Positions 1 to 52,522 of a DNA stretch of 52,522 bases are shown in pieces. The position numbers were made by a program, and so were the translations under genes. The notes under the pieces were generated by a model. It did no database searches and was not told the DNA's origin. It saw nothing but the letters and a program-made list of their open reading frames with translations. Position 1 is the stretch's first letter. Each line of letters opens with the position of its first letter. The stretch spans positions 1-52,522 of the forward strand of contig JAFXVJ010000002.1 in assembly GCA_017524615.1 (NCBI GenBank), read 5' to 3'. Origin of the DNA: Clostridia bacterium (GTDB taxonomy: Bacteria > Bacillota > Clostridia > Christensenellales > Aristaeellaceae).

Positions 1-885
1 CCGGTGATGCACGGCCTGCACGGGGAGGACGGCTCCCTCCAGGGCCTGCTGGAGCTGGCGGGGTTGCCCTACGCTTCCACCGGCATTACCGGCTCCGCCG
101 TGGGCATGGACAAGATCACCATGAAGCGGTTCTTCCGGGGCTGCGGCTTTCCCATCCTGCCGGACTGCGCCATGACCCGTTCCCAGTTTGAAAAGGATGC
201 GGAAGCGGCCATGAACGAAGTGGAGGCGGCTCTCCCCTATCCCGTGTTTGTAAAGCCCGCGTGCCTCGGTTCCTCCATCGGCGTCAGCCGGGCGGATGAC
301 CGGGCAAGCCTCAAAGAAGCGCTGGAATTAGCCTTCTCCTACGACCGGCGGGTGCTGATCGAAAAGGGCCTGGATAAGCCCATTGAGGTCAACTGCTCCG
401 TGGTGGGCTTTGACGGGGAACGGAAAGCAAGCGTCCTGGAAATGCCCAATTCCGGCGAAGGCTTCCTGGATTTTTCCGAAAAATATTTGGCAGGAAGCGG
501 CGGCAGCAAGGGCATGGCGAGCCTCAAGCGCATCGTGCCCGCCCCCATCGGGGAGGAATTGACAAAGGCTTTGCAGGACCTGTCCCTGCGTATCTTCGAT
601 CTCATGGACTGCAAGGGCGTGGTGCGCATCGACTTCATGCTGGACCGGCACAGCGACGATTATTTCATCACCGAGATCAACACCATTCCCGGCTCCCTGG
701 CCTATTACCTGTGGCAGGAAACCGGCCTGCCCTACAGCAAGCTCATCGACGAAATGGTGGACTGCGCCATGAAAGCCTATCGGGAAAAGGAGCGCAACAC
801 CTTCGCCTTTACCTCCGATATCCTCTCCGGCGTACAGCTGGGAGGCGCGAAGGGCGGCAAAATGGGCGGCAAGCTGAAACTATAA
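1..885 (+). CDS. ddl: D-alanine--D-alanine ligase, 5'-truncated by the window edge
   Basis: ATP-grasp ligase that joins two D-alanines for peptidoglycan precursor synthesis in the cytoplasm. The reading frame is open from base 1, so the N-terminal part (probably 60-90 residues) lies outside the window. Visible family motifs are HGLHGEDGSLQG near the beginning, the ATP-grasp segment FVKPACLGSSIGVSRA, and the metal/substrate-binding stretch DFMLDRHSDDYFITEINTIP near the C-terminus. The tail is lysine- and glycine-rich (GAKGGKMGGKLKL), an unusual but short extension. An intrinsic terminator follows about 90 bp downstream, so this is the last gene of its unit. The family assignment is secure; D-Ala-D-Lac type specificity cannot be excluded without the N-terminus. 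Confidence 0.93.
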   Translation, partial: PVMHGLHGEDGSLQGLLELAGLPYASTGITGSAVGMDKITMKRFFRGCGFPILPDCAMTRSQFEKDAEAAMNEVEAALPYPVFVKPACLGSSIGVSRADDRASLKEALELAFSYDRRVLIEKGLDKPIEVNCSVVGFDGERKASVLEMPNSGEGFLDFSEKYLAGSGGSKGMASLKRIVPAPIGEELTKALQDLSLRIFDLMDCKGVVRIDFMLDRHSDDYFITEINTIPGSLAYYLWQETGLPYSKLIDEMVDCAMKAYREKERNTFAFTSDILSGVQLGGAKGGKMGGKLKL

Positions 886-972
886 GTCCTTGCCAAGCGC
901 TTTGCTTTTCCAATTTGGGGTGCGTATAAAGCGCATTTTGGCATGTCTGCATACAGAAAATAAATACATTTT

Positions 973-997
973 GAAGCGGGAATTCTCCCGCTTTTTC
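973..997 (+). terminator. Intrinsic terminator after ddl
   Basis: Perfect 7-bp stem AGCGGGA/TCCCGCT with an ATTC loop, followed by five T. It separates the ddl unit from the rpsB promoter 20 bp downstream. Confidence 0.85.
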
Positions 998-1017
998 GTG
1001 AAAAACGGAAAAAACGC

Positions 1018-1046
1018 TTGCCAAGCCTGGCCCCCTGTGCTATAAT
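1018..1046 (+). promoter_or_regulatory. Sigma-A-type promoter of rpsB-tsf
   Basis: TTGCCA (1018-1023), 17-bp spacer, TATAAT (1041-1046). The start of transcription would fall near 1053, giving a leader of about 100 nt before rpsB. Confidence 0.8.
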
Positions 1047-1052
1047 GTTCCG

Positions 1053-1153
1053 GATCACGCATGCGGGCGGATTTGTTTGCCTGTGCCGGGAAACCGGTGG
1101 CGAGCAGAGATGAAACCCGCAGAGGATACAACAAAAATGAGGAGGAAACCCCA
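1053..1153 (+). promoter_or_regulatory. rpsB 5' leader, possibly structured
   Basis: About 100 nt between the inferred transcription start and rpsB. TGCGGG (1062-1067) can pair with CCCGCA (1116-1121), enclosing a CCGG-GAAA-CCGG hairpin around 1085-1097. Autoregulatory leaders of ribosomal protein S2 are known in bacteria. Whether this is one is inference, because the fold rests on one sequence. A GAGGAGG ribosome binding site lies just before the ATG at 1154. Confidence 0.35.
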
Positions 1154-1882
<729 letters not shown>

Positions 1883-1921
1883 TTCTTCCCGATTGACGAT
1901 TGAATAAGGAGGGTCATTCCC

Positions 1922-2575
1922 ATGGCTGAAATTACTGCTGCGATGGTAAAAGAACTGCGTGAGCGCACCCAGGCCGGCATGATGGACTGCAAAAAGGCGC
2001 TGGTGGAAAAGAACGGCGATATGGACGAGGCTGTGGCCTATCTGCGTGAAAAGGGCCTGGCCGCCGCCGCCAAGAAGGCCGGCCGCGTGGCCGCCGAGGG
2101 CGCCGTGGAAAGCTATATCCACATGGGCGGCAAAATCGGCGTGCTGGTGGAAGTGAACTGCGAAACCGACTTCGTGGCCAAGACCGACGCTTTCAAGGAA
2201 CTGTGCCATGATATCGCCCTACAGATCGCTGCGTCCAATCCCCTGTACATCAACAAGGAAGACGTGCCTCAGGAAGCCCTGGACAAGGAAAAGGAAATCC
2301 TGCGCGCCCAGGCCCTGAACGAAGGCAAGCCCGAAAAGATCGTGGACCGCATGGTGGAGGGCCGCATCGAAAAGTATTATAAGGAAAACTGCCTGATGGA
2401 GCAGCAGTTCGTGAAGAACCCTGACATCACCATCGCCACCCGTGTGAACGAAGCCACCCTGGCTTCCGGTGAAAAGATCTCCATCCGCCGCTTCACCCGC
2501 TATGAGCGCGGCGAGGGCATCGAAAAGAAGGAAAGCAACCTGGCGGCTGAAATTGCCGAAATGACAAAGAAATAA
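1922..2575 (+). CDS. tsf: Translation elongation factor Ts
   Basis: Guanine nucleotide exchange factor for EF-Tu, 217 aa. The N-terminal UBA-like domain ([27 protein letters not shown]) is followed by the dimerisation domain with [20 protein letters not shown] and [10 protein letters not shown]. At 217 aa it is the short EF-Ts form, shorter than the roughly 280-290 aa of E. coli or B. subtilis, with only one full core repeat; short forms are known in other bacteria. An AAGGAGGG site precedes the ATG. A hairpin terminator lies only 14 bp after the stop, so expression beyond tsf is probably attenuated. Confidence 0.96.
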
Positions 2576-2588
2576 CCGCAGAATCAAT

Positions 2589-2615
2589 GGGCGGCGCTTT
2601 CGCCGCCCGTTTTTT
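2589..2615 (+). terminator. Terminator between tsf and pyrH
   Basis: Perfect 8-bp GC stem GGGCGGCG/CGCCGCCC with a CTTT loop and a following G plus T6. It lies 21 bp before the pyrH start; no separate pyrH promoter is evident, so it probably acts as a leaky attenuator. Confidence 0.85.
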
Positions 2616-2636
2616 ATGAGCGCAGGAGGGAAAACC

Positions 2637-3344
2637 ATGGCTTACAAGCGGATCATGCTGAAGCTCAGCGGCGAAATGCTGGGGGAGAACGGACGGCTGT
2701 TTGACCACGGGATCATCGATCATGTGGCCAAGGTGCTGGTGGAGATCGTCCAAAAAGGGGTGGAATTGGGCGTGGTGATCGGCGCGGGCAACATCTGGCG
2801 CGGCCGATCGGGCGGCGAAATGGACCGGGTGACCGCCGATCAGATGGGCATGCTGGGCACGGTGATCAACTGCCTGGCCATGCGGGACGCGGTGCAGCGC
2901 TTTGGCGGCAAGGCCGTGGTGATGAGCGCCATCGAAATGCCCCGGGTGTGCGATGTGTTCAATGCCGAAAAGGCCCGGAAATATATGAAAAAGGGCTGCG
3001 TCACCCTGTTTGCGGCCGGCAGCGGCAATCCCTTCTTCTCCACTGATACCGCCGTGGTGCTGCGGGCCGTGGAGGTGGGTGCCGACGCTATCCTGCTGGC
3101 CAAGAATATCGACGGCGTGTACACCGATGACCCGAAAAAGAACCCCGACGCCACCCTGATCAGGGAAATCTCCTACGAAAAAGCCCAGGAAATGCGGCTG
3201 AAGGTGATGGACGCGGCGGCATTTGCCCTGTGCGCGGAAAACAAGGTGCCCGTCGTGCGGGTGTTTGGCCTGTTTGAACCGGAAGCCATCCTCAAGGTGC
3301 TGGACGGCGACGATATGGGCACGGTGCTGCATCCGGAGGCATGA
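2637..3344 (+). CDS. pyrH: UMP kinase
   Basis: Cytoplasmic UMP kinase of the amino-acid-kinase family (UMP to UDP), 235 aa. Motifs seen: KRIMLKLSGEMLGE (phosphate loop), VIGAGNIWRG, the nucleotide-binding AAGSGNPFFSTDTAVVLRA, and KNIDGVYTDDPKKNPDA. The ATG at 2637 follows GCAGGAGGG; the in-frame ATG at 2616 overlaps the terminator and lacks a site. In many Firmicutes frr follows pyrH; here a terminator and then the oppositely oriented phage cassette follow instead. Confidence 0.97.
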   Translation: MAYKRIMLKLSGEMLGENGRLFDHGIIDHVAKVLVEIVQKGVELGVVIGAGNIWRGRSGGEMDRVTADQMGMLGTVINCLAMRDAVQRFGGKAVVMSAIEMPRVCDVFNAEKARKYMKKGCVTLFAAGSGNPFFSTDTAVVLRAVEVGADAILLAKNIDGVYTDDPKKNPDATLIREISYEKAQEMRLKVMDAAAFALCAENKVPVVRVFGLFEPEAILKVLDGDDMGTVLHPEA

Positions 3345-3390
3345 TGGAGGCGCGCGGCGATTTTTGGTGTTTTGACTGTCATTCAACGAA

Positions 3391-3427
3391 GCGGCAGCGT
3401 GGAAGAACCACACTGCCGCGTTTTTTG
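3391..3427 (+). terminator. Terminator after pyrH
   Basis: Stem GCGGCAG-CGTGG/CCACA-CTGCCGC with an AAGAA loop, followed by T6. It ends the + strand unit about 115 bp before the end of the convergent phage cassette. The stretch 3428-3542 holds no gene. On the - strand it contains GGGCAT/ATGCCC arms downstream of the holin, without a T-run. Confidence 0.88.
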
Positions 3428-3542
3428 TTTTTCTCGGATTGTCAGGGAAACGAAAACCTTCGGCGTCAACCCGAGCGAAACGAGCTTGCGCGGGGCATGC
3501 GGGGGGATGCAATGCCCGTTTGCGTTTTATGGATTTGAGCGT

Positions 3543-3728
3543 TCAGATGTGATCCCGGGTGGTGGGATCGTTGACGATGCCGAAGCCAGCCAGCACGGGC
3601 AGCAGGGCGTTCATCAGGCCGTTCACGGGCTCGGCCACATCCAGGCAGAAAAAGGTTTTCAGGCAGAAAACGATCAGGGCGGAAATGGACAGCCACAGGG
3701 CCCAGGATTTCAAACGGTTTTGTTTCAA
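3543..3728 (-). CDS. Phage holin, short form
   Basis: Predicted 61-aa membrane protein that would permeabilise the membrane for the amidase. Two hydrophobic segments are visible, about residues 9-26 and 38-52, followed by GIVNDPTTRDHI. The 'GIxxDPTT' signature is typical of Gram-positive phage holins, which usually continue with GxxDS and a charged tail; here the protein stops almost immediately after the motif. The start is a TTG preceded by AAAGGAG at an 8-bp spacing; no in-frame ATG is available nearby. A 434-bp repeat element separates it from the rest of the lysis module, which may affect its expression. Confidence 0.75.
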   Translation of the reverse strand: MKQNRLKSWALWLSISALIVFCLKTFFCLDVAEPVNGLMNALLPVLAGFGIVNDPTTRDHI

Positions 3729-3751
3729 TGCTTTTTCTCCTTTCTTACTTA

Positions 3752-4185
3752 TACTATTCGCGTTCTCAGATCCAAATTGGCAAGGATGAAACAAGAGCAA
3801 AGGGACGACGGGGGTGTTCTCTTTAGCCCGAAAGAAAACCAGAAAGGGCGCTATAGCGACGGTGGTCATCGTATAGCTTCTGGCCCGGCCGCTGAAAGCG
3901 GCCATCCCGGATGCGATGCATCCGGGGAAAGCCGGGGAATCATCCCCAGGGAAAAGCTCGCTTTTCTCTGAGGATGATCCCGGCTTTCATTGGGCCAGAA
4001 GTCCCAAACGTTCGCAACCTCAGCGTAACACGCGACGATTCCTTGGTTCTATCGATCAAGCAGCTTCGCGAGGAGTGGGTCCAGGGGATCATCCCCTGGC
4101 GCGGGGTTCAGGGGCCGCGAAGGCCCCTGCCTCGTCCTCCTGATCTTATCTCACTCTTTGCGAATTGTGTTTTAGAAGAATAGTA
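3752..4185. repeat. Structured intergenic repeat, copy 1
   Basis: First copy of an approximately 435-bp element repeated at 32349-32789 in the same orientation. The ends are imperfect inverted repeats: TACTATTCGCGTTCT (left) against AGAAGAATAGTA (right). Inside are nested hairpins: CTTCTGGCCC (near 3878) pairs with GGGCCAGAAG (near 4002). Within that are GGCCGC/GCGGCC, CGGATG/CATCCG and GAAAGCCGGG/CCCGGCTTTC. Further right are CCAGGGGAT/ATCCCCTGG and GGGGCC/GGCCCC. It lies between the XhlA-like gene (its right end abuts that stop codon) and the holin. No protein-coding potential with a ribosome binding site was seen. Confidence 0.9.
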
Positions 4186-4500
4186 TTACATCAGCTTGGC
4201 GGTGAAATACCCCGCCGCGGCCAAAACGAGATACTTGATCAGTTCCAGGATCACGGTGTCCCAGCGCTTTCCGGAGCGGCCTTTCAGCTCCTCCACATCT
4301 TTGCTCAGGCGGTTCACGTCCCGGCAGGTGGTATCCTGCTTGTTGGCCAGGTCCCGGATGGACAGGGCCAGCTGGTGCACGGTGTGGGTCAATTGGGTTT
4401 GCTCCTCGATGCGGCGGAAAGCGGTTTTCAGATCCCGGCGCATGGCGGCGCATTGTGCTTTCAGGGCTGACAATTCCTTTTCCAGCTCATTCTGCTGCAT
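4186..4500 (-). CDS. XhlA-like phage lysis-accessory membrane protein
   Basis: A 104-aa protein with a long N-terminal coiled-coil (about residues 3-75, rich in E, K, L, Q) and a single C-terminal membrane helix (ILELIKYLVLAAAGYF). This architecture matches the hemolysin XhlA family encoded beside amidase and holin genes in PBSX-type prophages. There it assists membrane permeabilisation. The ATG at 4500 overlaps the end of the amidase gene by 14 bases, indicating translational coupling. Copy 1 of the structured repeat begins immediately after its stop codon. The assignment rests on architecture and position. Confidence 0.65.
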   Translation of the reverse strand: MQQNELEKELSALKAQCAAMRRDLKTAFRRIEEQTQLTHTVHQLALSIRDLANKQDTTCRDVNRLSKDVEELKGRSGKRWDTVILELIKYLVLAAAGYFTAKLM

Positions 4501-5512
4501 GCTGCGCCTCCTTCCATGCGTCCTCCAGGGTCTCCAGCGCTGTCCGCATCGCCTGCAGCGCGCCGGCGACCGCGGCGGACCGCGGCGCACCCGCATCGCT
4601 GGAATGAATGACGGCGGGCGATGACGGCCCGGTATCATTCCCGCGTGCCGCGGTCAGCGCCTGCCAGGTGCTTTCGTCGCAGACGCCGGTTTCGGGCAAG
4701 CCGCAGGAGGTCTGAAAGGCGAGCACAGCGGCGGCGGTTTCATGGCCGAACTGTCCGTCTGCGCCGCAGCGGGGCAGACGCATGCCCGCTTGGAGCAGCA
4801 TTTCCTGCAATTGGCGCACCCGGTCGCCGGACGCGCCTTTTTTCAGGGGAACCATGGCATCCTTCCTTTCGAAGTCAATGTAGGTCACGTCCACGCCTTC
4901 GTCCAGGGCGTCGTCCACGGCGCGCCTGAAATCCTCGAAATTCATGCCGAATTTGCGCATCCACAGGCCGATATCCCCGTGATTGCTGGCACAGCCGACG
5001 TTGTGCAGGCTGATATGGTCCATCACGGCATAGGCCGGGCCGTCGGGCGTTTCCTGCACCACGGTCCAGGGCTCCACGTTCAGCATTTGGCACAGGTATG
5101 CGGTCAGCAGCACGGCCTTGTCCATCACGGCTTCCTGAAAATAGGCGCGGTTTTCGCAGTTGTCCTCGCAGATTTCGAAGCCAATATAGCCCATGCGGTT
5201 GCCGTTGCCGTTCCTGCCCTGGCCGCTGAGCCAACAGCGCATATCCCAGGGCAGCGTCTGGTAAACGGCCACCGTGCCGTCCTGCAGCTTGCCGACATAG
5301 GCGTTTGCGCATACGGTGCCTTTCGGGTTGTTGTGGCTGTTGTTGTAGATGTTCTTCCCCAGGCGCCCGTCGTCCGGCTGCACGTACCTTTTCAGGTAGG
5401 GGTTATTCGCCCCGGTAGAGTGCACCTGAACCCCGTGCTGGGCCTGGATCGTGCCCTGATGGTAGCATTTCGAATCGGTAAAAAACAGGCGATAGATGGT
5501 CAACGAGCGCAA
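4487..5512 (-). CDS. N-acetylmuramoyl-L-alanine amidase endolysin
   Basis: Endolysin of 341 aa. The N-terminal amidase_2 domain (about residues 1-190) shows GVQVHSTGANNP, with the zinc-binding His in VHSTG, then YIGFEICED and a second histidine in HISLHNVGCASNHGDIG. A peptidoglycan_binding_1 domain follows (LKKGASGDRVRQLQEMLLQAG to DESTWQALT). The C-terminal tail is helical and alanine-rich. The preferred start is a TTG at 5512 preceded by GAGGTGATCCCA; the GTG at 5521 overlaps that site. It would cleave the amide bond between muramic acid and the stem peptide to release particles. Confidence 0.9.
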   Translation of the reverse strand: MRSLTIYRLFFTDSKCYHQGTIQAQHGVQVHSTGANNPYLKRYVQPDDGRLGKNIYNNSHNNPKGTVCANAYVGKLQDGTVAVYQTLPWDMRCWLSGQGRNGNGNRMGYIGFEICEDNCENRAYFQEAVMDKAVLLTAYLCQMLNVEPWTVVQETPDGPAYAVMDHISLHNVGCASNHGDIGLWMRKFGMNFEDFRRAVDDALDEGVDVTYIDFERKDAMVPLKKGASGDRVRQLQEMLLQAGMRLPRCGADGQFGHETAAAVLAFQTSCGLPETGVCDESTWQALTAARGNDTGPSSPAVIHSSDAGAPRSAAVAGALQAMRTALETLEDAWKEAQHAAE

Positions 5513-5531
5513 TGGGATCACCTCAGCAATG

Positions 5532-5617
5532 GGAGGAGGGAAGACGGCAATCGTCCCTCATGGATAAACAGCAAAGCATTTCGCACAACGGGGGATCCGT
5601 CCGTCCCTTTCTCCTCC
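5532..5617. repeat. Imperfect inverted repeat between fibre and endolysin genes
   Basis: Arms GGAGGAGGGAAGACGG (5532-5547) and CCGTCCCTTTCTCCTCC (5601-5617) can form a purine/pyrimidine-asymmetric hairpin in the 120-bp gap. There is no T-run, so an mRNA processing or partial stop signal is as likely as a terminator. Confidence 0.4.
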
Positions 5618-5638
5618 GCTCTCCATTTTGTTGATTTC

Positions 5639-8600
5639 TCACGGAATGAAATACACGTTGCACGCCTGCGCCGTTGCGCTGCCCGTGCCGGTACAGCGCA
5701 GGATGAAATTCTCGTTGACGTTGAACCGGGCATACGTGCTGTCGCTCTTGCGAATCGTCACGGTCAGGGTAATGGATGCCGCGTCCGTCAGGTTCGTCAA
5801 GGCGGCGCTGGGGCTGTTCAGCGTGTCGATCACAAACGAATCGTAGGGATGGATGATGGGCTGGTTCCCGGAAGCGTATGTCTTTTCATAGATCGTGATT
5901 TTGCTGCCCCCGGAGGATTTCTGGGCCTGCACCTTCACATATTCCCAACGGCATGTGCCTGTAATGTTGCCGATGCTCAGTTTCACGCCATAGGTGCATT
6001 GCGTGCCGCCCAACTGCCCGCCCTGGGGGAGGAAGCCCGTCAATTCCTGGCTGGGCGTTTCGCCGCTCATATCCTCGCCATGGGAGCCGGGCAGAATGAA
6101 ATCCACCTGCGTAACGGCGCTCGGCTGCACCCACAGGATGCCGTGGCCGGTTGGCTGGGTGTCGGATACCATGATCTTGTCGCCCAGCGACCCGTTCATG
6201 GCCTGCATCATGGAACTGCTCTTGACGGTCAGTTCATCGAATACGCCGCGCTTTGCGTTGACCGTGCCGCCGCTGCCGAGGGAGAAGTTCGGGGATTGCT
6301 CCGTGCCGCCGAAGCTGATGTAGCTTGCGTCATCCGTCGCGAACACTTCAAACTTGCCCCCGGATTTGACCCGGAACTTGCTCCCGGCTTCCATGTCGAT
6401 AACGCCGCTTTTCATTTCAATGCCGTCCGGGCTGATCTGCAAAGAACTGTTCTGGACACGGTCTGCGTCCTCCGGCGCGGCAGACCATGCGGTCGCGTCC
6501 TCTCCCTTTTCCAGTTTCAGGTTGGACACATAAATGTAATCGCCGGACGCATAGAAGCTGGCGGTGGTTCGGTCACAGGTGATCTGCAGTTGGAGGATCG
6601 TCGCGTCTTGCGGGACGGTGAAGGTAAATTCACAGCGCCCGCTCATCATTGTTCCCCTGTCCGATGGCGTGACGGTGCCGAATACCTTGTACTGATCCGC
6701 TGCCGCAAGCGTGGTGCTGTTGCTCAAAGACGTGTAATTCACATATAGGCCGGCAAACATGCGCCCGTCTGTCGAATCGGAGATTGTGCCGGAAAGCACC
6801 TTCCAAACGGCATTGAAACTCAGCGTGTACTTTTCGCCCGCCACCAGCCCATACAGGGACGGCACATCGTTGCTGTTCGCGCCGAAGCGCAGGATGGGCC
6901 GCACCGCGCTGGTCAGCATTATGCCCATGCCGTGTGGGACGTTTACGGCGGTACCTGCATTGATCTCCATGGGGCGAACGCCGTTCAGATTGGGCCGTGT
7001 GTTCTCGCTGGATGCGTCCGGGGCCATAGTACTGCGGATAAGGTTGCGGCTGCCGATCATTTCGACCGTTTCCGTCACCGCCGCGGTGATGCGGCCCGGG
7101 ATCAGCTCGATTTCCGATTCCGCGTCGCTCATCCTGCCCGTCAGGCCGCTCATATCCGTATTGTAGGTCGTTTGGGACACCTTCAGGTTGAGCTGGTTTT
7201 TCAGCTGGGTGATTTCGCTTTCCGCCGTACCGACCCGTTGAGTTACGCCGGCCACTTCATCGGCCAGATCCTCCGGCGCCGGGGTCCAGTCGGTGGGCTT
7301 GTTTCCCTTTTCCAGCTTCAGATTCCACACCCTGAAGGCCGCGCCGCCGTTGGCATTGTTCAGCCGGATACGCACATAGAAGGCGCCGGTGTAACCCGCG
7401 TGCGCGGCGGTTGCCTTGAAAGTGGAATAAGCCCTGCCGGAAGGGGCCTGGATCACGTCGGGAACGGTGTGCGTGCCGGACGCGATGATGGAGCTGTTCA
7501 GCTGAACGTAGAGGCTCCCCTGCGTGGTGACATCGGTATCCACTTCATAATCAAAGGATACGGTGTAATCCGCGCCTTCCGTGATCAGGGCGGCGCCGTA
7601 ATCGGAAAGATTGTAATTGGACGAGTAGACAGAGGTGGAAGATGACCCCACAGTCTTTGCGGAAACTCTGTCGCTGTTCAGCAGGAAATTCCGGCAGCCG
7701 ATTTCAAGCGAGCCGAGGGAGGAGGAGGCAAGGACCCAGTCCGCAGCGTTATAGGAGCCGGAAGCGCGCCCGGCGGCGCAAACCTTCAGATCAGCCGACG
7801 CGCCGCCGGCCCACAGATCCCCGGGATCGTAGGGCGGAGTGGGCTGGACGGTGAACACGCGGCGTTTGCTGTTCGCGGCGGACTGGGCCTGCCCCGCCGC
7901 TGCGGAGGCGCTGTCCGCCGCGCTCTGGGCCGCGCTGGCGGCCGACGCCGCCGCGGCCGCGGCTGAGGCGGCTTCTGTAACGGAGGCTGTTGCCAGCGCC
8001 CAATCCGCCGCCGCGTAGGATTGCCCGGCTGCCTTGGCGGTTCCGCAGATCTTCAGATCCGCGCTTGATCCGCCTGCCCACAGGTCCCCGGGATCGTAGG
8101 GCGGGGCAGGCTGGGCGGTGAATACGCGGCGCTTATGGTCCGCGGTGTCCTGGGCTGCGCTGGCCGCGCTCATGGCGGAGGAAATATCGCTGTCCTTGAT
8201 GCGGGACCATGCGGAGCCTGTCCAGCGGTAGCAGTAGCCGGTGGCGGTGTTGTAATAAAGATCGTCGGTATGCGCGGCCTGCTGCGCCGCGTTCCAGTCC
8301 TTGGCCGGGGCGTTGGACTCTGTAGGCGCCTCGTCAAAGAACCAGGTGTCGATCTTGCCGTCGACCTGCGCCTGCACGCCGGAAACGGCGCTGTCCGCGT
8401 AAGAAAGAACGCCCGTGATGGCGGCGTCGATGTCCTCCGGGGCAGGCGTCCAGTCGGTAGCGCGGCAGCCCTTTTCCAGCTTCAGGTTTTTCAGCTCAAT
8501 GAAATCCCCGGCGGCAAAGAGCCTGGCGGTGTTGTTGGATGGCTTGAACCGGAAGAACAGCTTGGTGGCCCCTTCCGGCACGGTGAAGGTCCACGCGACG

Positions 8601-9376
8601 CGGCGGCTCATTTCCGTGCCTTTCAATTCCTGCCGATAGTCTGCCAGCTTGTACGCCGTATCGGCCGCGACTGTGCCGGCCTTGAGCGTGCCGATTTCTT
8701 CCGCGTTATGATACATATACAGCATCATGGCGTACGTCGTCGCCGTTTGCTCACCGCTGTACATCTTAAAGCGGGCGTCGCAGCTGAAAGTATAGGTTTC
8801 CCCGGGCACCAGACCCATCAGGGATGCATCATTTACGGTTGTTTCTCCAAAGGTGATGTAGGGAGATACAGCCCCGGCACTGGTGACCTTCAGGCCGTGC
8901 TCCGCGCTTTCATGCGTGCCGGCGGACACGACGGTATATGCACAATCGTTGATCCCGGGCCGGGTGGCGGCGGTTTGTACGTTGGGATACAGGGTGCGCC
9001 TGATCAGGTTCCTGCCGCCGATGTGCAGGTGGTCGATATCGTCCTGCGCCTGCTGGGCGGCCGCGGCCGCGGCCTGGGCCTGGTTGTAGGCCAGCTTGGC
9101 CGCCTCGTAGGCGGACGACACCGATACCATGGAATAGGCGAAGGTCCCGTCTGAAAACTCGGTGCAGTCGCAGAAATACAGGGTGTTGGTGGAGCCGGAC
9201 ACGTACGCGGGCTCGGTATCGTTCCAGCCGCCTGCGGGCGGGTTGGCGGAGGGCTTCGCCGGGGCGGCCAGGGTGGATGCCTGGAGCAGGTAATAGCGCG
9301 TGGTTTTCGCAACGTCCACCACACAGCTCAGGGTGACGGACGCGGATGCCTTGACAGAGATGGGAATCACCCCCAA
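5639..9376 (-). CDS. Large phage tail fibre / receptor-binding protein with carbohydrate-binding-like modules
   Basis: Protein of about 1240 aa. A unique N-terminal region (1-90) is followed by an Ala/Gln coiled segment (about 90-115). Three beta-sandwich modules resembling CBM4/9 each end in a LKLEKG...W..APED motif, at about residues 299, 687 and 960. Between the first two are two near-identical modules KRRVFT(A/V)QP(A/T)PPYDPGD with Ala-rich linkers. The C-terminal region is beta-rich. The start is uncertain: TTG (9376) and GTG (9370) are in frame but have no upstream site. A GGGGGTGA sits so that an AUC codon at 9361 would have ideal spacing. Likely role: host surface glycan recognition at the tail tip. 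Confidence 0.8.
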   Translation of the reverse strand: MGVIPISVKASASVTLSCVVDVAKTTRYYLLQASTLAAPAKPSANPPAGGWNDTEPAYVSGSTNTLYFCDCTEFSDGTFAYSMVSVSSAYEAAKLAYNQAQAAAAAAQQAQDDIDHLHIGGRNLIRRTLYPNVQTAATRPGINDCAYTVVSAGTHESAEHGLKVTSAGAVSPYITFGETTVNDASLMGLVPGETYTFSCDARFKMYSGEQTATTYAMMLYMYHNAEEIGTLKAGTVAADTAYKLADYRQELKGTEMSRRVAWTFTVPEGATKLFFRFKPSNNTARLFAAGDFIELKNLKLEKGCRATDWTPAPEDIDAAITGVLSYADSAVSGVQAQVDGKIDTWFFDEAPTESNAPAKDWNAAQQAAHTDDLYYNTATGYCYRWTGSAWSRIKDSDISSAMSAASAAQDTADHKRRVFTAQPAPPYDPGDLWAGGSSADLKICGTAKAAGQSYAAADWALATASVTEAASAAAAAASAASAAQSAADSASAAAGQAQSAANSKRRVFTVQPTPPYDPGDLWAGGASADLKVCAAGRASGSYNAADWVLASSSLGSLEIGCRNFLLNSDRVSAKTVGSSSTSVYSSNYNLSDYGAALITEGADYTVSFDYEVDTDVTTQGSLYVQLNSSIIASGTHTVPDVIQAPSGRAYSTFKATAAHAGYTGAFYVRIRLNNANGGAAFRVWNLKLEKGNKPTDWTPAPEDLADEVAGVTQRVGTAESEITQLKNQLNLKVSQTTYNTDMSGLTGRMSDAESEIELIPGRITAAVTETVEMIGSRNLIRSTMAPDASSENTRPNLNGVRPMEINAGTAVNVPHGMGIMLTSAVRPILRFGANSNDVPSLYGLVAGEKYTLSFNAVWKVLSGTISDSTDGRMFAGLYVNYTSLSNSTTLAAADQYKVFGTVTPSDRGTMMSGRCEFTFTVPQDATILQLQITCDRTTASFYASGDYIYVSNLKLEKGEDATAWSAAPEDADRVQNSSLQISPDGIEMKSGVIDMEAGSKFRVKSGGKFEVFATDDASYISFGGTEQSPNFSLGSGGTVNAKRGVFDELTVKSSSMMQAMNGSLGDKIMVSDTQPTGHGILWVQPSAVTQVDFILPGSHGEDMSGETPSQELTGFLPQGGQLGGTQCTYGVKLSIGNITGTCRWEYVKVQAQKSSGGSKITIYEKTYASGNQPIIHPYDSFVIDTLNSPSAALTNLTDAASITLTVTIRKSDSTYARFNVNENFILRCTGTGSATAQACNVYFIP

Positions 9377-9420
9377 ATGAATTTGTGCGGATGCATGAAG
9401 AGCGGAAGGACTGTACAGAC

Positions 9421-9524
9421 CGGAAAACAGGCGGGAGGCCGGAAGGCGGAAGCAAGGATGGATTCATCAGCCGGGTGAATGAATCGTGGCTGCCTCCGCT
9501 TTCCGCCCTTCTGCCTGTGTTCCG
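9421..9524. repeat. Long imperfect inverted repeat between tail genes
   Basis: The arm at 9421-9453 is nearly the reverse complement of 9489-9524, with shared blocks CGGAA-ACAGGC and CGGAA-GCGGA-GC. This gives a stem of about 30 bp within the 148-bp gap upstream of the fibre gene. It begins right at the end of the upstream fibre gene (the right arm reaches 9524) and has no T-run. Confidence 0.6.
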
Positions 9525-10610
9525 TTACCCTTCCAGCTGGGCGATGTACGTGGCTTTGTTGGTCACGTCGCCGGCGGACACGTTCAGGGTTTGGCCGGTG
9601 GCGATGGGCGTGGCATTGCCGTCCTTGTACCATTTCACGGTTCCCAGAGCGGTGAGATCATTGCCCGTCACCTCCACGCCGGCCTTGAACACATGGGCGG
9701 TGAGGGTGGTTTCGATGGCGCTGTTTTTAAAGATCATGCCGTTGCTGCTGGTGATGCTCATGGTGATGGCGTCGGCGCCGGGATCGCCCTGGGGGCCGGT
9801 GGCGCCGATTTCGCCCTTGATGTTGTTCACATATACCCACTTGGCGGCGCTGGCGGATCCGGCCGTGGTGCAGCGGTAGGTGTTATAGGTTTCGGTGTTC
9901 AGGTACATATCGCCCACCACGGCCTTGCTGATGCCCGAGCCGGAAAAGACGGTGGCGGTGGTGCTGGTGCCGGTGATGGCGGTGCCGGAATACCACAGGC
10001 TGGCCGTACCTGACGCGCCGGCGCCGCCCCGGATGCTGATCTGGCTGCCGGCGAATACGCTGCCGCTGTCTACCGTCAGGACGGTATAGCGGTAATAGCT
10101 GTGCAGGATGATGTCCCCGGGCTTGACGGTCATGCCCTCTGGGCCGGTGAGGGCGGATTCGTTCCAGGTGTAATTGGGGGTGGTGGGGGCGGCGGTGGCG
10201 GTCCAGATGGCGCTGCCCTCAGCCCCCGCCGCGCCGGGCTGGCCGGTTGCGCCGGTGAAGGCGATGGCCAGACTCATTTCCTTGTTGATGGTGATATCGC
10301 TGTCCACCACCACGGGGATCCTCACCACGCCCGCCGCGGTGAAGCTGGCGGAGGCGGTGATGGTGAGGGTGGGGCTGGTGGCGTCGTTATCCTTGGTGAC
10401 GGTGATGCCGGTGGGCGTGACCACATTGTTCAGGTTCACCGTGGCGGCAATCTGCTCGGAGCCACGCATGGCGATGATTTGGGTGGTGCAGCTGCCCGGC
10501 TTGGCGGCATTCACCGTGCCGGGAAAGGTGTAGCTGTCATTGGTCAGAATCACCGAATAGGCGTCGGTAATGTCCACGATGGAAATCTGGTCTGCGCTTT
10601 TGATGGCCAT
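9525..10610 (-). CDS. Phage tail-tip structural protein with short collagen-like segment
   Basis: A 361-aa protein starting MAIKSADQISIVDITDAYSV, a beginning common in Gram-positive phage tail or fibre proteins. It contains Ig-like, Thr/Val-rich beta segments (about residues 60-125 and 290-361), a first Gly-rich turn GATGQPGAAGAEG (about 119-131), and a collagen-like GATGPQGDPGADA run near residue 270. An AAGGAGG site precedes the ATG. Sitting between the hub and the large fibre gene, it probably forms part of the host-interaction tip. The exact role is not known. Confidence 0.7.
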   Translation of the reverse strand: MAIKSADQISIVDITDAYSVILTNDSYTFPGTVNAAKPGSCTTQIIAMRGSEQIAATVNLNNVVTPTGITVTKDNDATSPTLTITASASFTAAGVVRIPVVVDSDITINKEMSLAIAFTGATGQPGAAGAEGSAIWTATAAPTTPNYTWNESALTGPEGMTVKPGDIILHSYYRYTVLTVDSGSVFAGSQISIRGGAGASGTASLWYSGTAITGTSTTATVFSGSGISKAVVGDMYLNTETYNTYRCTTAGSASAAKWVYVNNIKGEIGATGPQGDPGADAITMSITSSNGMIFKNSAIETTLTAHVFKAGVEVTGNDLTALGTVKWYKDGNATPIATGQTLNVSAGDVTNKATYIAQLEG

Positions 10611-10662
10611 TCAGGCATGCCTCCTTGTAAGCTTGTTGTATGTGATGAGGGGAGAGGGGAAA

Positions 10663-10705
10663 GAGGAAGGCAGGAGGGCTTATTTCCTGCCGTATGCCTT
10701 CCTCC
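10663..10705. repeat. Inverted repeat between hub and fibre genes
   Basis: AAGGCAGGA (10667-10675) faces TTCCTGCC (10684-10691), with outer GAGGAAGGC against GCCTTCCTC. It forms a purine-rich hairpin similar in character to those at 5532 and 9421. Confidence 0.45.
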
Positions 10706-13099
10706 TTATACGATGAGTTCGCACAGAAACGTCACCTTGGTGTCCACATCCGCGGCGCTGAGGGTAAAGGTGAATCCGTCGCTGCCGATGCGGCTGTCGG
10801 AGGCGGAAATGACGCCGAAACGGCTTTCGTCCATCCGCTGCCAGCTCCATTGCAGGTGTGCCCCTGCGCCGAACAGCTGGCGCAGCTGCTGCGCGGTGGT
10901 GATCCGGTCCGGGCCGTGATAGATCACGGCGGAGAGCACGGTGGACACCGCGTTGTTTTTGAACACCGTACCCCGGGAGGAATCAATGCGCAGGGTGGTG
11001 GCGTCCTCCCCGTCCGCGCCGGACAGGCACACGGGAGACGATTCGGCGGTGTGGCCGTCCAGGTAGGTGGTCACCGTTTTCTGCCAGATAACCTTGCCCT
11101 TTTCGCCCGGCGGCGCGTTGCCGGTCCAGCCATCCGCCGGCGGGGTCAGGCGGGAATCGCCCTGGGCGTAGAGGGTTTGGCTGCCGGCTGCCGCGGAGGA
11201 CTGGATGCCGCTCACCTGCTGCCGCACGGGGTCCACCTGGCCGCCCACGTACAGATGCAGGTATTCATTGCCGGAAATGTCCAGGGCGTTCAGACGATTG
11301 ACGGTGGCTTCCCGCGCAAACAGGGTGTCCACGTCAATACGCCCCGCAGTGATCCGGTTGATCAGAGCCTCGGTGGCGGTGGCGCTGGAGGTGTTCAATT
11401 CGCTGACGGTGAGGTCGGTTTCAATGATGTGCTGGCCGGACGCCGTTTGGCCGGCGGCCAGTTCCCCGGCGGTCACCGTCACCTGCGTGGCGGATACGTG
11501 GCCCGTATCCAGGTCCACGCTGAGGCTGTAATAATTCCCATCCCGCGCCTTCACGGTCAGTTGCCCCACGGCCAGATCGACCATCTGGGCGCTGTCCACC
11601 GCCAGACGGCGGATGAACAGCTTTTCGCCGCTGCCCCGCTCGATGAGGGCGGTGCCGGCGGCCAGGTCCTTGATGTGAGCGTAATCGATATCCGCCGCGC
11701 CGATCCGGGCATCCATCGCTTCCAGGGCGGAGGCGGTCAGATGCCCCGCCTGAACCGATCCGGCGGCCAGCTTATCCGCCGTCACCGCGCCGGCGTCGAT
11801 TTTTTCCGCGGTAACGGCTCCCGCGGCGATGTGCGCGGCTGTCACCTCTCCCGCGCCGATTTTTTCAGCCGTGACGGCCCCGGCGCTGATTTTTTCCGCC
11901 GTCACGGCGCCGGCCGCCAATTGGGCGGCGGTAACGCTGCCGGCCATCAGTGCTTGCGCCGCCAGGCTGCCGTCCCGGATGAGCACGCCGCTCATTTCCC
12001 CATCCAGCAGCGCGGCGTTGATGGCGCCGGAAGCGGTGAACAGCCTGCCCACGGCGGGTTGATTCACAGGCGGCAGACAGTCGCTCTGCATGGAAAACCC
12101 CTGAGAAAAGGTAATGGCCTGGCGGGTCACCTGTGTTTCGGTGATGCTGTCGGAAGTGTCGGCAATGCGCACCCGATCCCCCAGCGTCAGCAGGGGATCG
12201 CCGCGCCAGGAGACCTTGGCCTGGGCCAGGGTCAGGCCGGAAAGGACGGAAAGCAGGCCATCCGCCAGGACCTGCGTGTGGCTGCCCGCATGGGGAAAGA
12301 GGGGATTCCGGTCAATGACCAGCGAATTATAGGCGTTCAGGACAGCGCCGTTCTGCGCGACGGTCAGGGGAGATGCGTCCCGGGGAGCGCCGGTGCAGCG
12401 GATGGTCAGGCCCTGCAGCGGGCCAAAGCGATCGTCGCCGTATTCCCTGCCGAGGGTGACCTCCGGGCGGATGAGGTAAGGCGCGGACGCGGGGCACAGG
12501 GGCTTCAGGCGAAGAGCGCCGTCCCGGTCGATGCAGGCGAAGCTCCCGGCGGCGCAGGCAATGAAGGCCAGGGCCTGGCGCAGGGAGATTTCGCCCCAAT
12601 CGGGCCGCTGGGACAGGAGGACCGAGCCGTTCGGCAGTTCGTCGGAAAGGGTGAAGCCCGCCTGCGCGGCCACATGGGCGGCCAGCTGGGACAGGGTAAG
12701 CGGATAGGAAAAATCATCCTGGAAGAGAGCCTCAAAGGCGGTGCCCATGGCATCGCTGCCGGAGAGAGTGAGCCGGGGATCATTCTCCCGGCGGGCCACC
12801 TTGGATACGGTGAACACGGCCAGGGGCGCGCACATGCCGCCGATGTCCAGGTATACCCTCACATGAGCGCCGTAGGGGGAACGCCCGGCGGTAAAAAAGG
12901 CGTCCTGATCGTTGAGCGTCAGCGAGCAGGCGGCGGAAAAGGCGCCGCCCAGCAGCGTGCCGCTTTGAGCTCCTTCGCTGAGAAAAAAGGCCATGGCCTG
13001 GTCCGGGCCGAAGGACAGGGACGTGCCGGTCGGATAGGTGACGGTGCCGGACAGGGTGGGCTGCCGGTCAGGCGCGGCAAGAAGCTGGGAAAGGGTCAT
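10706..13099 (-). CDS. Phage tail hub / tail-associated (endopeptidase-like) protein
   Basis: A 797-aa protein following the distal-tail gene, in the position of the tail hub (Tal/gp27-like) of siphophages. Residues 1-345 contain beta-rich hub-like sequence (LSGSDAMGTAFEALFQDDF, LTLGDRVRIADTSDSITETQ). Residues about 387-455 are tandem decapeptides of the form AAGAVTAEKI. A beta-rich C-terminal part (about 460-797) ends in Ig/fibre-like segments that partly resemble the next gene's C-terminus. A GGAGG site lies nine bases before the ATG, which sits one base past the preceding stop codon. No recognisable peptidase or lysozyme catalytic motif was seen, so a purely structural role is favoured. 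Confidence 0.75.
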   Translation of the reverse strand: MTLSQLLAAPDRQPTLSGTVTYPTGTSLSFGPDQAMAFFLSEGAQSGTLLGGAFSAACSLTLNDQDAFFTAGRSPYGAHVRVYLDIGGMCAPLAVFTVSKVARRENDPRLTLSGSDAMGTAFEALFQDDFSYPLTLSQLAAHVAAQAGFTLSDELPNGSVLLSQRPDWGEISLRQALAFIACAAGSFACIDRDGALRLKPLCPASAPYLIRPEVTLGREYGDDRFGPLQGLTIRCTGAPRDASPLTVAQNGAVLNAYNSLVIDRNPLFPHAGSHTQVLADGLLSVLSGLTLAQAKVSWRGDPLLTLGDRVRIADTSDSITETQVTRQAITFSQGFSMQSDCLPPVNQPAVGRLFTASGAINAALLDGEMSGVLIRDGSLAAQALMAGSVTAAQLAAGAVTAEKISAGAVTAEKIGAGEVTAAHIAAGAVTAEKIDAGAVTADKLAAGSVQAGHLTASALEAMDARIGAADIDYAHIKDLAAGTALIERGSGEKLFIRRLAVDSAQMVDLAVGQLTVKARDGNYYSLSVDLDTGHVSATQVTVTAGELAAGQTASGQHIIETDLTVSELNTSSATATEALINRITAGRIDVDTLFAREATVNRLNALDISGNEYLHLYVGGQVDPVRQQVSGIQSSAAAGSQTLYAQGDSRLTPPADGWTGNAPPGEKGKVIWQKTVTTYLDGHTAESSPVCLSGADGEDATTLRIDSSRGTVFKNNAVSTVLSAVIYHGPDRITTAQQLRQLFGAGAHLQWSWQRMDESRFGVISASDSRIGSDGFTFTLSAADVDTKVTFLCELIV
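11735..11941. repeat. In-frame tandem 30-bp repeats in hub gene
   Basis: About seven consecutive ten-residue units (AGAVTAEKIS, AGAVTAEKIG, AGEVTAAHIA, AGAVTAEKID and so on). The DNA units are about 30 bp and diverged only moderately. Such repeats form beta-helical or triple-stranded shafts in tail proteins and can change length by recombination. Confidence 0.85.
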
Positions 13100-13100
13100 G

Positions 13101-13448
13101 TCACTGTTCCTCCAGGGTGAGGGTCACATCCGCCCAGGCAGCCGCGCCGTTTGCATAGCGCCAGACCCGGGCGGACTGTTCGGTGGCACGGCAGGCGATG
13201 GTCCGGCTGCCGGACAGGGGATCGGGATAGGTGAGGGAGAAAAAGCCGCCGGCAGTCAGAAGCGACGCCAGAGAGCGCAGGGTGACCGCATCCATGCGGG
13301 ACCAGGCGATTTCCACGGTGCGCTTGTCCTTGAAGCCGTCCTGCACCAATTGGCCCAGGGTGTTGTACTGGGCGGTGCCTGCCTGGGGACGGACGCGCAC
13401 GGACAGTCCGGTGGGGGAGGGCAGGGATACGTTGTTGAGCGTGATCAT
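13101..13448 (-). CDS. Small distal-tail-like phage protein
   Basis: A 115-aa protein (MITLNNVSLPSPTGLSVRV start) located between the tape measure and hub genes. It is mostly predicted beta-strand, with FFSLTYPDPLSGSRTIACR in the centre. Its size and place match small tail proteins of Gram-positive phages that cap or extend the tube. The sequence alone does not show a catalytic function. The ribosome binding site GGAGGACAGGCC precedes the ATG, and the gene ends one base before the hub start. Confidence 0.65.
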   Translation of the reverse strand: MITLNNVSLPSPTGLSVRVRPQAGTAQYNTLGQLVQDGFKDKRTVEIAWSRMDAVTLRSLASLLTAGGFFSLTYPDPLSGSRTIACRATEQSARVWRYANGAAAWADVTLTLEEQ

Positions 13449-13463
13449 GGCCTGTCCTCCTTC

Positions 13464-14042
13464 CTACAGGGTCAGTTCCACCCGGCCCGTGCCGTGGGAC
13501 ACCCGGTTGATGCCCTCGATGGCGGCCACGCCCAGGCGGTATCCGTCGATCTCCAGGGGAATGGTGAGAGAAATGGGGGGCAGGGCAGCCTCCCCGGCGG
13601 GAGCGGCGGCGGACGGGGCGGCAGCGGGGACGGGGACGGGCACGTCAGGGAATTGCAGGGCGGCGGCGGTACGGCTGCCAAGGGAGGCCGCCTCCCGCTC
13701 CACCCGGTTCGCACTGCCCGCAATGCCCTGGAGCAGCCCTTCGTCGAAAAGCGCGCCCATCTGCTGCGTGACCCGGGACGGAGAATGAATGGCCAGCGCG
13801 CCCCGCAGGGCGGAGGCGGCCGCCTGGGCCAGGGCCTGGGCCGCCTGGGCCACGGCGCTGCGGCGGGACAGGAGACCGATGCGCAGGCCGTCCCCCGCCT
13901 GCGAACCGGCGGCTGTGAAGTGATCGGCCATGCCGTCCGCCTGGGAAGCGGCGACGGAGATCAGGCCGCTCACCTGGCTGACCGCCTGAGCAAATGGGGC
14001 CACATCGGCGGAGAATACCACCGAGAGTTCTTCCAAAGTCAT
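13464..14042 (-). CDS. Very short tail tape measure protein
   Basis: A 192-aa protein in the tape-measure position. Its N-terminus (MTLEELSVVFSADVAPFAQA) is typical of tape measure proteins. AIHSPSRVTQQMGALFDEGL near residue 85 corresponds to the 'SPSR...G..i..Gl..GI' motif normally found after the long central region. A Pro/Ala-rich linker and a C-terminal beta segment follow. Tape measures are usually 600-2000 aa, so the long helical ruler is essentially missing. With about 0.15 nm of tail per residue this predicts a tail near 30 nm. The ATG overlaps the upstream stop by four bases. It is either an internal deletion or an adaptation to a short-tailed particle. Confidence 0.75.
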   Translation of the reverse strand: MTLEELSVVFSADVAPFAQAVSQVSGLISVAASQADGMADHFTAAGSQAGDGLRIGLLSRRSAVAQAAQALAQAAASALRGALAIHSPSRVTQQMGALFDEGLLQGIAGSANRVEREAASLGSRTAAALQFPDVPVPVPAAAPSAAAPAGEAALPPISLTIPLEIDGYRLGVAAIEGINRVSHGTGRVELTL

Positions 14043-14661
14043 GAGGATGCATCCTTTCCGCGCCAGGCAAGCAGGCGCTGTTTCATATCATCGGCGGTCA
14101 TGGGGGCGGAAGCGGGCGCCGGCGGCGGCGGGGGAAGGCGATCCGGAGCATGAAAGGCCAGGGCGGCATGCCGGGCCAGCAGCCATATTTCCCATTCCCG
14201 CCGCCAGGCTCGCGCCCGGTGCGCCTGGATCAGCAGAGCGATTTCCCGGGGCGTCATGGCAAACATCCGGGGCGCTTCCGCCACGCCCGCCTCCGCGGCG
14301 CATCGGATCAGGCGAAAGAAGCGCTGCCGGAGGGCTCCGCCGCTTCCTTCGCCGCTCTCCCCATGTCCGCCTTCGGGTGAAAAAAACAGGCGTCCTCCAG
14401 TGCGGCGGAAAGCTGCGCCGCCACCTGGCCAAGATCGCCGCCCGCCGCCAAATGCGCGTCCAGCAGATCCCCGGCCTGGGAAAGGGTCATGCCGGGGCAG
14501 CTCTCCATCAGGCCGCACCACAGCAGACCCCGCAGGCAGGATATCTGCCGGCTTTCCAGGGCGGCCAGGCTGACGCCCGTTTTTTCCTCCAGGCAGCACA
14601 GGGCGTTGACCGAGAACCGCAGGGAGTATTCCCGCCCGTTCAGGGTGATGGAACGGTTCAC
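14039..14661 (-). CDS. Tail assembly chaperone long form, made by -1 frameshift (GT-like)
   Basis: The second chaperone frame is open from 14599 to 14039 and has no start with a good ribosome binding site; candidate ATGs at 14266 and 14257 are poorly served. The upstream frame carries a U-UUU-UUU slippery heptamer in exactly the phase required for a -1 shift into it. The fusion would be 207 aa: residues 1-94 from the first frame, then SPEGGHGESGEG, then RQRFFRLIRCAAEAGVAEAP and the helical MTPREIALLIQAHRARAWRR segment. That last segment resembles tail-assembly chaperone C-terminal parts. This is the G/GT arrangement of lambda-like and many other tailed phages. Confidence 0.75.
14308..14661 (-). 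CDS. Tail assembly chaperone short form (G-like)
   Basis: A 117-aa, mostly helical protein (MNRSITLNGREYSLRFSVNA, then SLAALESRQISCLRGLLWCG). It lies between the tail tube and tape measure genes, the standard position of the tail chaperone that binds the tape measure. The start is a GTG overlapping the tail tube stop (GTGA), implying translational coupling because no strong site is present. A slippery heptamer about 70 nt before its stop allows the longer fusion product. Confidence 0.75.
   Translation of the reverse strand: MNRSITLNGREYSLRFSVNALCCLEEKTGVSLAALESRQISCLRGLLWCGLMESCPGMTLSQAGDLLDAHLAAGGDLGQVAAQLSAALEDACFFHPKADMGRAAKEAAEPSGSASFA
14380..14386 (-). promoter_or_regulatory. Slippery heptamer for programmed -1 frameshift
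   Basis: Seven consecutive T on the coding (-) strand, phased T TTT TTT after TG in the codon TGT, which is the X XXY YYZ arrangement. A -1 slip joins the first chaperone frame to the second, open frame. Downstream GC-rich sequence could supply a stimulatory structure. Confidence 0.75.
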
Positions 14662-15062
14662 GACAGGGTCACGCCGCCGGTGAGCCGCAGCACGGCGGTA
14701 AAGCCCACCGCCCCATCCACCGTGGCCGCGCCCAGGGCATAGGATTTGACAAAGGCGGAAAAGGCGGCGGCGGTACCGTCGGGGAAGGTGACGGTGAAGG
14801 GCGTGACAGCGCCGGACTGGTAGAGCGTGCGCAGCCTGGACTGGCCCGCGCTGCCCGATTCAAAAAAGCCCTCCAGGGTCACCTCGCCCAGATCCTTCAG
14901 CCCCTGAACGTAAGCTTTGCAGCCGTCCGCGGCGTCCAGGGTGGTCACGTCAATGGCTTCGCTGTCCGCCTTGATTTCGCTGATGGAGCGCAGGGAGCCG
15001 ATGAGCAGGGGGTTGTTGTCGACAGTGCACGAAATCGTCGTGCCCATGGCTTTTTGAGGCAT
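14658..15062 (-). CDS. Phage major tail tube protein
   Basis: A 134-aa beta-rich protein (MPQKAMGTTISCTVDNNPLL, then IDVTTLDAADGCKAYVQGLK and GEVTLEGFFESGSAGQ). This is the pattern of siphophage/lambda gpV-like tail tube proteins. It would polymerise into the tail tube around the tape measure. AAAGGAGGAATACC precedes the ATG. Its stop overlaps the GTG of the chaperone gene. Confidence 0.85.
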   Translation of the reverse strand: MPQKAMGTTISCTVDNNPLLIGSLRSISEIKADSEAIDVTTLDAADGCKAYVQGLKDLGEVTLEGFFESGSAGQSRLRTLYQSGAVTPFTVTFPDGTAAAFSAFVKSYALGAATVDGAVGFTAVLRLTGGVTLS

Positions 15063-15074
15063 GGTATTCCTCCT

Positions 15075-15431
15075 TTACTGATAAATCAGGTTTTGCTTCA
15101 AAACAGCCCGGTAGCGCAGGTATTTGCGGTAAGCCCGGGCCTCCTCGTCATAAAAATCCTGGCGGTGCCGGCAGCGCAGGCCCAGCGCGGTGAGGGCTTC
15201 ATCGGCCTGGCCGGCCAGGGATTCCGCGCCGGCGGCGTCGGCGGCGTAGATGTTCACCGCGATCAGGTATTCATCCAGGCAGGGCAGCCCATCCGCCTGG
15301 GCCAGCACCCCGCCCGCCTCGTCGGAAACGGCGATGACGGGCAGGGGGAGATCCGCCTGCGGAAAGGAAGCGGTGATATGCGCCGGAAGCGTGGCCAGGG
15401 CGGAGAGCAGGGTGGGTTTCAGGTCGATCAT
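15075..15431 (-). CDS. Tail completion / terminator-like protein
   Basis: A 118-aa protein starting MIDLKPTLLSALATLPAH, with YLIAVNIYAADAAGAESLA and RQDFYDEEARAYRKYLRYRA. Its location just before the tail tube gene and its size match the tail terminator (gpU-like / gp17-like) group. The ATG overlaps the preceding stop by four bases (ATGA). The function is inferred from position and the ferredoxin-like alternation of strands and helices. Confidence 0.6.
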   Translation of the reverse strand: MIDLKPTLLSALATLPAHITASFPQADLPLPVIAVSDEAGGVLAQADGLPCLDEYLIAVNIYAADAAGAESLAGQADEALTALGLRCRHRQDFYDEEARAYRKYLRYRAVLKQNLIYQ

Positions 15432-15754
15432 CGAAGCACCTCCCGCAGAAACTGGGATAGGATACGCGCATAATCCGTGCCGCGCAGGGCGGGCATCATA
15501 AAGGGCCGGGCCGGGGAATAACGGGTGCCCAGCTCCACCGACGCGGCGTAGGGACAGTCCGCAGTCAGGGCAGCGCCGGCGGGATGGGAAACCGCGGCGA
15601 GAGACGCGCGCAGACGGCCTGTCTGCACGGGAACCAAATGGCGGGACAGGCGCAGGGCGCTTTGGGCTGCGGCCAGGGCGCCGCTTTTCGCCGCACTTTC
15701 CGCCAGATGGGGCATGGCCGACAAGCGGCACAGAACAGGATCCAGGCCGTTCAT
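15428..15754 (-). CDS. HK97 gp10-like head-tail / tail-joining protein
   Basis: A 108-aa protein with SALRLSRHLVPVQTGRLRAS, followed by YAASVELGTRYSPARPFMMP. The combination 'vPvdTGrLR.Sl ... YA..vE.Gt ... apRPFm.pA' is diagnostic of the HK97-gp10 family of neck/tail proteins. The ATG at 15754 overlaps the upstream stop (ATGA) with AGGTG nearby. The alternative GTG at 15763 is less well placed. Confidence 0.8.
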   Translation of the reverse strand: MNGLDPVLCRLSAMPHLAESAAKSGALAAAQSALRLSRHLVPVQTGRLRASLAAVSHPAGAALTADCPYAASVELGTRYSPARPFMMPALRGTDYARILSQFLREVLR

Positions 15755-16011
15755 CGGGCACACCTGCGCAAATCGGCCTGCACATGGCCGGTCAGACAGC
15801 GGGTCAGCACGCAGACATAAGGCGCGCCGTCCACCGTCACCCGGTCTCCCGGGAAGATTTCGGTGTTCCAGGGCAGCAGCAGCCGCAGCATATCCTGGAC
15901 GTATTCTCCGTAGCGCAGGGCGGACAGCAAGCCGGACACGGGCCGCACGGCGGCGCGCATTTCATGTCCGCGGCACAGGACGGTCACCCGGCCGCGCTGA
16001 AGCAATCGCAT
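15751..16011 (-). CDS. Putative head closure (stopper) protein
   Basis: An 86-aa beta-rich protein (MRLLQRGRVTVLCRGHEMRA, later FPGDRVTVDGAPYVCVLTRC). Position between the connector and gp10-like genes, and the small beta-barrel look with 'GDRV...G..Y.V', fit the head closure/stopper group. The start ATG at 16011 has AGGAGG nine bases upstream. A 127-bp gap to the upstream gene, with GC-rich palindromes, precedes it. Confidence 0.6.
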   Translation of the reverse strand: MRLLQRGRVTVLCRGHEMRAAVRPVSGLLSALRYGEYVQDMLRLLLPWNTEIFPGDRVTVDGAPYVCVLTRCLTGHVQADLRRCAR

Positions 16012-16138
16012 GCATGCATTCCTCCTCATCTTGACATGGTAGCTGGAACAGGATCGGGAAGCCTGCGATCCGGCCCCGCGGCAGGAGGGATGCCTCCCGC
16101 CGCAGGACACTCGGCCTCCCCCTGCCGGGGGAAAGCCG
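16012..16138. other. GC-rich spacer with small palindromes inside the head module
   Basis: This non-coding gap in an otherwise gap-free head module contains GGCAGGAGGGATGCCTCCCGCC, which can fold as GGGAGGC/GCATCCCTCC-type stems, and CCCCTGCCGGGGG. It may be a processing or attenuation site between the connector gene and the stopper gene. Confidence 0.35.
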
Positions 16139-16441
16139 TCAGGTTTTGGCCAGCCGGAAAGAGAATATTTCCCGGCGCAGGTTTTCCGGCAAATCCTGTG
16201 CGGCGCGGCGCACATCGCCCTCGGAATGCGCGCTTTCCCCTTCCATTCCCATCCGGTTATAGAAGATCACCGCCAGGCGCAGCTGCGCGTTTTGCAATTC
16301 CTCCGGCACCTGGGTGCGCCAGGTGAGGGCGCAGATCAGGGCGGCGGCGTCCCGAAGCAGGGAGAGCAGCAGATCATCCGCCGCGTCGGCGGCGTCGGGC
16401 AGGCGCAGCCGCAGCTGGGAGAGCAATTCCTGGCTCGTCAT
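16139..16441 (-). CDS. Phage head-tail connector protein (gp6-like)
   Basis: A 100-aa helical protein (MTSQELLSQLRLRLPDAADA, then DDLLLSLLRDAAALICALTW and QNAQLRLAVIFYNRMGMEGE). It is typical of the gp6/gp15-like adaptor that binds under the portal. The ATG at 16441 lies 10 bp after the coat protein stop, with GAGG upstream. This start is supported by homology-like content, whereas a longer frame extends upstream through the coat gene. Confidence 0.75.
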   Translation of the reverse strand: MTSQELLSQLRLRLPDAADAADDLLLSLLRDAAALICALTWRTQVPEELQNAQLRLAVIFYNRMGMEGESAHSEGDVRRAAQDLPENLRREIFSFRLAKT

Positions 16442-16451
16442 CACGTCATCC

Positions 16452-17564
16452 TCAGCCCAGGGCGCGCACGGCCAACTCGGGATACAGGGTCCTGAAGCCG
16501 TAAAGCACATCCATGGACAGCATTTCCCGCTTGTGCTGCATATCGTAGCCGCGCACCACCCGCAGGGACACGCCGTTGTAGTGGGTGACGTAGCTTTCCA
16601 CGCCGCCGGGGGCGGTGAGGGGACGGGTGACGAAGGCGAAGGCCATGGGATGGAAGGCCAGATTGGCGGTGTGGCTGCCCGGCAGGGTGACGGCGGTGTT
16701 CGCGGCAAGCGCGGGCAGGGCGGGGGCCACCTTCACGGTGTTGATGGAATTGCTGGCAGCGGCGGCGGTATCCTCCGTGACGGTGTAAGATTTTCCGTCC
16801 ACGACGATCAGGTCGCCCTTCACCAGCTTGCCGGTGAGGGAAGTGCCGGTGAGGGACAGGGCGCTGCTGCCGGCGGACACGGCGGTTTTCACCTTCACGC
16901 CCTCGGCGGCGGTGATGCCCGTCTCGTGACGGCACACGCCCTGGCTCATATAGTGGTCCATGCCCATGACGCGCCCGATACTGCCCTCCCGCAGGGCCTG
17001 GGTGGAGCCGGATTTTTCCGCATGGACGATGGCGTCCAGGGCGGTGAAGGCGGCGTCCGCTTCCGGATCCCACACTGCGCAGCGGCCAGACACGGGAGCC
17101 TTGCTCTGGTTCAGGGCTTTGCGCACGCTGGCAAAAGCGCTGAGGGTGGAGGGTGTGACGCCCGCCTCGCCCACGGTCTGATACACGTCCTGATACAGCT
17201 TCAGGCCGTCCCGGTTGATTTTTTCCGCCAGGGCCGCGGCGGCGGGATCAATGAACACCCGCGTCAGATCGTCGATGCTGGTGGCGCCCTGGAGCGCTTC
17301 GATGCCCACATCCACGGTGGCGATTTTGTCCAGCGTCACATCCACGGTGGTTTCCACGATATCCTGCGTGCTCACGCCCTGATCGGGATCGAAATCCCGG
17401 GCTTCCAGCACCACGGGCTTGCGCACCTGGATGGTGTCGCCTTTCATGGCGGAATAATCGTCGGAATAATCCTTGTGGATCAGATTGGGAAACACCAGGT
17501 GATCAATCAGCCGGGGCAGGGCGGCGCGGGCAAAATCCTTGATGGTGACAAACGAATTGGCCAT
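16452..17564 (-). CDS. Major capsid protein, P22 coat-like family
   Basis: A 370-aa protein starting MANSFVTIKDFARAALPRLI. LVFPNLIHKDYSDDYSAMKG and GDTIQVRKPVVLEARDFD follow. The 'aReaL..L...lv..nlvhrdYs.ef...GdtV.IrkP' pattern is typical of the P22-coat (HK97-fold) family in Clostridial phages. An inserted beta domain is suggested by VKTAVSAGSSALSLTGTSLT (about residues 230-290), a likely I-domain-type insertion. AAAGGAGG precedes the ATG. It forms the icosahedral shell together with the upstream scaffold protein. Confidence 0.85.
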   Translation of the reverse strand: MANSFVTIKDFARAALPRLIDHLVFPNLIHKDYSDDYSAMKGDTIQVRKPVVLEARDFDPDQGVSTQDIVETTVDVTLDKIATVDVGIEALQGATSIDDLTRVFIDPAAAALAEKINRDGLKLYQDVYQTVGEAGVTPSTLSAFASVRKALNQSKAPVSGRCAVWDPEADAAFTALDAIVHAEKSGSTQALREGSIGRVMGMDHYMSQGVCRHETGITAAEGVKVKTAVSAGSSALSLTGTSLTGKLVKGDLIVVDGKSYTVTEDTAAAASNSINTVKVAPALPALAANTAVTLPGSHTANLAFHPMAFAFVTRPLTAPGGVESYVTHYNGVSLRVVRGYDMQHKREMLSMDVLYGFRTLYPELAVRALG

Positions 17565-17579
17565 GATGGGATTCCTCCT

Positions 17580-18014
17580 TTATTCGTTGCGGCATACGGC
17601 CGCGTAATAGTCCTCGTCGGACAGATCGGACAGGGAAACGGCGGAAGCGGACTTGGGGACGGCGGTGAGCAGCCGTTTTTCCACTTCCTGCTGCACGGCG
17701 GCGCGGAAAGCCTCCTCCAAGGTGTCCACGGCGGCGCGGAGGGCAGCTTCATCCTCCAGGCTCAGGCATTCGGCCAGGCCGGCGGGCAGGCCCCTTTCCT
17801 CCAGCGCTTCCCGGGCCATGGCTGCCATCTCGCGGCGGTTCAGGTCGGCCTCCCGGGTATCCAGGGCCTGCTGACGGCTGGATTCCGCCTGGGACAGGGC
17901 TTCCAATTGCGCGGACAGCTGCTGCGCCAGGGCGGTGAGCTGGCGCTCGGCGTCGGTCAGCGTCAGGGGCTGATCGCCGGCGGATTCCGATGCGGTGATG
18001 GGAAATTCTTCCAT
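17580..18014 (-). CDS. Capsid scaffolding protein
   Basis: A 144-aa acidic, highly helical protein. A coiled-coil runs from about residue 20 to 70 (LTALAQQLSAQLEALSQAES). A short C-terminal region VSLSDLSDEDYYAAVCRNE follows, resembling the coat-binding 'lsdmsDeEYY' tail of gp20-type scaffolds. It is placed between portal and coat genes, as expected. An AGGAGG site lies six bases upstream of the ATG. Confidence 0.8.
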   Translation of the reverse strand: MEEFPITASESAGDQPLTLTDAERQLTALAQQLSAQLEALSQAESSRQQALDTREADLNRREMAAMAREALEERGLPAGLAECLSLEDEAALRAAVDTLEEAFRAAVQQEVEKRLLTAVPKSASAVSLSDLSDEDYYAAVCRNE

Positions 18015-18024
18015 TTGTAACCTC

Positions 18025-19305
18025 CTATTTCTTTTCGGGCTTGTCCCCGTCCAGGAAGGGCAGCTGGGACAAGAGGATACTGTCGGGCACCATGCCCTCC
18101 AGGGTTTTCACCATCTGCGCGGTTTCCAGGGCAGATTCGGGCAGGGCGCGGGCAAAGGTGATGCGGATGCCGGTTTCATCCAGGGCGCGGCCGCCCTTGA
18201 CGGCCAGGAAGTGGGCATAGCAGCGCAGGCGCTCCTGCAGGGCCTCCCGGAACCAGCGTTCTTTCAGGCGGGTCAACTGCTCCAGCCCCAGCAGTTTGTA
18301 CTTCATAGCCACGCCGCTGACATTGCCGGCAAACTGATCGTCGGACAGATCGGGGATCATGGAAAACTTGTGGATGTCCTTTTCCAGCGCCCGGCGCAGC
18401 TCCTCCGCCCCGGCGCCGGACTGCTTGACCAGGTATTGGGCGCCGGCGTCCCGATCGGGCAGATACAGCAGCTTGTCCTGCCGCAGCTGCTGGGCGGGGG
18501 TGCGGCCCCGTTCGTCCGTTTCCAGCCGCGCGCCGTACACGATCAGCAGCGCGTCCACCAGCTGCTCCTGATCGTTCACCCGGCTTTCCTCCAGCGCGTC
18601 ATAGGCGTCGATCAGGGAGAGCACCGCTTCGGCGTCGCCGGTTTCCTCTTCGTTGTTCCAGTATTCGATCAGGGGCAGATGGCCAAAATAATGGGGGCAG
18701 CGGCTGACCGGCGCGCCCCGGAGCAGGGTGGCATAACCGGCGGCGCGGTAGGTGATCCGTTCCGAATCGGTATACACATCCGCTTCATAGCCGCGGGGCG
18801 ATCCGTTTTCATCGGTGATGGGATGAAAATGAATGCCGAACAGGGGATCGGAGCTGGCGTCGTCGGCGTATACCACAAAGGCGCAGCGTGGATCCAGCAC
18901 GGCGGAACGGGGAGCGGCCTGACGATCGATATAAATCACTTCCACGCCTTTGCCGTACAGGGAGGCTTGGCGGGCCAACTCAATATCCACGCCGGCTACA
19001 TTGGCCTGCCGGTAGGCGCGGCGCACTTCTTCCGCGCCGGGGCCGTCCCCTTGGTAGGTGACGGCGGAGCCCGCCAGATAAGAGGAAGCAATGGTGACGA
19101 TGGAACGCACGAAGGCGTGATGCAGCCGGTGATCCGGCAATCCCTCGGCCCGGGCGGGACGGCCGGGGGCGGTGAGCAGCAGATAGGCGTCCCGGAGGCG
19201 GTTGAGACGCTCCGTTTGCCGCAGGTGTTCATGAAGGCAGCCCTGCAAAAGCCGGCCGGACAAGCCGTTTTGCAGGAGTGCCCGGTCGCGGGTGATCAAG
19301 GGCAT
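18025..19305 (-). CDS. Phage portal protein (SPP1 gp6-like)
   Basis: A 426-aa portal subunit that would form the dodecameric DNA channel at one capsid vertex. Family features: HHAFVRSIVTIASSYLAGSA near residue 65, a GKGVEVIYID segment, DPLFGIHFHPITDENG, and the C-terminal DLSDDQFAGNVSGVAMKYKL characteristic of SPP1-type portals. The ATG at 19305 follows AGAGGAGAA closely. It is slightly shorter than SPP1 gp6 (about 500 aa) but similar to portals of many defective Clostridial elements. Confidence 0.9.
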   Translation of the reverse strand: MPLITRDRALLQNGLSGRLLQGCLHEHLRQTERLNRLRDAYLLLTAPGRPARAEGLPDHRLHHAFVRSIVTIASSYLAGSAVTYQGDGPGAEEVRRAYRQANVAGVDIELARQASLYGKGVEVIYIDRQAAPRSAVLDPRCAFVVYADDASSDPLFGIHFHPITDENGSPRGYEADVYTDSERITYRAAGYATLLRGAPVSRCPHYFGHLPLIEYWNNEEETGDAEAVLSLIDAYDALEESRVNDQEQLVDALLIVYGARLETDERGRTPAQQLRQDKLLYLPDRDAGAQYLVKQSGAGAEELRRALEKDIHKFSMIPDLSDDQFAGNVSGVAMKYKLLGLEQLTRLKERWFREALQERLRCYAHFLAVKGGRALDETGIRITFARALPESALETAQMVKTLEGMVPDSILLSQLPFLDGDKPEKK

Positions 19306-19339
19306 TTCTCCTCTCGTTTTTTATGGGGCGAAGGGGTCG

Positions 19340-20584
19340 TTACAATCCCAGGGCCTTTTTGCTGCCGGTTTGGGCCCGGCGGTCCTCCATGTCGTTTTCC
19401 AGGGCATAGCGCAGGGCGTCGATCAGGTGGTTGTCCTGATCCCGGGGCCGGGGCAGGGCCACGCCGTCCCGGTCGCGCTGCCACTGGTAGCGGGTCAGTT
19501 CCTCCCGCAGGTACGCGCAGGCGGGGGACAGGATGATTTCCTGCTGCCGCAGCCACTGGATGCCGTGGAGCACGCTGTCCGGCCCTTTGCGCGCGGGATA
19601 CGCCCGGATGCCCAGGGAACGCAATTCCGCGATGGATTTGGGCTCGGCGCTGTCACAGGCGATGGGGCCTAAGGACGCATAGGGCGCCAGCAGGCGGGAC
19701 AGGGCCAGGTTGGTCAGGCCCGTTTCCTTGATTTCCCCGATTACCCAAACGCGCCGCTCCTTTCGCTCATACCGCAGCAGCAGGAATCCGCAGGGATCGG
19801 CGGCAAAGCCGAAATCCAGCCCCATGCGGCATTCGCCGGGCACGGGATCGGGCAGCGCCTCGCAGCGCCAGTTGGTGAAGATCACGTCCCCCGCCACGCC
19901 CCAGTTGCCCAGGGTGTACACCTGGTAATAGTAGGGGTTGCGTTCGTTTTCCAGGGCGGAGCGGTCCTCCGGGGTCAGGAAGCGGTTATCACGGTACGTG
20001 GTTTTCAGGATGGACACCTGAGGGCTTTCGCTGTAGACCCGGTCGTCCCGCCAGATGGAAAAGAATTCCTTATAGATCCAGTGGGTGCGCGCGATGGGGT
20101 TGAAGGACAGGGTGAGGCGTTTGGGGTGGGGACTGAGGCCGCGAAGACGCTTGTCCAGCTGCTTGAAATCCGTATAAGCGCATTCGGTGGCTTCCTCGAT
20201 CCAGACATCCGTCAGCGCGCCCCGGGCAGGGGTGATGGACTTGATCTTTTCCACATCGTCCAGCCCGGCAAACAGGATCTGGGCGCCGTTGTTGCGGGCG
20301 GTGATGGTCCATTCGGATTTATTGACGGAAAACAGACGATTCAGGCCCAGCTGGTTCATGGCCTTCAGGATTTCGTTCCAGCAGCTGTTGCGCAGCGTGC
20401 GGGCCACCTGGCGCACCACCAGGGTATTGCGGCCCCGCAGCGTATCCAGGACGCAGCGGGTGGCCAGAAACACGCTTTTTCCGCTGCCCGCGCCGCCGAA
20501 ATAGATCTGATAGCGGTGAAGATTGTTCAGGTGCGGGCGGTATGCCTTGTTGATGCAGTCACCGCGTAGCGTGATGCGCGGCAT
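19340..20584 (-). CDS. Phage terminase large subunit, PBSX-like
   Basis: DNA-packaging motor, 414 aa from the ATG at 20584 (AGGAGG ten bases upstream). An ATG at 20593 overlaps the upstream stop. Walker A is FGGAGSGKSVFLA near residue 30. The Walker B/catalytic acid region is DVWIEEATE. The C-terminal RNase-H-like nuclease shows GLDFGFAADP, PIACDSAEP and DNHLIDALRYA. The ATPase and nuclease acidic residues appear intact, so the packaging enzyme may be functional. Relatives in PBSX-type defective phages package host DNA. Confidence 0.92.
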   Translation of the reverse strand: MPRITLRGDCINKAYRPHLNNLHRYQIYFGGAGSGKSVFLATRCVLDTLRGRNTLVVRQVARTLRNSCWNEILKAMNQLGLNRLFSVNKSEWTITARNNGAQILFAGLDDVEKIKSITPARGALTDVWIEEATECAYTDFKQLDKRLRGLSPHPKRLTLSFNPIARTHWIYKEFFSIWRDDRVYSESPQVSILKTTYRDNRFLTPEDRSALENERNPYYYQVYTLGNWGVAGDVIFTNWRCEALPDPVPGECRMGLDFGFAADPCGFLLLRYERKERRVWVIGEIKETGLTNLALSRLLAPYASLGPIACDSAEPKSIAELRSLGIRAYPARKGPDSVLHGIQWLRQQEIILSPACAYLREELTRYQWQRDRDGVALPRPRDQDNHLIDALRYALENDMEDRRAQTGSKKALGL

Positions 20585-20589
20585 AAGAT

Positions 20590-20811
20590 TCATTCCTCCT
20601 TTACGCAGATGTCGAAGTCGCCCCCGGCGGGAGCCTCGGCCTGGAGGGGATATACCCGCTCCAGAATCAGGGCCGCGGCCTTGAGCACGTCGCCATTGCC
20701 GGTATCGGGGTTCAGGAGCAGGTCAGATAACCTTTGCAGCGCCTGGATCGCTGCCTCCTGGGTCTTTTCCCGCACCACCTGGGCGGGAGTGGGTCGCTTT
20801 TTGCCAGCCAT
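20590..20811 (-). CDS. Putative terminase small subunit (very short)
   Basis: A 73-aa protein, first gene of the cassette, ending FDICVKEE and overlapping the large-subunit gene. Content: a basic N-terminus (MAGKKRPTPAQVVREKTQEA), one helical pair (AIQALQRLSDLL and VLKAAALILERVYPLQ). Small subunits usually have 110-180 aa with a helix-turn-helix for pac recognition, which is not evident here. AAAGGAGGTGAGC is placed for the ATG at 20811. Its identity rests on position; it could be a reduced small subunit with relaxed DNA specificity, as expected for a generalised packager. Confidence 0.55.
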   Translation of the reverse strand: MAGKKRPTPAQVVREKTQEAAIQALQRLSDLLLNPDTGNGDVLKAAALILERVYPLQAEAPAGGDFDICVKEE

Positions 20812-20837
20812 GCTCACCTCCTTTGAAGTACGGGTTC

Positions 20838-20843
20838 AGTATA
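20838..20843 (-). promoter_or_regulatory. Possible -10 of the phage cassette promoter
   Basis: TATACT on the - strand, 27 bp upstream of the first cassette gene. No recognisable -35 lies 16-18 bp upstream (GCGCAC at that place), so activation by a host or phage factor would be required if this is the promoter. It is back-to-back with the truA promoter. Confidence 0.4.
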
Positions 20844-20924
20844 GGGGAGGATGGCCTGACGTGCGCTGACCTGTTTTTTGCGGTTTTGATCCCGCCGGGC
20901 GAAACAGACCCTTGGATTTGGCGC

Positions 20925-20953
20925 TTGATAATTCGGATCAAACAATGTATGAT
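20925..20953 (+). promoter_or_regulatory. Sigma-A promoter of truA
   Basis: TTGATA (20925-20930), 17-bp spacer, TATGAT (20948-20953). The transcript would begin about 12 nt before the truA start. Confidence 0.8.
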
Positions 20954-20971
20954 AGAAGCGGAGGCGAAAGC

Positions 20972-21730
20972 ATGGAACACAAGCGGATTCTGCTCACCGT
21001 CAGCTACGACGGCACCGCCTACTGCGGGTGGCAGCATCAGGAAAACGGGCCCAGCATTCAGGACGAACTGGAAAAGGCCCTGGAAAAAGCGCTGGGGGCG
21101 TTTACCCGGGTGACCGGGGCCAGCCGCACGGACGCGGGGGTGCATGCCCTGGGCCAGCGGGCGCATTTTGATACGGTGTCCGCGATCCCGCCGGAAAAGT
21201 ATCCCTTTGTGCTGAACCGGTTTTTGCCGGAGGATATCCGCGTGACGGAGGGCATGCGCGTGGCGGACGGCTTTCACGCCCGGTTTCAGGCGGCGGGGAA
21301 ATGGTACACCTACCGCATCCACAACGCGCCCCACGCCAGCGCCATTCTGCGCCACTGCACGGCCCACGTGCCGGTGCCGCTGCAGGTGGAAAGCATGCGG
21401 GCATGCGGTCGGGCGCTGCTGGGCACCCATGACTTTGCCGCTTTTGCGGCCGCCGGCGGGCAGGCCAAAACCACGGTGCGCACCATCGACGCCTTTTCGG
21501 TGGAGCAGGCAGGGGAGGAAATCACCCTGCGGGTGCACGGCGATGGGTTTTTATACAACATGGTGCGCATCATCGCGGGCACGCTGATCGACGTGGGCCA
21601 TGGGAAACTGGACACGGGCTGCATGGCCCGGGCCATTGAAAGCAAAAACCGGCTGGACCTGGGGGTGACCGCTCCTGCTTGCGGGCTGGAGCTGACGCGC
21701 GTGGAATACGCATTTGAAAGGGAGGGATGA
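20972..21730 (+). CDS. truA: tRNA pseudouridine(38-40) synthase
   Basis: A 252-aa enzyme that isomerises uridines 38-40 in tRNA anticodon arms. Motifs: MEHKRILLTVSYDGTAYCGW at the start and GASRTDAGVHALGQ with catalytic Asp54. FLYNMVRIIAGTLIDVGHGK is in the C-terminal half. The ATG at 20972 is served by GGAGGCGAAAGC; the longer frame from 20912 lacks a site and would start before the promoter -10. It is followed after 4 bp by an unknown gene in the same operon. Confidence 0.95.
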   Translation: MEHKRILLTVSYDGTAYCGWQHQENGPSIQDELEKALEKALGAFTRVTGASRTDAGVHALGQRAHFDTVSAIPPEKYPFVLNRFLPEDIRVTEGMRVADGFHARFQAAGKWYTYRIHNAPHASAILRHCTAHVPVPLQVESMRACGRALLGTHDFAAFAAAGGQAKTTVRTIDAFSVEQAGEEITLRVHGDGFLYNMVRIIAGTLIDVGHGKLDTGCMARAIESKNRLDLGVTAPACGLELTRVEYAFEREG

Positions 21731-21734
21731 AGCA

Positions 21735-22280
21735 ATGATCAGGGATGTGCTGCTGACCCATTTTTCCCTGTATCCCGCCATGCAGCCCCAGGACGCGGTG
21801 AAGCTGCTGTATCAAATGGAATTCGGAGCGGAGCACTTGATCCGCGACGAGAAAAAAAGCCTGGATCTGCTGTGCCGGGAAATGGCCGCGCTGCCGCCCG
21901 GGCCGGAAAAGGAGCCGCTGTATCAATCCATCGGCAACGGCCTGTGCCGGCTGAACCTGCGTCCCTGCGCCGCCCGGGGCATCCCGGCGGAGGACATCGG
22001 CCGGCTGTTTGCGGAATCGGCCCGGACGGTGCATGGAGACCGCCGGCGCTTTCAGGAAGCCCTGCGGGAACTGGAGCAATTGGCGGAGGAGGACGAAACG
22101 CCCTTTGAGGCCATCGAACTGGATGTTTTCCTGATCCAGTACCGGGATAAGAATTGCCCCGCCGTGCATCACAGCCAGGAATACCATTCCGCCTACGCCC
22201 CGGCGTATCGGGTGATGGTGCAAAAGAAGGTCAAGGATTATCTGGCGGCCAGACGGGATGGGAAAGAACGGGAAGGTTAA
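21735..22280 (+). CDS. Conserved protein of unknown function
   Basis: A 181-aa cytoplasmic protein, co-transcribed with truA (4-bp gap, site GGAGGGATGAAGCA). It is helical and rich in E and R. A striking C-terminal motif CPAVHHSQEYHSAYAPAYRV contains clustered His and Tyr residues that could bind a metal or nucleotide. I recall similar HHS..Y...Y.PAYRV endings in unannotated Clostridia proteins but cannot name a family. No signal peptide or membrane helix is seen. Confidence 0.75.
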   Translation: MIRDVLLTHFSLYPAMQPQDAVKLLYQMEFGAEHLIRDEKKSLDLLCREMAALPPGPEKEPLYQSIGNGLCRLNLRPCAARGIPAEDIGRLFAESARTVHGDRRRFQEALRELEQLAEEDETPFEAIELDVFLIQYRDKNCPAVHHSQEYHSAYAPAYRVMVQKKVKDYLAARRDGKEREG

Positions 22281-22488
22281 TACTGATTCTCACCAAAAAT
22301 CATGAATCTACGGGCGTCTTTTCCGCGCCGGCGATGCTTCATTCCGGTCAACGCAGCGGTGTTGCGCCTCCCTTCATTCAGCTTAGCCAGCACGAAAAAA
22401 ATAAGCTCCGTATCTTTCAGTCTTTTAGATGAGAAGTAGCATAAGAGATTAAGAAAATCTTAAATTTTGCAGCTTTCTTCCTTCTTCG

Positions 22489-22517
22489 TTGCATCTATAC
22501 GGTTTTTCTGGTATAAT
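22489..22517 (+). promoter_or_regulatory. Promoter of the nucleoside-binding protein gene
   Basis: TTGCAT (22489-22494), 17-bp spacer, TATAAT (22512-22517). The preceding stretch from 22281 holds no gene and becomes AT-rich toward the promoter. Confidence 0.85.
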
Positions 22518-22571
22518 CCAGTACAGGATAACAAGGTCGTTATCTGAAATTTCAAACAGGAGGCACGTTCC

Positions 22572-23678
22572 ATGAAAAAGATTCTTGCTCTTTTCCTTAC
22601 TCTTGCGCTGTGCCTTGGCGCTGTGAGCGCTTTGGCCGAAGCGGTGAATCCCGCGGACATCGAAGATACCATCACCTCTGAGGATGGCACCTATGTGCTG
22701 GCGTTCGTGACGGACGTGGGTCAGCTGAAGGACAAGTCCTTCAACGAAGGCACTTGGAACGGTGTGAAGACCTATGCCTATGAAAACGGCCTGACCTACA
22801 AGTACTATCAGCCCGCCAATGGCGACCAGGCCACTGACGATGACCGCTACGACGCCATGAAGGCCGCTGCCGAAGCGGGCGCCAAGGTGATCGTGTGCGC
22901 CGGCTTCATGCAGGGCACCGCGCTGGCCAAGGCTGCGGCGGAATACCCGCAAGTGAAGTTCGTGTTCATCGACGGTTGGGCTTTTGACGGCATGGACAAC
23001 GAAGTCGGCGTTGCTTACAAGGAAGAGCAGTGCGGCTATTTCGCCGGCTATGCCGTCGTGATGGACGGCTTTGAGAAGCTGGGCTTCTCCGGCGGCGGCG
23101 GCGGCACCAACCCTGCCTGCATGCGCTACGGCTACGGTTTCGCGCAGGGCGCCAATGATGCCGCTGCGAAGCTGGGCAAGACCGTGGAACTGAAATACAC
23201 GTGGGCTTACGGCGCTTCCTTCAGCCCCTCCGCTGAACTGCAGACCCTGATTTCCGGCTGGTATGAGACCGGCACCGACGTGGTGTTCTCCTGCGGCGGC
23301 TCCATCTTCCAGTCCATCACTGCTGCAGCTTCCGCCAACGATGCCTATGTGGTGGGCGTTGACGTGGACCAGTCCTATGAATCCAAGACCGTTGTCACTT
23401 CTGCCCTCAAGGGTCTGGTGGAAGGCACCCGCTGGGCCGTGGCCAAGGCCTTCGACGGCACCTGGGATGAAATCGGCGGAACCGCCGTGTCCCTGGGCGT
23501 GAAGGAAGACGCTGTGGGCCTGCCCGTGGAAACCTGGGCGCTGGAAGCCTTCTCTGTGGAAGACTATGAAGCGCTGAAAGCCGCCATGATCTCCGGCGAC
23601 CTGGTGGTGGACGATAACGCTCCCGCGAATCCCGCGGAAGTTGCCTGGAGCAACCTGACTGTGGATTACGTGGAATAA
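22572..23678 (+). CDS. BMP-family ABC transporter substrate-binding protein
   Basis: A 368-aa secreted protein of the basic-membrane-protein family (PnrA/BmpA/NupN-like), which binds purine or pyrimidine nucleosides. Signal peptide MKKILALFLTLALCLGAVSA is followed by ALAEA. Domain signatures: AFVTDVGQLKDKSFNEGTWN, VIVCAGFMQGTALAKAAAEY, KFVFIDGWAF, YKEEQCGYFAGYAV and VVGVDVDQSYESKTVVTS. There is no convincing lipobox, unlike most Gram-positive homologues, so signal peptidase I cleavage after ALA is suggested. A terminator follows, then the ATPase/permease genes, so the binding protein can be made in excess. Confidence 0.92.
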   Translation: MKKILALFLTLALCLGAVSALAEAVNPADIEDTITSEDGTYVLAFVTDVGQLKDKSFNEGTWNGVKTYAYENGLTYKYYQPANGDQATDDDRYDAMKAAAEAGAKVIVCAGFMQGTALAKAAAEYPQVKFVFIDGWAFDGMDNEVGVAYKEEQCGYFAGYAVVMDGFEKLGFSGGGGGTNPACMRYGYGFAQGANDAAAKLGKTVELKYTWAYGASFSPSAELQTLISGWYETGTDVVFSCGGSIFQSITAAASANDAYVVGVDVDQSYESKTVVTSALKGLVEGTRWAVAKAFDGTWDEIGGTAVSLGVKEDAVGLPVETWALEAFSVEDYEALKAAMISGDLVVDDNAPANPAEVAWSNLTVDYVE

Positions 23679-23694
23679 TTCACATTCGATCAAT

Positions 23695-23723
23695 AGGGAG
23701 GGCTTCGGCCCTTCCTGTTTTTC
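23695..23723 (+). terminator. Terminator after the BMP gene
   Basis: Stem AGGGAGGGC/GCCCTTCCT (one G-T pair) with a TTCG loop, then TGTTTTTC. It probably lowers transcription into the transporter genes. A weak TTGATA (23772) / TATGGA (23794) pair downstream could restart transcription. Confidence 0.8.
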
Positions 23724-23850
23724 TTGTGGTGCATCCAGCGCACAGCTGGTGGACCGCTCGCAAAGGCGGAGTTGATACAGCCGCCAAATCGGTTATGGAA
23801 CATGACCATCCGGCTTCCGGGTGGATCAAGCGACAGGGGAGTGATGGCGC

Positions 23851-25404
23851 TTGAATCGCGAGAATGATTATGTGATTGAGATGCTGCATATCACCAAGGA
23901 ATTCCCGGGCATCAAGGCAAACGACGATATCACGCTGCAATTGCGGCGCGGGGAAATCCATGCGCTGCTGGGGGAAAACGGTGCGGGAAAATCCACGCTG
24001 ATGAGCGTGCTGTTTGGCCTGTACCAGCCGGAAAAGGGCGAAATACGCAAGGATGGGAAACCCGTCAAGATTCACAATCCCAACGACGCCACCGCCCTGC
24101 ACATCGGCATGGTGCATCAGCATTTTAAGCTGATCGAAGTATTCACCGTGCTGGACAACATCATCCTGGGCGCGGAAGACACAAAAATGGGCTTCGTGCA
24201 GCGCAAGGAAGCCCGCAAAAAGGTGGAGGAGCTTTCCAAACGCTACGGCCTGGCAGTGGATCTGGACGCCAAGGTGGAGGATATCACCGTGGGCATGCAG
24301 CAGCGTGTGGAGATCCTGAAAATGCTGTATCGCGAAAACGAAATACTGATTTTCGACGAGCCCACAGCCGTGCTGACGCCCCAGGAAATCACCGAACTGA
24401 TGCAGATCATGAAGGGGCTGGCCAAGGAAGGCAAATCCATCCTGTTCATTTCCCACAAGCTCAATGAAATCATGGAGGTGTCCGACCGGGTGAGCGTGCT
24501 GCGCAAAGGACGCTACATCGGCACGGTGAATACCAAGGACACGACCGCCGTGGAATTGAGCCGCATGATGGTGGGCCATGACGTGCAGCTGGTGGTGGAT
24601 AAGAGCCCCGCTCAGCCCGGCAAAACGGTGCTGAAAGTGGTTGATTTGCACGTACCTTCCCGCCTCTACAAGCATGACGCGGTGAAGGGCGTCAGCTTCA
24701 CGGTGCGTCAGGGCGAAATCGTCTGCATCGCGGGCATTGATGGCAACGGCCAGACGGAATTGGTGTTCGGCTTGAGCGGGCTGGAAAAATGCTCCGGCGG
24801 CAAAATCGAAATCAACGGCGTGGACATCACCCATGCGCCCATCCGCAAGCGCAGCGAGGCGGGCATCAGCCATATCCCCGAGGACCGGCATAAGCATGGC
24901 CTGGTGCTGGATTACACGCTGGAGCAGAACATGGTGCTTCAATCCTTTGAGGAACCGCGCTTCCAGCACCTGGGCTTCATTAAATTCGACGCAGTGCGCA
25001 AATATGCCGAACGCCTCATCGAGGAATACGATGTGCGTTCCGGACAGGGGCCGGTCACGATTGCCCGCTCCATGTCCGGCGGTAACCAGCAGAAGGCCAT
25101 CGTCGCCCGGGAAATCGACCGGGACCTGCCTTTGATGCTGGCGGTGCAGCCCACGCGCGGCCTTGACGTCGGCGCGATTGAAAACATCCATAAGCAAATC
25201 GTGGCCCAGCGGGACGCTGGCAAGGCCGTGCTTCTGGTAAGCCTGGAGCTGGACGAGGTCATGAATCTGTCGGATCGCATCCTGGTCATGTACGAGGGCG
25301 AAATCGTGGGCGAGCTTGACCCGAAGCAGACCACGGTGGAAGAATTGGGCCTGTACATGGCGGGCGCCAAACGGCAGCAGCAGGGGAAGGAGGCGCTGGC
25401 ATGA
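23851..25404 (+). CDS. Nucleoside ABC transporter, dual ATPase subunit (NupO-like)
   Basis: A 517-aa protein with two ATP-binding cassettes that powers nucleoside uptake. The first cassette has GENGAGKSTLM (about residue 44), TVGMQQRVEIL signature, ILIFDEPTAVLTPQE and FISHKLNE. The second has GIDGNGQTELVF (Walker Lys replaced, as is normal for this family), MSGGNQQKAIVARE and AVQPTRGLDVGAIE. It starts at a TTG, with GGGGAG about nine bases upstream. It overlaps the next permease gene by four bases. The BMP gene upstream and two permeases downstream complete a BMP/YufOPQ-type transporter. Confidence 0.92.
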   Translation: MNRENDYVIEMLHITKEFPGIKANDDITLQLRRGEIHALLGENGAGKSTLMSVLFGLYQPEKGEIRKDGKPVKIHNPNDATALHIGMVHQHFKLIEVFTVLDNIILGAEDTKMGFVQRKEARKKVEELSKRYGLAVDLDAKVEDITVGMQQRVEILKMLYRENEILIFDEPTAVLTPQEITELMQIMKGLAKEGKSILFISHKLNEIMEVSDRVSVLRKGRYIGTVNTKDTTAVELSRMMVGHDVQLVVDKSPAQPGKTVLKVVDLHVPSRLYKHDAVKGVSFTVRQGEIVCIAGIDGNGQTELVFGLSGLEKCSGGKIEINGVDITHAPIRKRSEAGISHIPEDRHKHGLVLDYTLEQNMVLQSFEEPRFQHLGFIKFDAVRKYAERLIEEYDVRSGQGPVTIARSMSGGNQQKAIVAREIDRDLPLMLAVQPTRGLDVGAIENIHKQIVAQRDAGKAVLLVSLELDEVMNLSDRILVMYEGEIVGELDPKQTTVEELGLYMAGAKRQQQGKEALA

Positions 25405-26657
25405 AAAAGGAATCTTTCTGGGAGAAGGCCGGTACCCGGTCCGTGCTGGCGTCGCTGGTGGCGATCCTGATCGGTATGCTGGCGGGCGGCATCGTGATCC
25501 TGATTGTCGGCGCCACCAACTCCACCCTGGGCCTTGGCGGCGCGTGGGAAGGGCTGCGCCTGGTGGTGGCCGGGCTGTTTTCCAAGGGACGCGACGCTGC
25601 AGGCAACCTAATATTCGGGTTTAACCCCACCACCTTCGGCAACATGCTGTTCCGGGCTGTGCCCCTCATCATGACGGGCCTGTCCGTGGCGCTGGGAAAC
25701 AAGGCGGGCCTGTTTAACATCGGCGCGCCGGGCCAATACCTGGCGGGCACGGCGGCCAGCCTGTTTGTGTCCCTGTCCCTGCCGACCAATGTGCTTCCCA
25801 CCTGGCTGATCTGGCTGATTGCGTTTTTAGCGGGCATGATCGCCGGGGCGCTGTGGGGCTCCATCCCGGGGCTGCTCAAGGCGTATCTGAACATCAATGA
25901 GGTGCTGGCCTGCATCATGACCAACTGGATCGCGGCCAATCTGGTCACCTGGGTTTTTGAGGGCAGCAACCTGAAAAACGTCCTGGAGGGCACCAAATCA
26001 GGCTACATTTACAAAACGTCCACCGTCATGAACGACGTGATCATCGATGGCGTACGCCAGACTGTAGGCGCGAATGTGCCGGAGGGGGCCCAGGTGGTGG
26101 CCACCCGCGGCGGCGTCGCCACGGCCAAGCTGGGGCTGGACAGCCTCTTCTCCGGCAGCCAGGTGAACGCCGGGATCCTGGTGGCGATCCTGATCGCCAT
26201 CGTGATTTATGTGATCCTCAGCAAGACCACCCTGGGCTACCAGCTGAAGGCGTGCGGCGCCAACCGCTACGCCGCCCGGTACGCCGGTATTCGGGATCGG
26301 CGGAACATCGTGCTCACCATGGCGCTGGCCGGCGCTCTGGCTGCGGCAGGCGGCGCGCTGTATTCCCTCTCCGGCAACACGGAATTCTTCTGGAACACGT
26401 ACCAGTCCTTGCCGGCGGAGGGCTTTAACGGGATCCCTGTGGCCCTGCTGGCGATCAATAATCCCATCGGCGTCATCTTTTCGGCCACCTTCATGTCCAT
26501 GCTGCAGATCTGCGGCCAGAAACTGACGGAATTGACAGCGTTCAACGAGTATATTACCAACGTGATCATTGCCGTGATCGTGTATCTGTCGGCGTTCATG
26601 CTGGTGATCAAGACCTGGATCGGCAGGCTGCGCAAAGGAAAGGAGGCGGGGAAATAA
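25401..26657 (+). CDS. Nucleoside ABC transporter permease 1 (NupP-like)
   Basis: A 418-aa integral membrane protein of the BPD_transp_2 type. Family signature GLSVALGNKAGLFNIGAPGQ near residue 95; repeated hydrophobic helices; CGANRYAARYAGI around residue 287. A long loop (about 190-240) carries charged residues between helices. The start ATG overlaps the ATPase stop by four bases (ATGA). It forms the membrane channel together with the next gene's product. Confidence 0.9.
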   Translation: MKKESFWEKAGTRSVLASLVAILIGMLAGGIVILIVGATNSTLGLGGAWEGLRLVVAGLFSKGRDAAGNLIFGFNPTTFGNMLFRAVPLIMTGLSVALGNKAGLFNIGAPGQYLAGTAASLFVSLSLPTNVLPTWLIWLIAFLAGMIAGALWGSIPGLLKAYLNINEVLACIMTNWIAANLVTWVFEGSNLKNVLEGTKSGYIYKTSTVMNDVIIDGVRQTVGANVPEGAQVVATRGGVATAKLGLDSLFSGSQVNAGILVAILIAIVIYVILSKTTLGYQLKACGANRYAARYAGIRDRRNIVLTMALAGALAAAGGALYSLSGNTEFFWNTYQSLPAEGFNGIPVALLAINNPIGVIFSATFMSMLQICGQKLTELTAFNEYITNVIIAVIVYLSAFMLVIKTWIGRLRKGKEAGK

Positions 26658-27688
26658 TGCCGTTTCTGATTCGTCAAACCCTTATTTACGCGGTGCCGCT
26701 GATGCTGGTGGCTCTGGCGGGCGTGTTCGCGGAGCGCAGCGGTATTATCAATCTGGCTTTGGAAGGCATCATGATTTTCGGCGCGTTCATGGGCGTGCTG
26801 TTCGTGCGTTTTGTGCAGCAATGGGGCTGGTTCCAGGCGGCCTATGACGCTAAAAACATCTTTAGCCTGCAATGCTTCTGTCTGCTGGCCATGCTGTTCG
26901 CGGCGGCCATGGGGGCGCTGTTCAGCCTGCTGCTTGCCTTTGCGGCTATCAACCTGAAGGCGGACCAGACCATCGGCGGTACGGCGCTCAACCTGCTGGC
27001 CCCCGCCGTGGTGCTGTTTTTCATCCGCATCATCGCGAACCAGAACACCCTGAACATGTACAAGGACGACGCCGCCGGCTGGTTCATGCTGAAAAAATCC
27101 ATGTTCGGCTACGGCCGCAAGGAGGAAATGAACTTTCTCGGCTCCACATTCGTGGATAAGGTGTATGTGGCCACCTATATCTGCATCATCGTCTTTGTTC
27201 TCATGGCGATCATCCTGTATAAAACCAAGTTCGGCATGCGGTTGCGTTCCTGCGGTGAAAATCCTCAGGCCAGCGCTTCCCTGGGCATCAACGTGATCAA
27301 AATGCGCTACGCCGGCACCGTCATTTCCGGCGCGCTGGCCGGCATGGGCGGCTTCGTGTACGTGCTCACGACGGCCAACTGCTCCGCGAACGGCGATGTG
27401 GCGGGCTTCGGCTTCCTGGCCCTGGCGGTGATGATCTTCGGCAACTGGAAGCCCCTGAACATCTGCGGGGCCGCATTGCTGTTCGGCCTGTTCAAGTGCA
27501 TCGCCGCTTCTTACTCCACTCTGGATATCAACGGCGACGGCGTTTACATGCTCAAGGAACTGAACATCAATACCAACATTTACCGCATGATGCCCTATGT
27601 GATCACCCTGATCGTGCTGGCGTTCACATCCAAGAGCAGCCGCGCGCCCAAGGCAGAGGGCATTCCCTACGATCCCGGCAAACGGTAA
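26657..27688 (+). CDS. Nucleoside ABC transporter permease 2 (NupQ-like)
   Basis: A 343-aa integral membrane protein with the N-terminal signature AGVFAERSGIINLALEGIMI typical of the second permease of this transporter class. LRSCGENPQASASLGI and FGFLALAVMIFGNWKP appear further on. Its ATG shares one base with the stop of the first permease gene (TAATG) behind GAGGCGGGGAA. It is the last gene of the intact nucleoside transporter. Confidence 0.9.
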   Translation: MPFLIRQTLIYAVPLMLVALAGVFAERSGIINLALEGIMIFGAFMGVLFVRFVQQWGWFQAAYDAKNIFSLQCFCLLAMLFAAAMGALFSLLLAFAAINLKADQTIGGTALNLLAPAVVLFFIRIIANQNTLNMYKDDAAGWFMLKKSMFGYGRKEEMNFLGSTFVDKVYVATYICIIVFVLMAIILYKTKFGMRLRSCGENPQASASLGINVIKMRYAGTVISGALAGMGGFVYVLTTANCSANGDVAGFGFLALAVMIFGNWKPLNICGAALLFGLFKCIAASYSTLDINGDGVYMLKELNINTNIYRMMPYVITLIVLAFTSKSSRAPKAEGIPYDPGKR

Positions 27689-27714
27689 CACAGCGGCCGT
27701 TTTGAGGAATTTAC

Positions 27715-27743
27715 TGGACAGATGGGCATTCATCGCCTATAAT
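27715..27743 (+). promoter_or_regulatory. Promoter before the second transporter set
   Basis: TGGACA (27715-27720), 17-bp spacer, TATAAT (27738-27743), 27 bp after the permease stop. It drives a short leader that ends in a terminator before the ATPase-like gene. Confidence 0.8.
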
Positions 27744-27773
27744 GAATCCGTGGATTCCGGCGGCGTACAGCGG

Positions 27774-27832
27774 GAGGATCGGCGAATACGATCCTCATCG
27801 ACAGGGCTGGAGGCGACCAGCCCTGTTTTTTT
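27774..27832 (+). terminator. Leader hairpin plus intrinsic terminator (attenuator or small RNA end)
   Basis: GAGGATCG/CGATCCTC (27774-27796, 7-nt loop) is followed by ACAGGGCTGG/CCAGCCCTGT (27801-27826) and T7. Located between a strong promoter and the ATPase-like gene, it would end transcripts of roughly 80 nt. This is compatible with a regulated attenuator or an independent small RNA. It matches no riboswitch class that I recognise. Confidence 0.75.
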
Positions 27833-27856
27833 CATCGCCGGGGAAAGGGACATGAA

Positions 27857-29404
27857 ATGTCGGAGGGCGTTTATGCGCTGGAAATGCTGCGCGGGAACCG
27901 CGGGTTTTCCGCGGAGCAGAAGGGGATGTGCGCAGCGCTGCAATTGAAAAATGGCCGGGTGCATGCCCTGCTGGGGGACTGCGGCGCGGGAAAAAGCGCG
28001 GTGGCGGACGCCTTGTGCGGGCTGCATCCGGAGAAGGGCGCGCGGATCATGCTGCAGGGCCGGGAAAAGCGCCTGCGTTCGCCGGCCGCTGCCCGGGCCA
28101 GCGGCATCGCGCTGGTGCGGCTGCGCACCCAAATCGCGCCGTCCATGACGGTGATGCAGCATATCCTGCTGGGCGCAGGCCGCGGCGTTCCGGGCCCGAT
28201 GCGAAGGAAAAAGGCGCGCCGGCGGATCGAGGCGCTGATGGAGCAATATGATCTGACGGTCGATCTGAAGGCGCGGATAGGCGCGGTGTCCGCCGGCATG
28301 CGGGAGGAAGCGTCGGTGCTGCGCGTGCTGTACCGGGACAGCGACATCGTGGTCTTTGATGAACCGGCGGCGGATCTGACGCCTCAGGAGGCGGACCGAA
28401 TGTTCCGCTGCATGCGAAAAATGGCGGCGGCGGGGAAAGCGGTGCTGTTTACCACACGCAAGCCGGAGGAAGCCATGTCAGCGGCCGATGACTGCACCGT
28501 GCTGCGGGACGGGATGCTGATGAAGGCCGTTCCGGTTCCGGAAACGGATGCCGAGGCGCTGTATCGCTTGATGACCGGGCAGGACAGGCAGCCGCTTCCC
28601 GAGAAAAAGGAAATCGCGGCGGGCAGCGTGGTGCTGGAGGTCCGGGATGCGTCGGTACGGCGGGGAAAGCGCCGGGGACAGCCAGTCAAATCTGTGTCGC
28701 TGGAGGCCCGGGCCGGGGAGATCCTGTGCGTGGCCGGGCAACGGGGCAGCGGCCTTACCACGCTGGCCGACGCGCTGGCGGGGGTCATCCCCCTGTCCGG
28801 CGGGCGCATCCGGCTCAACGGGGAGAACATCACCGCCCTGGACGCGCTGGAACGGGCGGAGGAAGGCGTCGGCTATCTTCCCTGGCGGGATCATGGGCTG
28901 GCAGCCGGCCTGTCTATGACGGAAAACATGATGATGAAGCGCACCGGCGATCCGGCTGTGCAGGATAGCGGGTGGATCCGCGGACGCAATGCGCGGGCCT
29001 TGACCTGGCAATGGCTGGACCATTACCGTCTTTCGGACGCTGACGGGCCGGCGTCCTCTCCTCGCTGCATGAGCCGCGGCCAGCGGCAGCGGGCCGTACT
29101 GGGCCGGGAAATGGATCGGGGCACCCAGGTGCTGCTGGCCACGCTGCCCCTGACGGGCCTGAATGAAACGGAGCGGCGGGATATGATCAGCCTGCTGATG
29201 GCTGTAAGGGAGAGCCGGCGCGCGGTGATCCTGTTCACCACCGACGCGGAGGAGGCCATGGCCCTGGGGGATCGGATCGTGGTGCTGCGGGGCGGAGAAA
29301 TCGTGGGCGAATTCCACCCGGAGGCGGCTTCCGCCCGTGAGGTGGGGCTGTACATGACCGGCGACAGGCGGCAGGGCATGGAGGATTACTTTGATGAGGA
29401 ATGA
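27857..29404 (+). CDS. Diverged dual ABC ATPase, paralogue of the nucleoside transporter ATPase
   Basis: A 515-aa protein alignable end to end with the upstream ATPase but with degraded motifs. Cassette 1 keeps Walker A (GDCGAGKSAVAD) and Walker B (DIVVFDEPAADLTPQE). Its signature is VSAGMREE, and the switch His region FISHKLNE has become FTTRKPEE. Cassette 2 has GQRGSGLTTLAD (no Walker Lys, as in relatives), a weak signature MSRGQRQR, and LPLTGLNETE where relatives have QPTRGLDVGA. With the switch His lost, ATP hydrolysis may be impaired or the role altered. The gene is intact, with the two permease-like genes downstream. A decaying duplicate is the alternative. Confidence 0.8.
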   Translation: MSEGVYALEMLRGNRGFSAEQKGMCAALQLKNGRVHALLGDCGAGKSAVADALCGLHPEKGARIMLQGREKRLRSPAAARASGIALVRLRTQIAPSMTVMQHILLGAGRGVPGPMRRKKARRRIEALMEQYDLTVDLKARIGAVSAGMREEASVLRVLYRDSDIVVFDEPAADLTPQEADRMFRCMRKMAAAGKAVLFTTRKPEEAMSAADDCTVLRDGMLMKAVPVPETDAEALYRLMTGQDRQPLPEKKEIAAGSVVLEVRDASVRRGKRRGQPVKSVSLEARAGEILCVAGQRGSGLTTLADALAGVIPLSGGRIRLNGENITALDALERAEEGVGYLPWRDHGLAAGLSMTENMMMKRTGDPAVQDSGWIRGRNARALTWQWLDHYRLSDADGPASSPRCMSRGQRQRAVLGREMDRGTQVLLATLPLTGLNETERRDMISLLMAVRESRRAVILFTTDAEEAMALGDRIVVLRGGEIVGEFHPEAASAREVGLYMTGDRRQGMEDYFDEE

Positions 29405-30479
29405 AAGGCTGGCCGTTATCTGGCGGGTCATGTGGCGGGCGGCGGTGTGCCTGGCGGCGGTGCCGGCCGTCAGCTTTGCTGTCATGACGGCGCTGGCGCT
29501 GATCCGGGAGGGAGCTGGATTGCCGGATGCGGCGGGCATCGCGCTGCGCCAGGGGCTGCTTCCGTTGATCCGGGGCGGCTTTGGCGCGGGCGCTGAAAGC
29601 CTGCGCGCCGTGATCGCGGAGGCCGGCGTGCTGATGCTGATGGCGCTGTCCGTTGCTCTGTGCCTGCGGGCGGGACTGCTGAACGTGGGCGCGCCGGGGC
29701 AGTACGCCGTGGGCGTATGCGCGGCGTGGATGTGCGCCGCGGTGTGGGAGCTGCCCTGGTTCGTGAGCGTGGCGGCATCTGCCGCGGCGGGAGCCTTAGC
29801 CGGAGCGTTATTCGGCTGGATGCGGCGCCGGAGCGGGAGCGCGGCGGCCGATGTGCTGCTGGACGCATTGATCCTGTGCGCGGTATACGCGGTGATCCAG
29901 CGGGTTTCTGCTCAGACGGCGGGAGGCGGAGCCATCCCGGAAGCGCGTCAGATCCCGGCGCTGGGGAAGGGCACGGACGGTTATCTTGCCCGCCCTGTCA
30001 CCTGGGGCGTTTTGGCCGCGCTGATAGGTCCGCTGGTGCTTTGGACTGTGGAAAAATTCCATATATGGGGTTACGGCATGCGCCTGATGGGCGCGTCCGG
30101 CCCCGCGGCGGAATACGCCGGTGTGAACAGGAAAAGAATGACGGTACTGTGTATGACGCTGTCCGGCCTGCTGGCAGGCCTCGGCGGCGGCAGCGGCGCC
30201 CTGTCCGGCATGGCCCAGGGCATTTCCGCCGCGGAAGCCGGATTGGATGGCCTGGGAGCGGCGCTGCTGGCCGGCGGACATCCGCTGGGCGTCCTGCTGT
30301 CTTCGGCGGCAGCGGCGCATCTGCGGGGCGGATGCAGGCGGATGGGCGCGCCTTATGACGGCGGCTTGGCCGCCTGGCTGATCTGCGGCGGGCTGATGCC
30401 GCTTTGCGGCTGGACGCTGCGCGTATGGCGGATGAAAGCAGAGCGGCGTCTCCGCGGGAAAAAGGAGGAAGCACCATGA
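29394..30479 (+). CDS. Diverged ABC permease, paralogue of NupP
   Basis: A 361-aa membrane protein with about nine hydrophobic helices. LSVALCLRAGLLNVGAPGQY near residue 90 matches the GNKAGLFNIGAPGQY signature of the first set. LMGASGPAAEYAGVNRKRM corresponds to the CGANRYAARYAGI segment. The N-terminal part is Ala/Arg-rich and the long periplasmic loop of the first copy is shortened. The ATG at 29394 uses GGAGG nine bases upstream inside the ATPase-like gene, overlapping its end by 11 bases. Confidence 0.8.
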   Translation: MRNERLAVIWRVMWRAAVCLAAVPAVSFAVMTALALIREGAGLPDAAGIALRQGLLPLIRGGFGAGAESLRAVIAEAGVLMLMALSVALCLRAGLLNVGAPGQYAVGVCAAWMCAAVWELPWFVSVAASAAAGALAGALFGWMRRRSGSAAADVLLDALILCAVYAVIQRVSAQTAGGGAIPEARQIPALGKGTDGYLARPVTWGVLAALIGPLVLWTVEKFHIWGYGMRLMGASGPAAEYAGVNRKRMTVLCMTLSGLLAGLGGGSGALSGMAQGISAAEAGLDGLGAALLAGGHPLGVLLSSAAAAHLRGGCRRMGAPYDGGLAAWLICGGLMPLCGWTLRVWRMKAERRLRGKKEEAP

Positions 30480-31366
30480 CGGAGTTTGCGCTCACGGCGC
30501 TGCTGTGCCTGGCGGTTCTGCTCCCCATGGCCTGGAGCGCCATGCCCGCCGGCCGCGGCGGCGCGCTGCACGTGGGGCTGGCCGGCGCGATGATCCTGGG
30601 CGGATGGGCCGGGATGCAGGCGGGCCGCCTGCCGCTGACGCCGGCCCAGGCCGCGGTTTGCGCCGTCGCTGTATCCGGGTGCGTCGGCGCCCTGTACGCG
30701 CTGGCAGCGGGAAGCCTGGCCGCGCTGCGCCATACGGACCGATCGGTGAGCGGCGCGGTGATCAATCTGGTGTTTGCCCTCCCCGCGCTGCTGATGGGCG
30801 GCGTAAACGGCGGCGGGACAGCGGAGGAAACCTTGCTGAGACAGACGCTGACCGTCCGCTGGCAGGAGATGGAAATCAGCCTGCTCCTGCCCGTGGGACT
30901 TCTCCTGGCTGCGGCCATTGCCGCGCTGCTGTATGCCACGAAATGGGGCATCGGTGTCCGGGCGGGCGGCGAAAACCCCGACGCGGCGGCGGAAGCGGGC
31001 CTGGGACGGTATGCTTCCCAGGCGAAGGGCTGGCTGCTGGCCGGGCTGACGGCCGGGATCGGAGGGTTCAGCTGGCATCTGAACGGCCCGGCGGGGGGAT
31101 TTGCCCTGTCTGCGGCTGGCATGGCGCTGCTGGCCCTGGCCGCTGTCCGGGGCGGCGGATACCGTCCCGTGCGGACGCTGCTTTGGGCTGCCGCGCTGTC
31201 CCTGCTGCGGGCGCTGAGCGCATGCGCAGGGCAGTTTTCCTGGGTGTCAGGTCTTCAATGGCCGGAAGAAACCTGGCTGCTGCTGCCCTATGCGGCGGCG
31301 CTGCTGCTGATGCTGGTTCACGGAAAGGAAAAAAGCCCCGCCCAGCGGAGCGTCCGTGAATTCTGA
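30476..31366 (+). CDS. Diverged ABC permease, paralogue of NupQ
   Basis: A 296-aa membrane protein, about 50 residues shorter than the first-set permease 2. TDRSVSGAVINLVFALPALL aligns with its DQTIGGTALNLLAPAVV region, and VRAGGENPDAAAEAGL with LRSCGENPQASASLGI. The N-terminal 'ERSGIINLALEGI' signature is lost (GGALHVGLAGAMILGG in that place). AAAGGAGGAAGCACC precedes the ATG, which overlaps the upstream stop by four bases. No binding protein accompanies this set, so it would have to use the upstream BMP protein or another one. Confidence 0.78.
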   Translation: MTEFALTALLCLAVLLPMAWSAMPAGRGGALHVGLAGAMILGGWAGMQAGRLPLTPAQAAVCAVAVSGCVGALYALAAGSLAALRHTDRSVSGAVINLVFALPALLMGGVNGGGTAEETLLRQTLTVRWQEMEISLLLPVGLLLAAAIAALLYATKWGIGVRAGGENPDAAAEAGLGRYASQAKGWLLAGLTAGIGGFSWHLNGPAGGFALSAAGMALLALAAVRGGGYRPVRTLLWAAALSLLRALSACAGQFSWVSGLQWPEETWLLLPYAAALLLMLVHGKEKSPAQRSVREF

Positions 31367-31390
31367 GAGAGCCCAAAGGAGGCATATACG

Positions 31391-32299
31391 ATGAAAAGAC
31401 GAATCGCGCTGTTGCTGACTGTCCTGGTGCTGGCGCTGGCCGCGGGCGCACAGGCGGAATCCCATCCGCTTTTGTACCGGGTGACGGACGCGGAGGGCCA
31501 CACGGTGTACCTGCTGGGCACCATTCACGTGGGCAGGGAAGATTTTTATCCCCTGAGCGACGCGGTGGAGCAGGCCTATGCGGAAGCGGAGGTCCTGGCG
31601 GTGGAGGCGGATATCCTGGCCTTTTCCCAGAATCTGATCAAAATGACCCAGATGTCCATGGCGCTGATGTACGGGCCGGGGGACGACGCCACAAAGCACA
31701 TGTCCCCGGAAAACTATGCCTTGGCGGTGGAAAAGATCAATTATCCGGAAATCCTGCTGCGTCGGATGCGCCTGGCGGCCTGGATGTCGCTATCGGAGGA
31801 ACTGTCCTATGATATGGCGGGGCTCAGCTCCGATTTGGGCGTGGATATGCATCTGCTGCGCCGCGCCCACGCGGATGGTAAGCCGATCGACGAATTGGAA
31901 GGCATGGAGGAGCAGATGGAGCTGCTCCTCGGATTGCCGGACAGCATCGTGGAAATGCAGATCATGAGTTCGCTGGAGAATACGGCCGCCGCGGCCGCCG
32001 CCATCAATACCCTGGCGCTCGCCTGGCAGAACGGAAATGAAGCGCTGTTCACAATGTTGCTGCAAAGCGAGGATGTGGCGCTGGATCAGCTGCCGGAGGA
32101 AATCCGGGCGGATTATGAGGCGTATATGGATGCCATGTATCAGGACCGGAACGCCGGCTTTGAGGAGCAGGCGATCCGCTATCTGGCGGATGGGAAAACA
32201 GCATTGATCGCCATCGGCGCGGCCCATATCGTGGGGGAGGATGGCCTGGCGCAGCGCCTGGCCTGGGATGGCTTCACGGTGGAGGAAATCGGGCGCTGA
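31391..32299 (+). CDS. TraB/GumN-family secreted protein
   Basis: A 302-aa protein with a signal peptide (RRIALLLTVLVLALAAGAQA) and the TraB/GumN/TIKI hallmark motifs: YLLGTIHVGREDFYPL near residue 40 and the C-terminal IAIGAAHIVGEDGL. Eukaryotic TIKI members are metalloproteases; the bacterial function is unproven. It follows the permease-like gene after 24 bp behind AAAGGAGG, so it belongs to the second transporter unit, and ends at a strong terminator. Confidence 0.88.
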   Translation: MKRRIALLLTVLVLALAAGAQAESHPLLYRVTDAEGHTVYLLGTIHVGREDFYPLSDAVEQAYAEAEVLAVEADILAFSQNLIKMTQMSMALMYGPGDDATKHMSPENYALAVEKINYPEILLRRMRLAAWMSLSEELSYDMAGLSSDLGVDMHLLRRAHADGKPIDELEGMEEQMELLLGLPDSIVEMQIMSSLENTAAAAAAINTLALAWQNGNEALFTMLLQSEDVALDQLPEEIRADYEAYMDAMYQDRNAGFEEQAIRYLADGKTALIAIGAAHIVGEDGLAQRLAWDGFTVEEIGR

Positions 32300-32308
32300 A
32301 CGCACCGG

Positions 32309-32343
32309 ACAGGGAGACGGAATCAGGTCTCCCTGTTTTTTTG
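32309..32343 (+). terminator. Terminator after the TraB-like gene
   Basis: Perfect 10-bp stem ACAGGGAGAC/GTCTCCCTGT with an 8-nt loop and T7. Copy 2 of the structured repeat starts only a few bases further on. Confidence 0.9.
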
Positions 32344-32348
32344 TCTTG

Positions 32349-32789
32349 ATACGATTCTTCTAAGATCCAAATTGGCAAGGATGAAACAAGAGCAAAGGGA
32401 CGACGGGGGTGTTCTCTTTCGGAGCCCGAAAGAGAACCAGAAAGGGCACCATAACGGTGGTGGTCATCGTATAGCTTCTGGCCCGGCCGCTGAAAGCGGC
32501 CAACCCGGATGCAAAGCATCCGGGGAAAGCCGGGGGATCATCCTCAGGGAAAAGCGAGCTTTTCCCTTGGGATTTCCCCGGCTTTCTCTGGGCCAGAAGC
32601 TCTCAAGCTTTCCGCAATCCCAGCGTAACACGCGACGATTCCTTGGCTCTATCGATCAAGCAGCTTCGCGAGGAGTGGGTCCAGGGGATCATCCCCTGGC
32701 GCGGGGTTCAGGGGCCGCGCAGGCCCCTGCCTCGTTCTCCCGTTCTTTTATCACCTTTTGCGTATTGTGTTTTAGAACGCGAATAATAT
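32349..32789. repeat. Structured intergenic repeat, copy 2
   Basis: Second copy of the element at 3752-4185, same orientation, about 85-90 percent identical by eye. Long identical blocks lie near 32363-32419 and 32630-32735. The ends are ATACGATTCTTCT (left) and AGAACGCGAATAATAT (right). Pairing is preserved where bases differ. GTTCTCTTTCGG/CCGAAAGAGAAC is perfect here but partial in copy 1. CGGATGCAAAGCATCCG replaces CGGATGCGATGCATCCG. The GCCGGGGGATCATCC arm has a changed partner. No functional reading frame with a start signal was found. Confidence 0.9.
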
Positions 32790-32856
32790 AAATCGACGGA
32801 CAATGAATATGGGATTTCGCTGGGCGGCGATGATTGGATGTTTCCCGATTTTTCCT

Positions 32857-32885
32857 GTATAGCGATGGCGTGCGGTGGCATGATA
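32857..32885 (+). promoter_or_regulatory. Possible sigma-G-type promoter of the SpoIID-like gene
   Basis: GTATA (32857-32861), 17-bp spacer, CATGATA (32879-32885). This matches the B. subtilis sigma-G pattern GHATR / CATNHTA. No sigma-A-like pair is evident in this gap. Confidence 0.45.
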
Positions 32886-32908
32886 CCGCTGAAAAGGGGG
32901 AATGACGG

Positions 32909-33928
32909 ATGAACAAACGATGGATCCGGGCCATGGCTGCGGGCCTGTGCCTGATCGCGCTGGCCCTGACGCTGGCGGGATGCGGAGTCGCCGGCGGCGC
33001 CGCCGATGGCGCGCCGGATCACTCCGTGTCGCCCAAAAAGGACGATACCCAGGCGGGGGATCAGCCGGCATTGCCGGACAAGCTGGAGAAAAACGACCAG
33101 GGTGTGCCTGTGCTGCGGGTTTACGATGTGGACGCGGAGGAGAACCGGGAGATGAGCATCGAAAGCTACGTGCAGGGTGTGCTGGCGGGGGAAATGAAAA
33201 ACGATTGGCCGCTGGAGGCCTTGAAAGCCCAAGCCATCCTGGCCCGCACCTTTGTGCTGAAATTCTGCTCGGAAAAGGAAAGCCGCTATCGGGGAGCGGA
33301 CATTTCCACCGACATTCAGGAAGCCCAGGCCTATGATTCCACCGGCATCAACGATCGCATTGAGCAGGCGGTGAAGGAAACCCGGGGAATGGTGCTGTCC
33401 TACCGGGGAGAATTGCCTTACGCCTGGTTTCACGCCCATTCCGGCGGGGCGACGGAACGGGCGGTGGAAGGGCTGCATTATGATCAGGAGGAGCCGGGAT
33501 ATACCAAGGTGACCCAGGGGCGGGAGAGCGACAAAGCCCCGGAGGATGCCCGGCAGTGGGCCGCCAGGTTCACGCCGGCGGAAGTGATCCGGGCGGCGGC
33601 GCAGGCAGGCGCGTCAGGCATCAAGGAAATCACCTCCATCCAGATCGGCCAGACGGGGGAGAGCGGCCGCGCTGTGACCGTCGAAATCAATGGCCAGCCG
33701 GTATCCGCGCCGGAACTGCGTCTGGCGCTGGGCTCCACCCGCATGCGGTCTACCCTGCTGACGGAACTGCGCCTGGAGGATGGCGCAGTGGTGATGAAGG
33801 GCAAGGGATACGGCCATGGGGTGGGCATGCCCCAGTGGGGCGCGTATGGGATGGCGGAGGAGGGCCGCACGGCGGAGGAAATCGTGCGGTATTATTTCAA
33901 CGGCGTGACGGTGGAGACACTGTGGTGA
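32909..33928 (+). CDS. SpoIID/LytB-domain lipoprotein
   Basis: A 339-aa exported lipoprotein: lipobox LAGC with Cys25, then a linker and a SpoIID/LytB domain from about residue 70. Motifs: SIESYVQGVLAGEMKNDWPL, EALKAQAILARTFVL, AYDSTGINDRIEQAVKETRG, FHAHSGGATE and the C-terminal YGHGVGMPQWGAYGMAEEGR. SpoIID is a lytic transglycosylase of spore engulfment; LytB members modify amidase activity. It stands alone between a possible sporulation-type promoter and a terminator. Which of the two roles applies is not decided by sequence. Confidence 0.9.
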   Translation: MNKRWIRAMAAGLCLIALALTLAGCGVAGGAADGAPDHSVSPKKDDTQAGDQPALPDKLEKNDQGVPVLRVYDVDAEENREMSIESYVQGVLAGEMKNDWPLEALKAQAILARTFVLKFCSEKESRYRGADISTDIQEAQAYDSTGINDRIEQAVKETRGMVLSYRGELPYAWFHAHSGGATERAVEGLHYDQEEPGYTKVTQGRESDKAPEDARQWAARFTPAEVIRAAAQAGASGIKEITSIQIGQTGESGRAVTVEINGQPVSAPELRLALGSTRMRSTLLTELRLEDGAVVMKGKGYGHGVGMPQWGAYGMAEEGRTAEEIVRYYFNGVTVETLW

Positions 33929-33947
33929 GCAAAACCGCGTTTGACGG

Positions 33948-33967
33948 GGCCCCGTAGGGGCCTTTTT
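33948..33967 (+). terminator. Terminator after the SpoIID-like gene
   Basis: Stem GGCCCC/GGGGCC with a GTA loop and T5. Confidence 0.8.
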
Positions 33968-34085
33968 GCATATTCATTCATATATTCGTTAATATTTGAA
34001 TAAATATGGCGCGCTGCCTTTGCCAAAAACACGAAGAAAAAACAGTGAACGCTGTAGGAATCCCCGGATTTTTGTTGTATTGATC

Positions 34086-34114
34086 TTGCAAAGCGCCGCT
34101 ATATGTGGTATGCT
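34086..34114 (+). promoter_or_regulatory. Promoter of the peptide transporter operon
   Basis: TTGCAA (34086-34091), 17-bp spacer, TATGCT (34109-34114), with AT-rich sequence upstream. The stretch 33968-34186 holds no gene. Confidence 0.7.
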
Positions 34115-34186
34115 TATCAACAAATGATACTGCCCGGCAGTTTCGCCGGACACCACTCATTACCGCAAGAAGAAGGGAGAATGAAA

Positions 34187-36157
34187 ATGAAAAAATGTAT
34201 TTCCCTGCTGCTGTGCCTGACGCTGATGGCGGGCGTGTGCGCCTTTGCCGCGGCGGAGGAGCCGGTGACCTACAGGACACTTTACAGCGGCGAGGTGACC
34301 ACCCTGAATTACCTGGTCACTTCCAGCACCAATGAATTCGGCCTGGCCGCCAATCTGATCGACACCTTGGTGGAGTATGACAATTACGGCCAGATCCAGC
34401 CTTCCCTGGCGGATAAATGGAACGTCAGCGACGACGGGCTGACCTACACCTTCCACATCCGGGACGGCGCGACCTGGGTGAAGGCCGACGGAACGTTTTA
34501 CGCCAATGTGACGGCGGACGACTTCGTGGCGGCCGCTCAGTACATCCTGGATGCCAAGCATGCGTCCAGCACGGCGGATATCCTGTACGGCGCGATCCAG
34601 AACGCCGAGACGTATTACCTGAAATCCTGCATCGGCGAGGAAGAACAGGCCCTGGACGCGGCGGCGTTCAAGGATAAGCTCAGCGAGGATTATGACGACC
34701 TGCTGGATGCGGCTGCTTTTGATTTGGACGCCGAGGCGTTCAAGCCCTATGTGCTGGATCTGCTCGCGAATGTTTCGTGGGATGACGTGGGCATTCAGGC
34801 CCCGGACAGCAGCACCCTGGTGTACACCCTGAAAAAGCCCATCCCCTATTTCCTGTCGATGCTGACCTACGTTTGCTTCATGCCCGTGAATGCACAGTTC
34901 CTGGCGGAAGCGGGCGACGGATTCGGCCTGGCGACCGGCAACGACACCATCCTCTATAACGGCGCTTATGTGCTGGATACCTTCCTGCCCCAGGAAAAGA
35001 CCATTCTGGCCAAGAACCCCACCTATTGGGACGCGGACAAGGTATACATTGAGAAGATCGAAGAAACCTACAACAAGGAAGCGGCCAACGTGGCGCCCCA
35101 GTACTTCCTGGACGGCAACATCGACGGCTTCGGCATTGACAACGCCATGGCGGCGGAATGGCTGGCCGATCCCGAGAAGGCCGATTTCGTGCGGCCCGTG
35201 CGCCAGTACGGTCAGTACAGCGCCTGGTATTCCTTCGACTACAACCCGGCTTTCGAGGAAGAATACGAGCCCGAAAACTGGAAGATCGCCGTGGCCAACG
35301 AGAATTTCCGCCAGTCCATTTTCCATGGCCTGGATCGTGTGAAGGCCACCTTGAACGTGGATCCCATCAACGCGGAAGAACTGCTGTATAACACCATCAC
35401 GCCCACCGACTTCGCCACCTACAAGGGCACCGACTACGTGAACATGGGCGAGCTGGCCGCCTTCTCCGCTGTGGGCGCGGATACCTTCAATGAGGAGCTT
35501 GCCCTGGAGTACAAGGCCAAGGCTGTGGAGGAACTGACCGCCGCGGGCGCCACCTTCCCCATCAAAATGAAGATGATGTACAACGTGGCCCTGTCCTGGT
35601 GGGCTGATGAATGCCAGACCGTGGAGCAGCAGCTGGAAGGCCTGCTGGGCACGGATTACATTGATATCATCATCGTCAGCGGCGCCAACAGCGGCTTCCT
35701 GGGCAACCGCCGCCAGGGAAATTACGCCTTCATGAAGGTGAACTGGGGCGCTGACTATGCCGATCCGGAAACCTACACCGATCCCTTCGATGTAGCCGGC
35801 GGCAACAGCTACCGCTTCACCGACACAGCCATTGAGAATGTGGACCTGACCGAGTATAAGGAGCTTCTGGCGGCCGCGAAGGCCATCACCGGCGACACCG
35901 AAGCGCGCTATCTGGCCTTTGCCAAGGCGGAAGCTTACCTGATTGAGCATGCCTACATGATTCCCATGAGCCCCTGGAGCGGCGGGTACACCGTCAGCAA
36001 GCTGGACACCTTCACCTCCCAGTACGCTCCCTTCGGCATTTCTCAGGAGCGCTACAAGGGCCAGAAGATGCTGGATCATCCCATGAGCACCGACGAATAC
36101 TATGACGCTTACGACGCCTGGCAGGAGGCCCGCGAGGCGCTGGCCACCGCCGAATAA
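34187..36157 (+). CDS. Peptide ABC transporter substrate-binding protein (OppA/DppA family)
   Basis: A 656-aa secreted SBP_bac_5 protein that would capture oligopeptides for the permeases downstream. Signal peptide MKKCISLLLCLTLMAGVCAF is followed by AAAEE. Family segments include LSDDGLTYTF-like NVSDDGLTYTFHIRDGATWV, YWDADKVYIEKIEETY and the C-terminal YMIPMSPWSGGYTV. A Cys occurs in MAGVC, but the spacing does not match a standard lipobox. The start at 34187 has AAGGGAG at seven bases; ATG 34181 is too close to it. It is longer than typical OppA (about 540 aa), with an acidic insertion around residues 150-195. Confidence 0.92.
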   Translation: MKKCISLLLCLTLMAGVCAFAAAEEPVTYRTLYSGEVTTLNYLVTSSTNEFGLAANLIDTLVEYDNYGQIQPSLADKWNVSDDGLTYTFHIRDGATWVKADGTFYANVTADDFVAAAQYILDAKHASSTADILYGAIQNAETYYLKSCIGEEEQALDAAAFKDKLSEDYDDLLDAAAFDLDAEAFKPYVLDLLANVSWDDVGIQAPDSSTLVYTLKKPIPYFLSMLTYVCFMPVNAQFLAEAGDGFGLATGNDTILYNGAYVLDTFLPQEKTILAKNPTYWDADKVYIEKIEETYNKEAANVAPQYFLDGNIDGFGIDNAMAAEWLADPEKADFVRPVRQYGQYSAWYSFDYNPAFEEEYEPENWKIAVANENFRQSIFHGLDRVKATLNVDPINAEELLYNTITPTDFATYKGTDYVNMGELAAFSAVGADTFNEELALEYKAKAVEELTAAGATFPIKMKMMYNVALSWWADECQTVEQQLEGLLGTDYIDIIIVSGANSGFLGNRRQGNYAFMKVNWGADYADPETYTDPFDVAGGNSYRFTDTAIENVDLTEYKELLAAAKAITGDTEARYLAFAKAEAYLIEHAYMIPMSPWSGGYTVSKLDTFTSQYAPFGISQERYKGQKMLDHPMSTDEYYDAYDAWQEAREALATAE

Positions 36158-36199
36158 AGCAAACAAAGGAAAACTGCAGCTCGATCAAACAAACAGACC

Positions 36200-36235
36200 C
36201 GGATTGCGGCAGGCCTCAAAACCTGCCGTAATCCG
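36200..36235 (+). other. Stable hairpin between binding-protein and permease genes
   Basis: CGGATT-G-CGGCAGG pairs with CCTGCCG-T-AATCCG around an 8-nt loop. No T-run follows, so it probably stabilises the 3' end of the abundant binding-protein mRNA, a common arrangement in such operons. Confidence 0.75.
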
Positions 36236-36267
36236 CATCTGTGTATTATGGGGAGGCCCACAGCCGC

Positions 36268-37209
36268 ATGGCGAAATATATTCTCAAGCGCCTCGGTACG
36301 TCTCTGTTCACGCTGGCGGTCATTCTGACCATTGTATTCGTACTGGTGCGTCAGATGCCCATCGAAGGGTATTTTGACAATTTTGACAAGCTGGACCAGG
36401 CCGTGATCGACGCCCGGCTGAAGCAGCTGGGCCTGAAGGACCCTCTGCCGGTGCAGCTCAAGGATTTTTTTGTGCGCCTGATACACGGTGATCTGGGCAC
36501 GTCGGCCCGGTACGCCGTGAACGTATCCATCTCCGAAATCATCGGCAAAAAAGCGCCCCTTTCCATCGAAATGGGCGTGATTTCCATGGCGCTGTCGCTG
36601 GTGCTGGGCATTCCGCTGGGCGCCGCCATGGCCCGAAGCAAGAATAAATTCTGGGATCAGTTCGGTACGGCGTTCATCGTGTTCGTCAGCGCCGTTCCCG
36701 CTGCCATTTATTATATTTATATTCAGTCCTTTGGCTCCACGCTGCTGGGCTTTCCCATGCTGTTCAGCCGCGATGACTGGCGCACGTGGATCCTGCCCGT
36801 CTTTTCCATGTCTCTGGGCAATATTGCCTATTACGCCATGTGGCTGCGCCGCTACATGGTGGATGAAATGAACAAGGACTATGTCCGCCTGGCCCGGGCC
36901 AAGGGCGTGAAGGAAAAAAACATCACCATGCGGCACGTGTTCCGCAATTCGTTCGTGCCGATGATCCAGTATATCCCCACCTCCCTGCTGTACACGGTCA
37001 GCGGATCGATCTACATTGAGTCGCTGTATTCCGTGCCCGGCATGGGTGGACTGCTGGTGGATGTGATTGCCCGGCAGGACAATCCCATGGTGCAGGCCCT
37101 GGTCATGATTTACGCCAGCATCGGCATCGTGGGCATGATCCTGGGCGATTTGCTGATGGCCGTGATCGATCCCCGTATTTCCCTGGCCAGAAAGGACAGC
37201 GCGCGATGA
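36268..37209 (+). CDS. Peptide ABC transporter permease (OppB/DppB family)
   Basis: A 313-aa inner membrane permease with six helices. MAKYILKRLGTSLFTLAVIL is the usual start. GVISMALSLVLGIPLGAAMA is in the middle. The EAA-type loop is DYVRLARAKGVKEKNITMRH, followed by VFRNSFVPMIQYIP. The ATG at 36268 has GGGGAGG upstream; the in-frame GTG at 36241 precedes that site. It overlaps the next permease gene by four bases. Confidence 0.93.
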   Translation: MAKYILKRLGTSLFTLAVILTIVFVLVRQMPIEGYFDNFDKLDQAVIDARLKQLGLKDPLPVQLKDFFVRLIHGDLGTSARYAVNVSISEIIGKKAPLSIEMGVISMALSLVLGIPLGAAMARSKNKFWDQFGTAFIVFVSAVPAAIYYIYIQSFGSTLLGFPMLFSRDDWRTWILPVFSMSLGNIAYYAMWLRRYMVDEMNKDYVRLARAKGVKEKNITMRHVFRNSFVPMIQYIPTSLLYTVSGSIYIESLYSVPGMGGLLVDVIARQDNPMVQALVMIYASIGIVGMILGDLLMAVIDPRISLARKDSAR

Positions 37210-38594
37210 AGGTGAAAAAGCCCAAGGATGCCCTCACCGCTCCCCTGGAGCAGGCAATCGAGGAGCAAATCACAAAAAAGGATCTGCAGTTCGCGGCGTA
37301 TGATCCCGAAGCGGGAGAGCGGAGCGGTTATTCCAATTATTCTTATTGGGGCAGCACGCTGCGGTGCTTCTTCAAAAACCGGGTGGCCGCGGGATTCATG
37401 CTGGTGCTGGTGGCGCTGCTGCTGTTCACCTTTATCCAGCCGCTGCTGCCCCTGCAGTTCGAGGCCAATCTGATTATCGACCATCCCATCACCAAAAAAC
37501 AGATGAGCAATCTGCCGCCCGCCGTCACCAACGTGGCGGCGACAGCGCCTGCCGGCACCAGGCTGCTGGTGCACCCCTTTGACAGTGAGGAATGGGCGGC
37601 GGTGGATAACGTGGTTTCCACCATCAAGGCGCGCAAGGAATTCACCGTGCTGGAATACGGCGAGGAATGGTGCTATATTTCTTATGGGGATGAGGAGGGC
37701 TATGTTCGCAACGATTTTACCACCAAGATCAAGTTCCCGGACGATCAGGCAGCTACGCCCTATCAGGCAAAATCCAATTTCCCGCTGAGCCTGTATTCCA
37801 GTCCCAGCGATCTGAGCAACAACGGCGACGCCCTGTTCTGCCTCAAGAGCCAGCTGGATATGGACGGAAACACCGCTGTTGCCCGGCAGGATGTCCCATT
37901 GCGCCTGCTGCCCGATACGCGGCCCTTCCTCTTTGGCACCAACAGCGCCGGACAGGATCTGTGGGCCAAGGTGTGGTCCGGCACGCGCACGTCCCTGTTC
38001 ATCGGCATCACCGTGGCCGCCCTGCAATCCTTGATCGGCATCCTGGTGGGCGTGCTGTGGGGCTATGTCAAATCCCTGGATAAACTGCTGACCGAAATCT
38101 ATAACGTGATCGACAATGTGCCCACCACCATCGTGCTGATCCTGGTGTCCTATATCATGCGGCCCAGCGTGCAGACACTGATCCTGGCCATGACGGTGAC
38201 CGGGTGGGTGGGCATGGCGCGGTTTATCCGCAACCAAATCGTCATCATCCGGGACCGGGATTACAACATGGCTTCCCGATGCCTGGGCGTGGGCACATCC
38301 CGCATCATCCTGCATAATCTGCTGCCTTATCTGGTTTCGGTCATCACGCTGCGGCTGGCCCTGGCGGTGCCCGGCGCCATCGGCAGCGAGGTGTTCATCA
38401 CCTATATCGGTCTGGGCCTGCCCCTGAGCGTGCCTTCCCTGGGCAACCTGATCAACGAAGGCCGTAAAATGATCTCCACCAGCCAAAGCTACCAGCTGCT
38501 GTTCCCCACCATCATCCTCAGCATCATCACGATTTCCTTTTATATCATCGGCAACGCCTTCGCCGACGCGGCCGATCCCAAGAACCATCTGTAA
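37206..38594 (+). CDS. Peptide ABC transporter permease (OppC family) with SH3-like extracytoplasmic insert
   Basis: A 462-aa permease, against about 300 for typical OppC. A cytoplasmic N-terminus (1-56) and TM1 (about 58-80) are followed by a soluble loop of about 160-180 residues before the FLFGTNSAGQDLWAKV element (241-256), which corresponds to HPFGTDxxGRDV. The normal permease core comes after it (EAA loop RDRDYNMASRCLGVGTSRII). In the loop, residues about 136-172 (FTVLEYGEEWCYISYGDEEG, then YVRNDF) look like a bacterial SH3 domain, which often binds peptidoglycan peptides. The insert would face outside, near the binding protein. Confidence 0.9.
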   Translation: MKVKKPKDALTAPLEQAIEEQITKKDLQFAAYDPEAGERSGYSNYSYWGSTLRCFFKNRVAAGFMLVLVALLLFTFIQPLLPLQFEANLIIDHPITKKQMSNLPPAVTNVAATAPAGTRLLVHPFDSEEWAAVDNVVSTIKARKEFTVLEYGEEWCYISYGDEEGYVRNDFTTKIKFPDDQAATPYQAKSNFPLSLYSSPSDLSNNGDALFCLKSQLDMDGNTAVARQDVPLRLLPDTRPFLFGTNSAGQDLWAKVWSGTRTSLFIGITVAALQSLIGILVGVLWGYVKSLDKLLTEIYNVIDNVPTTIVLILVSYIMRPSVQTLILAMTVTGWVGMARFIRNQIVIIRDRDYNMASRCLGVGTSRIILHNLLPYLVSVITLRLALAVPGAIGSEVFITYIGLGLPLSVPSLGNLINEGRKMISTSQSYQLLFPTIILSIITISFYIIGNAFADAADPKNHL

Positions 38595-38613
38595 AAGGAG
38601 GGAAAAACAGATC

Positions 38614-39651
38614 ATGGAAGAAAAAACGCCCATTCTTTCCGTGCGCAATCTGAATGTGAAGTTTTCCCTCCGGGGAAAGGTGCTGCACGCCATCCGGGAT
38701 GTGTCCCTGGATTTGTATAAGGGGGAGACCCTGGCCATCGTGGGGGAAAGCGGCAGCGGAAAATCGGTGCTGACCAAAACGTTCATGGGGCTTCTGGATC
38801 AGAACGGCTGGATCGATTCGGGCAGCATCCTGTTTCAGGGCAAGGACCTGGCAAAGTACAAAACGGAAAAGGAATGGCTGACCATCCGGGGCGGGGAAAT
38901 TGCCATGGTGCTGCAGGACCCCATGACCAGCCTGAATCCCCTGAAAACCATCGGCGCTCAGATCCGGGAGGCGCTGATGCTGCACCGGAGCATGAACAAG
39001 AGCCAGGCGTATCAGCGCACCATCGAATTGCTCAACGATGTGGGCATTCCCGATCCCGTCCGGCGCATCCGCCAGTATCCCCATGAGTTTTCCGGCGGCA
39101 TGCGGCAACGGGTGGTGATCGCCATCGCGCTGGCCTGCAATCCCCAGATCCTCATCTGCGATGAACCCACCACGGCCCTGGATGTGACCATCCAGGCCCA
39201 GATCCTGCATCTGATCCGCGACCTGGTGAAGAAATACGCTTTGACCACCGTGTATATCACCCACGATCTGGGCGTGGTGGCCAATGTGGCGGACCGGGTG
39301 GCCGTCATGTATGCCGGGGATATCGTGGAGATCGGCACCAGCCGGGAGGTATTTTACGATGCCCGTCATCCCTATACGTGGGCGCTTCTGTCCTCCCTGC
39401 CGCAGCTGGGCCACCGGGGGGAAAAGCTGTTCTCCATTCAGGGAACGCCTCCCAACCTGTATGCCGAAATCAAGGGGGACGCCTTCGCGCCCCGGAATCC
39501 CCATGCGCTGAAGATCGATTTTGAACGCCGGCCGCCCCTGTTCCAGGTCAGCCCCACGCATTGGGCGCGCACCTGGCTTTTGCATCCTGACGCGCCTTCC
39601 CTGGACCCGCCGGAAGTATTGCAGCGGCTGCGGCAGGAGGAATGGCAATGA
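38614..39651 (+). CDS. Peptide ABC transporter ATPase (OppD family)
   Basis: A 345-aa ATPase: Walker A GESGSGKSVL (about residue 47), VLQDPMTSLNPL, signature FSGGMRQRVV, Walker B ILICDEPTTALDVT, and switch YITHDLG. The C-terminal oligopeptide_HPY region is present, but its usual cysteines are absent. DAFAPRNPHA replaces the CxFxPRCxxA pattern and WARTWL replaces the HxvaCW end. The 4Fe-4S cluster known from some homologues would therefore not form. AAAAGGAGGG precedes the ATG by 14 bp. It overlaps OppF by four bases. Confidence 0.93.
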   Translation: MEEKTPILSVRNLNVKFSLRGKVLHAIRDVSLDLYKGETLAIVGESGSGKSVLTKTFMGLLDQNGWIDSGSILFQGKDLAKYKTEKEWLTIRGGEIAMVLQDPMTSLNPLKTIGAQIREALMLHRSMNKSQAYQRTIELLNDVGIPDPVRRIRQYPHEFSGGMRQRVVIAIALACNPQILICDEPTTALDVTIQAQILHLIRDLVKKYALTTVYITHDLGVVANVADRVAVMYAGDIVEIGTSREVFYDARHPYTWALLSSLPQLGHRGEKLFSIQGTPPNLYAEIKGDAFAPRNPHALKIDFERRPPLFQVSPTHWARTWLLHPDAPSLDPPEVLQRLRQEEWQ

Positions 39652-40583
39652 GTGAACAACCCATTCTGTCGGTGCGGGATCTGAAGGTGGATTTCGGTTC
39701 CCACCGGAAACCCTTCCACGCTGTGCGTGGCGTCAGCTTTGACGTATTCCGGGGGGAAACCTTCGGCCTGGTGGGGGAATCCGGCTCCGGAAAAACCACC
39801 ATCGGCCGCGCCATCATCCGCATTTATGAGGCGGCGGGGGGCGAAATCCTGTTTCGGGGACAGCGCATCAGCGGAAGGATCAGCAAAGACCTGGATCGGG
39901 AAGTGACCCGGAAAATCCAGATGATTTTTCAGGATCCCATGGCTTCCCTGAATGAGCGGGCCAAGGTGGATTACATCGTGGCTGAGGGCTTGTACAACAC
40001 CGACCGCCGCCTGACCCAGGAACAGCGCCGGCAGAAGGTGGAGCAGGCGCTGTTGGATGTGGGGCTGCTGCCGGAGTTTGCCAGCCGCTTTCCTCATGAG
40101 TTTTCCGGGGGCCAGCGCCAGCGCATCGGTATCGCCCGGGCGCTGATCATGCAGCCGGAATTCATCGTGGCGGACGAGCCTATTTCCGCCCTGGATGTGT
40201 CTATCCGTGCCCAGGTGCTGAATCTGATGGCGGAACTGCAAAAGGAAAGAGGGCTGACGTACCTGTTCATTTCTCATGATCTGTCCGTCATGCGCTTCAT
40301 CTGCGACCGCATCGCCGTGATTCACAAGGGCCTGCTGATGGAATTGGCTGATACGGAAACCCTGTTCCGCCATCCGCTGCATCCCTATACCCAGGCTTTG
40401 CTGTCCGCCGTGCCCATGCCTTCTCCGGATCTCAGGCAGGATGAACCGCCGGTGCTCTACGATGAGTCCATGCACGATTACAGCGTGCATCTCCCCGTCT
40501 GGTGCGAGATCGAGCCGGGGCATTTCGTGCGGGGCAGCGAGCCGGAATTGGAAGCATACCGGAAGATCATTGCGGAGGGATAA
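39648..40583 (+). CDS. Peptide ABC transporter ATPase (OppF family)
   Basis: A 311-aa ATPase: Walker A GESGSGKTTIGR, IFQDPMASLNERAKV, signature FSGGQRQRIGIAR, Walker B FIVADEPISALDVS and FISHDLSV. A short C-terminal HPY-type tail (YSVHLPVWCEIEPGHFV) follows. The ATG at 39648 uses AGGAGG seven bases upstream; the in-frame ATG at 39642 is inside that spacing. It pairs with OppD to energise the permease. Confidence 0.93.
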   Translation: MSEQPILSVRDLKVDFGSHRKPFHAVRGVSFDVFRGETFGLVGESGSGKTTIGRAIIRIYEAAGGEILFRGQRISGRISKDLDREVTRKIQMIFQDPMASLNERAKVDYIVAEGLYNTDRRLTQEQRRQKVEQALLDVGLLPEFASRFPHEFSGGQRQRIGIARALIMQPEFIVADEPISALDVSIRAQVLNLMAELQKERGLTYLFISHDLSVMRFICDRIAVIHKGLLMELADTETLFRHPLHPYTQALLSAVPMPSPDLRQDEPPVLYDESMHDYSVHLPVWCEIEPGHFVRGSEPELEAYRKIIAEG

Positions 40584-40585
40584 CC

Positions 40586-41722
40586 ATGCAGCTTGATCGC
40601 GCCATGGCCCGGGCATGGGCCGAAGTGGACGAAGACGCGCTTTTGCATAATTATCGGTTGGCCCGGTCTCTGTGCCGGGCGGACACGCGGTTCATTTGCG
40701 TGGTGAAGGCCAATGCCTATGGGCTTGGCCTTTTCCGTACGGCGCAAACCTTGGCGGAGACCGGGGCGGATTGGTTCGCGGTAGCGGCGCCGGAAGAAGC
40801 GCTGACCGTTCGCCGGGCTGTGCCGAACGCGCATATCCTGCTGCTGGGCCCGGCGGATGCGAGTTATCTGCCTGATTTGATCCGGCGGGACATATCCCTC
40901 ACTGTGGGTACCCTGGGGGATGGGAAGGCGGCGTCCCGGGCGGCGCAGGCGCTGGGCAGACAAGCGAAGGTGCATGTGAAGCTGGATACCGGTCTGCATC
41001 GGCTGGGCTTTACGGACGCGGCAGAGGCGCTGCGGCTAAAAGCGCTGCCTTGCCTCGCTTTTGAGGGTATTTACAGCCATTTAGCCCTGCGCAGCGATGC
41101 GCAGAGCGTCGCGCAGGAACAGCTCTTCTCGGCCATGGCGGACGCCGTCGCCGCGGGGGGATTGCGCCCCGGCATGCGGCATTTGCTGGATTCCATCGGT
41201 CTCACCCGCTATCCCCAATGGCAGATGGATGCCGTGCGGGTGGGCGCGTTTCTGTACGGGAACGTGCCCGTCAGGTGGGAGCGTTATCACGAGGGAAAAA
41301 GCGTGGTCACTTTCAAGGCCCGGGTCACCCGGGTGGCCTGGGTGAAGCAGGGAGAGGGCGTGGGATACGATGATGCGCCTCTGGCCCGGGATACCCGGGT
41401 GGCCACCCTTTCCGCCGGGTATATTGACGGCTATCCCCGATCCCTGAGCGGGAAGGGATTTGTGCAGCTGAAGGGCAGGCGCGCCCGGGTGCTGGGGCTG
41501 ATCTGCATGGATCAAATGATGGTGGACGCTACGGACATCCCGGATGTTCAGCCGGGAGATGAGGCCGTGCTGCTGGGCGGCGGGATCGCCCTGACGGAAT
41601 ACGCGGACTGGGGCCATCTGAACCGCAATGAATGCCTGGGCCTGATCGGCCGCAGGGTGCCAAGGGTGTATGTCCGGGAGGGGAAACCGGTATGTGTGTC
41701 CGCTGAAATGAACGAGGATTGA
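40586..41722 (+). CDS. alr: Alanine racemase-family PLP enzyme
   Basis: A 378-aa fold-type III PLP enzyme: FICVVKANAYGLGLFRTAQT carries the PLP lysine, with AYGLG where most Alr have AYGHG. KLDTGLHRLGF is followed by GIYSHLA, HLLDSIG and RVGAFLYG. The catalytic-Tyr domain shows GVGYDDAPLARDTRVATLSA, then GYIDGYPRSL. GLICMDQMMVD closes the active site. It starts 2 bp after the OppF stop, behind GCGGAGGG, so it belongs to the peptide transporter operon. Substrate could be L/D-alanine or another amino acid. The pairing suggests processing of imported D-amino-acid-containing peptides, but that is inference. Confidence 0.9.
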   Translation: MQLDRAMARAWAEVDEDALLHNYRLARSLCRADTRFICVVKANAYGLGLFRTAQTLAETGADWFAVAAPEEALTVRRAVPNAHILLLGPADASYLPDLIRRDISLTVGTLGDGKAASRAAQALGRQAKVHVKLDTGLHRLGFTDAAEALRLKALPCLAFEGIYSHLALRSDAQSVAQEQLFSAMADAVAAGGLRPGMRHLLDSIGLTRYPQWQMDAVRVGAFLYGNVPVRWERYHEGKSVVTFKARVTRVAWVKQGEGVGYDDAPLARDTRVATLSAGYIDGYPRSLSGKGFVQLKGRRARVLGLICMDQMMVDATDIPDVQPGDEAVLLGGGIALTEYADWGHLNRNECLGLIGRRVPRVYVREGKPVCVSAEMNED

Positions 41723-41829
41723 GGGGTGCGCCGCGGGCGCTGCCCCTGGGCTCCTGACGGGGCGTATGCTTCCCGCGACGGATCAGCAAAACTACCCGAT
41801 TGACGCCGCTGAAAAAACATGATCCCGCT

Positions 41830-41859
41830 GTATGGTTTTCCGCTCTTTATCACATGCTA
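41830..41859 (+). promoter_or_regulatory. Possible sigma-G/F-type promoter of lonB
   Basis: GTATG (41830-41834), 18-bp spacer, CATGCTA (41853-41859), matching GHATR-N18-CATNHTA. Forespore-specific expression of LonB is known in B. subtilis, which fits. No sigma-A-type pair is apparent in the 163-bp gap. Confidence 0.5.
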
Positions 41860-41885
41860 TGCTGTGAGAAAAAGGGGGGATTCAT

Positions 41886-43565
41886 ATGAGCTGGGTGCTT
41901 CTGGCGATTCAATTGGCTGTGACGATCCTGATGGGGATTTACTTTTATTCCCAGCTGCGCAATCAGCGTCAGACACCGCTTCCGGGGAAAAGGGAAAGCG
42001 CCCGGGAAATGGAAAACCTGCGAAAAATGCGGGCCATTTCGTTGACTGAGCCGCTTTCGGAGCATGTGCGGCCCAGGCAGTTTTCGGATATTATCGGGCA
42101 GGAGGAAGGCATCCGGTCGCTGATGGCCATCCTGTGCGGGAAAAACCCTCAGCATGTGATCATTTACGGCCCGCCCGGCGTGGGCAAAACCTGCGCGGCC
42201 CGGCTGGCGCTGGAGGCGGCCAAACAAAGCCCCGGCACACCCTTTCGTGCAAACGCGCCCTTCATCGAGATGGACGCCACCTGTGTACGCTTTGACGAGC
42301 GGGCGATCGCCGATCCGCTGATTGGCAGCGTGCACGATCCCATCTATCAGGGGGCGGGCGTGCTGGGGGTGCAGGGCGTTCCCCAGCCCAAGCCCGGCGC
42401 GGTCTCCCGGGCACACGGCGGCGTGCTGTTCCTGGATGAAATCGGCGAACTGCATCCCATTCAGATGAATAAGCTGCTCAAGGTGCTGGAGGACCGGAAG
42501 GTGAATTTTGAATCGGCCTATTATCATCCGGACGATCCCGCCACTCCCCGATATATACACGATATTTTCAAAAACGGCATGCCGGCGGATTTCCGCCTGA
42601 TAGGCGCCACCACCCGCAGCCCGGAAGAGATTTCCCCGGCGCTTCGGTCCCGGTGCATGGAGATTTTTTTCCGCGCCCTGGATCGGGAGGAAGTGGCCCG
42701 GATCGCCCATGGCGCGGCGGAACGGGCCGGCTTTGCCATGAGCAAAAAAACGGCGGCTCTGGCCGGGCAATATGCCGCCTGCGGCCGGGAGGCAGTGAAC
42801 ATGGTGCAGATGGCCTCCGGCCTGGCGCAGATGGAGGGCCGGCAGGAAATCACCCGGGGGGACATGGAATGGGTGGTGGAATCGGGGCATTACAGCCGCC
42901 GCCCGAGCGGAGAAGCGCCCCGGGAAAACCGGGTGGGCGCGGTGCATGGCCTGGCCGTGCGGGACAGCCACCTGGGCGAGGTGATGGAAATCGAGGCAGT
43001 GGCAGGGCCGGGCAGCGGCCAAGTGACGGTGACGGGCATCGTGGACGAGGAAGAAATTAGCGGTGGCGCTCATTCCCTCAGGCGAAAATCCACGGCCCGT
43101 GCCTCCGCGGAAAATGTGATGACGCTGTTGCGCCGCATGGGCTTTGCCGATGCGAAAACCGATCTGCACATCAATTTCCCCGGCGGAGCGCCGGTGGATG
43201 GGCCGTCGGCGGGCGTGGCCATGCTGACGGCGGCGGTGAGCGCCCTGACGGGCAGGCCGGTGGACGGAAGCGCCGCGGTGACGGGCGAAATCGGCGTGCA
43301 GGGCAAGGTGCTGCCGGTGGGCGGCGTGCCTGCCAAGGTGGAGGCGGCCAGGCATGCGGGCCTTGACCGGGTGATCGTGCCCAGGGACAATGAAATGGAG
43401 TTTTTCCGGGACGCGGGCATCCGGGTCACGGCGGTGGACGATGTCTGGGAGGCGCTGGAGCATTTGCTGCTGCCGGCCAAATGCGCGGAGGAAACAGGGG
43501 ATGTGGCCGCCCCTCCGGCGATCCCCATGGCCGCGGCGCCCATCCGGGCGGAGGGCGGCGCGTGA
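41886..43565 (+). CDS. lonB: ATP-dependent protease LonB
   Basis: A 559-aa membrane-anchored Lon-type protease: one N-terminal helix (about residues 3-22). The AAA+ domain has [14 protein letters not shown] (about 93), VLFLDEIGELHPIQMNKLLK and a RSRCMEIFFR arginine-finger region. The C-terminal S16 domain has DGPSAGVAMLTA with the catalytic Ser (about 440) and the catalytic Lys in LPVGGVPAKVEAA (about 483). It lacks the Lon N-terminal domain, which is typical for LonB. A conserved neighbour of lon in spore formers. AAAGGGGGG serves the ATG. The C-terminus has an Ala/Pro-rich extension. Confidence 0.93.
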   Translation: MSWVLLAIQLAVTILMGIYFYSQLRNQRQTPLPGKRESAREMENLRKMRAISLTEPLSEHVRPRQFSDIIGQEEGIRSLMAILCGKNPQHVIIYGPPGVGKTCAARLALEAAKQSPGTPFRANAPFIEMDATCVRFDERAIADPLIGSVHDPIYQGAGVLGVQGVPQPKPGAVSRAHGGVLFLDEIGELHPIQMNKLLKVLEDRKVNFESAYYHPDDPATPRYIHDIFKNGMPADFRLIGATTRSPEEISPALRSRCMEIFFRALDREEVARIAHGAAERAGFAMSKKTAALAGQYAACGREAVNMVQMASGLAQMEGRQEITRGDMEWVVESGHYSRRPSGEAPRENRVGAVHGLAVRDSHLGEVMEIEAVAGPGSGQVTVTGIVDEEEISGGAHSLRRKSTARASAENVMTLLRRMGFADAKTDLHINFPGGAPVDGPSAGVAMLTAAVSALTGRPVDGSAAVTGEIGVQGKVLPVGGVPAKVEAARHAGLDRVIVPRDNEMEFFRDAGIRVTAVDDVWEALEHLLLPAKCAEETGDVAAPPAIPMAAAPIRAEGGA

Positions 43566-43589
43566 AGCCGGCGCTGCCCGGCTGACCAG

Positions 43590-43618
43590 TTGCATTTTCC
43601 CGAGCTTTCGATTATAAT
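43590..43618 (+). promoter_or_regulatory. Sigma-A promoter of lon
   Basis: TTGCAT (43590-43595), 17-bp spacer, TATAAT (43613-43618). No CIRCE-type or CtsR-type heat-shock operator was recognised next to it. Confidence 0.8.
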
Positions 43619-43675
43619 AAAGCATCCCCGGGGATGGATCCCATGCCCGGGAAATCAACCGATCAGGAGTTCATG

Positions 43676-46009
43676 ATGCCAAAAAAGAAAAGCAAAAAAA
43701 CGCTGCATTTACCCATGATCCCCCTCCGGGGGCTGATGGTGTTTCCTCATATGGTGCTGCATTTTGATGTGGGAAGGGCCCGCAGCGTGTCCGCCCTGGA
43801 ACAGGCCATGGTAGAGGATCAGCAGGTATTTTTGGTGGCGCAGAAGGATGGGGAAACGGAGAACCCCGGCGTGGAGGATCTGTGCCAGGTGGGCACGGTG
43901 GCGTCCATCAAGCAGGTGCTGAATTTGCCGGGCGATTCCATACGCGTGCTGGTAGAGGGCCTGCAGCGGGCCTTTTTGCGCGCCGTGACCCAGGAAGACC
44001 CCTGCTGGGAGGCCGACGTGGAGGTGCCCGCGCAGGAGATGGCCGACACCCCGGAAACCCAGGCGCTGGTGCGCACCACCCATGAATTGTTTGAGGAATA
44101 TGCCCAGGCGTCCATGCGCGTGTCCGGGGAAACCCTGCGGTCCGTGAGCGATGTGGACAGGCCGGATCAATTGGCCGACATCATTGCCGCCAATGTGCTG
44201 ACCCGCGTGGAGGACCGCCAGGCCATCCTGGAGGAAATCGACGTGGAGCGGCGGCTGGAAACCCTGTGCGCCATCCTGATCCGCGAAACGGAATTGGCCG
44301 GTATCGAAAAACAAGTGCAGAGCCGCCTGAAAAAGCAGATCGACAAAAACCAGAAGGATTATTATCTGCGGGAACAGATCAAAGCCATTCAGGAGGAACT
44401 GGGGGACAAGGACGCCACAGACGTGGAGGATCTGCGCAAAAAGCTGGCGGAGACTCCGCTGAACGACGAGGCCCGCGAAAAGGCGGAAAAGGAATTGGAC
44501 CGTTTGTCCCGCATGGCCCCCGGCACCCCGGAAATCGGCGTCAGCCGCACGTATGTGGAATGGATCCTGGACCTGCCCTGGGGCAAAACGACCACCGACA
44601 ATCTGGATCTCAAGCGCGCGCGGCGTATCCTGGATGAGGATCACTATGCCATGGAGCAGGTGAAGGAGCGGGTGATCGAGTATCTGGCGGTGCGCCGGAT
44701 GAAGGAAATGCACACCGAGGACGGCAGCATGAAGGGGCCCATCCTGTGCTTCGTTGGCCCGCCTGGCGTGGGCAAAACCAGCATCGTCAAGGGCATTGCC
44801 CGGGCAGTGGGACGGAAATTTGTGCAGATGAGCCTGGGCGGCGTGCGGGACGAGGCGGAGATCCGCGGCCATCGGCGCACCTATGTGGGGGCCATCCCGG
44901 GCCGGATCATCGCGGGCATGAAACAGGCGGGCACCATGAACCCGGTGTTCCTGTTTGACGAAATCGACAAAATGAGCCACGATTTCCGGGGCGATCCCGC
45001 CTCCGCCATGCTGGAGGTGCTGGACGGGGAACAGAACAACGCCTTCCGGGATCATTATCTGGAATTGCCCTTCGATCTCTCCCGGGTCATGTTCATCACC
45101 ACCGCCAACACCATGGACACCATCCCCGGCCCGCTGCTGGACCGGATGGAAGTGATCGAGGTGCCCAGCTATACGGAAGAGGAAAAGCTGCATATCGCCA
45201 AAAAGCATTTGTTGGCCAAACAGCTCCGGGATCATGGGCTGCCGCCCAAGTCGGTGAAGGTGACCGACGCTGCCATGCGCCGCATCATCGAAGGCTACAC
45301 CCGGGAAGCGGGCGTCCGCACCCTGGACCGCACCCTGGCGCGGGTGGTGCGCAAAGCGGCGGTGGAAATGCTGGATGAAGAAAAAGACGCCGTTACCGTA
45401 ACGCCTCAGGTGGTGGAAAAGTACCTGGGCGCGCCTCGGTTCCTGCGGGAATCGCCGGAAAAGGAACCCCGGGTGGGCGTGGTGAACGGCCTGGCCTACA
45501 CCACCGTGGGCGGCGAGACCCTGGCGGTGGAATGCGCCACCATGCAGGGCACAGGCCAGATCAAATTGACCGGCCAATTGGGCGACGTGATGAAGGAATC
45601 CGCGATGGCCGCCCTGTCCTGGGTGCGGGCGCACGCGGCCGAATTTGAGCTGGACAGCGAGTTCCACAAGAATCTGGACATCCACATCCACGTGCCGGAG
45701 GGCGCGGTGCCCAAGGACGGCCCCTCCGCCGGCGTCACCATGGCCACCGCCCTGGTGTCCGCGCTGACCGGCCGGAAGGTGCGCCAGGACGTGGCCATGA
45801 CCGGGGAAATCACGCTGCGGGGCCGGGTGCTGCCCATCGGCGGCGTGAAGGAAAAGCTGCTGGCCGCCTACCGCGCGGGGATCACCACCATCATCCTGCC
45901 CAAGGAAAACAAAAAGGATCTGGAAAACGTGCCGGCCCACGTGCTCAGCCAGTTCCGCATCGTTACCGCGGAAACCATCGGGGACGTGCTGAAGGTGGCG
46001 CTGATATAA
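43676..46009 (+). CDS. lon: ATP-dependent protease Lon
   Basis: A 777-aa cytoplasmic protease degrading damaged and regulatory proteins. The N-terminal substrate-recognition domain ([20 protein letters not shown]) is followed by a coiled linker ([20 protein letters not shown]). The AAA+ domain has [18 protein letters not shown] near residue 360 and [20 protein letters not shown]. The S16 domain has [14 protein letters not shown] (Ser about 683) and [13 protein letters not shown] (Lys about 726). ATG 43676 was chosen over 43673 because of the GGAG spacing. The length is normal for the family. Confidence 0.97.
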
Positions 46010-46100
46010 GGAAGGCCGGACGGTGAAGCACGGAGGCCTGCGTTTTCGCTCTTCCACTTGCTCCTCCTTCCTGCCCGGAAAAACGAAAGAGAGAAATATC

Positions 46101-46691
46101 ATGGAAATCAAATCCGCCGAATTCGTGACCAGCATGAGCGTGTATCAAGCGCCCAGCCCCGCCCTGCCCCAGATCGCGGTGGCGGGAAAGAGCAACGTGG
46201 GCAAATCCTCGCTCATCAATAATCTGTGCCGCCGCAAGGCCCTGGCCCGCACCAGCTCCACGCCGGGCAAGACCCGGCTGATCAACCTGTTCCTGCTGAA
46301 CGGGAGCTTTCATCTGGTGGACCTGCCCGGCTACGGCTTCGCCAAGGTGGACAAGCAGGAAAAGCAGCGCTGGGGCGGGATGATGGATAAGTATTTCCGG
46401 GAAACCGACCAGCTCCGGCTGACGCTGCACCTGGTGGATATCCGCCATGAACCCACCCAGGACGATATCCAGATGAACGCGTTCCTGCGGGGGATGGGGC
46501 TGCCGTTCCTGGTGGTGGCCACCAAGGCGGATAAGATTTCCCGGGGCGCGCGAATGAAGCAGCTGGCCCCCATTTGCCGCCAGCTGCAGGTGCAGCCCTG
46601 GCAGGTGATCTGCTATTCCTCTGAAACGGGAGACGGACGGGAGCAGCTGCTGGATGCCCTTGAGGAGGCTTTGAAGGAGGAAAACCAATGA
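46101..46691 (+). CDS. engB: Ribosome biogenesis GTP-binding protein YsxC/EngB
   Basis: A 196-aa GTPase required for 50S subunit assembly. G motifs: GKSNVGKSSLINNL (G1), TSSTPGKTRLIN (G2), VDLPGYGFAKV (G3), VATKADKI (G4) and CYSSETG (G5). It lies directly downstream of lon, a conserved Firmicute arrangement. The start at 46101 was chosen for homology (MEIKSAEFVTSM); the ribosome binding site AAAGAGAG is modest. It overlaps the next gene by four bases. Confidence 0.95.
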   Translation: MEIKSAEFVTSMSVYQAPSPALPQIAVAGKSNVGKSSLINNLCRRKALARTSSTPGKTRLINLFLLNGSFHLVDLPGYGFAKVDKQEKQRWGGMMDKYFRETDQLRLTLHLVDIRHEPTQDDIQMNAFLRGMGLPFLVVATKADKISRGARMKQLAPICRQLQVQPWQVICYSSETGDGREQLLDALEEALKEENQ

Positions 46692-47248
46692 TGCACCATC
46701 AGGGCACGGTCCCAATGGAGACGGAGCATCTGCTGCTGCGCCCCGTAACGGTCGCGGACGCTCAGGCCATGTATGACCATTGGGCGTCGGACAGCGAGGT
46801 GACGAAATATCTGACATGGCCCACGCACACCAGCGTGGACATGACGGCGGCTTATCTGAATTGGACTGTTCAGCAGTATACGCGGCCGGATCATTATCAC
46901 TGGGGCATCGTGGAAAAGCAAAGTGGGCAGCTGATCGGCAACATTTCCGTGGTACGCCTGACCGAAGAGATCGACGCGGCGGAACTGGGCTGGGTCATGG
47001 GCCGCGCCTGGTGGGGAAGAGGCTTCATGCCGGAGGCGGCCCGGGTGGTTCTGCGCTTTTTGTTTGACAAAGTGGGTGCCAACCGGATCTATGCCGGCCA
47101 CGATGCGGAGAATATAAAGTCCGGCCGGGTGATGCAGAAAATCGGCATGCGATATGAAGGACGGCAGCGTTCCGCCGGGCGCAACAATCGGGGCGTGGTG
47201 GATATGGATCTGTACGCCATCCTGAAATCGGATGATACAGGATCATAA
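46688..47248 (+). CDS. GNAT N-acetyltransferase, RimJ/RimL type
   Basis: A 186-aa acetyltransferase: METEHLLLRPVTVADAQAMY at the N-terminus. The acetyl-CoA-binding loop region follows ELGWVMGRAWWGRGFMPEAA, then NIKSGRVMQKIGMRYEG. It belongs to the Acetyltransf_3 group, which modifies ribosomal proteins or small amines; the substrate is not predictable. The ATG overlaps the engB stop by four bases behind GGAGGAAAACCA. It is terminated by the hairpin at 47251. Confidence 0.9.
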   Translation: MMHHQGTVPMETEHLLLRPVTVADAQAMYDHWASDSEVTKYLTWPTHTSVDMTAAYLNWTVQQYTRPDHYHWGIVEKQSGQLIGNISVVRLTEEIDAAELGWVMGRAWWGRGFMPEAARVVLRFLFDKVGANRIYAGHDAENIKSGRVMQKIGMRYEGRQRSAGRNNRGVVDMDLYAILKSDDTGS

Positions 47249-47250
47249 CA

Positions 47251-47278
47251 GGGTTTCCCTTCGGGGAGGCCCTTTTTC
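47251..47278 (+). terminator. Terminator after the lon-engB-acetyltransferase unit
   Basis: GGGTTTCCC/GGGAGGCCC (two G-T pairs) with a TTCG loop, then T5. Confidence 0.85.
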
Positions 47279-47299
47279 GTAACGGCTTTGCATCCGGTT

Positions 47300-47328
47300 T
47301 TGACAAACGGGCCGGAGGATGCTATAAT
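47300..47328 (+). promoter_or_regulatory. Consensus sigma-A promoter
   Basis: TTGACA (47300-47305), exactly 17 bp, TATAAT (47323-47328): a perfect consensus, upstream of the YghO-like gene. It implies strong constitutive transcription. Confidence 0.92.
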
Positions 47329-47372
47329 ATTACAATAATCATGGAACAGATCCCCGCAAAGAGGTGAAACAG

Positions 47373-48491
47373 ATGATTCGCGTAGAAATTTTGGAGCAAA
47401 ACCGCGCCGCGCTGCGGCCCTTTGTGATGCTGCCGTTTACACTGTACAAGGATGACCCGAATTGGGTGGCGCCGCTGATCGGCGAGCAGCTGAAGGCCCT
47501 GTGTGATAAGCGGGTGGGTCCCCGGCGCTTTTTTCTGGTGTATGATGGGGAGCAGCCCGTGGCCCGCGTGATGGCGGGGGTGGATGAACGGCTGAATGAA
47601 CGGCTGGGCCGCAAATGCGGATACATCAACCTGTTTGAATGCGCCCAGCGGCCGGATTACGCCCGCACGGCGCTTGACGCCGCCTGCGCTTATTTGCAGG
47701 AGGAAGGGATGGACACCGTCATCGGCCCCACCGGCGAAGGCACGGACGATTTCGGCAAGGGCCTGCTGGCGGAGGGCTATGACGGAGCGCCGGTCATTTT
47801 CAATCCCTACAATCCCCCCTATTATGTGGATTACTTTGAAAAGTGCGGGTTCGTGAAGCATCGGGATTATTTCGCGTATTTTATGCGGATGGATGAATTC
47901 GACCGGCAGAACCTGGAGGAAATCGTGCCACGGGTAAAGCAGCGCTACGGCATCCGGGTGGAGCATGTGATGCTGAACAAGCAGAACGAAGAAAGAGTGA
48001 TGCAGAATGTGGCCCGGGTGATCCGGGAGGCATTCCCGCAGGAATGGGAAATGAGCGTGCCCACCTACGGCGACGTGGTGAAAGAGATTAAAAGGCTCAA
48101 ACGGGTATACTGCCCGGAAATGACCGTGATGGCCTATGCCGATAACCGGCCCATCGGCTTGGTGGTGGGATATCCCGATTACAATCAGGTGCTGAAAAAG
48201 ATGAAAGGGCGCAAGCTCCCTATCGGCTGGCTCAAGTTTTTATTGGGCCGCCGCAAGATCCACGGCGCCCGGTGCAGCATGCAGTTCGTGGTGCCGGAAT
48301 ACCAGCGCAAGGGCGTGAACGCGGTGATGTTCTACGAGGCGTTCCAGGGCGCGAAAGCCCTGGGCATCCAATGGGTGGAGGGATCCACGGTGGATGAAAC
48401 CAGCACCGCTTCCATCGCCAATACGGAGAAGCTCGCTTCCCACCGTTACCGCACCTACCGGCAGTATGAAAAAAGCCTGACGGCTGAATGA
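47373..48491 (+). CDS. YghO-like GNAT-superfamily protein
   Basis: A 372-aa cytoplasmic protein similar in pattern to the YghO group: LRPFVMLPFTLYKDDPNWVA at the start and GYINLFECAQRPDYARTALD. The hallmark IGPTGEGTDDFGKGLLAEGY is followed by PYNPPYYVDYFEKCGFVKHR. A C-terminal GNAT-like region includes MQFVVPEYQRKGVNAVMFYE. The enzymatic substrate is not established for this family. ATG 47373 is preceded by AGAGGTG. It stands alone between a consensus promoter and a terminator. Confidence 0.8.
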   Translation: MIRVEILEQNRAALRPFVMLPFTLYKDDPNWVAPLIGEQLKALCDKRVGPRRFFLVYDGEQPVARVMAGVDERLNERLGRKCGYINLFECAQRPDYARTALDAACAYLQEEGMDTVIGPTGEGTDDFGKGLLAEGYDGAPVIFNPYNPPYYVDYFEKCGFVKHRDYFAYFMRMDEFDRQNLEEIVPRVKQRYGIRVEHVMLNKQNEERVMQNVARVIREAFPQEWEMSVPTYGDVVKEIKRLKRVYCPEMTVMAYADNRPIGLVVGYPDYNQVLKKMKGRKLPIGWLKFLLGRRKIHGARCSMQFVVPEYQRKGVNAVMFYEAFQGAKALGIQWVEGSTVDETSTASIANTEKLASHRYRTYRQYEKSLTAE

Positions 48492-48598
48492 TCCGGGATG
48501 CCATGGCGTCAGCCTGCGTGGCGGCACCCATCGGTAGACGGCCTTCAGCCGGAAAAAACCTACGGGCAGGCTTTTTCTGGACGCATCCGTTTCAATAG

Positions 48599-48636
48599 GG
48601 CATTTCCGGGCAAAAAAAACCGGAAATGCCTTTTTT
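48599..48636 (+). terminator. Terminator after the YghO-like gene
   Basis: Perfect 11-bp stem GGCATTTCCGG/CCGGAAATGCC with an A-rich 10-nt loop and T6. Confidence 0.92.
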
Positions 48637-48734
48637 CGGGCTTTCTGTCACACAGTCCCGCGTTTTTCGGCAGTCTGTGCCCATCGCCTGTGTGGCGGAG
48701 GGCCTTTTTCACGCGCCGGCCGGGGATGGCATAG

Positions 48735-48741
48735 CATGATA
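48735..48741 (+). promoter_or_regulatory. CATGATA element upstream of a small gene
   Basis: CATGATACCG, identical over ten bases to the sequence at 32879 upstream of the SpoIID-like gene. It fits the CATNHTA -10 pattern of sigma-G, but no GHATR-like -35 lies 17-18 bp upstream, so it is weaker evidence than the other two sites. Confidence 0.3.
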
Positions 48742-48768
48742 CCGATGACAGGAAACGAGGTGAATGAG

Positions 48769-49068
48769 ATGCGTGCATGGAACGAATGGACCCGTCGCCC
48801 GGCCCTGAACGCGGAGGAGGCGGCCCTGCTGCCCGCGATGGCCCGGCGCGGAATGACCGGGGGCGCGGCGCTGAAAAACGCGCTGGACGCGGCGGACCGA
48901 ATGCAGGAAAAACAGGTGAGCAATCCGGTCAGCGGTCCCATCCGGAGTTCGAATGGCTCTCCCCGGGTGGAATCCCCCGCGGATGGCAGTCCGGCCCGTC
49001 GGGCGGCGCTCAGGCATGTGACGCGGCGCATGCCGGGGAGCCTGGCGATGATGCGCCCGGGCCGGTGA
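48769..49068 (+). CDS. Small basic protein of unknown function
   Basis: A 99-aa protein (MRAWNEWTRRPALNAEEAAL start) with GAGGTGAATGAG before the ATG. The N-terminal half is helical and Ala-rich. The C-terminal half is rich in Ser, Pro and Arg and ends RRMPGSLAMMRPGR. No domain, signal peptide or membrane helix is recognised. It is monocistronic, flanked by a terminator and the hairpin array. The good ribosome binding site supports translation, but the Arg/Pro composition leaves open a spurious call. Confidence 0.45.
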   Translation: MRAWNEWTRRPALNAEEAALLPAMARRGMTGGAALKNALDAADRMQEKQVSNPVSGPIRSSNGSPRVESPADGSPARRAALRHVTRRMPGSLAMMRPGR

Positions 49069-49087
49069 TCCGCGCAGACGCCGTGAA

Positions 49088-49302
49088 AGGGTGTCGACAA
49101 AGTCGACACCCTACCATCGAAAGCCAGCTAAAGCAGTCTTTCGATGGGGCATCAATTTTCTGTAAAATGGCATTTCTGGGCAGGAATGCCCAGAAACGCT
49201 CATTTTACGGCCGAAAATTGATAGAGGAAGCGGTATAACCGCTCCTCGGACCGGCAAAGCCGGTCCTGCGGATTAAAAATCGAAGGGCTGCGGCCCTTCG
49301 AT
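49088..49302. repeat. Array of six consecutive hairpins
   Basis: Six palindromes in 215 bp: AGGGTGTCGAC/GTCGACACCCT (49088-49112); CCATCGAAAG/CTTTCGATGG (49114-49147); a 72-nt compound hairpin with ATCAATTTTC/GAAAATTGAT outside and TTTCTGGGC/GCCCAGAAA inside (49151-49222); GAGG-AGCGG/CCGCT-CCTC (49224-49247); GGACCGGC/GCCGGTCC (49248-49266); ATCGAAGGGC/GCCCTTCGAT (49279-49302). On the - strand the last is followed by T5 and probably terminates the CAP-domain gene. The others have no T-run. No gene lies in 49069-49385. Confidence 0.85.
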
Positions 49303-49385
49303 GCATCCCAGGAGTACTTTATAGATAATCTGTGGGAGGAGACCGTAAATCATCGGCCTCCTCCCTGTGGATCGGGAAAGGATCG

Positions 49386-50129
49386 TCACCGGGCGAATAG
49401 CTGGGTCACATAGACAAAGCCGTTTCGATCCACGCAGACGCCTACGCCCACGCGGGTCCACTGGCTGCCCAGGATATTGATGCGGTGGCCCTGACTGCTC
49501 ATGAACGCCGCTTCCGCTTTTTCCACGGTGGCGTGGTGGGCGATGTTTTCCCCCACGCCGTTAAACGCATAGCCGAAGGTGCGCAGCATGGCGGCGGCAT
49601 TGCCGTAGGTGGGGGATTCGTGGGCGAAATATCCCCGGTCATTCATGTCCTGGGATTTGATCCGGGCGATGCGCGACAGCTCGGGGTCAAGCGTCAGGGC
49701 AGGCAGGCCGTTTTTCCCGCGGTCCTGGTTCAATAAATTCCATACTTTTTGCTCTTGCGCTGTTACAGATATTGTAGTATAATCTCCCGTGCTTGCAGGG
49801 GACGTAGGAACGGGTCGGGCGCTTGGAGAAGCCGTTGGCCGGGGCGCGCCGGTGGCAGAAGGAGCCAGGGTGGGCTGCGCCGTGACAGGAGACGGGATCG
49901 GCCGCGCCGTACAAAACACATCCTGGCAGACGGCGCACCGCGCGCAGTCCGCATCGCTTCCGCACTGGGCGCAGCCCAGCGCGCAGGTGCCCGACGGGGA
50001 GACGGTGGATTGCAGGTGTGGCCAGCCATGGAAGCCAAACTGGGAGGTGGGCGCGCCATCCTCCGCCAGTCCGACGCATGCCGCAAGCAGGATACAGCAG
50101 ATGAGAATGGGAGAAATCATGTGCTTCAT
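49386..50129 (-). CDS. CAP-domain (SCP/PR1, YkwD-like) lipoprotein
   Basis: A 247-aa exported protein. It has a signal peptide with lipobox LAAC (Cys18). A cysteine-rich region (Cys at 49, 53, 56, 62, 65, 68, 73) follows, then a Pro/Ser/Thr-rich linker (74-115). The C-terminal CAP domain has QEQKVWNLLNQDRGKNGLPA, YFAHESPTYGNAAAML, VGENIAHHATVEKAEAAFM and SSQGHRINILGSQWTRVGVG. YkwD-type CAP proteins are often linked to spores or the cell wall; their activity is unclear. The Cys cluster before the linker is unusual. AAAGGAGGATTTACC precedes the ATG. Confidence 0.9.
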   Translation of the reverse strand: MKHMISPILICCILLAACVGLAEDGAPTSQFGFHGWPHLQSTVSPSGTCALGCAQCGSDADCARCAVCQDVFCTARPIPSPVTAQPTLAPSATGAPRPTASPSARPVPTSPASTGDYTTISVTAQEQKVWNLLNQDRGKNGLPALTLDPELSRIARIKSQDMNDRGYFAHESPTYGNAAAMLRTFGYAFNGVGENIAHHATVEKAEAAFMSSQGHRINILGSQWTRVGVGVCVDRNGFVYVTQLFAR

Positions 50130-50173
50130 GGTAAATCCTCCTTTGTGAAGAAAAAATTGCGATCCGCCAGATA

Positions 50174-50202
50174 ATCGTAATATGATCGCTTTGAAACGTC
50201 AA
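50174..50202 (-). promoter_or_regulatory. Promoter of the CAP-domain gene
   Basis: On the - strand TTGACG (50202-50197), 17-bp spacer, TACGAT (50179-50174), about 45 bp upstream of the start codon. It is divergent from the zinc-ribbon gene. Confidence 0.7.
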
Positions 50203-50261
50203 CGAGTTTGCCAGCCCGCTGCCATGGGAATGCATGGCAGGGCAGAAACGGAGGAAAAAAC

Positions 50262-50660
50262 ATGCGATTGATCAAGTGCCCCCGGTGCGAGCTGAATTAC
50301 ATCACCGAGGAGGAAGGATACTGCAAGATCTGCAAGCGCGAGATGAAGGGCGAAAGCCAGCGGGATGAGATCGAACTGTGCACCGTGTGCAACGAGGCGC
50401 CGGCCCTGCCAGGCAAGGATGTGTGCCTGTTTTGCCTGAAAGAAATGAATGAAAACAATCGGGATGAGGAAGATGACGAGGGCCGGGTGGACGAGGCCAG
50501 CCTGACCATCGATCCGGTGAGCTCCATGGATGAGATCATCCCGGAAATTGATGAAGAGATTCCCGAACGGGAGTATGACGAAATCGAAAACGACCTCTCC
50601 CTGGACGAAATGGGCGACGAAGAAGCCGAGGACGAGGAAGACGAGGAAGATAACGAATAA
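50262..50660 (+). CDS. Zinc-ribbon protein with acidic tail
   Basis: A 132-aa cytoplasmic protein with four CxxC pairs (Cys 6/9, 21/24, 40/43, 55/58) that form two treble-clef or zinc-ribbon units. They are followed by about 70 residues of strongly acidic sequence ending in runs of E and D. The start at 50262 follows GGAGGAAAAAAC. It is coupled to the metallophosphoesterase gene one base downstream. A role in nucleic-acid or protein binding is plausible; no specific family is assigned. Confidence 0.8.
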   Translation: MRLIKCPRCELNYITEEEGYCKICKREMKGESQRDEIELCTVCNEAPALPGKDVCLFCLKEMNENNRDEEDDEGRVDEASLTIDPVSSMDEIIPEIDEEIPEREYDEIENDLSLDEMGDEEAEDEEDEEDNE

Positions 50661-50661
50661 C

Positions 50662-51390
50662 GTGACGATCTATGCGATTGGGGATCTGCACCTGCCCGGC
50701 GGCGATAATAAGCCCATGGACGTGTTCGGCCCTCATTGGGAGGGACACTTTGAGAAAATCAGCCTGGATTGGCGGGAACGGGTACAGCCGGAGGATACGG
50801 TGCTGATCCCGGGAGATATCAGCTGGGCCATGCAGGTTCAGGAAGCCCAGGGGGACTTGGCGGCCATCGGTGCATTGCCGGGGAAAAAGATCCTGCTGCG
50901 CGGGAACCATGATTATTGGTGGTGCGGCATCACCCGCCTGAGGGACATGCTGCCCCCGGGCATATATGCCGTGCAGAACGACGCCGTGCGGCTGGAGGAC
51001 ACCGTGTTCTGCGGCACCCGCGGCTGGACGCTGCCCGGAGGCGCGCCGGAGGATGAAAAAATCTACAGCCGGGAATTGCAGCGCATGGAAATGAGCCTGA
51101 ACAGGGCCATGGCGCTGCGCGGCGGCCGGCTGGTGGTGATGTGCCATTATCCACCCTTGGGGGAAGGCGGCGCGGAAACCCGCCTGTCCCAACTGCTGGA
51201 ACAGTATCCGGTGGATGACGTGGTTTACGGGCATTTGCACGGAGCTTCCCTGCGGGGCGCGGTGACGGGAACGGTGCATGGGATCCGATACCATTGCGTG
51301 TCCTGCGATGGGCTGGGCTTCCGCCTGTACCGTTTGCCTGATGAAAAAGTGGCGGATCATCCCAACGGCGGAGCGGGGATCGACGCGTAA
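50662..51390 (+). CDS. Calcineurin-like metallophosphoesterase
   Basis: A 242-aa enzyme with the complete metal-binding set: YAIGDLHLPG, LIPGDISWAM, LLRGNHDYWW, VMCHYPPLG and VYGHLHGASL. It belongs to the MPP superfamily of predicted phosphohydrolases in Firmicutes; the substrate is unknown. The start is a GTG one base after the stop of the zinc-ribbon gene. The ribosome binding site is poor, so translation is probably coupled. The longer frame upstream overlaps the preceding gene and has no site. Confidence 0.9.
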   Translation: MTIYAIGDLHLPGGDNKPMDVFGPHWEGHFEKISLDWRERVQPEDTVLIPGDISWAMQVQEAQGDLAAIGALPGKKILLRGNHDYWWCGITRLRDMLPPGIYAVQNDAVRLEDTVFCGTRGWTLPGGAPEDEKIYSRELQRMEMSLNRAMALRGGRLVVMCHYPPLGEGGAETRLSQLLEQYPVDDVVYGHLHGASLRGAVTGTVHGIRYHCVSCDGLGFRLYRLPDEKVADHPNGGAGIDA

Positions 51391-51400
51391 ATCCCTTTTT

Positions 51401-51425
51401 GCGGCCGGTTTGGCCGCTATTTTGT
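51401..51425 (+). terminator. Terminator after the metallophosphoesterase
   Basis: Stem GCGGCC/GGCCGC with a GGTTT loop and a weak TATTTTG tract. Confidence 0.65.
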
Positions 51426-51637
51426 TGCGAACGTGCAACGGTAGCCCAAGATGTGGAGCGACCGGATCAAAAATGATTGATCCGGTGAAAAAATGAAATT
51501 TATGTTACAATTCCCCAAAAGGAAAACAACAATTCGAAAACAAAATTTTGTACAAACTGAATAAAAACATGGGTGTTAAATGGTCATTAATGACATAAAA
51601 AGAGGGAATGCGAAAGCGTGTTCCCTATTTTTTTGTC
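51426..51637 (+). other. AT-rich non-coding stretch ending in an intrinsic terminator
   Basis: This stretch is markedly more AT-rich than the rest of the window. It holds a perfect hairpin ACCGGATCA/TGATCCGGT (51460-51485) and at the end AGGGAA-(TGCGAAAGCGTG)-TTCCCT followed by T7 (51603-51634). No reading frame with a start signal is evident. A small RNA is conceivable, with a weak TACAAT -10-like site near 51506, but unsupported otherwise. Confidence 0.4.
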
Positions 51638-51732
51638 TAAAAATGCGATTGATTTTTCAATTTGTAACGGAATAAATACAAAAACATGACAAAACTGTTT
51701 CCCAAAGGATGAAGCGCGCCTTGGAACGGCCC

Positions 51733-51762
51733 TTGACAAAGCGGTAAAAAGTGCCTTAAAAT
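51733..51762 (+). promoter_or_regulatory. Promoter of mraZ
   Basis: TTGACA (51733-51738), 18-bp spacer, TAAAAT (51757-51762). A 17-bp spacing to TTAAAA is also possible. The transcript start would lie just before the MraZ-type repeats. Confidence 0.75.
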
Positions 51763-51778
51763 GGAGGAGCATTCACAA

Positions 51779-51807
51779 AAGTGGTGTATAAGTGGCAGAT
51801 AGGGTGG
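51779..51807 (+). promoter_or_regulatory. Probable MraZ operator
   Basis: Three direct repeats AAGTGG (51779-51784), AAGTGG (51790-51795), GGGTGG (51802-51807) at 11- and 12-bp steps, about one helical turn, between the promoter and the mraZ start. MraZ is known to bind direct GTG/TGG-type repeats upstream of its own gene, so autoregulation is likely. The last repeat overlaps the ribosome binding site. Confidence 0.65.
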
Positions 51808-51814
51808 TGAGTAC

Positions 51815-52378
51815 ATGGCGGACGACAAGGATACCCGGCGCGACGCGGCGGACACCGACGCGAACGGCGACCGGAAAGCCATGGAAAACCAAGAGCAGAG
51901 CGCCCATTTCCCTTTTCTCGGCTTTGTCGGCAGCTTTACCCACGGCATAGACGCCAAAGGCCGCATGATCATCCCCGCGCCCTTCCGGGAGCCGCTGGGC
52001 GAAAGATTCGCCGTGGCCCCCACGCCGGATTTCAAGGCGGTCGCGCTGTATCCCATTCAGGGATGGATCCAGCGGCGGGATGAATTGACGGCGCTGGTCA
52101 GGATGGATGCCCGGGTGCAGCGGCTGCTGGACCAGTTCAGCAAATACAGCTATGTGGATTGCGAATCGGACGCGCAGGGCAGGCTGCTGCTGCCCCAAAA
52201 GATCCGGGCATGGCGGCTGGGCGGCGCCAGGGAAGTGGACGTGAACGGCGCCGTATCCCACATCCGCATTTTGCCTGCGGCGGACAGCAAGACACAGGAT
52301 GCCCGCTTCGACGAGGAATTCAGCGATCCGCTGGCGCTGATCGCATCCATCCAGCTCAGTCACGGTTCTAATCCGTAA
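51815..52378 (+). CDS. mraZ: Division/cell-wall cluster transcriptional regulator MraZ
   Basis: A 187-aa protein with two AbrB-like SpoVT/MraZ repeats: GSFTHGIDAKGRMIIPAPFR and CESDAQGRLLLPQKIRAWRL, each with the DxxGR signature. MraZ forms ring oligomers and regulates the dcw cluster. Compared with the usual 140-150 aa it has an extra charged N-terminus of about 33 residues (rich in D, R, N, E) and a C-terminal extension. The ATG at 51815 follows GGGTGGTGAGTAC; the in-frame ATG at residue 23 has no site. The gene probably opens the dcw cluster beyond the window. Confidence 0.93.
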   Translation: MADDKDTRRDAADTDANGDRKAMENQEQSAHFPFLGFVGSFTHGIDAKGRMIIPAPFREPLGERFAVAPTPDFKAVALYPIQGWIQRRDELTALVRMDARVQRLLDQFSKYSYVDCESDAQGRLLLPQKIRAWRLGGAREVDVNGAVSHIRILPAADSKTQDARFDEEFSDPLALIASIQLSHGSNP

Positions 52379-52393
52379 GGAAGGAGGAATAGT

Positions 52394-52477
52394 GTGAAAA
52401 CAAATTTTGCAGAAAGCATAGGCGCACCAATCCAAAGGAAGGCAAAGCAAACAAGCCTCAAAGAGGCGGGAGGTTGA
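52394..52477 (+). CDS. Possible 27-aa leader peptide after mraZ
   Basis: GTG start preceded by AAGGAGGAAT, reading MKTNFAESIGAPIQRKAKQT then SLKEAGG and a stop. It lies where rsmH would normally begin. The remaining 45 bases to the window end contain an ATG at 52503 without a clear site. It may be a short coupling peptide, a small gene, or sequencing-edge noise. Confidence 0.3.
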   Translation: MKTNFAESIGAPIQRKAKQTSLKEAGG

Positions 52478-52522
52478 AAAAGCAGCTATCCAGCCAAAGC
52501 CAATGAATCCAAGGAAATTGAA

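Follow-up and report, generated by a model that had tools for sequence, protein, structure and literature searches.

Within a stretch of 52,522 nucleotides from a Clostridia bacterium of the family Aristaeellaceae (the window), positions 3543-20811 hold phage genes for packaging, head, tail and lysis, all of them intact, on the minus strand and lodged between the host genes pyrH and truA. Sequence comparisons suggest that this cassette is probably (at roughly 60%) a gene transfer agent (GTA), encoded by a siphovirus-type particle cluster that has been domesticated and is passed on vertically. Its genes are intact and constrained and have diverged together with their hosts, the small terminase subunit (TerS) and the tape measure are both reduced, and a conserved promoter-like motif precedes the cluster. 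That the host maintains the cassette, as a first-pass annotation of this DNA had proposed, is well supported by its conserved position, host-like phylogeny and purifying selection, and by the lack of pseudogenes among its core genes.

Gene content of the cassette

Host genes lie on both sides: rpsB, tsf and pyrH, the last of the amino-acid kinase family, on the left, and truA, encoding a tRNA pseudouridine synthase, and a PnrA/BMP-type transporter gene on the right. Both cassette-host junctions were found again on single contigs in two independent assemblies (G014 and G018), in keeping with the clean insertion first described, and the three complete copies (these two and the window's) measure 13.7-17.3 kb. 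Matches to Pfam, PHROG and TIGRFAM families likewise bear out a one-strand set of genes for building and releasing a particle.

Along the minus strand, the order begins with terS (20590..20811), which encodes 73 aa, or 75 aa from an alternative GTG start at 20817, and overlaps terL in an ATGA. This gene owes its name to position, size and helical fold, no homology with phage TerS having been demonstrated: profile searches of Pfam and PHROG gave no family match, and profile alignment with phage TerS gave an hhalign probability below 1%. The AlphaFold2 model contains helices at residues 11-35 and 41-55 only, a helical hairpin with no helix-turn-helix (HTH), and a Foldseek search with it returned nothing significant (best E 1.2). 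Across 13 carriers in the genus and one further genome (G067), the protein is 62-76 aa long, so the small subunit is indeed as reduced as had been noted. Among seven TerS-position proteins from related cassettes of other genera, four contain a Terminase_2 HTH region, in proteins of 135-200 aa, and three match no HTH family (G033, 155 aa; G241, 158 aa; G089, 93 aa). As judged by these family matches, an HTH-less TerS is thus not unique to the window's lineage. The G241 cassette looks phage-like, yet its TerS-position protein is one of the three.

The large terminase gene, terL (19340..20593; PF04466, PF17288), scores 161 bits against a cut-off of 105 for the PBSX-family model TIGR01547. Its nearest PDB chain is 2wbn (E 4.5e-40), which we take to be the SPP1 terminase, and its Walker-type and nuclease acidic residues are invariant in an alignment of 11 homologues, in keeping with the apparently complete ATPase and nuclease motifs noted earlier. 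Next come an SPP1 gp6-like portal (18025..19305; PF05133, E 1.5e-79; TIGR01538), a head scaffolding protein (17580..18014; PF14265, phrog_172) and a major capsid protein (MCP) of the P22/Sf6 coat family (16452..17564; PF11651, E 1.1e-44). The MCP carries an inserted beta-rich domain, and its model finds its best structural matches in the Sf6 and P22 coats. These genes are followed by a head-tail adaptor (16139..16441; phrog_132), the start of which was taken from a start-site check, and by a stopper-position gene (15751..16011), assigned by position only, which has no family match and is conserved in carriers.

The tail genes open with a neck or tail completion protein (15428..15763; phrog_5, E 1.2e-8), a tail terminator (15075..15431; phrog_78, E 1.1e-10) and a tail tube protein (14658..15062; PF16461, PF16460, phrog_158), the last overlapping the tail assembly chaperone gene (14308..14661; phrog_2115, phrog_183) in a GTGA. 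A further open frame at 14039-14599 overlaps the chaperone gene without a convincing start and has matches in 11 other carriers of the genus; it is consistent with a gpG/gpGT-type frameshift, a candidate with no slippery site identified. The tape measure (13464..14042; phrog_1686, E 1.9e-20) is a miniature of 192 aa that matches positions 1027-1135 of the 1224-position profile, the same positions matched by residues 1028-1126 of the tape measure of the phage-like relative G241. The latter protein has 1203 aa, whereas those of nine distinct relatives have 179-214 aa. A distal tail-position (Dit-position) protein (13101..13448; phrog_1194, function unknown) precedes the tail tip protein Tal (10706..13099; phrog_6616), of which the N-terminal ~620 aa are conserved; the C-terminus is variable, with homology in relatives ending near residue 620. 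The fibre/tip protein (9525..10610; phrog_38044, phrog_3267) has no match in other carriers, and the large tail fibre (5639..9376; 1245 aa; phrog_21973) has none in the window's lineage (A) and matches just 31-49 aa stretches in two genomes of a second clade (B). The fibres and the Tal C-terminus therefore vary between species over a common head and tail core.

The lysis genes close the cluster: an endolysin with Amidase_2 and peptidoglycan-binding domains (4487..5521; PF01510, PF01471; start uncertain), an XhlA-like protein (4186..4500, with a Shine-Dalgarno-preceded start at 4500) and a 61-aa protein (3543-3728) that is probably the holin. The XhlA-like protein matches phrog_937, labelled "hemolysin" (E 7.5e-10) and presumably XhlA; the holin has a TTG start with a Shine-Dalgarno and matches phrog_297 (E 7.7e-7), with PF04531 and TIGR01598 below their cut-offs. 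Between these two genes lies, on the plus strand, a structured multicopy repeat of 436 bp (3751..4186) that has 40 long copies in the genome and ends in the terminal inverted repeat ATACTATTC; three Rfam matches all fall far below the gathering score. The repeat is an insertion and not an ancestral part of the cassette. As for the signals reported earlier, the intact frames and the ATGA at terS/terL stand; the good ribosome binding sites hold in part, in that a Shine-Dalgarno precedes most starts and none was seen for the neck, chaperone and large fibre genes.

No credible match to integrase, repressor, replication or antirepressor families was found in the cassette by Pfam, PHROG and TIGRFAM scans, in agreement with the first-pass annotation. 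One PHROG named integrase matches the peptidoglycan-binding part of the endolysin only (E 8e-4) and was taken as spurious. A genome-wide search for tyrosine integrases found two, both on other contigs, and no att-type direct repeat joining the cassette ends occurs among the largest repeat families listed (20 out of at least 60). By these searches the cassette lacks the integrase and lysogeny module of a functional temperate prophage; with host genes on both sides, it is fully endogenized, as GTA viriforms are.

Upstream of terS lies a candidate promoter (20838..20870, minus strand), in which a GTCAG-N5-GTCAG direct repeat is followed by a TATACT -10-like box. This motif is present in all nine A-lineage genomes with upstream DNA (six exact, three mismatched) and, in degenerate form, in the four clade-B genomes, whose cassette sits at another site. 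The exact pattern occurs once in the window's own genome. Across 29 genomes of the genus it has 11 distinct matches, six of them terS promoters; since the five elsewhere are about as many as a reversed-pattern control gives (four), a wider regulon is not claimed.

Inheritance with the host and selection

The cassette is present in 14 of the 29 genus genomes, in one copy each, and is dispensable, since the other 15 lack it. Among the ten A-lineage genomes, terS adjoins truA in eight and is linked to it ~4.5 kb away in a ninth, the contig of the tenth being cut; the four clade-B genomes carry a diverged cassette elsewhere. Presence and absence require two changes on the host tree, a count that none of 500 shuffles matched (28 of the 29 genomes covered). 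The first-pass annotation had held that occurrence in one strain only, with an empty pyrH-truA junction elsewhere, would speak against domestication. Clean empty junctions do exist (G028 and G016), but the cassette is not confined to a single strain, and the absences fit two host-tree changes better than one recent insertion.

Host and cassette trees have six of seven splits in common, an agreement equalled by two of 20,000 label shuffles. The AU test gives 0.584 for the host topology and 0.416 for the cassette's own, and rejects all eight shuffled topologies. Co-diversification with the host, a GTA viriform feature, thus holds for the ten A-lineage genomes, and a recent prophage was rejected on this co-divergence together with the lack of att repeats among the families listed and of a tyrosine integrase beside the cassette. 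In the cassette tree, clade B falls outside lineage A plus the sister genus, a placement at odds with the host tree. When all 14 carriers are taken together, raw distances give a weak correlation in a Mantel test (r 0.22, p 0.057).

Three core genes are as constrained as truA, with median dN/dS of 0.20 for terL, 0.18 for the portal and 0.21 for the MCP, compared with 0.20 for truA and 0.12 for pyrH. The tape measure (0.35) and Tal (0.42) are looser. Among 166 core-gene matches, all seven flagged stops fall either ahead of the start codon or within the final 12 residues of the alignment, and no pseudogene was found among the core genes. In each of 15 genomes compared, GC at the first two codon positions is higher in the cassette than in host genes, while GC at the third is equal; the same elevation is described as a signature of RcGTA-like clusters (PMC7360931).

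Known particles and alternative readings

GTA viriforms are described as having caudoviricete-derived particle proteins, mostly random packaged host DNA, a fully endogenized genome, a head too small for the full cluster, mostly vertical inheritance and delivery of DNA to other cells (PMC9662315). The cassette's particle proteins, known here from genes alone, are caudoviricete-derived by protein similarity. Like RcGTA and its relatives (Rhodogtaviriformidae), the cassette is a vertically inherited head-tail cluster. Its TerS lacks an HTH, as does that of RcGTA, and at 62-76 aa is smaller than the GTA TerS proteins of 92-125 aa described in the same source (PMC6854486); its tape measure of 179-214 aa is close to the ~216 residues, by segment lengths, of RcGTA, which has a 49-nm tail (PMC7296036). 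Unlike RcGTA, however, it has a coat of P22/Sf6 type and a portal and terminase of SPP1/PBSX type. PDB sequence searches listed no RcGTA chain for the MCP or portal, and the tail tube alone matched one, weakly, which argues for an independent origin. Membership in Rhodogtaviriformidae, which calls for homologous RcGTA head genes, was rejected on this sequence test, the MCP being of the P22 coat family. FpGTA of Faecalibacterium, likened here by description, also belongs to gut Clostridia, is conserved across a genus, encodes a holin and an endolysin, and has a TerS without an obvious DNA-binding domain; it is organized as two operons and most likely podovirus-like (PMC12946183), whereas the cassette forms one cluster and its tail genes are of siphovirus type.

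SPP1 and the P22/Sf6 phages share with the cassette the SPP1 portal family, the P22/Sf6-like coat and the terminase closest to 2wbn, and differ from it in that the cassette has a lambda-like tail tube, a tiny tape measure and no phage life-cycle genes. Both phage groups are headful packagers. With PBSX of Bacillus subtilis, a contractile-tailed element that encodes regulators of its own, the cassette shares the terminase family name (TIGR01547), the XhlA-like protein, the holin and an amidase. In build the likeness to PBSX is weak, as Pfam scans found no contractile sheath family in the cassette ORFs; the earlier label "PBSX-like" survives for the terminase family name only, and membership in the PBSX type was rejected.

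The main rival, which we consider rather unlikely, is a domesticated killer particle that would pack host DNA without delivering it and kill related strains through its fibres, in the manner of PBSX. The species-specific fibres and Tal C-terminus over a common core are what evolution of target range predicts, and the terminase name, XhlA-like protein, holin and endolysin are in place; PBSX itself is described as packing host DNA without injecting it (PMC12946183). The lack of a sheath family in the ORFs scanned argues against this rival, as does the distribution of constraint, which is strongest on terL, portal and capsid (about 0.2) and weaker on tape measure and Tal; nor was a candidate immunity gene recognised among the annotated genes. 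A GTA is favoured instead by the small size of both TerS and the tape measure and by the strong constraint on terL, portal and capsid.

A conserved defective prophage, slowly decaying or kept for phage interference, altruistic lysis or DNA release, is less probable again. It would accommodate the two changes to absence, if presence is ancestral, and the gutted relative found in G035, but not readily the intact core genes, the purifying selection throughout the lineage and the invariant terminase motif residues. Least probable, and very improbable in our view, is a phage or satellite that has kept its mobility and enters the pyrH-truA site with enzymes from elsewhere. Empty junctions, the second site in clade B and the more phage-like relatives in other genera (full TerS, phage activator, CI/LexA-like protein) would suit such an element; the congruent trees disfavour it, as do the single copy per genus genome, the lack of an adjacent tyrosine integrase and the absence of att repeats among the families listed.

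Proposed mode of action

For the cassette as a GTA, a host-controlled promoter with the GTCAG direct repeat would activate the genes as a single long operon. The head would be assembled from a P22-type capsid with an SPP1-type portal and terminase, and the small terminase, lacking a DNA-recognition domain, may allow packaging to start without a specific pac site, so that heads would fill with pieces of the host chromosome by random headful packaging. After addition of a very short tail, holin and endolysin would lyse the producer, and the DNA would pass to related cells selected by the species-specific fibre module. It is possible, though we advance this more tentatively, that the cluster is a siphovirus-type Clostridia GTA of independent origin and of about the same age as the genus, equipped with a promoter of its own and a minimal TerS. 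Related clusters may then explain the GTA-like DNA packaging reported for gut Christensenellaceae, for which the accessible part of that report gives no gene cluster.

A vertically inherited cluster in ten ruminant-gut Clostridia genomes, one per species, would tie DNA exchange in the gut to a defined set of genes. Sister species that carry or lack the cassette, intact and clean-empty junctions and one candidate promoter together form a natural experiment, and the very small TerS offers a test case for how a phage packager may come to package host DNA once DNA recognition is lost.

ComEC, considered as a recipient marker, is found in 28 of 29 genus genomes, carriers and non-carriers alike; at most permissive for DNA delivery, it was dropped as uninformative. 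Carbon per residue is lower in the cassette than in viral homologues, both for terL (5.12 vs 5.21) and for the portal (4.92 vs 5.10). These differences run the way expected, but the viral contigs average 39% GC, and terL and tape-measure values are lower still in related cassettes of other genera.

Gene content and predicted function of the cassette

The window is part of contig C32, which belongs to a draft genome of 2.55 Mb that is 81.6% complete, and the phage cassette occupies 3543-20811 on the minus strand, between pyrH (2616-3344) and truA (20912-21730 as listed, with the true start probably near 20972). Portal relatives with 59-88% identity come from ruminant-gut MAGs labelled Clostridia, Clostridiales or Christensenellaceae. 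Family searches matched head and packaging proteins (terminase large subunit, SPP1-type portal, scaffold, P22-type coat, adaptor and neck protein), tail proteins (tail terminator, lambda-like tail tube, tail assembly chaperone, tape measure, Tal and fibres) and lysis proteins (endolysin, an XhlA-like protein and holin). Integrase, repressor and replication families gave no match in the cassette, apart from a single spurious PHROG match that falls in the peptidoglycan-binding domain of the endolysin, and the two tyrosine integrases of this genome are both on contigs other than the cassette's. These searches bear out the first-pass annotation, which had described a cassette free of such genes; its remark that no att repeats are visible also stands, as no direct repeat joins the cassette ends among the families listed (the 20 largest of at least 60).

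The best-supported reading is a gene transfer agent (GTA)-like element, for which we infer packaging, release and delivery. A single cluster would build a P22-type head, which an SPP1/PBSX-type terminase with no pac-recognising small terminase (TerS) would fill, and the particle would receive a very short tail. Holin and endolysin would then lyse the producer, and a species-specific fibre module would choose kin for delivery. FpGTA, a GTA of Faecalibacterium, has been described together with GTA-like packaged DNA from several families, Christensenellaceae among them (3/25 events); the MAGs in which a cluster was sought are named there as Onthomonas, Gemmiger and Faecalibacterium (PMC12946183). 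No description of the present cluster was found in the open-access literature searched.

The chief rival, in which the cassette encodes a PBSX-like killer particle, is made less likely by two observations: no sheath family was found in the ORFs scanned, and terL (large terminase), portal and capsid are under strong constraint. Median pairwise dN/dS in the window's lineage (lineage A, 10 carrier genomes) was 0.20 for terL, 0.18 for portal, 0.21 for the major capsid protein (MCP) and 0.26 for tail tube, then 0.35 for tape measure, 0.36 for Dit, 0.42 for Tal, 0.43 for chaperone and 0.45 for scaffold, all approximate because a counting method was used at median dS of 0.35-1.18; host genes gave 0.12 to 0.20. 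The medians of the cassette genes measured (0.18-0.45) are below 1, which had been named as a sign of domestication, and the highest single-pair values were 0.93 (scaffold) and 0.84 (chaperone). Seven stops were flagged in 166 core-gene matches, all before the start codon or in the last 12 aligned residues. The Walker-type and nuclease acidic residues of TerL, which we take to be catalytic, are invariant in an 11-sequence alignment.

Distribution and inheritance

The capsid gene occurs in 14 of the 29 genus genomes, as a single copy in each. Lineage A comprises G000, G001, G002, G009, G014, G018, G021, G022, G026 and G027, and terS directly adjoins truA in eight of these ten; in G001 the two are about 4.5 kb apart, and G022 has a cut contig. 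Between the holin end and pyrH there is at most about 1.2 kb in G000, G014, G018 and G021, and 4.5 kb in G026. The other four carriers (clade B: G008, G012, G015 and G024) hold a diverged cassette (TerL 61-64%) elsewhere than pyrH-truA. The same gene of 248-249 aa, with a sub-threshold F420-ligase match only, adjoins terS in three of them, and the neighbour differs in G024. The conserved position expected of a domesticated element holds for most of lineage A but not for clade B.

Presence in one strain only, with an empty junction elsewhere, had been named as evidence against domestication. Clean junctions empty of the cassette do occur, in G028 (about 110 bp between the pyrH and truA ORFs) and G016 (a DUF5655 ORF alone between them), and 15/29 genomes lack the cassette, but this pattern agrees with two changes on the host tree better than with one recent insertion. 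In the other non-carriers, pyrH and truA are on separate contigs (10 genomes) or one of the pair was not found (three). In G018 the DUF5655 gene of G016 recurs between holin and pyrH, and G021 has a similar ORF. ORFs of this kind adjoin pyrH at L093 1117-1494, L131 11051-11428 and L116 1677-2072, the family being shown for L093 and L116 and the L131 ORF being similar by eye.

On a host tree of rpsB, tsf, pyrH and truA (28 of 29 genomes; G011 was dropped for too little sequence), presence and absence require two changes, compared with a shuffled mean of 9.7 and 0/500 shuffles as low; two added outgroup genomes left the count at two. We read this as two losses from ancestral presence, although the tree alone does not separate gain from loss. 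Within lineage A, the host-like phylogeny that the first-pass annotation had named as a sign of domestication was recovered: host and cassette trees have 6/7 splits in common, equalled by 2 of 20,000 label shuffles, and in the AU test on the cassette data the host topology scored 0.584 and the cassette's own 0.416, with shuffled topologies rejected in 8/8 cases. Over all 14 carriers, the raw-distance correlation between host and cassette is weak. In the host tree, clade B groups as the sister of part of A; because the cassette tree places it outside the group formed by A and the sister genus g40, it represents a second lineage, older or separately acquired.

Reduced proteins and relatives beyond the genus

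The ORF of 73-75 aa overlapping terL has no family match and was taken as TerS by position, size and conservation. Measured from starts behind a Shine-Dalgarno sequence, the TerS of 13 genus carriers and of G067 is 62-76 aa long, and the AlphaFold2 model (mean pLDDT 76) predicts helices at 11-35 and 41-55 and nothing HTH-like. Among seven TerS-position proteins of related cassettes in other genera, four (G256, G069, G130 and G271; 135-200 aa) match Terminase_2, and three (G033, 155 aa; G241, 158 aa; G089, 93 aa) match no HTH family, that of G033 giving only a weak match, to the C-terminal portion of a TerS profile. Of ten further TerS-position proteins, a subset of those in 20 inspected phage loci plus G035, six (124-229 aa) matched TerS families, and both that were re-tested with Pfam (from L044 and L047) gave HTH families. 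The mini-TerS may have arisen by loss of the N-terminal domain, an inference because sequence homology between mini and full forms could not be shown. RcGTA resembles the cassette model in this respect: its TerS (107 aa) is described as lacking an HTH, with predicted GTA TerS of 92-125 aa (PMC6854486).

The tape measure is similarly short (179-214 aa in nine distinct relatives). It aligns to positions 1027-1135 of the 1224-position profile phrog_1686, which residues 1028-1126 of the 1203-aa tape measure of G241 (capsid 63% identical) also match; it therefore corresponds to the C-terminal part, without about a thousand residues. Segment lengths put the RcGTA tape measure at ~216 residues (PMC7296036).

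Clear capsid relatives (E below 1e-15) occur in 34 of 300 sampled family genomes, spanning 12 genera; the other 24 of 58 family matches are weak. A search of 50,697 phage records gave a capsid match of 40% identity at best and, at E 1e-5, nothing for the tape measure. Sixteen IMG/VR loci were found by capsid, every contig being under 14 kb. Full-length TerS is kept in the other-genus cassettes L186 (G069), L177 (G256), L180 (G130) and L182 (G271), which may be phage-like ancestors or intermediates; a phage-type activator (phrog_36) lies upstream in G256 and G069, with a similar-looking ORF in G130 and G271, and G069 also has a CI/LexA-like protein. The phage-like relative in G241 (locus L184) shares the capsid family (63-64%) and encodes a DNA methylase as well as the 1203-aa tape measure. 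G035 (L103/L104; L103 at about 14-20 kb) holds a gutted relative, in which the TerS-position gene, TerL (58%), part of a portal, fibre, endolysin and holin remain and the rest of the head and tail genes are missing. A related cassette on IMG/VR contig L163 has a pyrH-like match (51%) at the contig end (2-313), oriented as terL, unlike in the window; this is either coincidence or a recurrent neighbourhood.

Composition, candidate promoter and an interspersed repeat

Cassette genes exceed host genes in GC at codon positions 1+2 in 15/15 genomes tested (10 of lineage A, 4 of clade B and G067; mean excess +0.044, Wilcoxon p 6e-5), and GC3 does not differ across the same 15 (p 0.89). RcGTA-like clusters are described with the same pattern (PMC7360931), which fits GTA function without proving it, because Ala/Gly-rich structural proteins would give the same result.

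GTCAG-N5-GTCAG stands upstream of terS in all nine lineage A genomes with DNA there (six exact, three mismatched), followed after 11-13 bp by a -10-like box. Clade B, at its different site, has a degenerate repeat with a GCC-type first half and then GTCA. The exact pattern occurs once in the window's genome and at 11 distinct sites across the 29 genomes, six being candidate terS promoters; a reversed control gave four. A consensus scan for sigma-70 promoters did not include this candidate, and placed a divergent truA-side site at 20925-20953.

A 436-bp repeat lies on the plus strand at 3751-4186, inside the lysis module, with a second window copy at 32349-32789. It has a terminal inverted repeat, ATACTATTC, and is predicted to fold very strongly (-208.8 kcal/mol, z -11.4), and no Rfam family was matched at its cut-off. 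At least 40 long copies are present in the window's genome (40 of 84 candidates scored), and G003 and G012 contain fragments; the repeat resembles a MITE-like or structured interspersed element.
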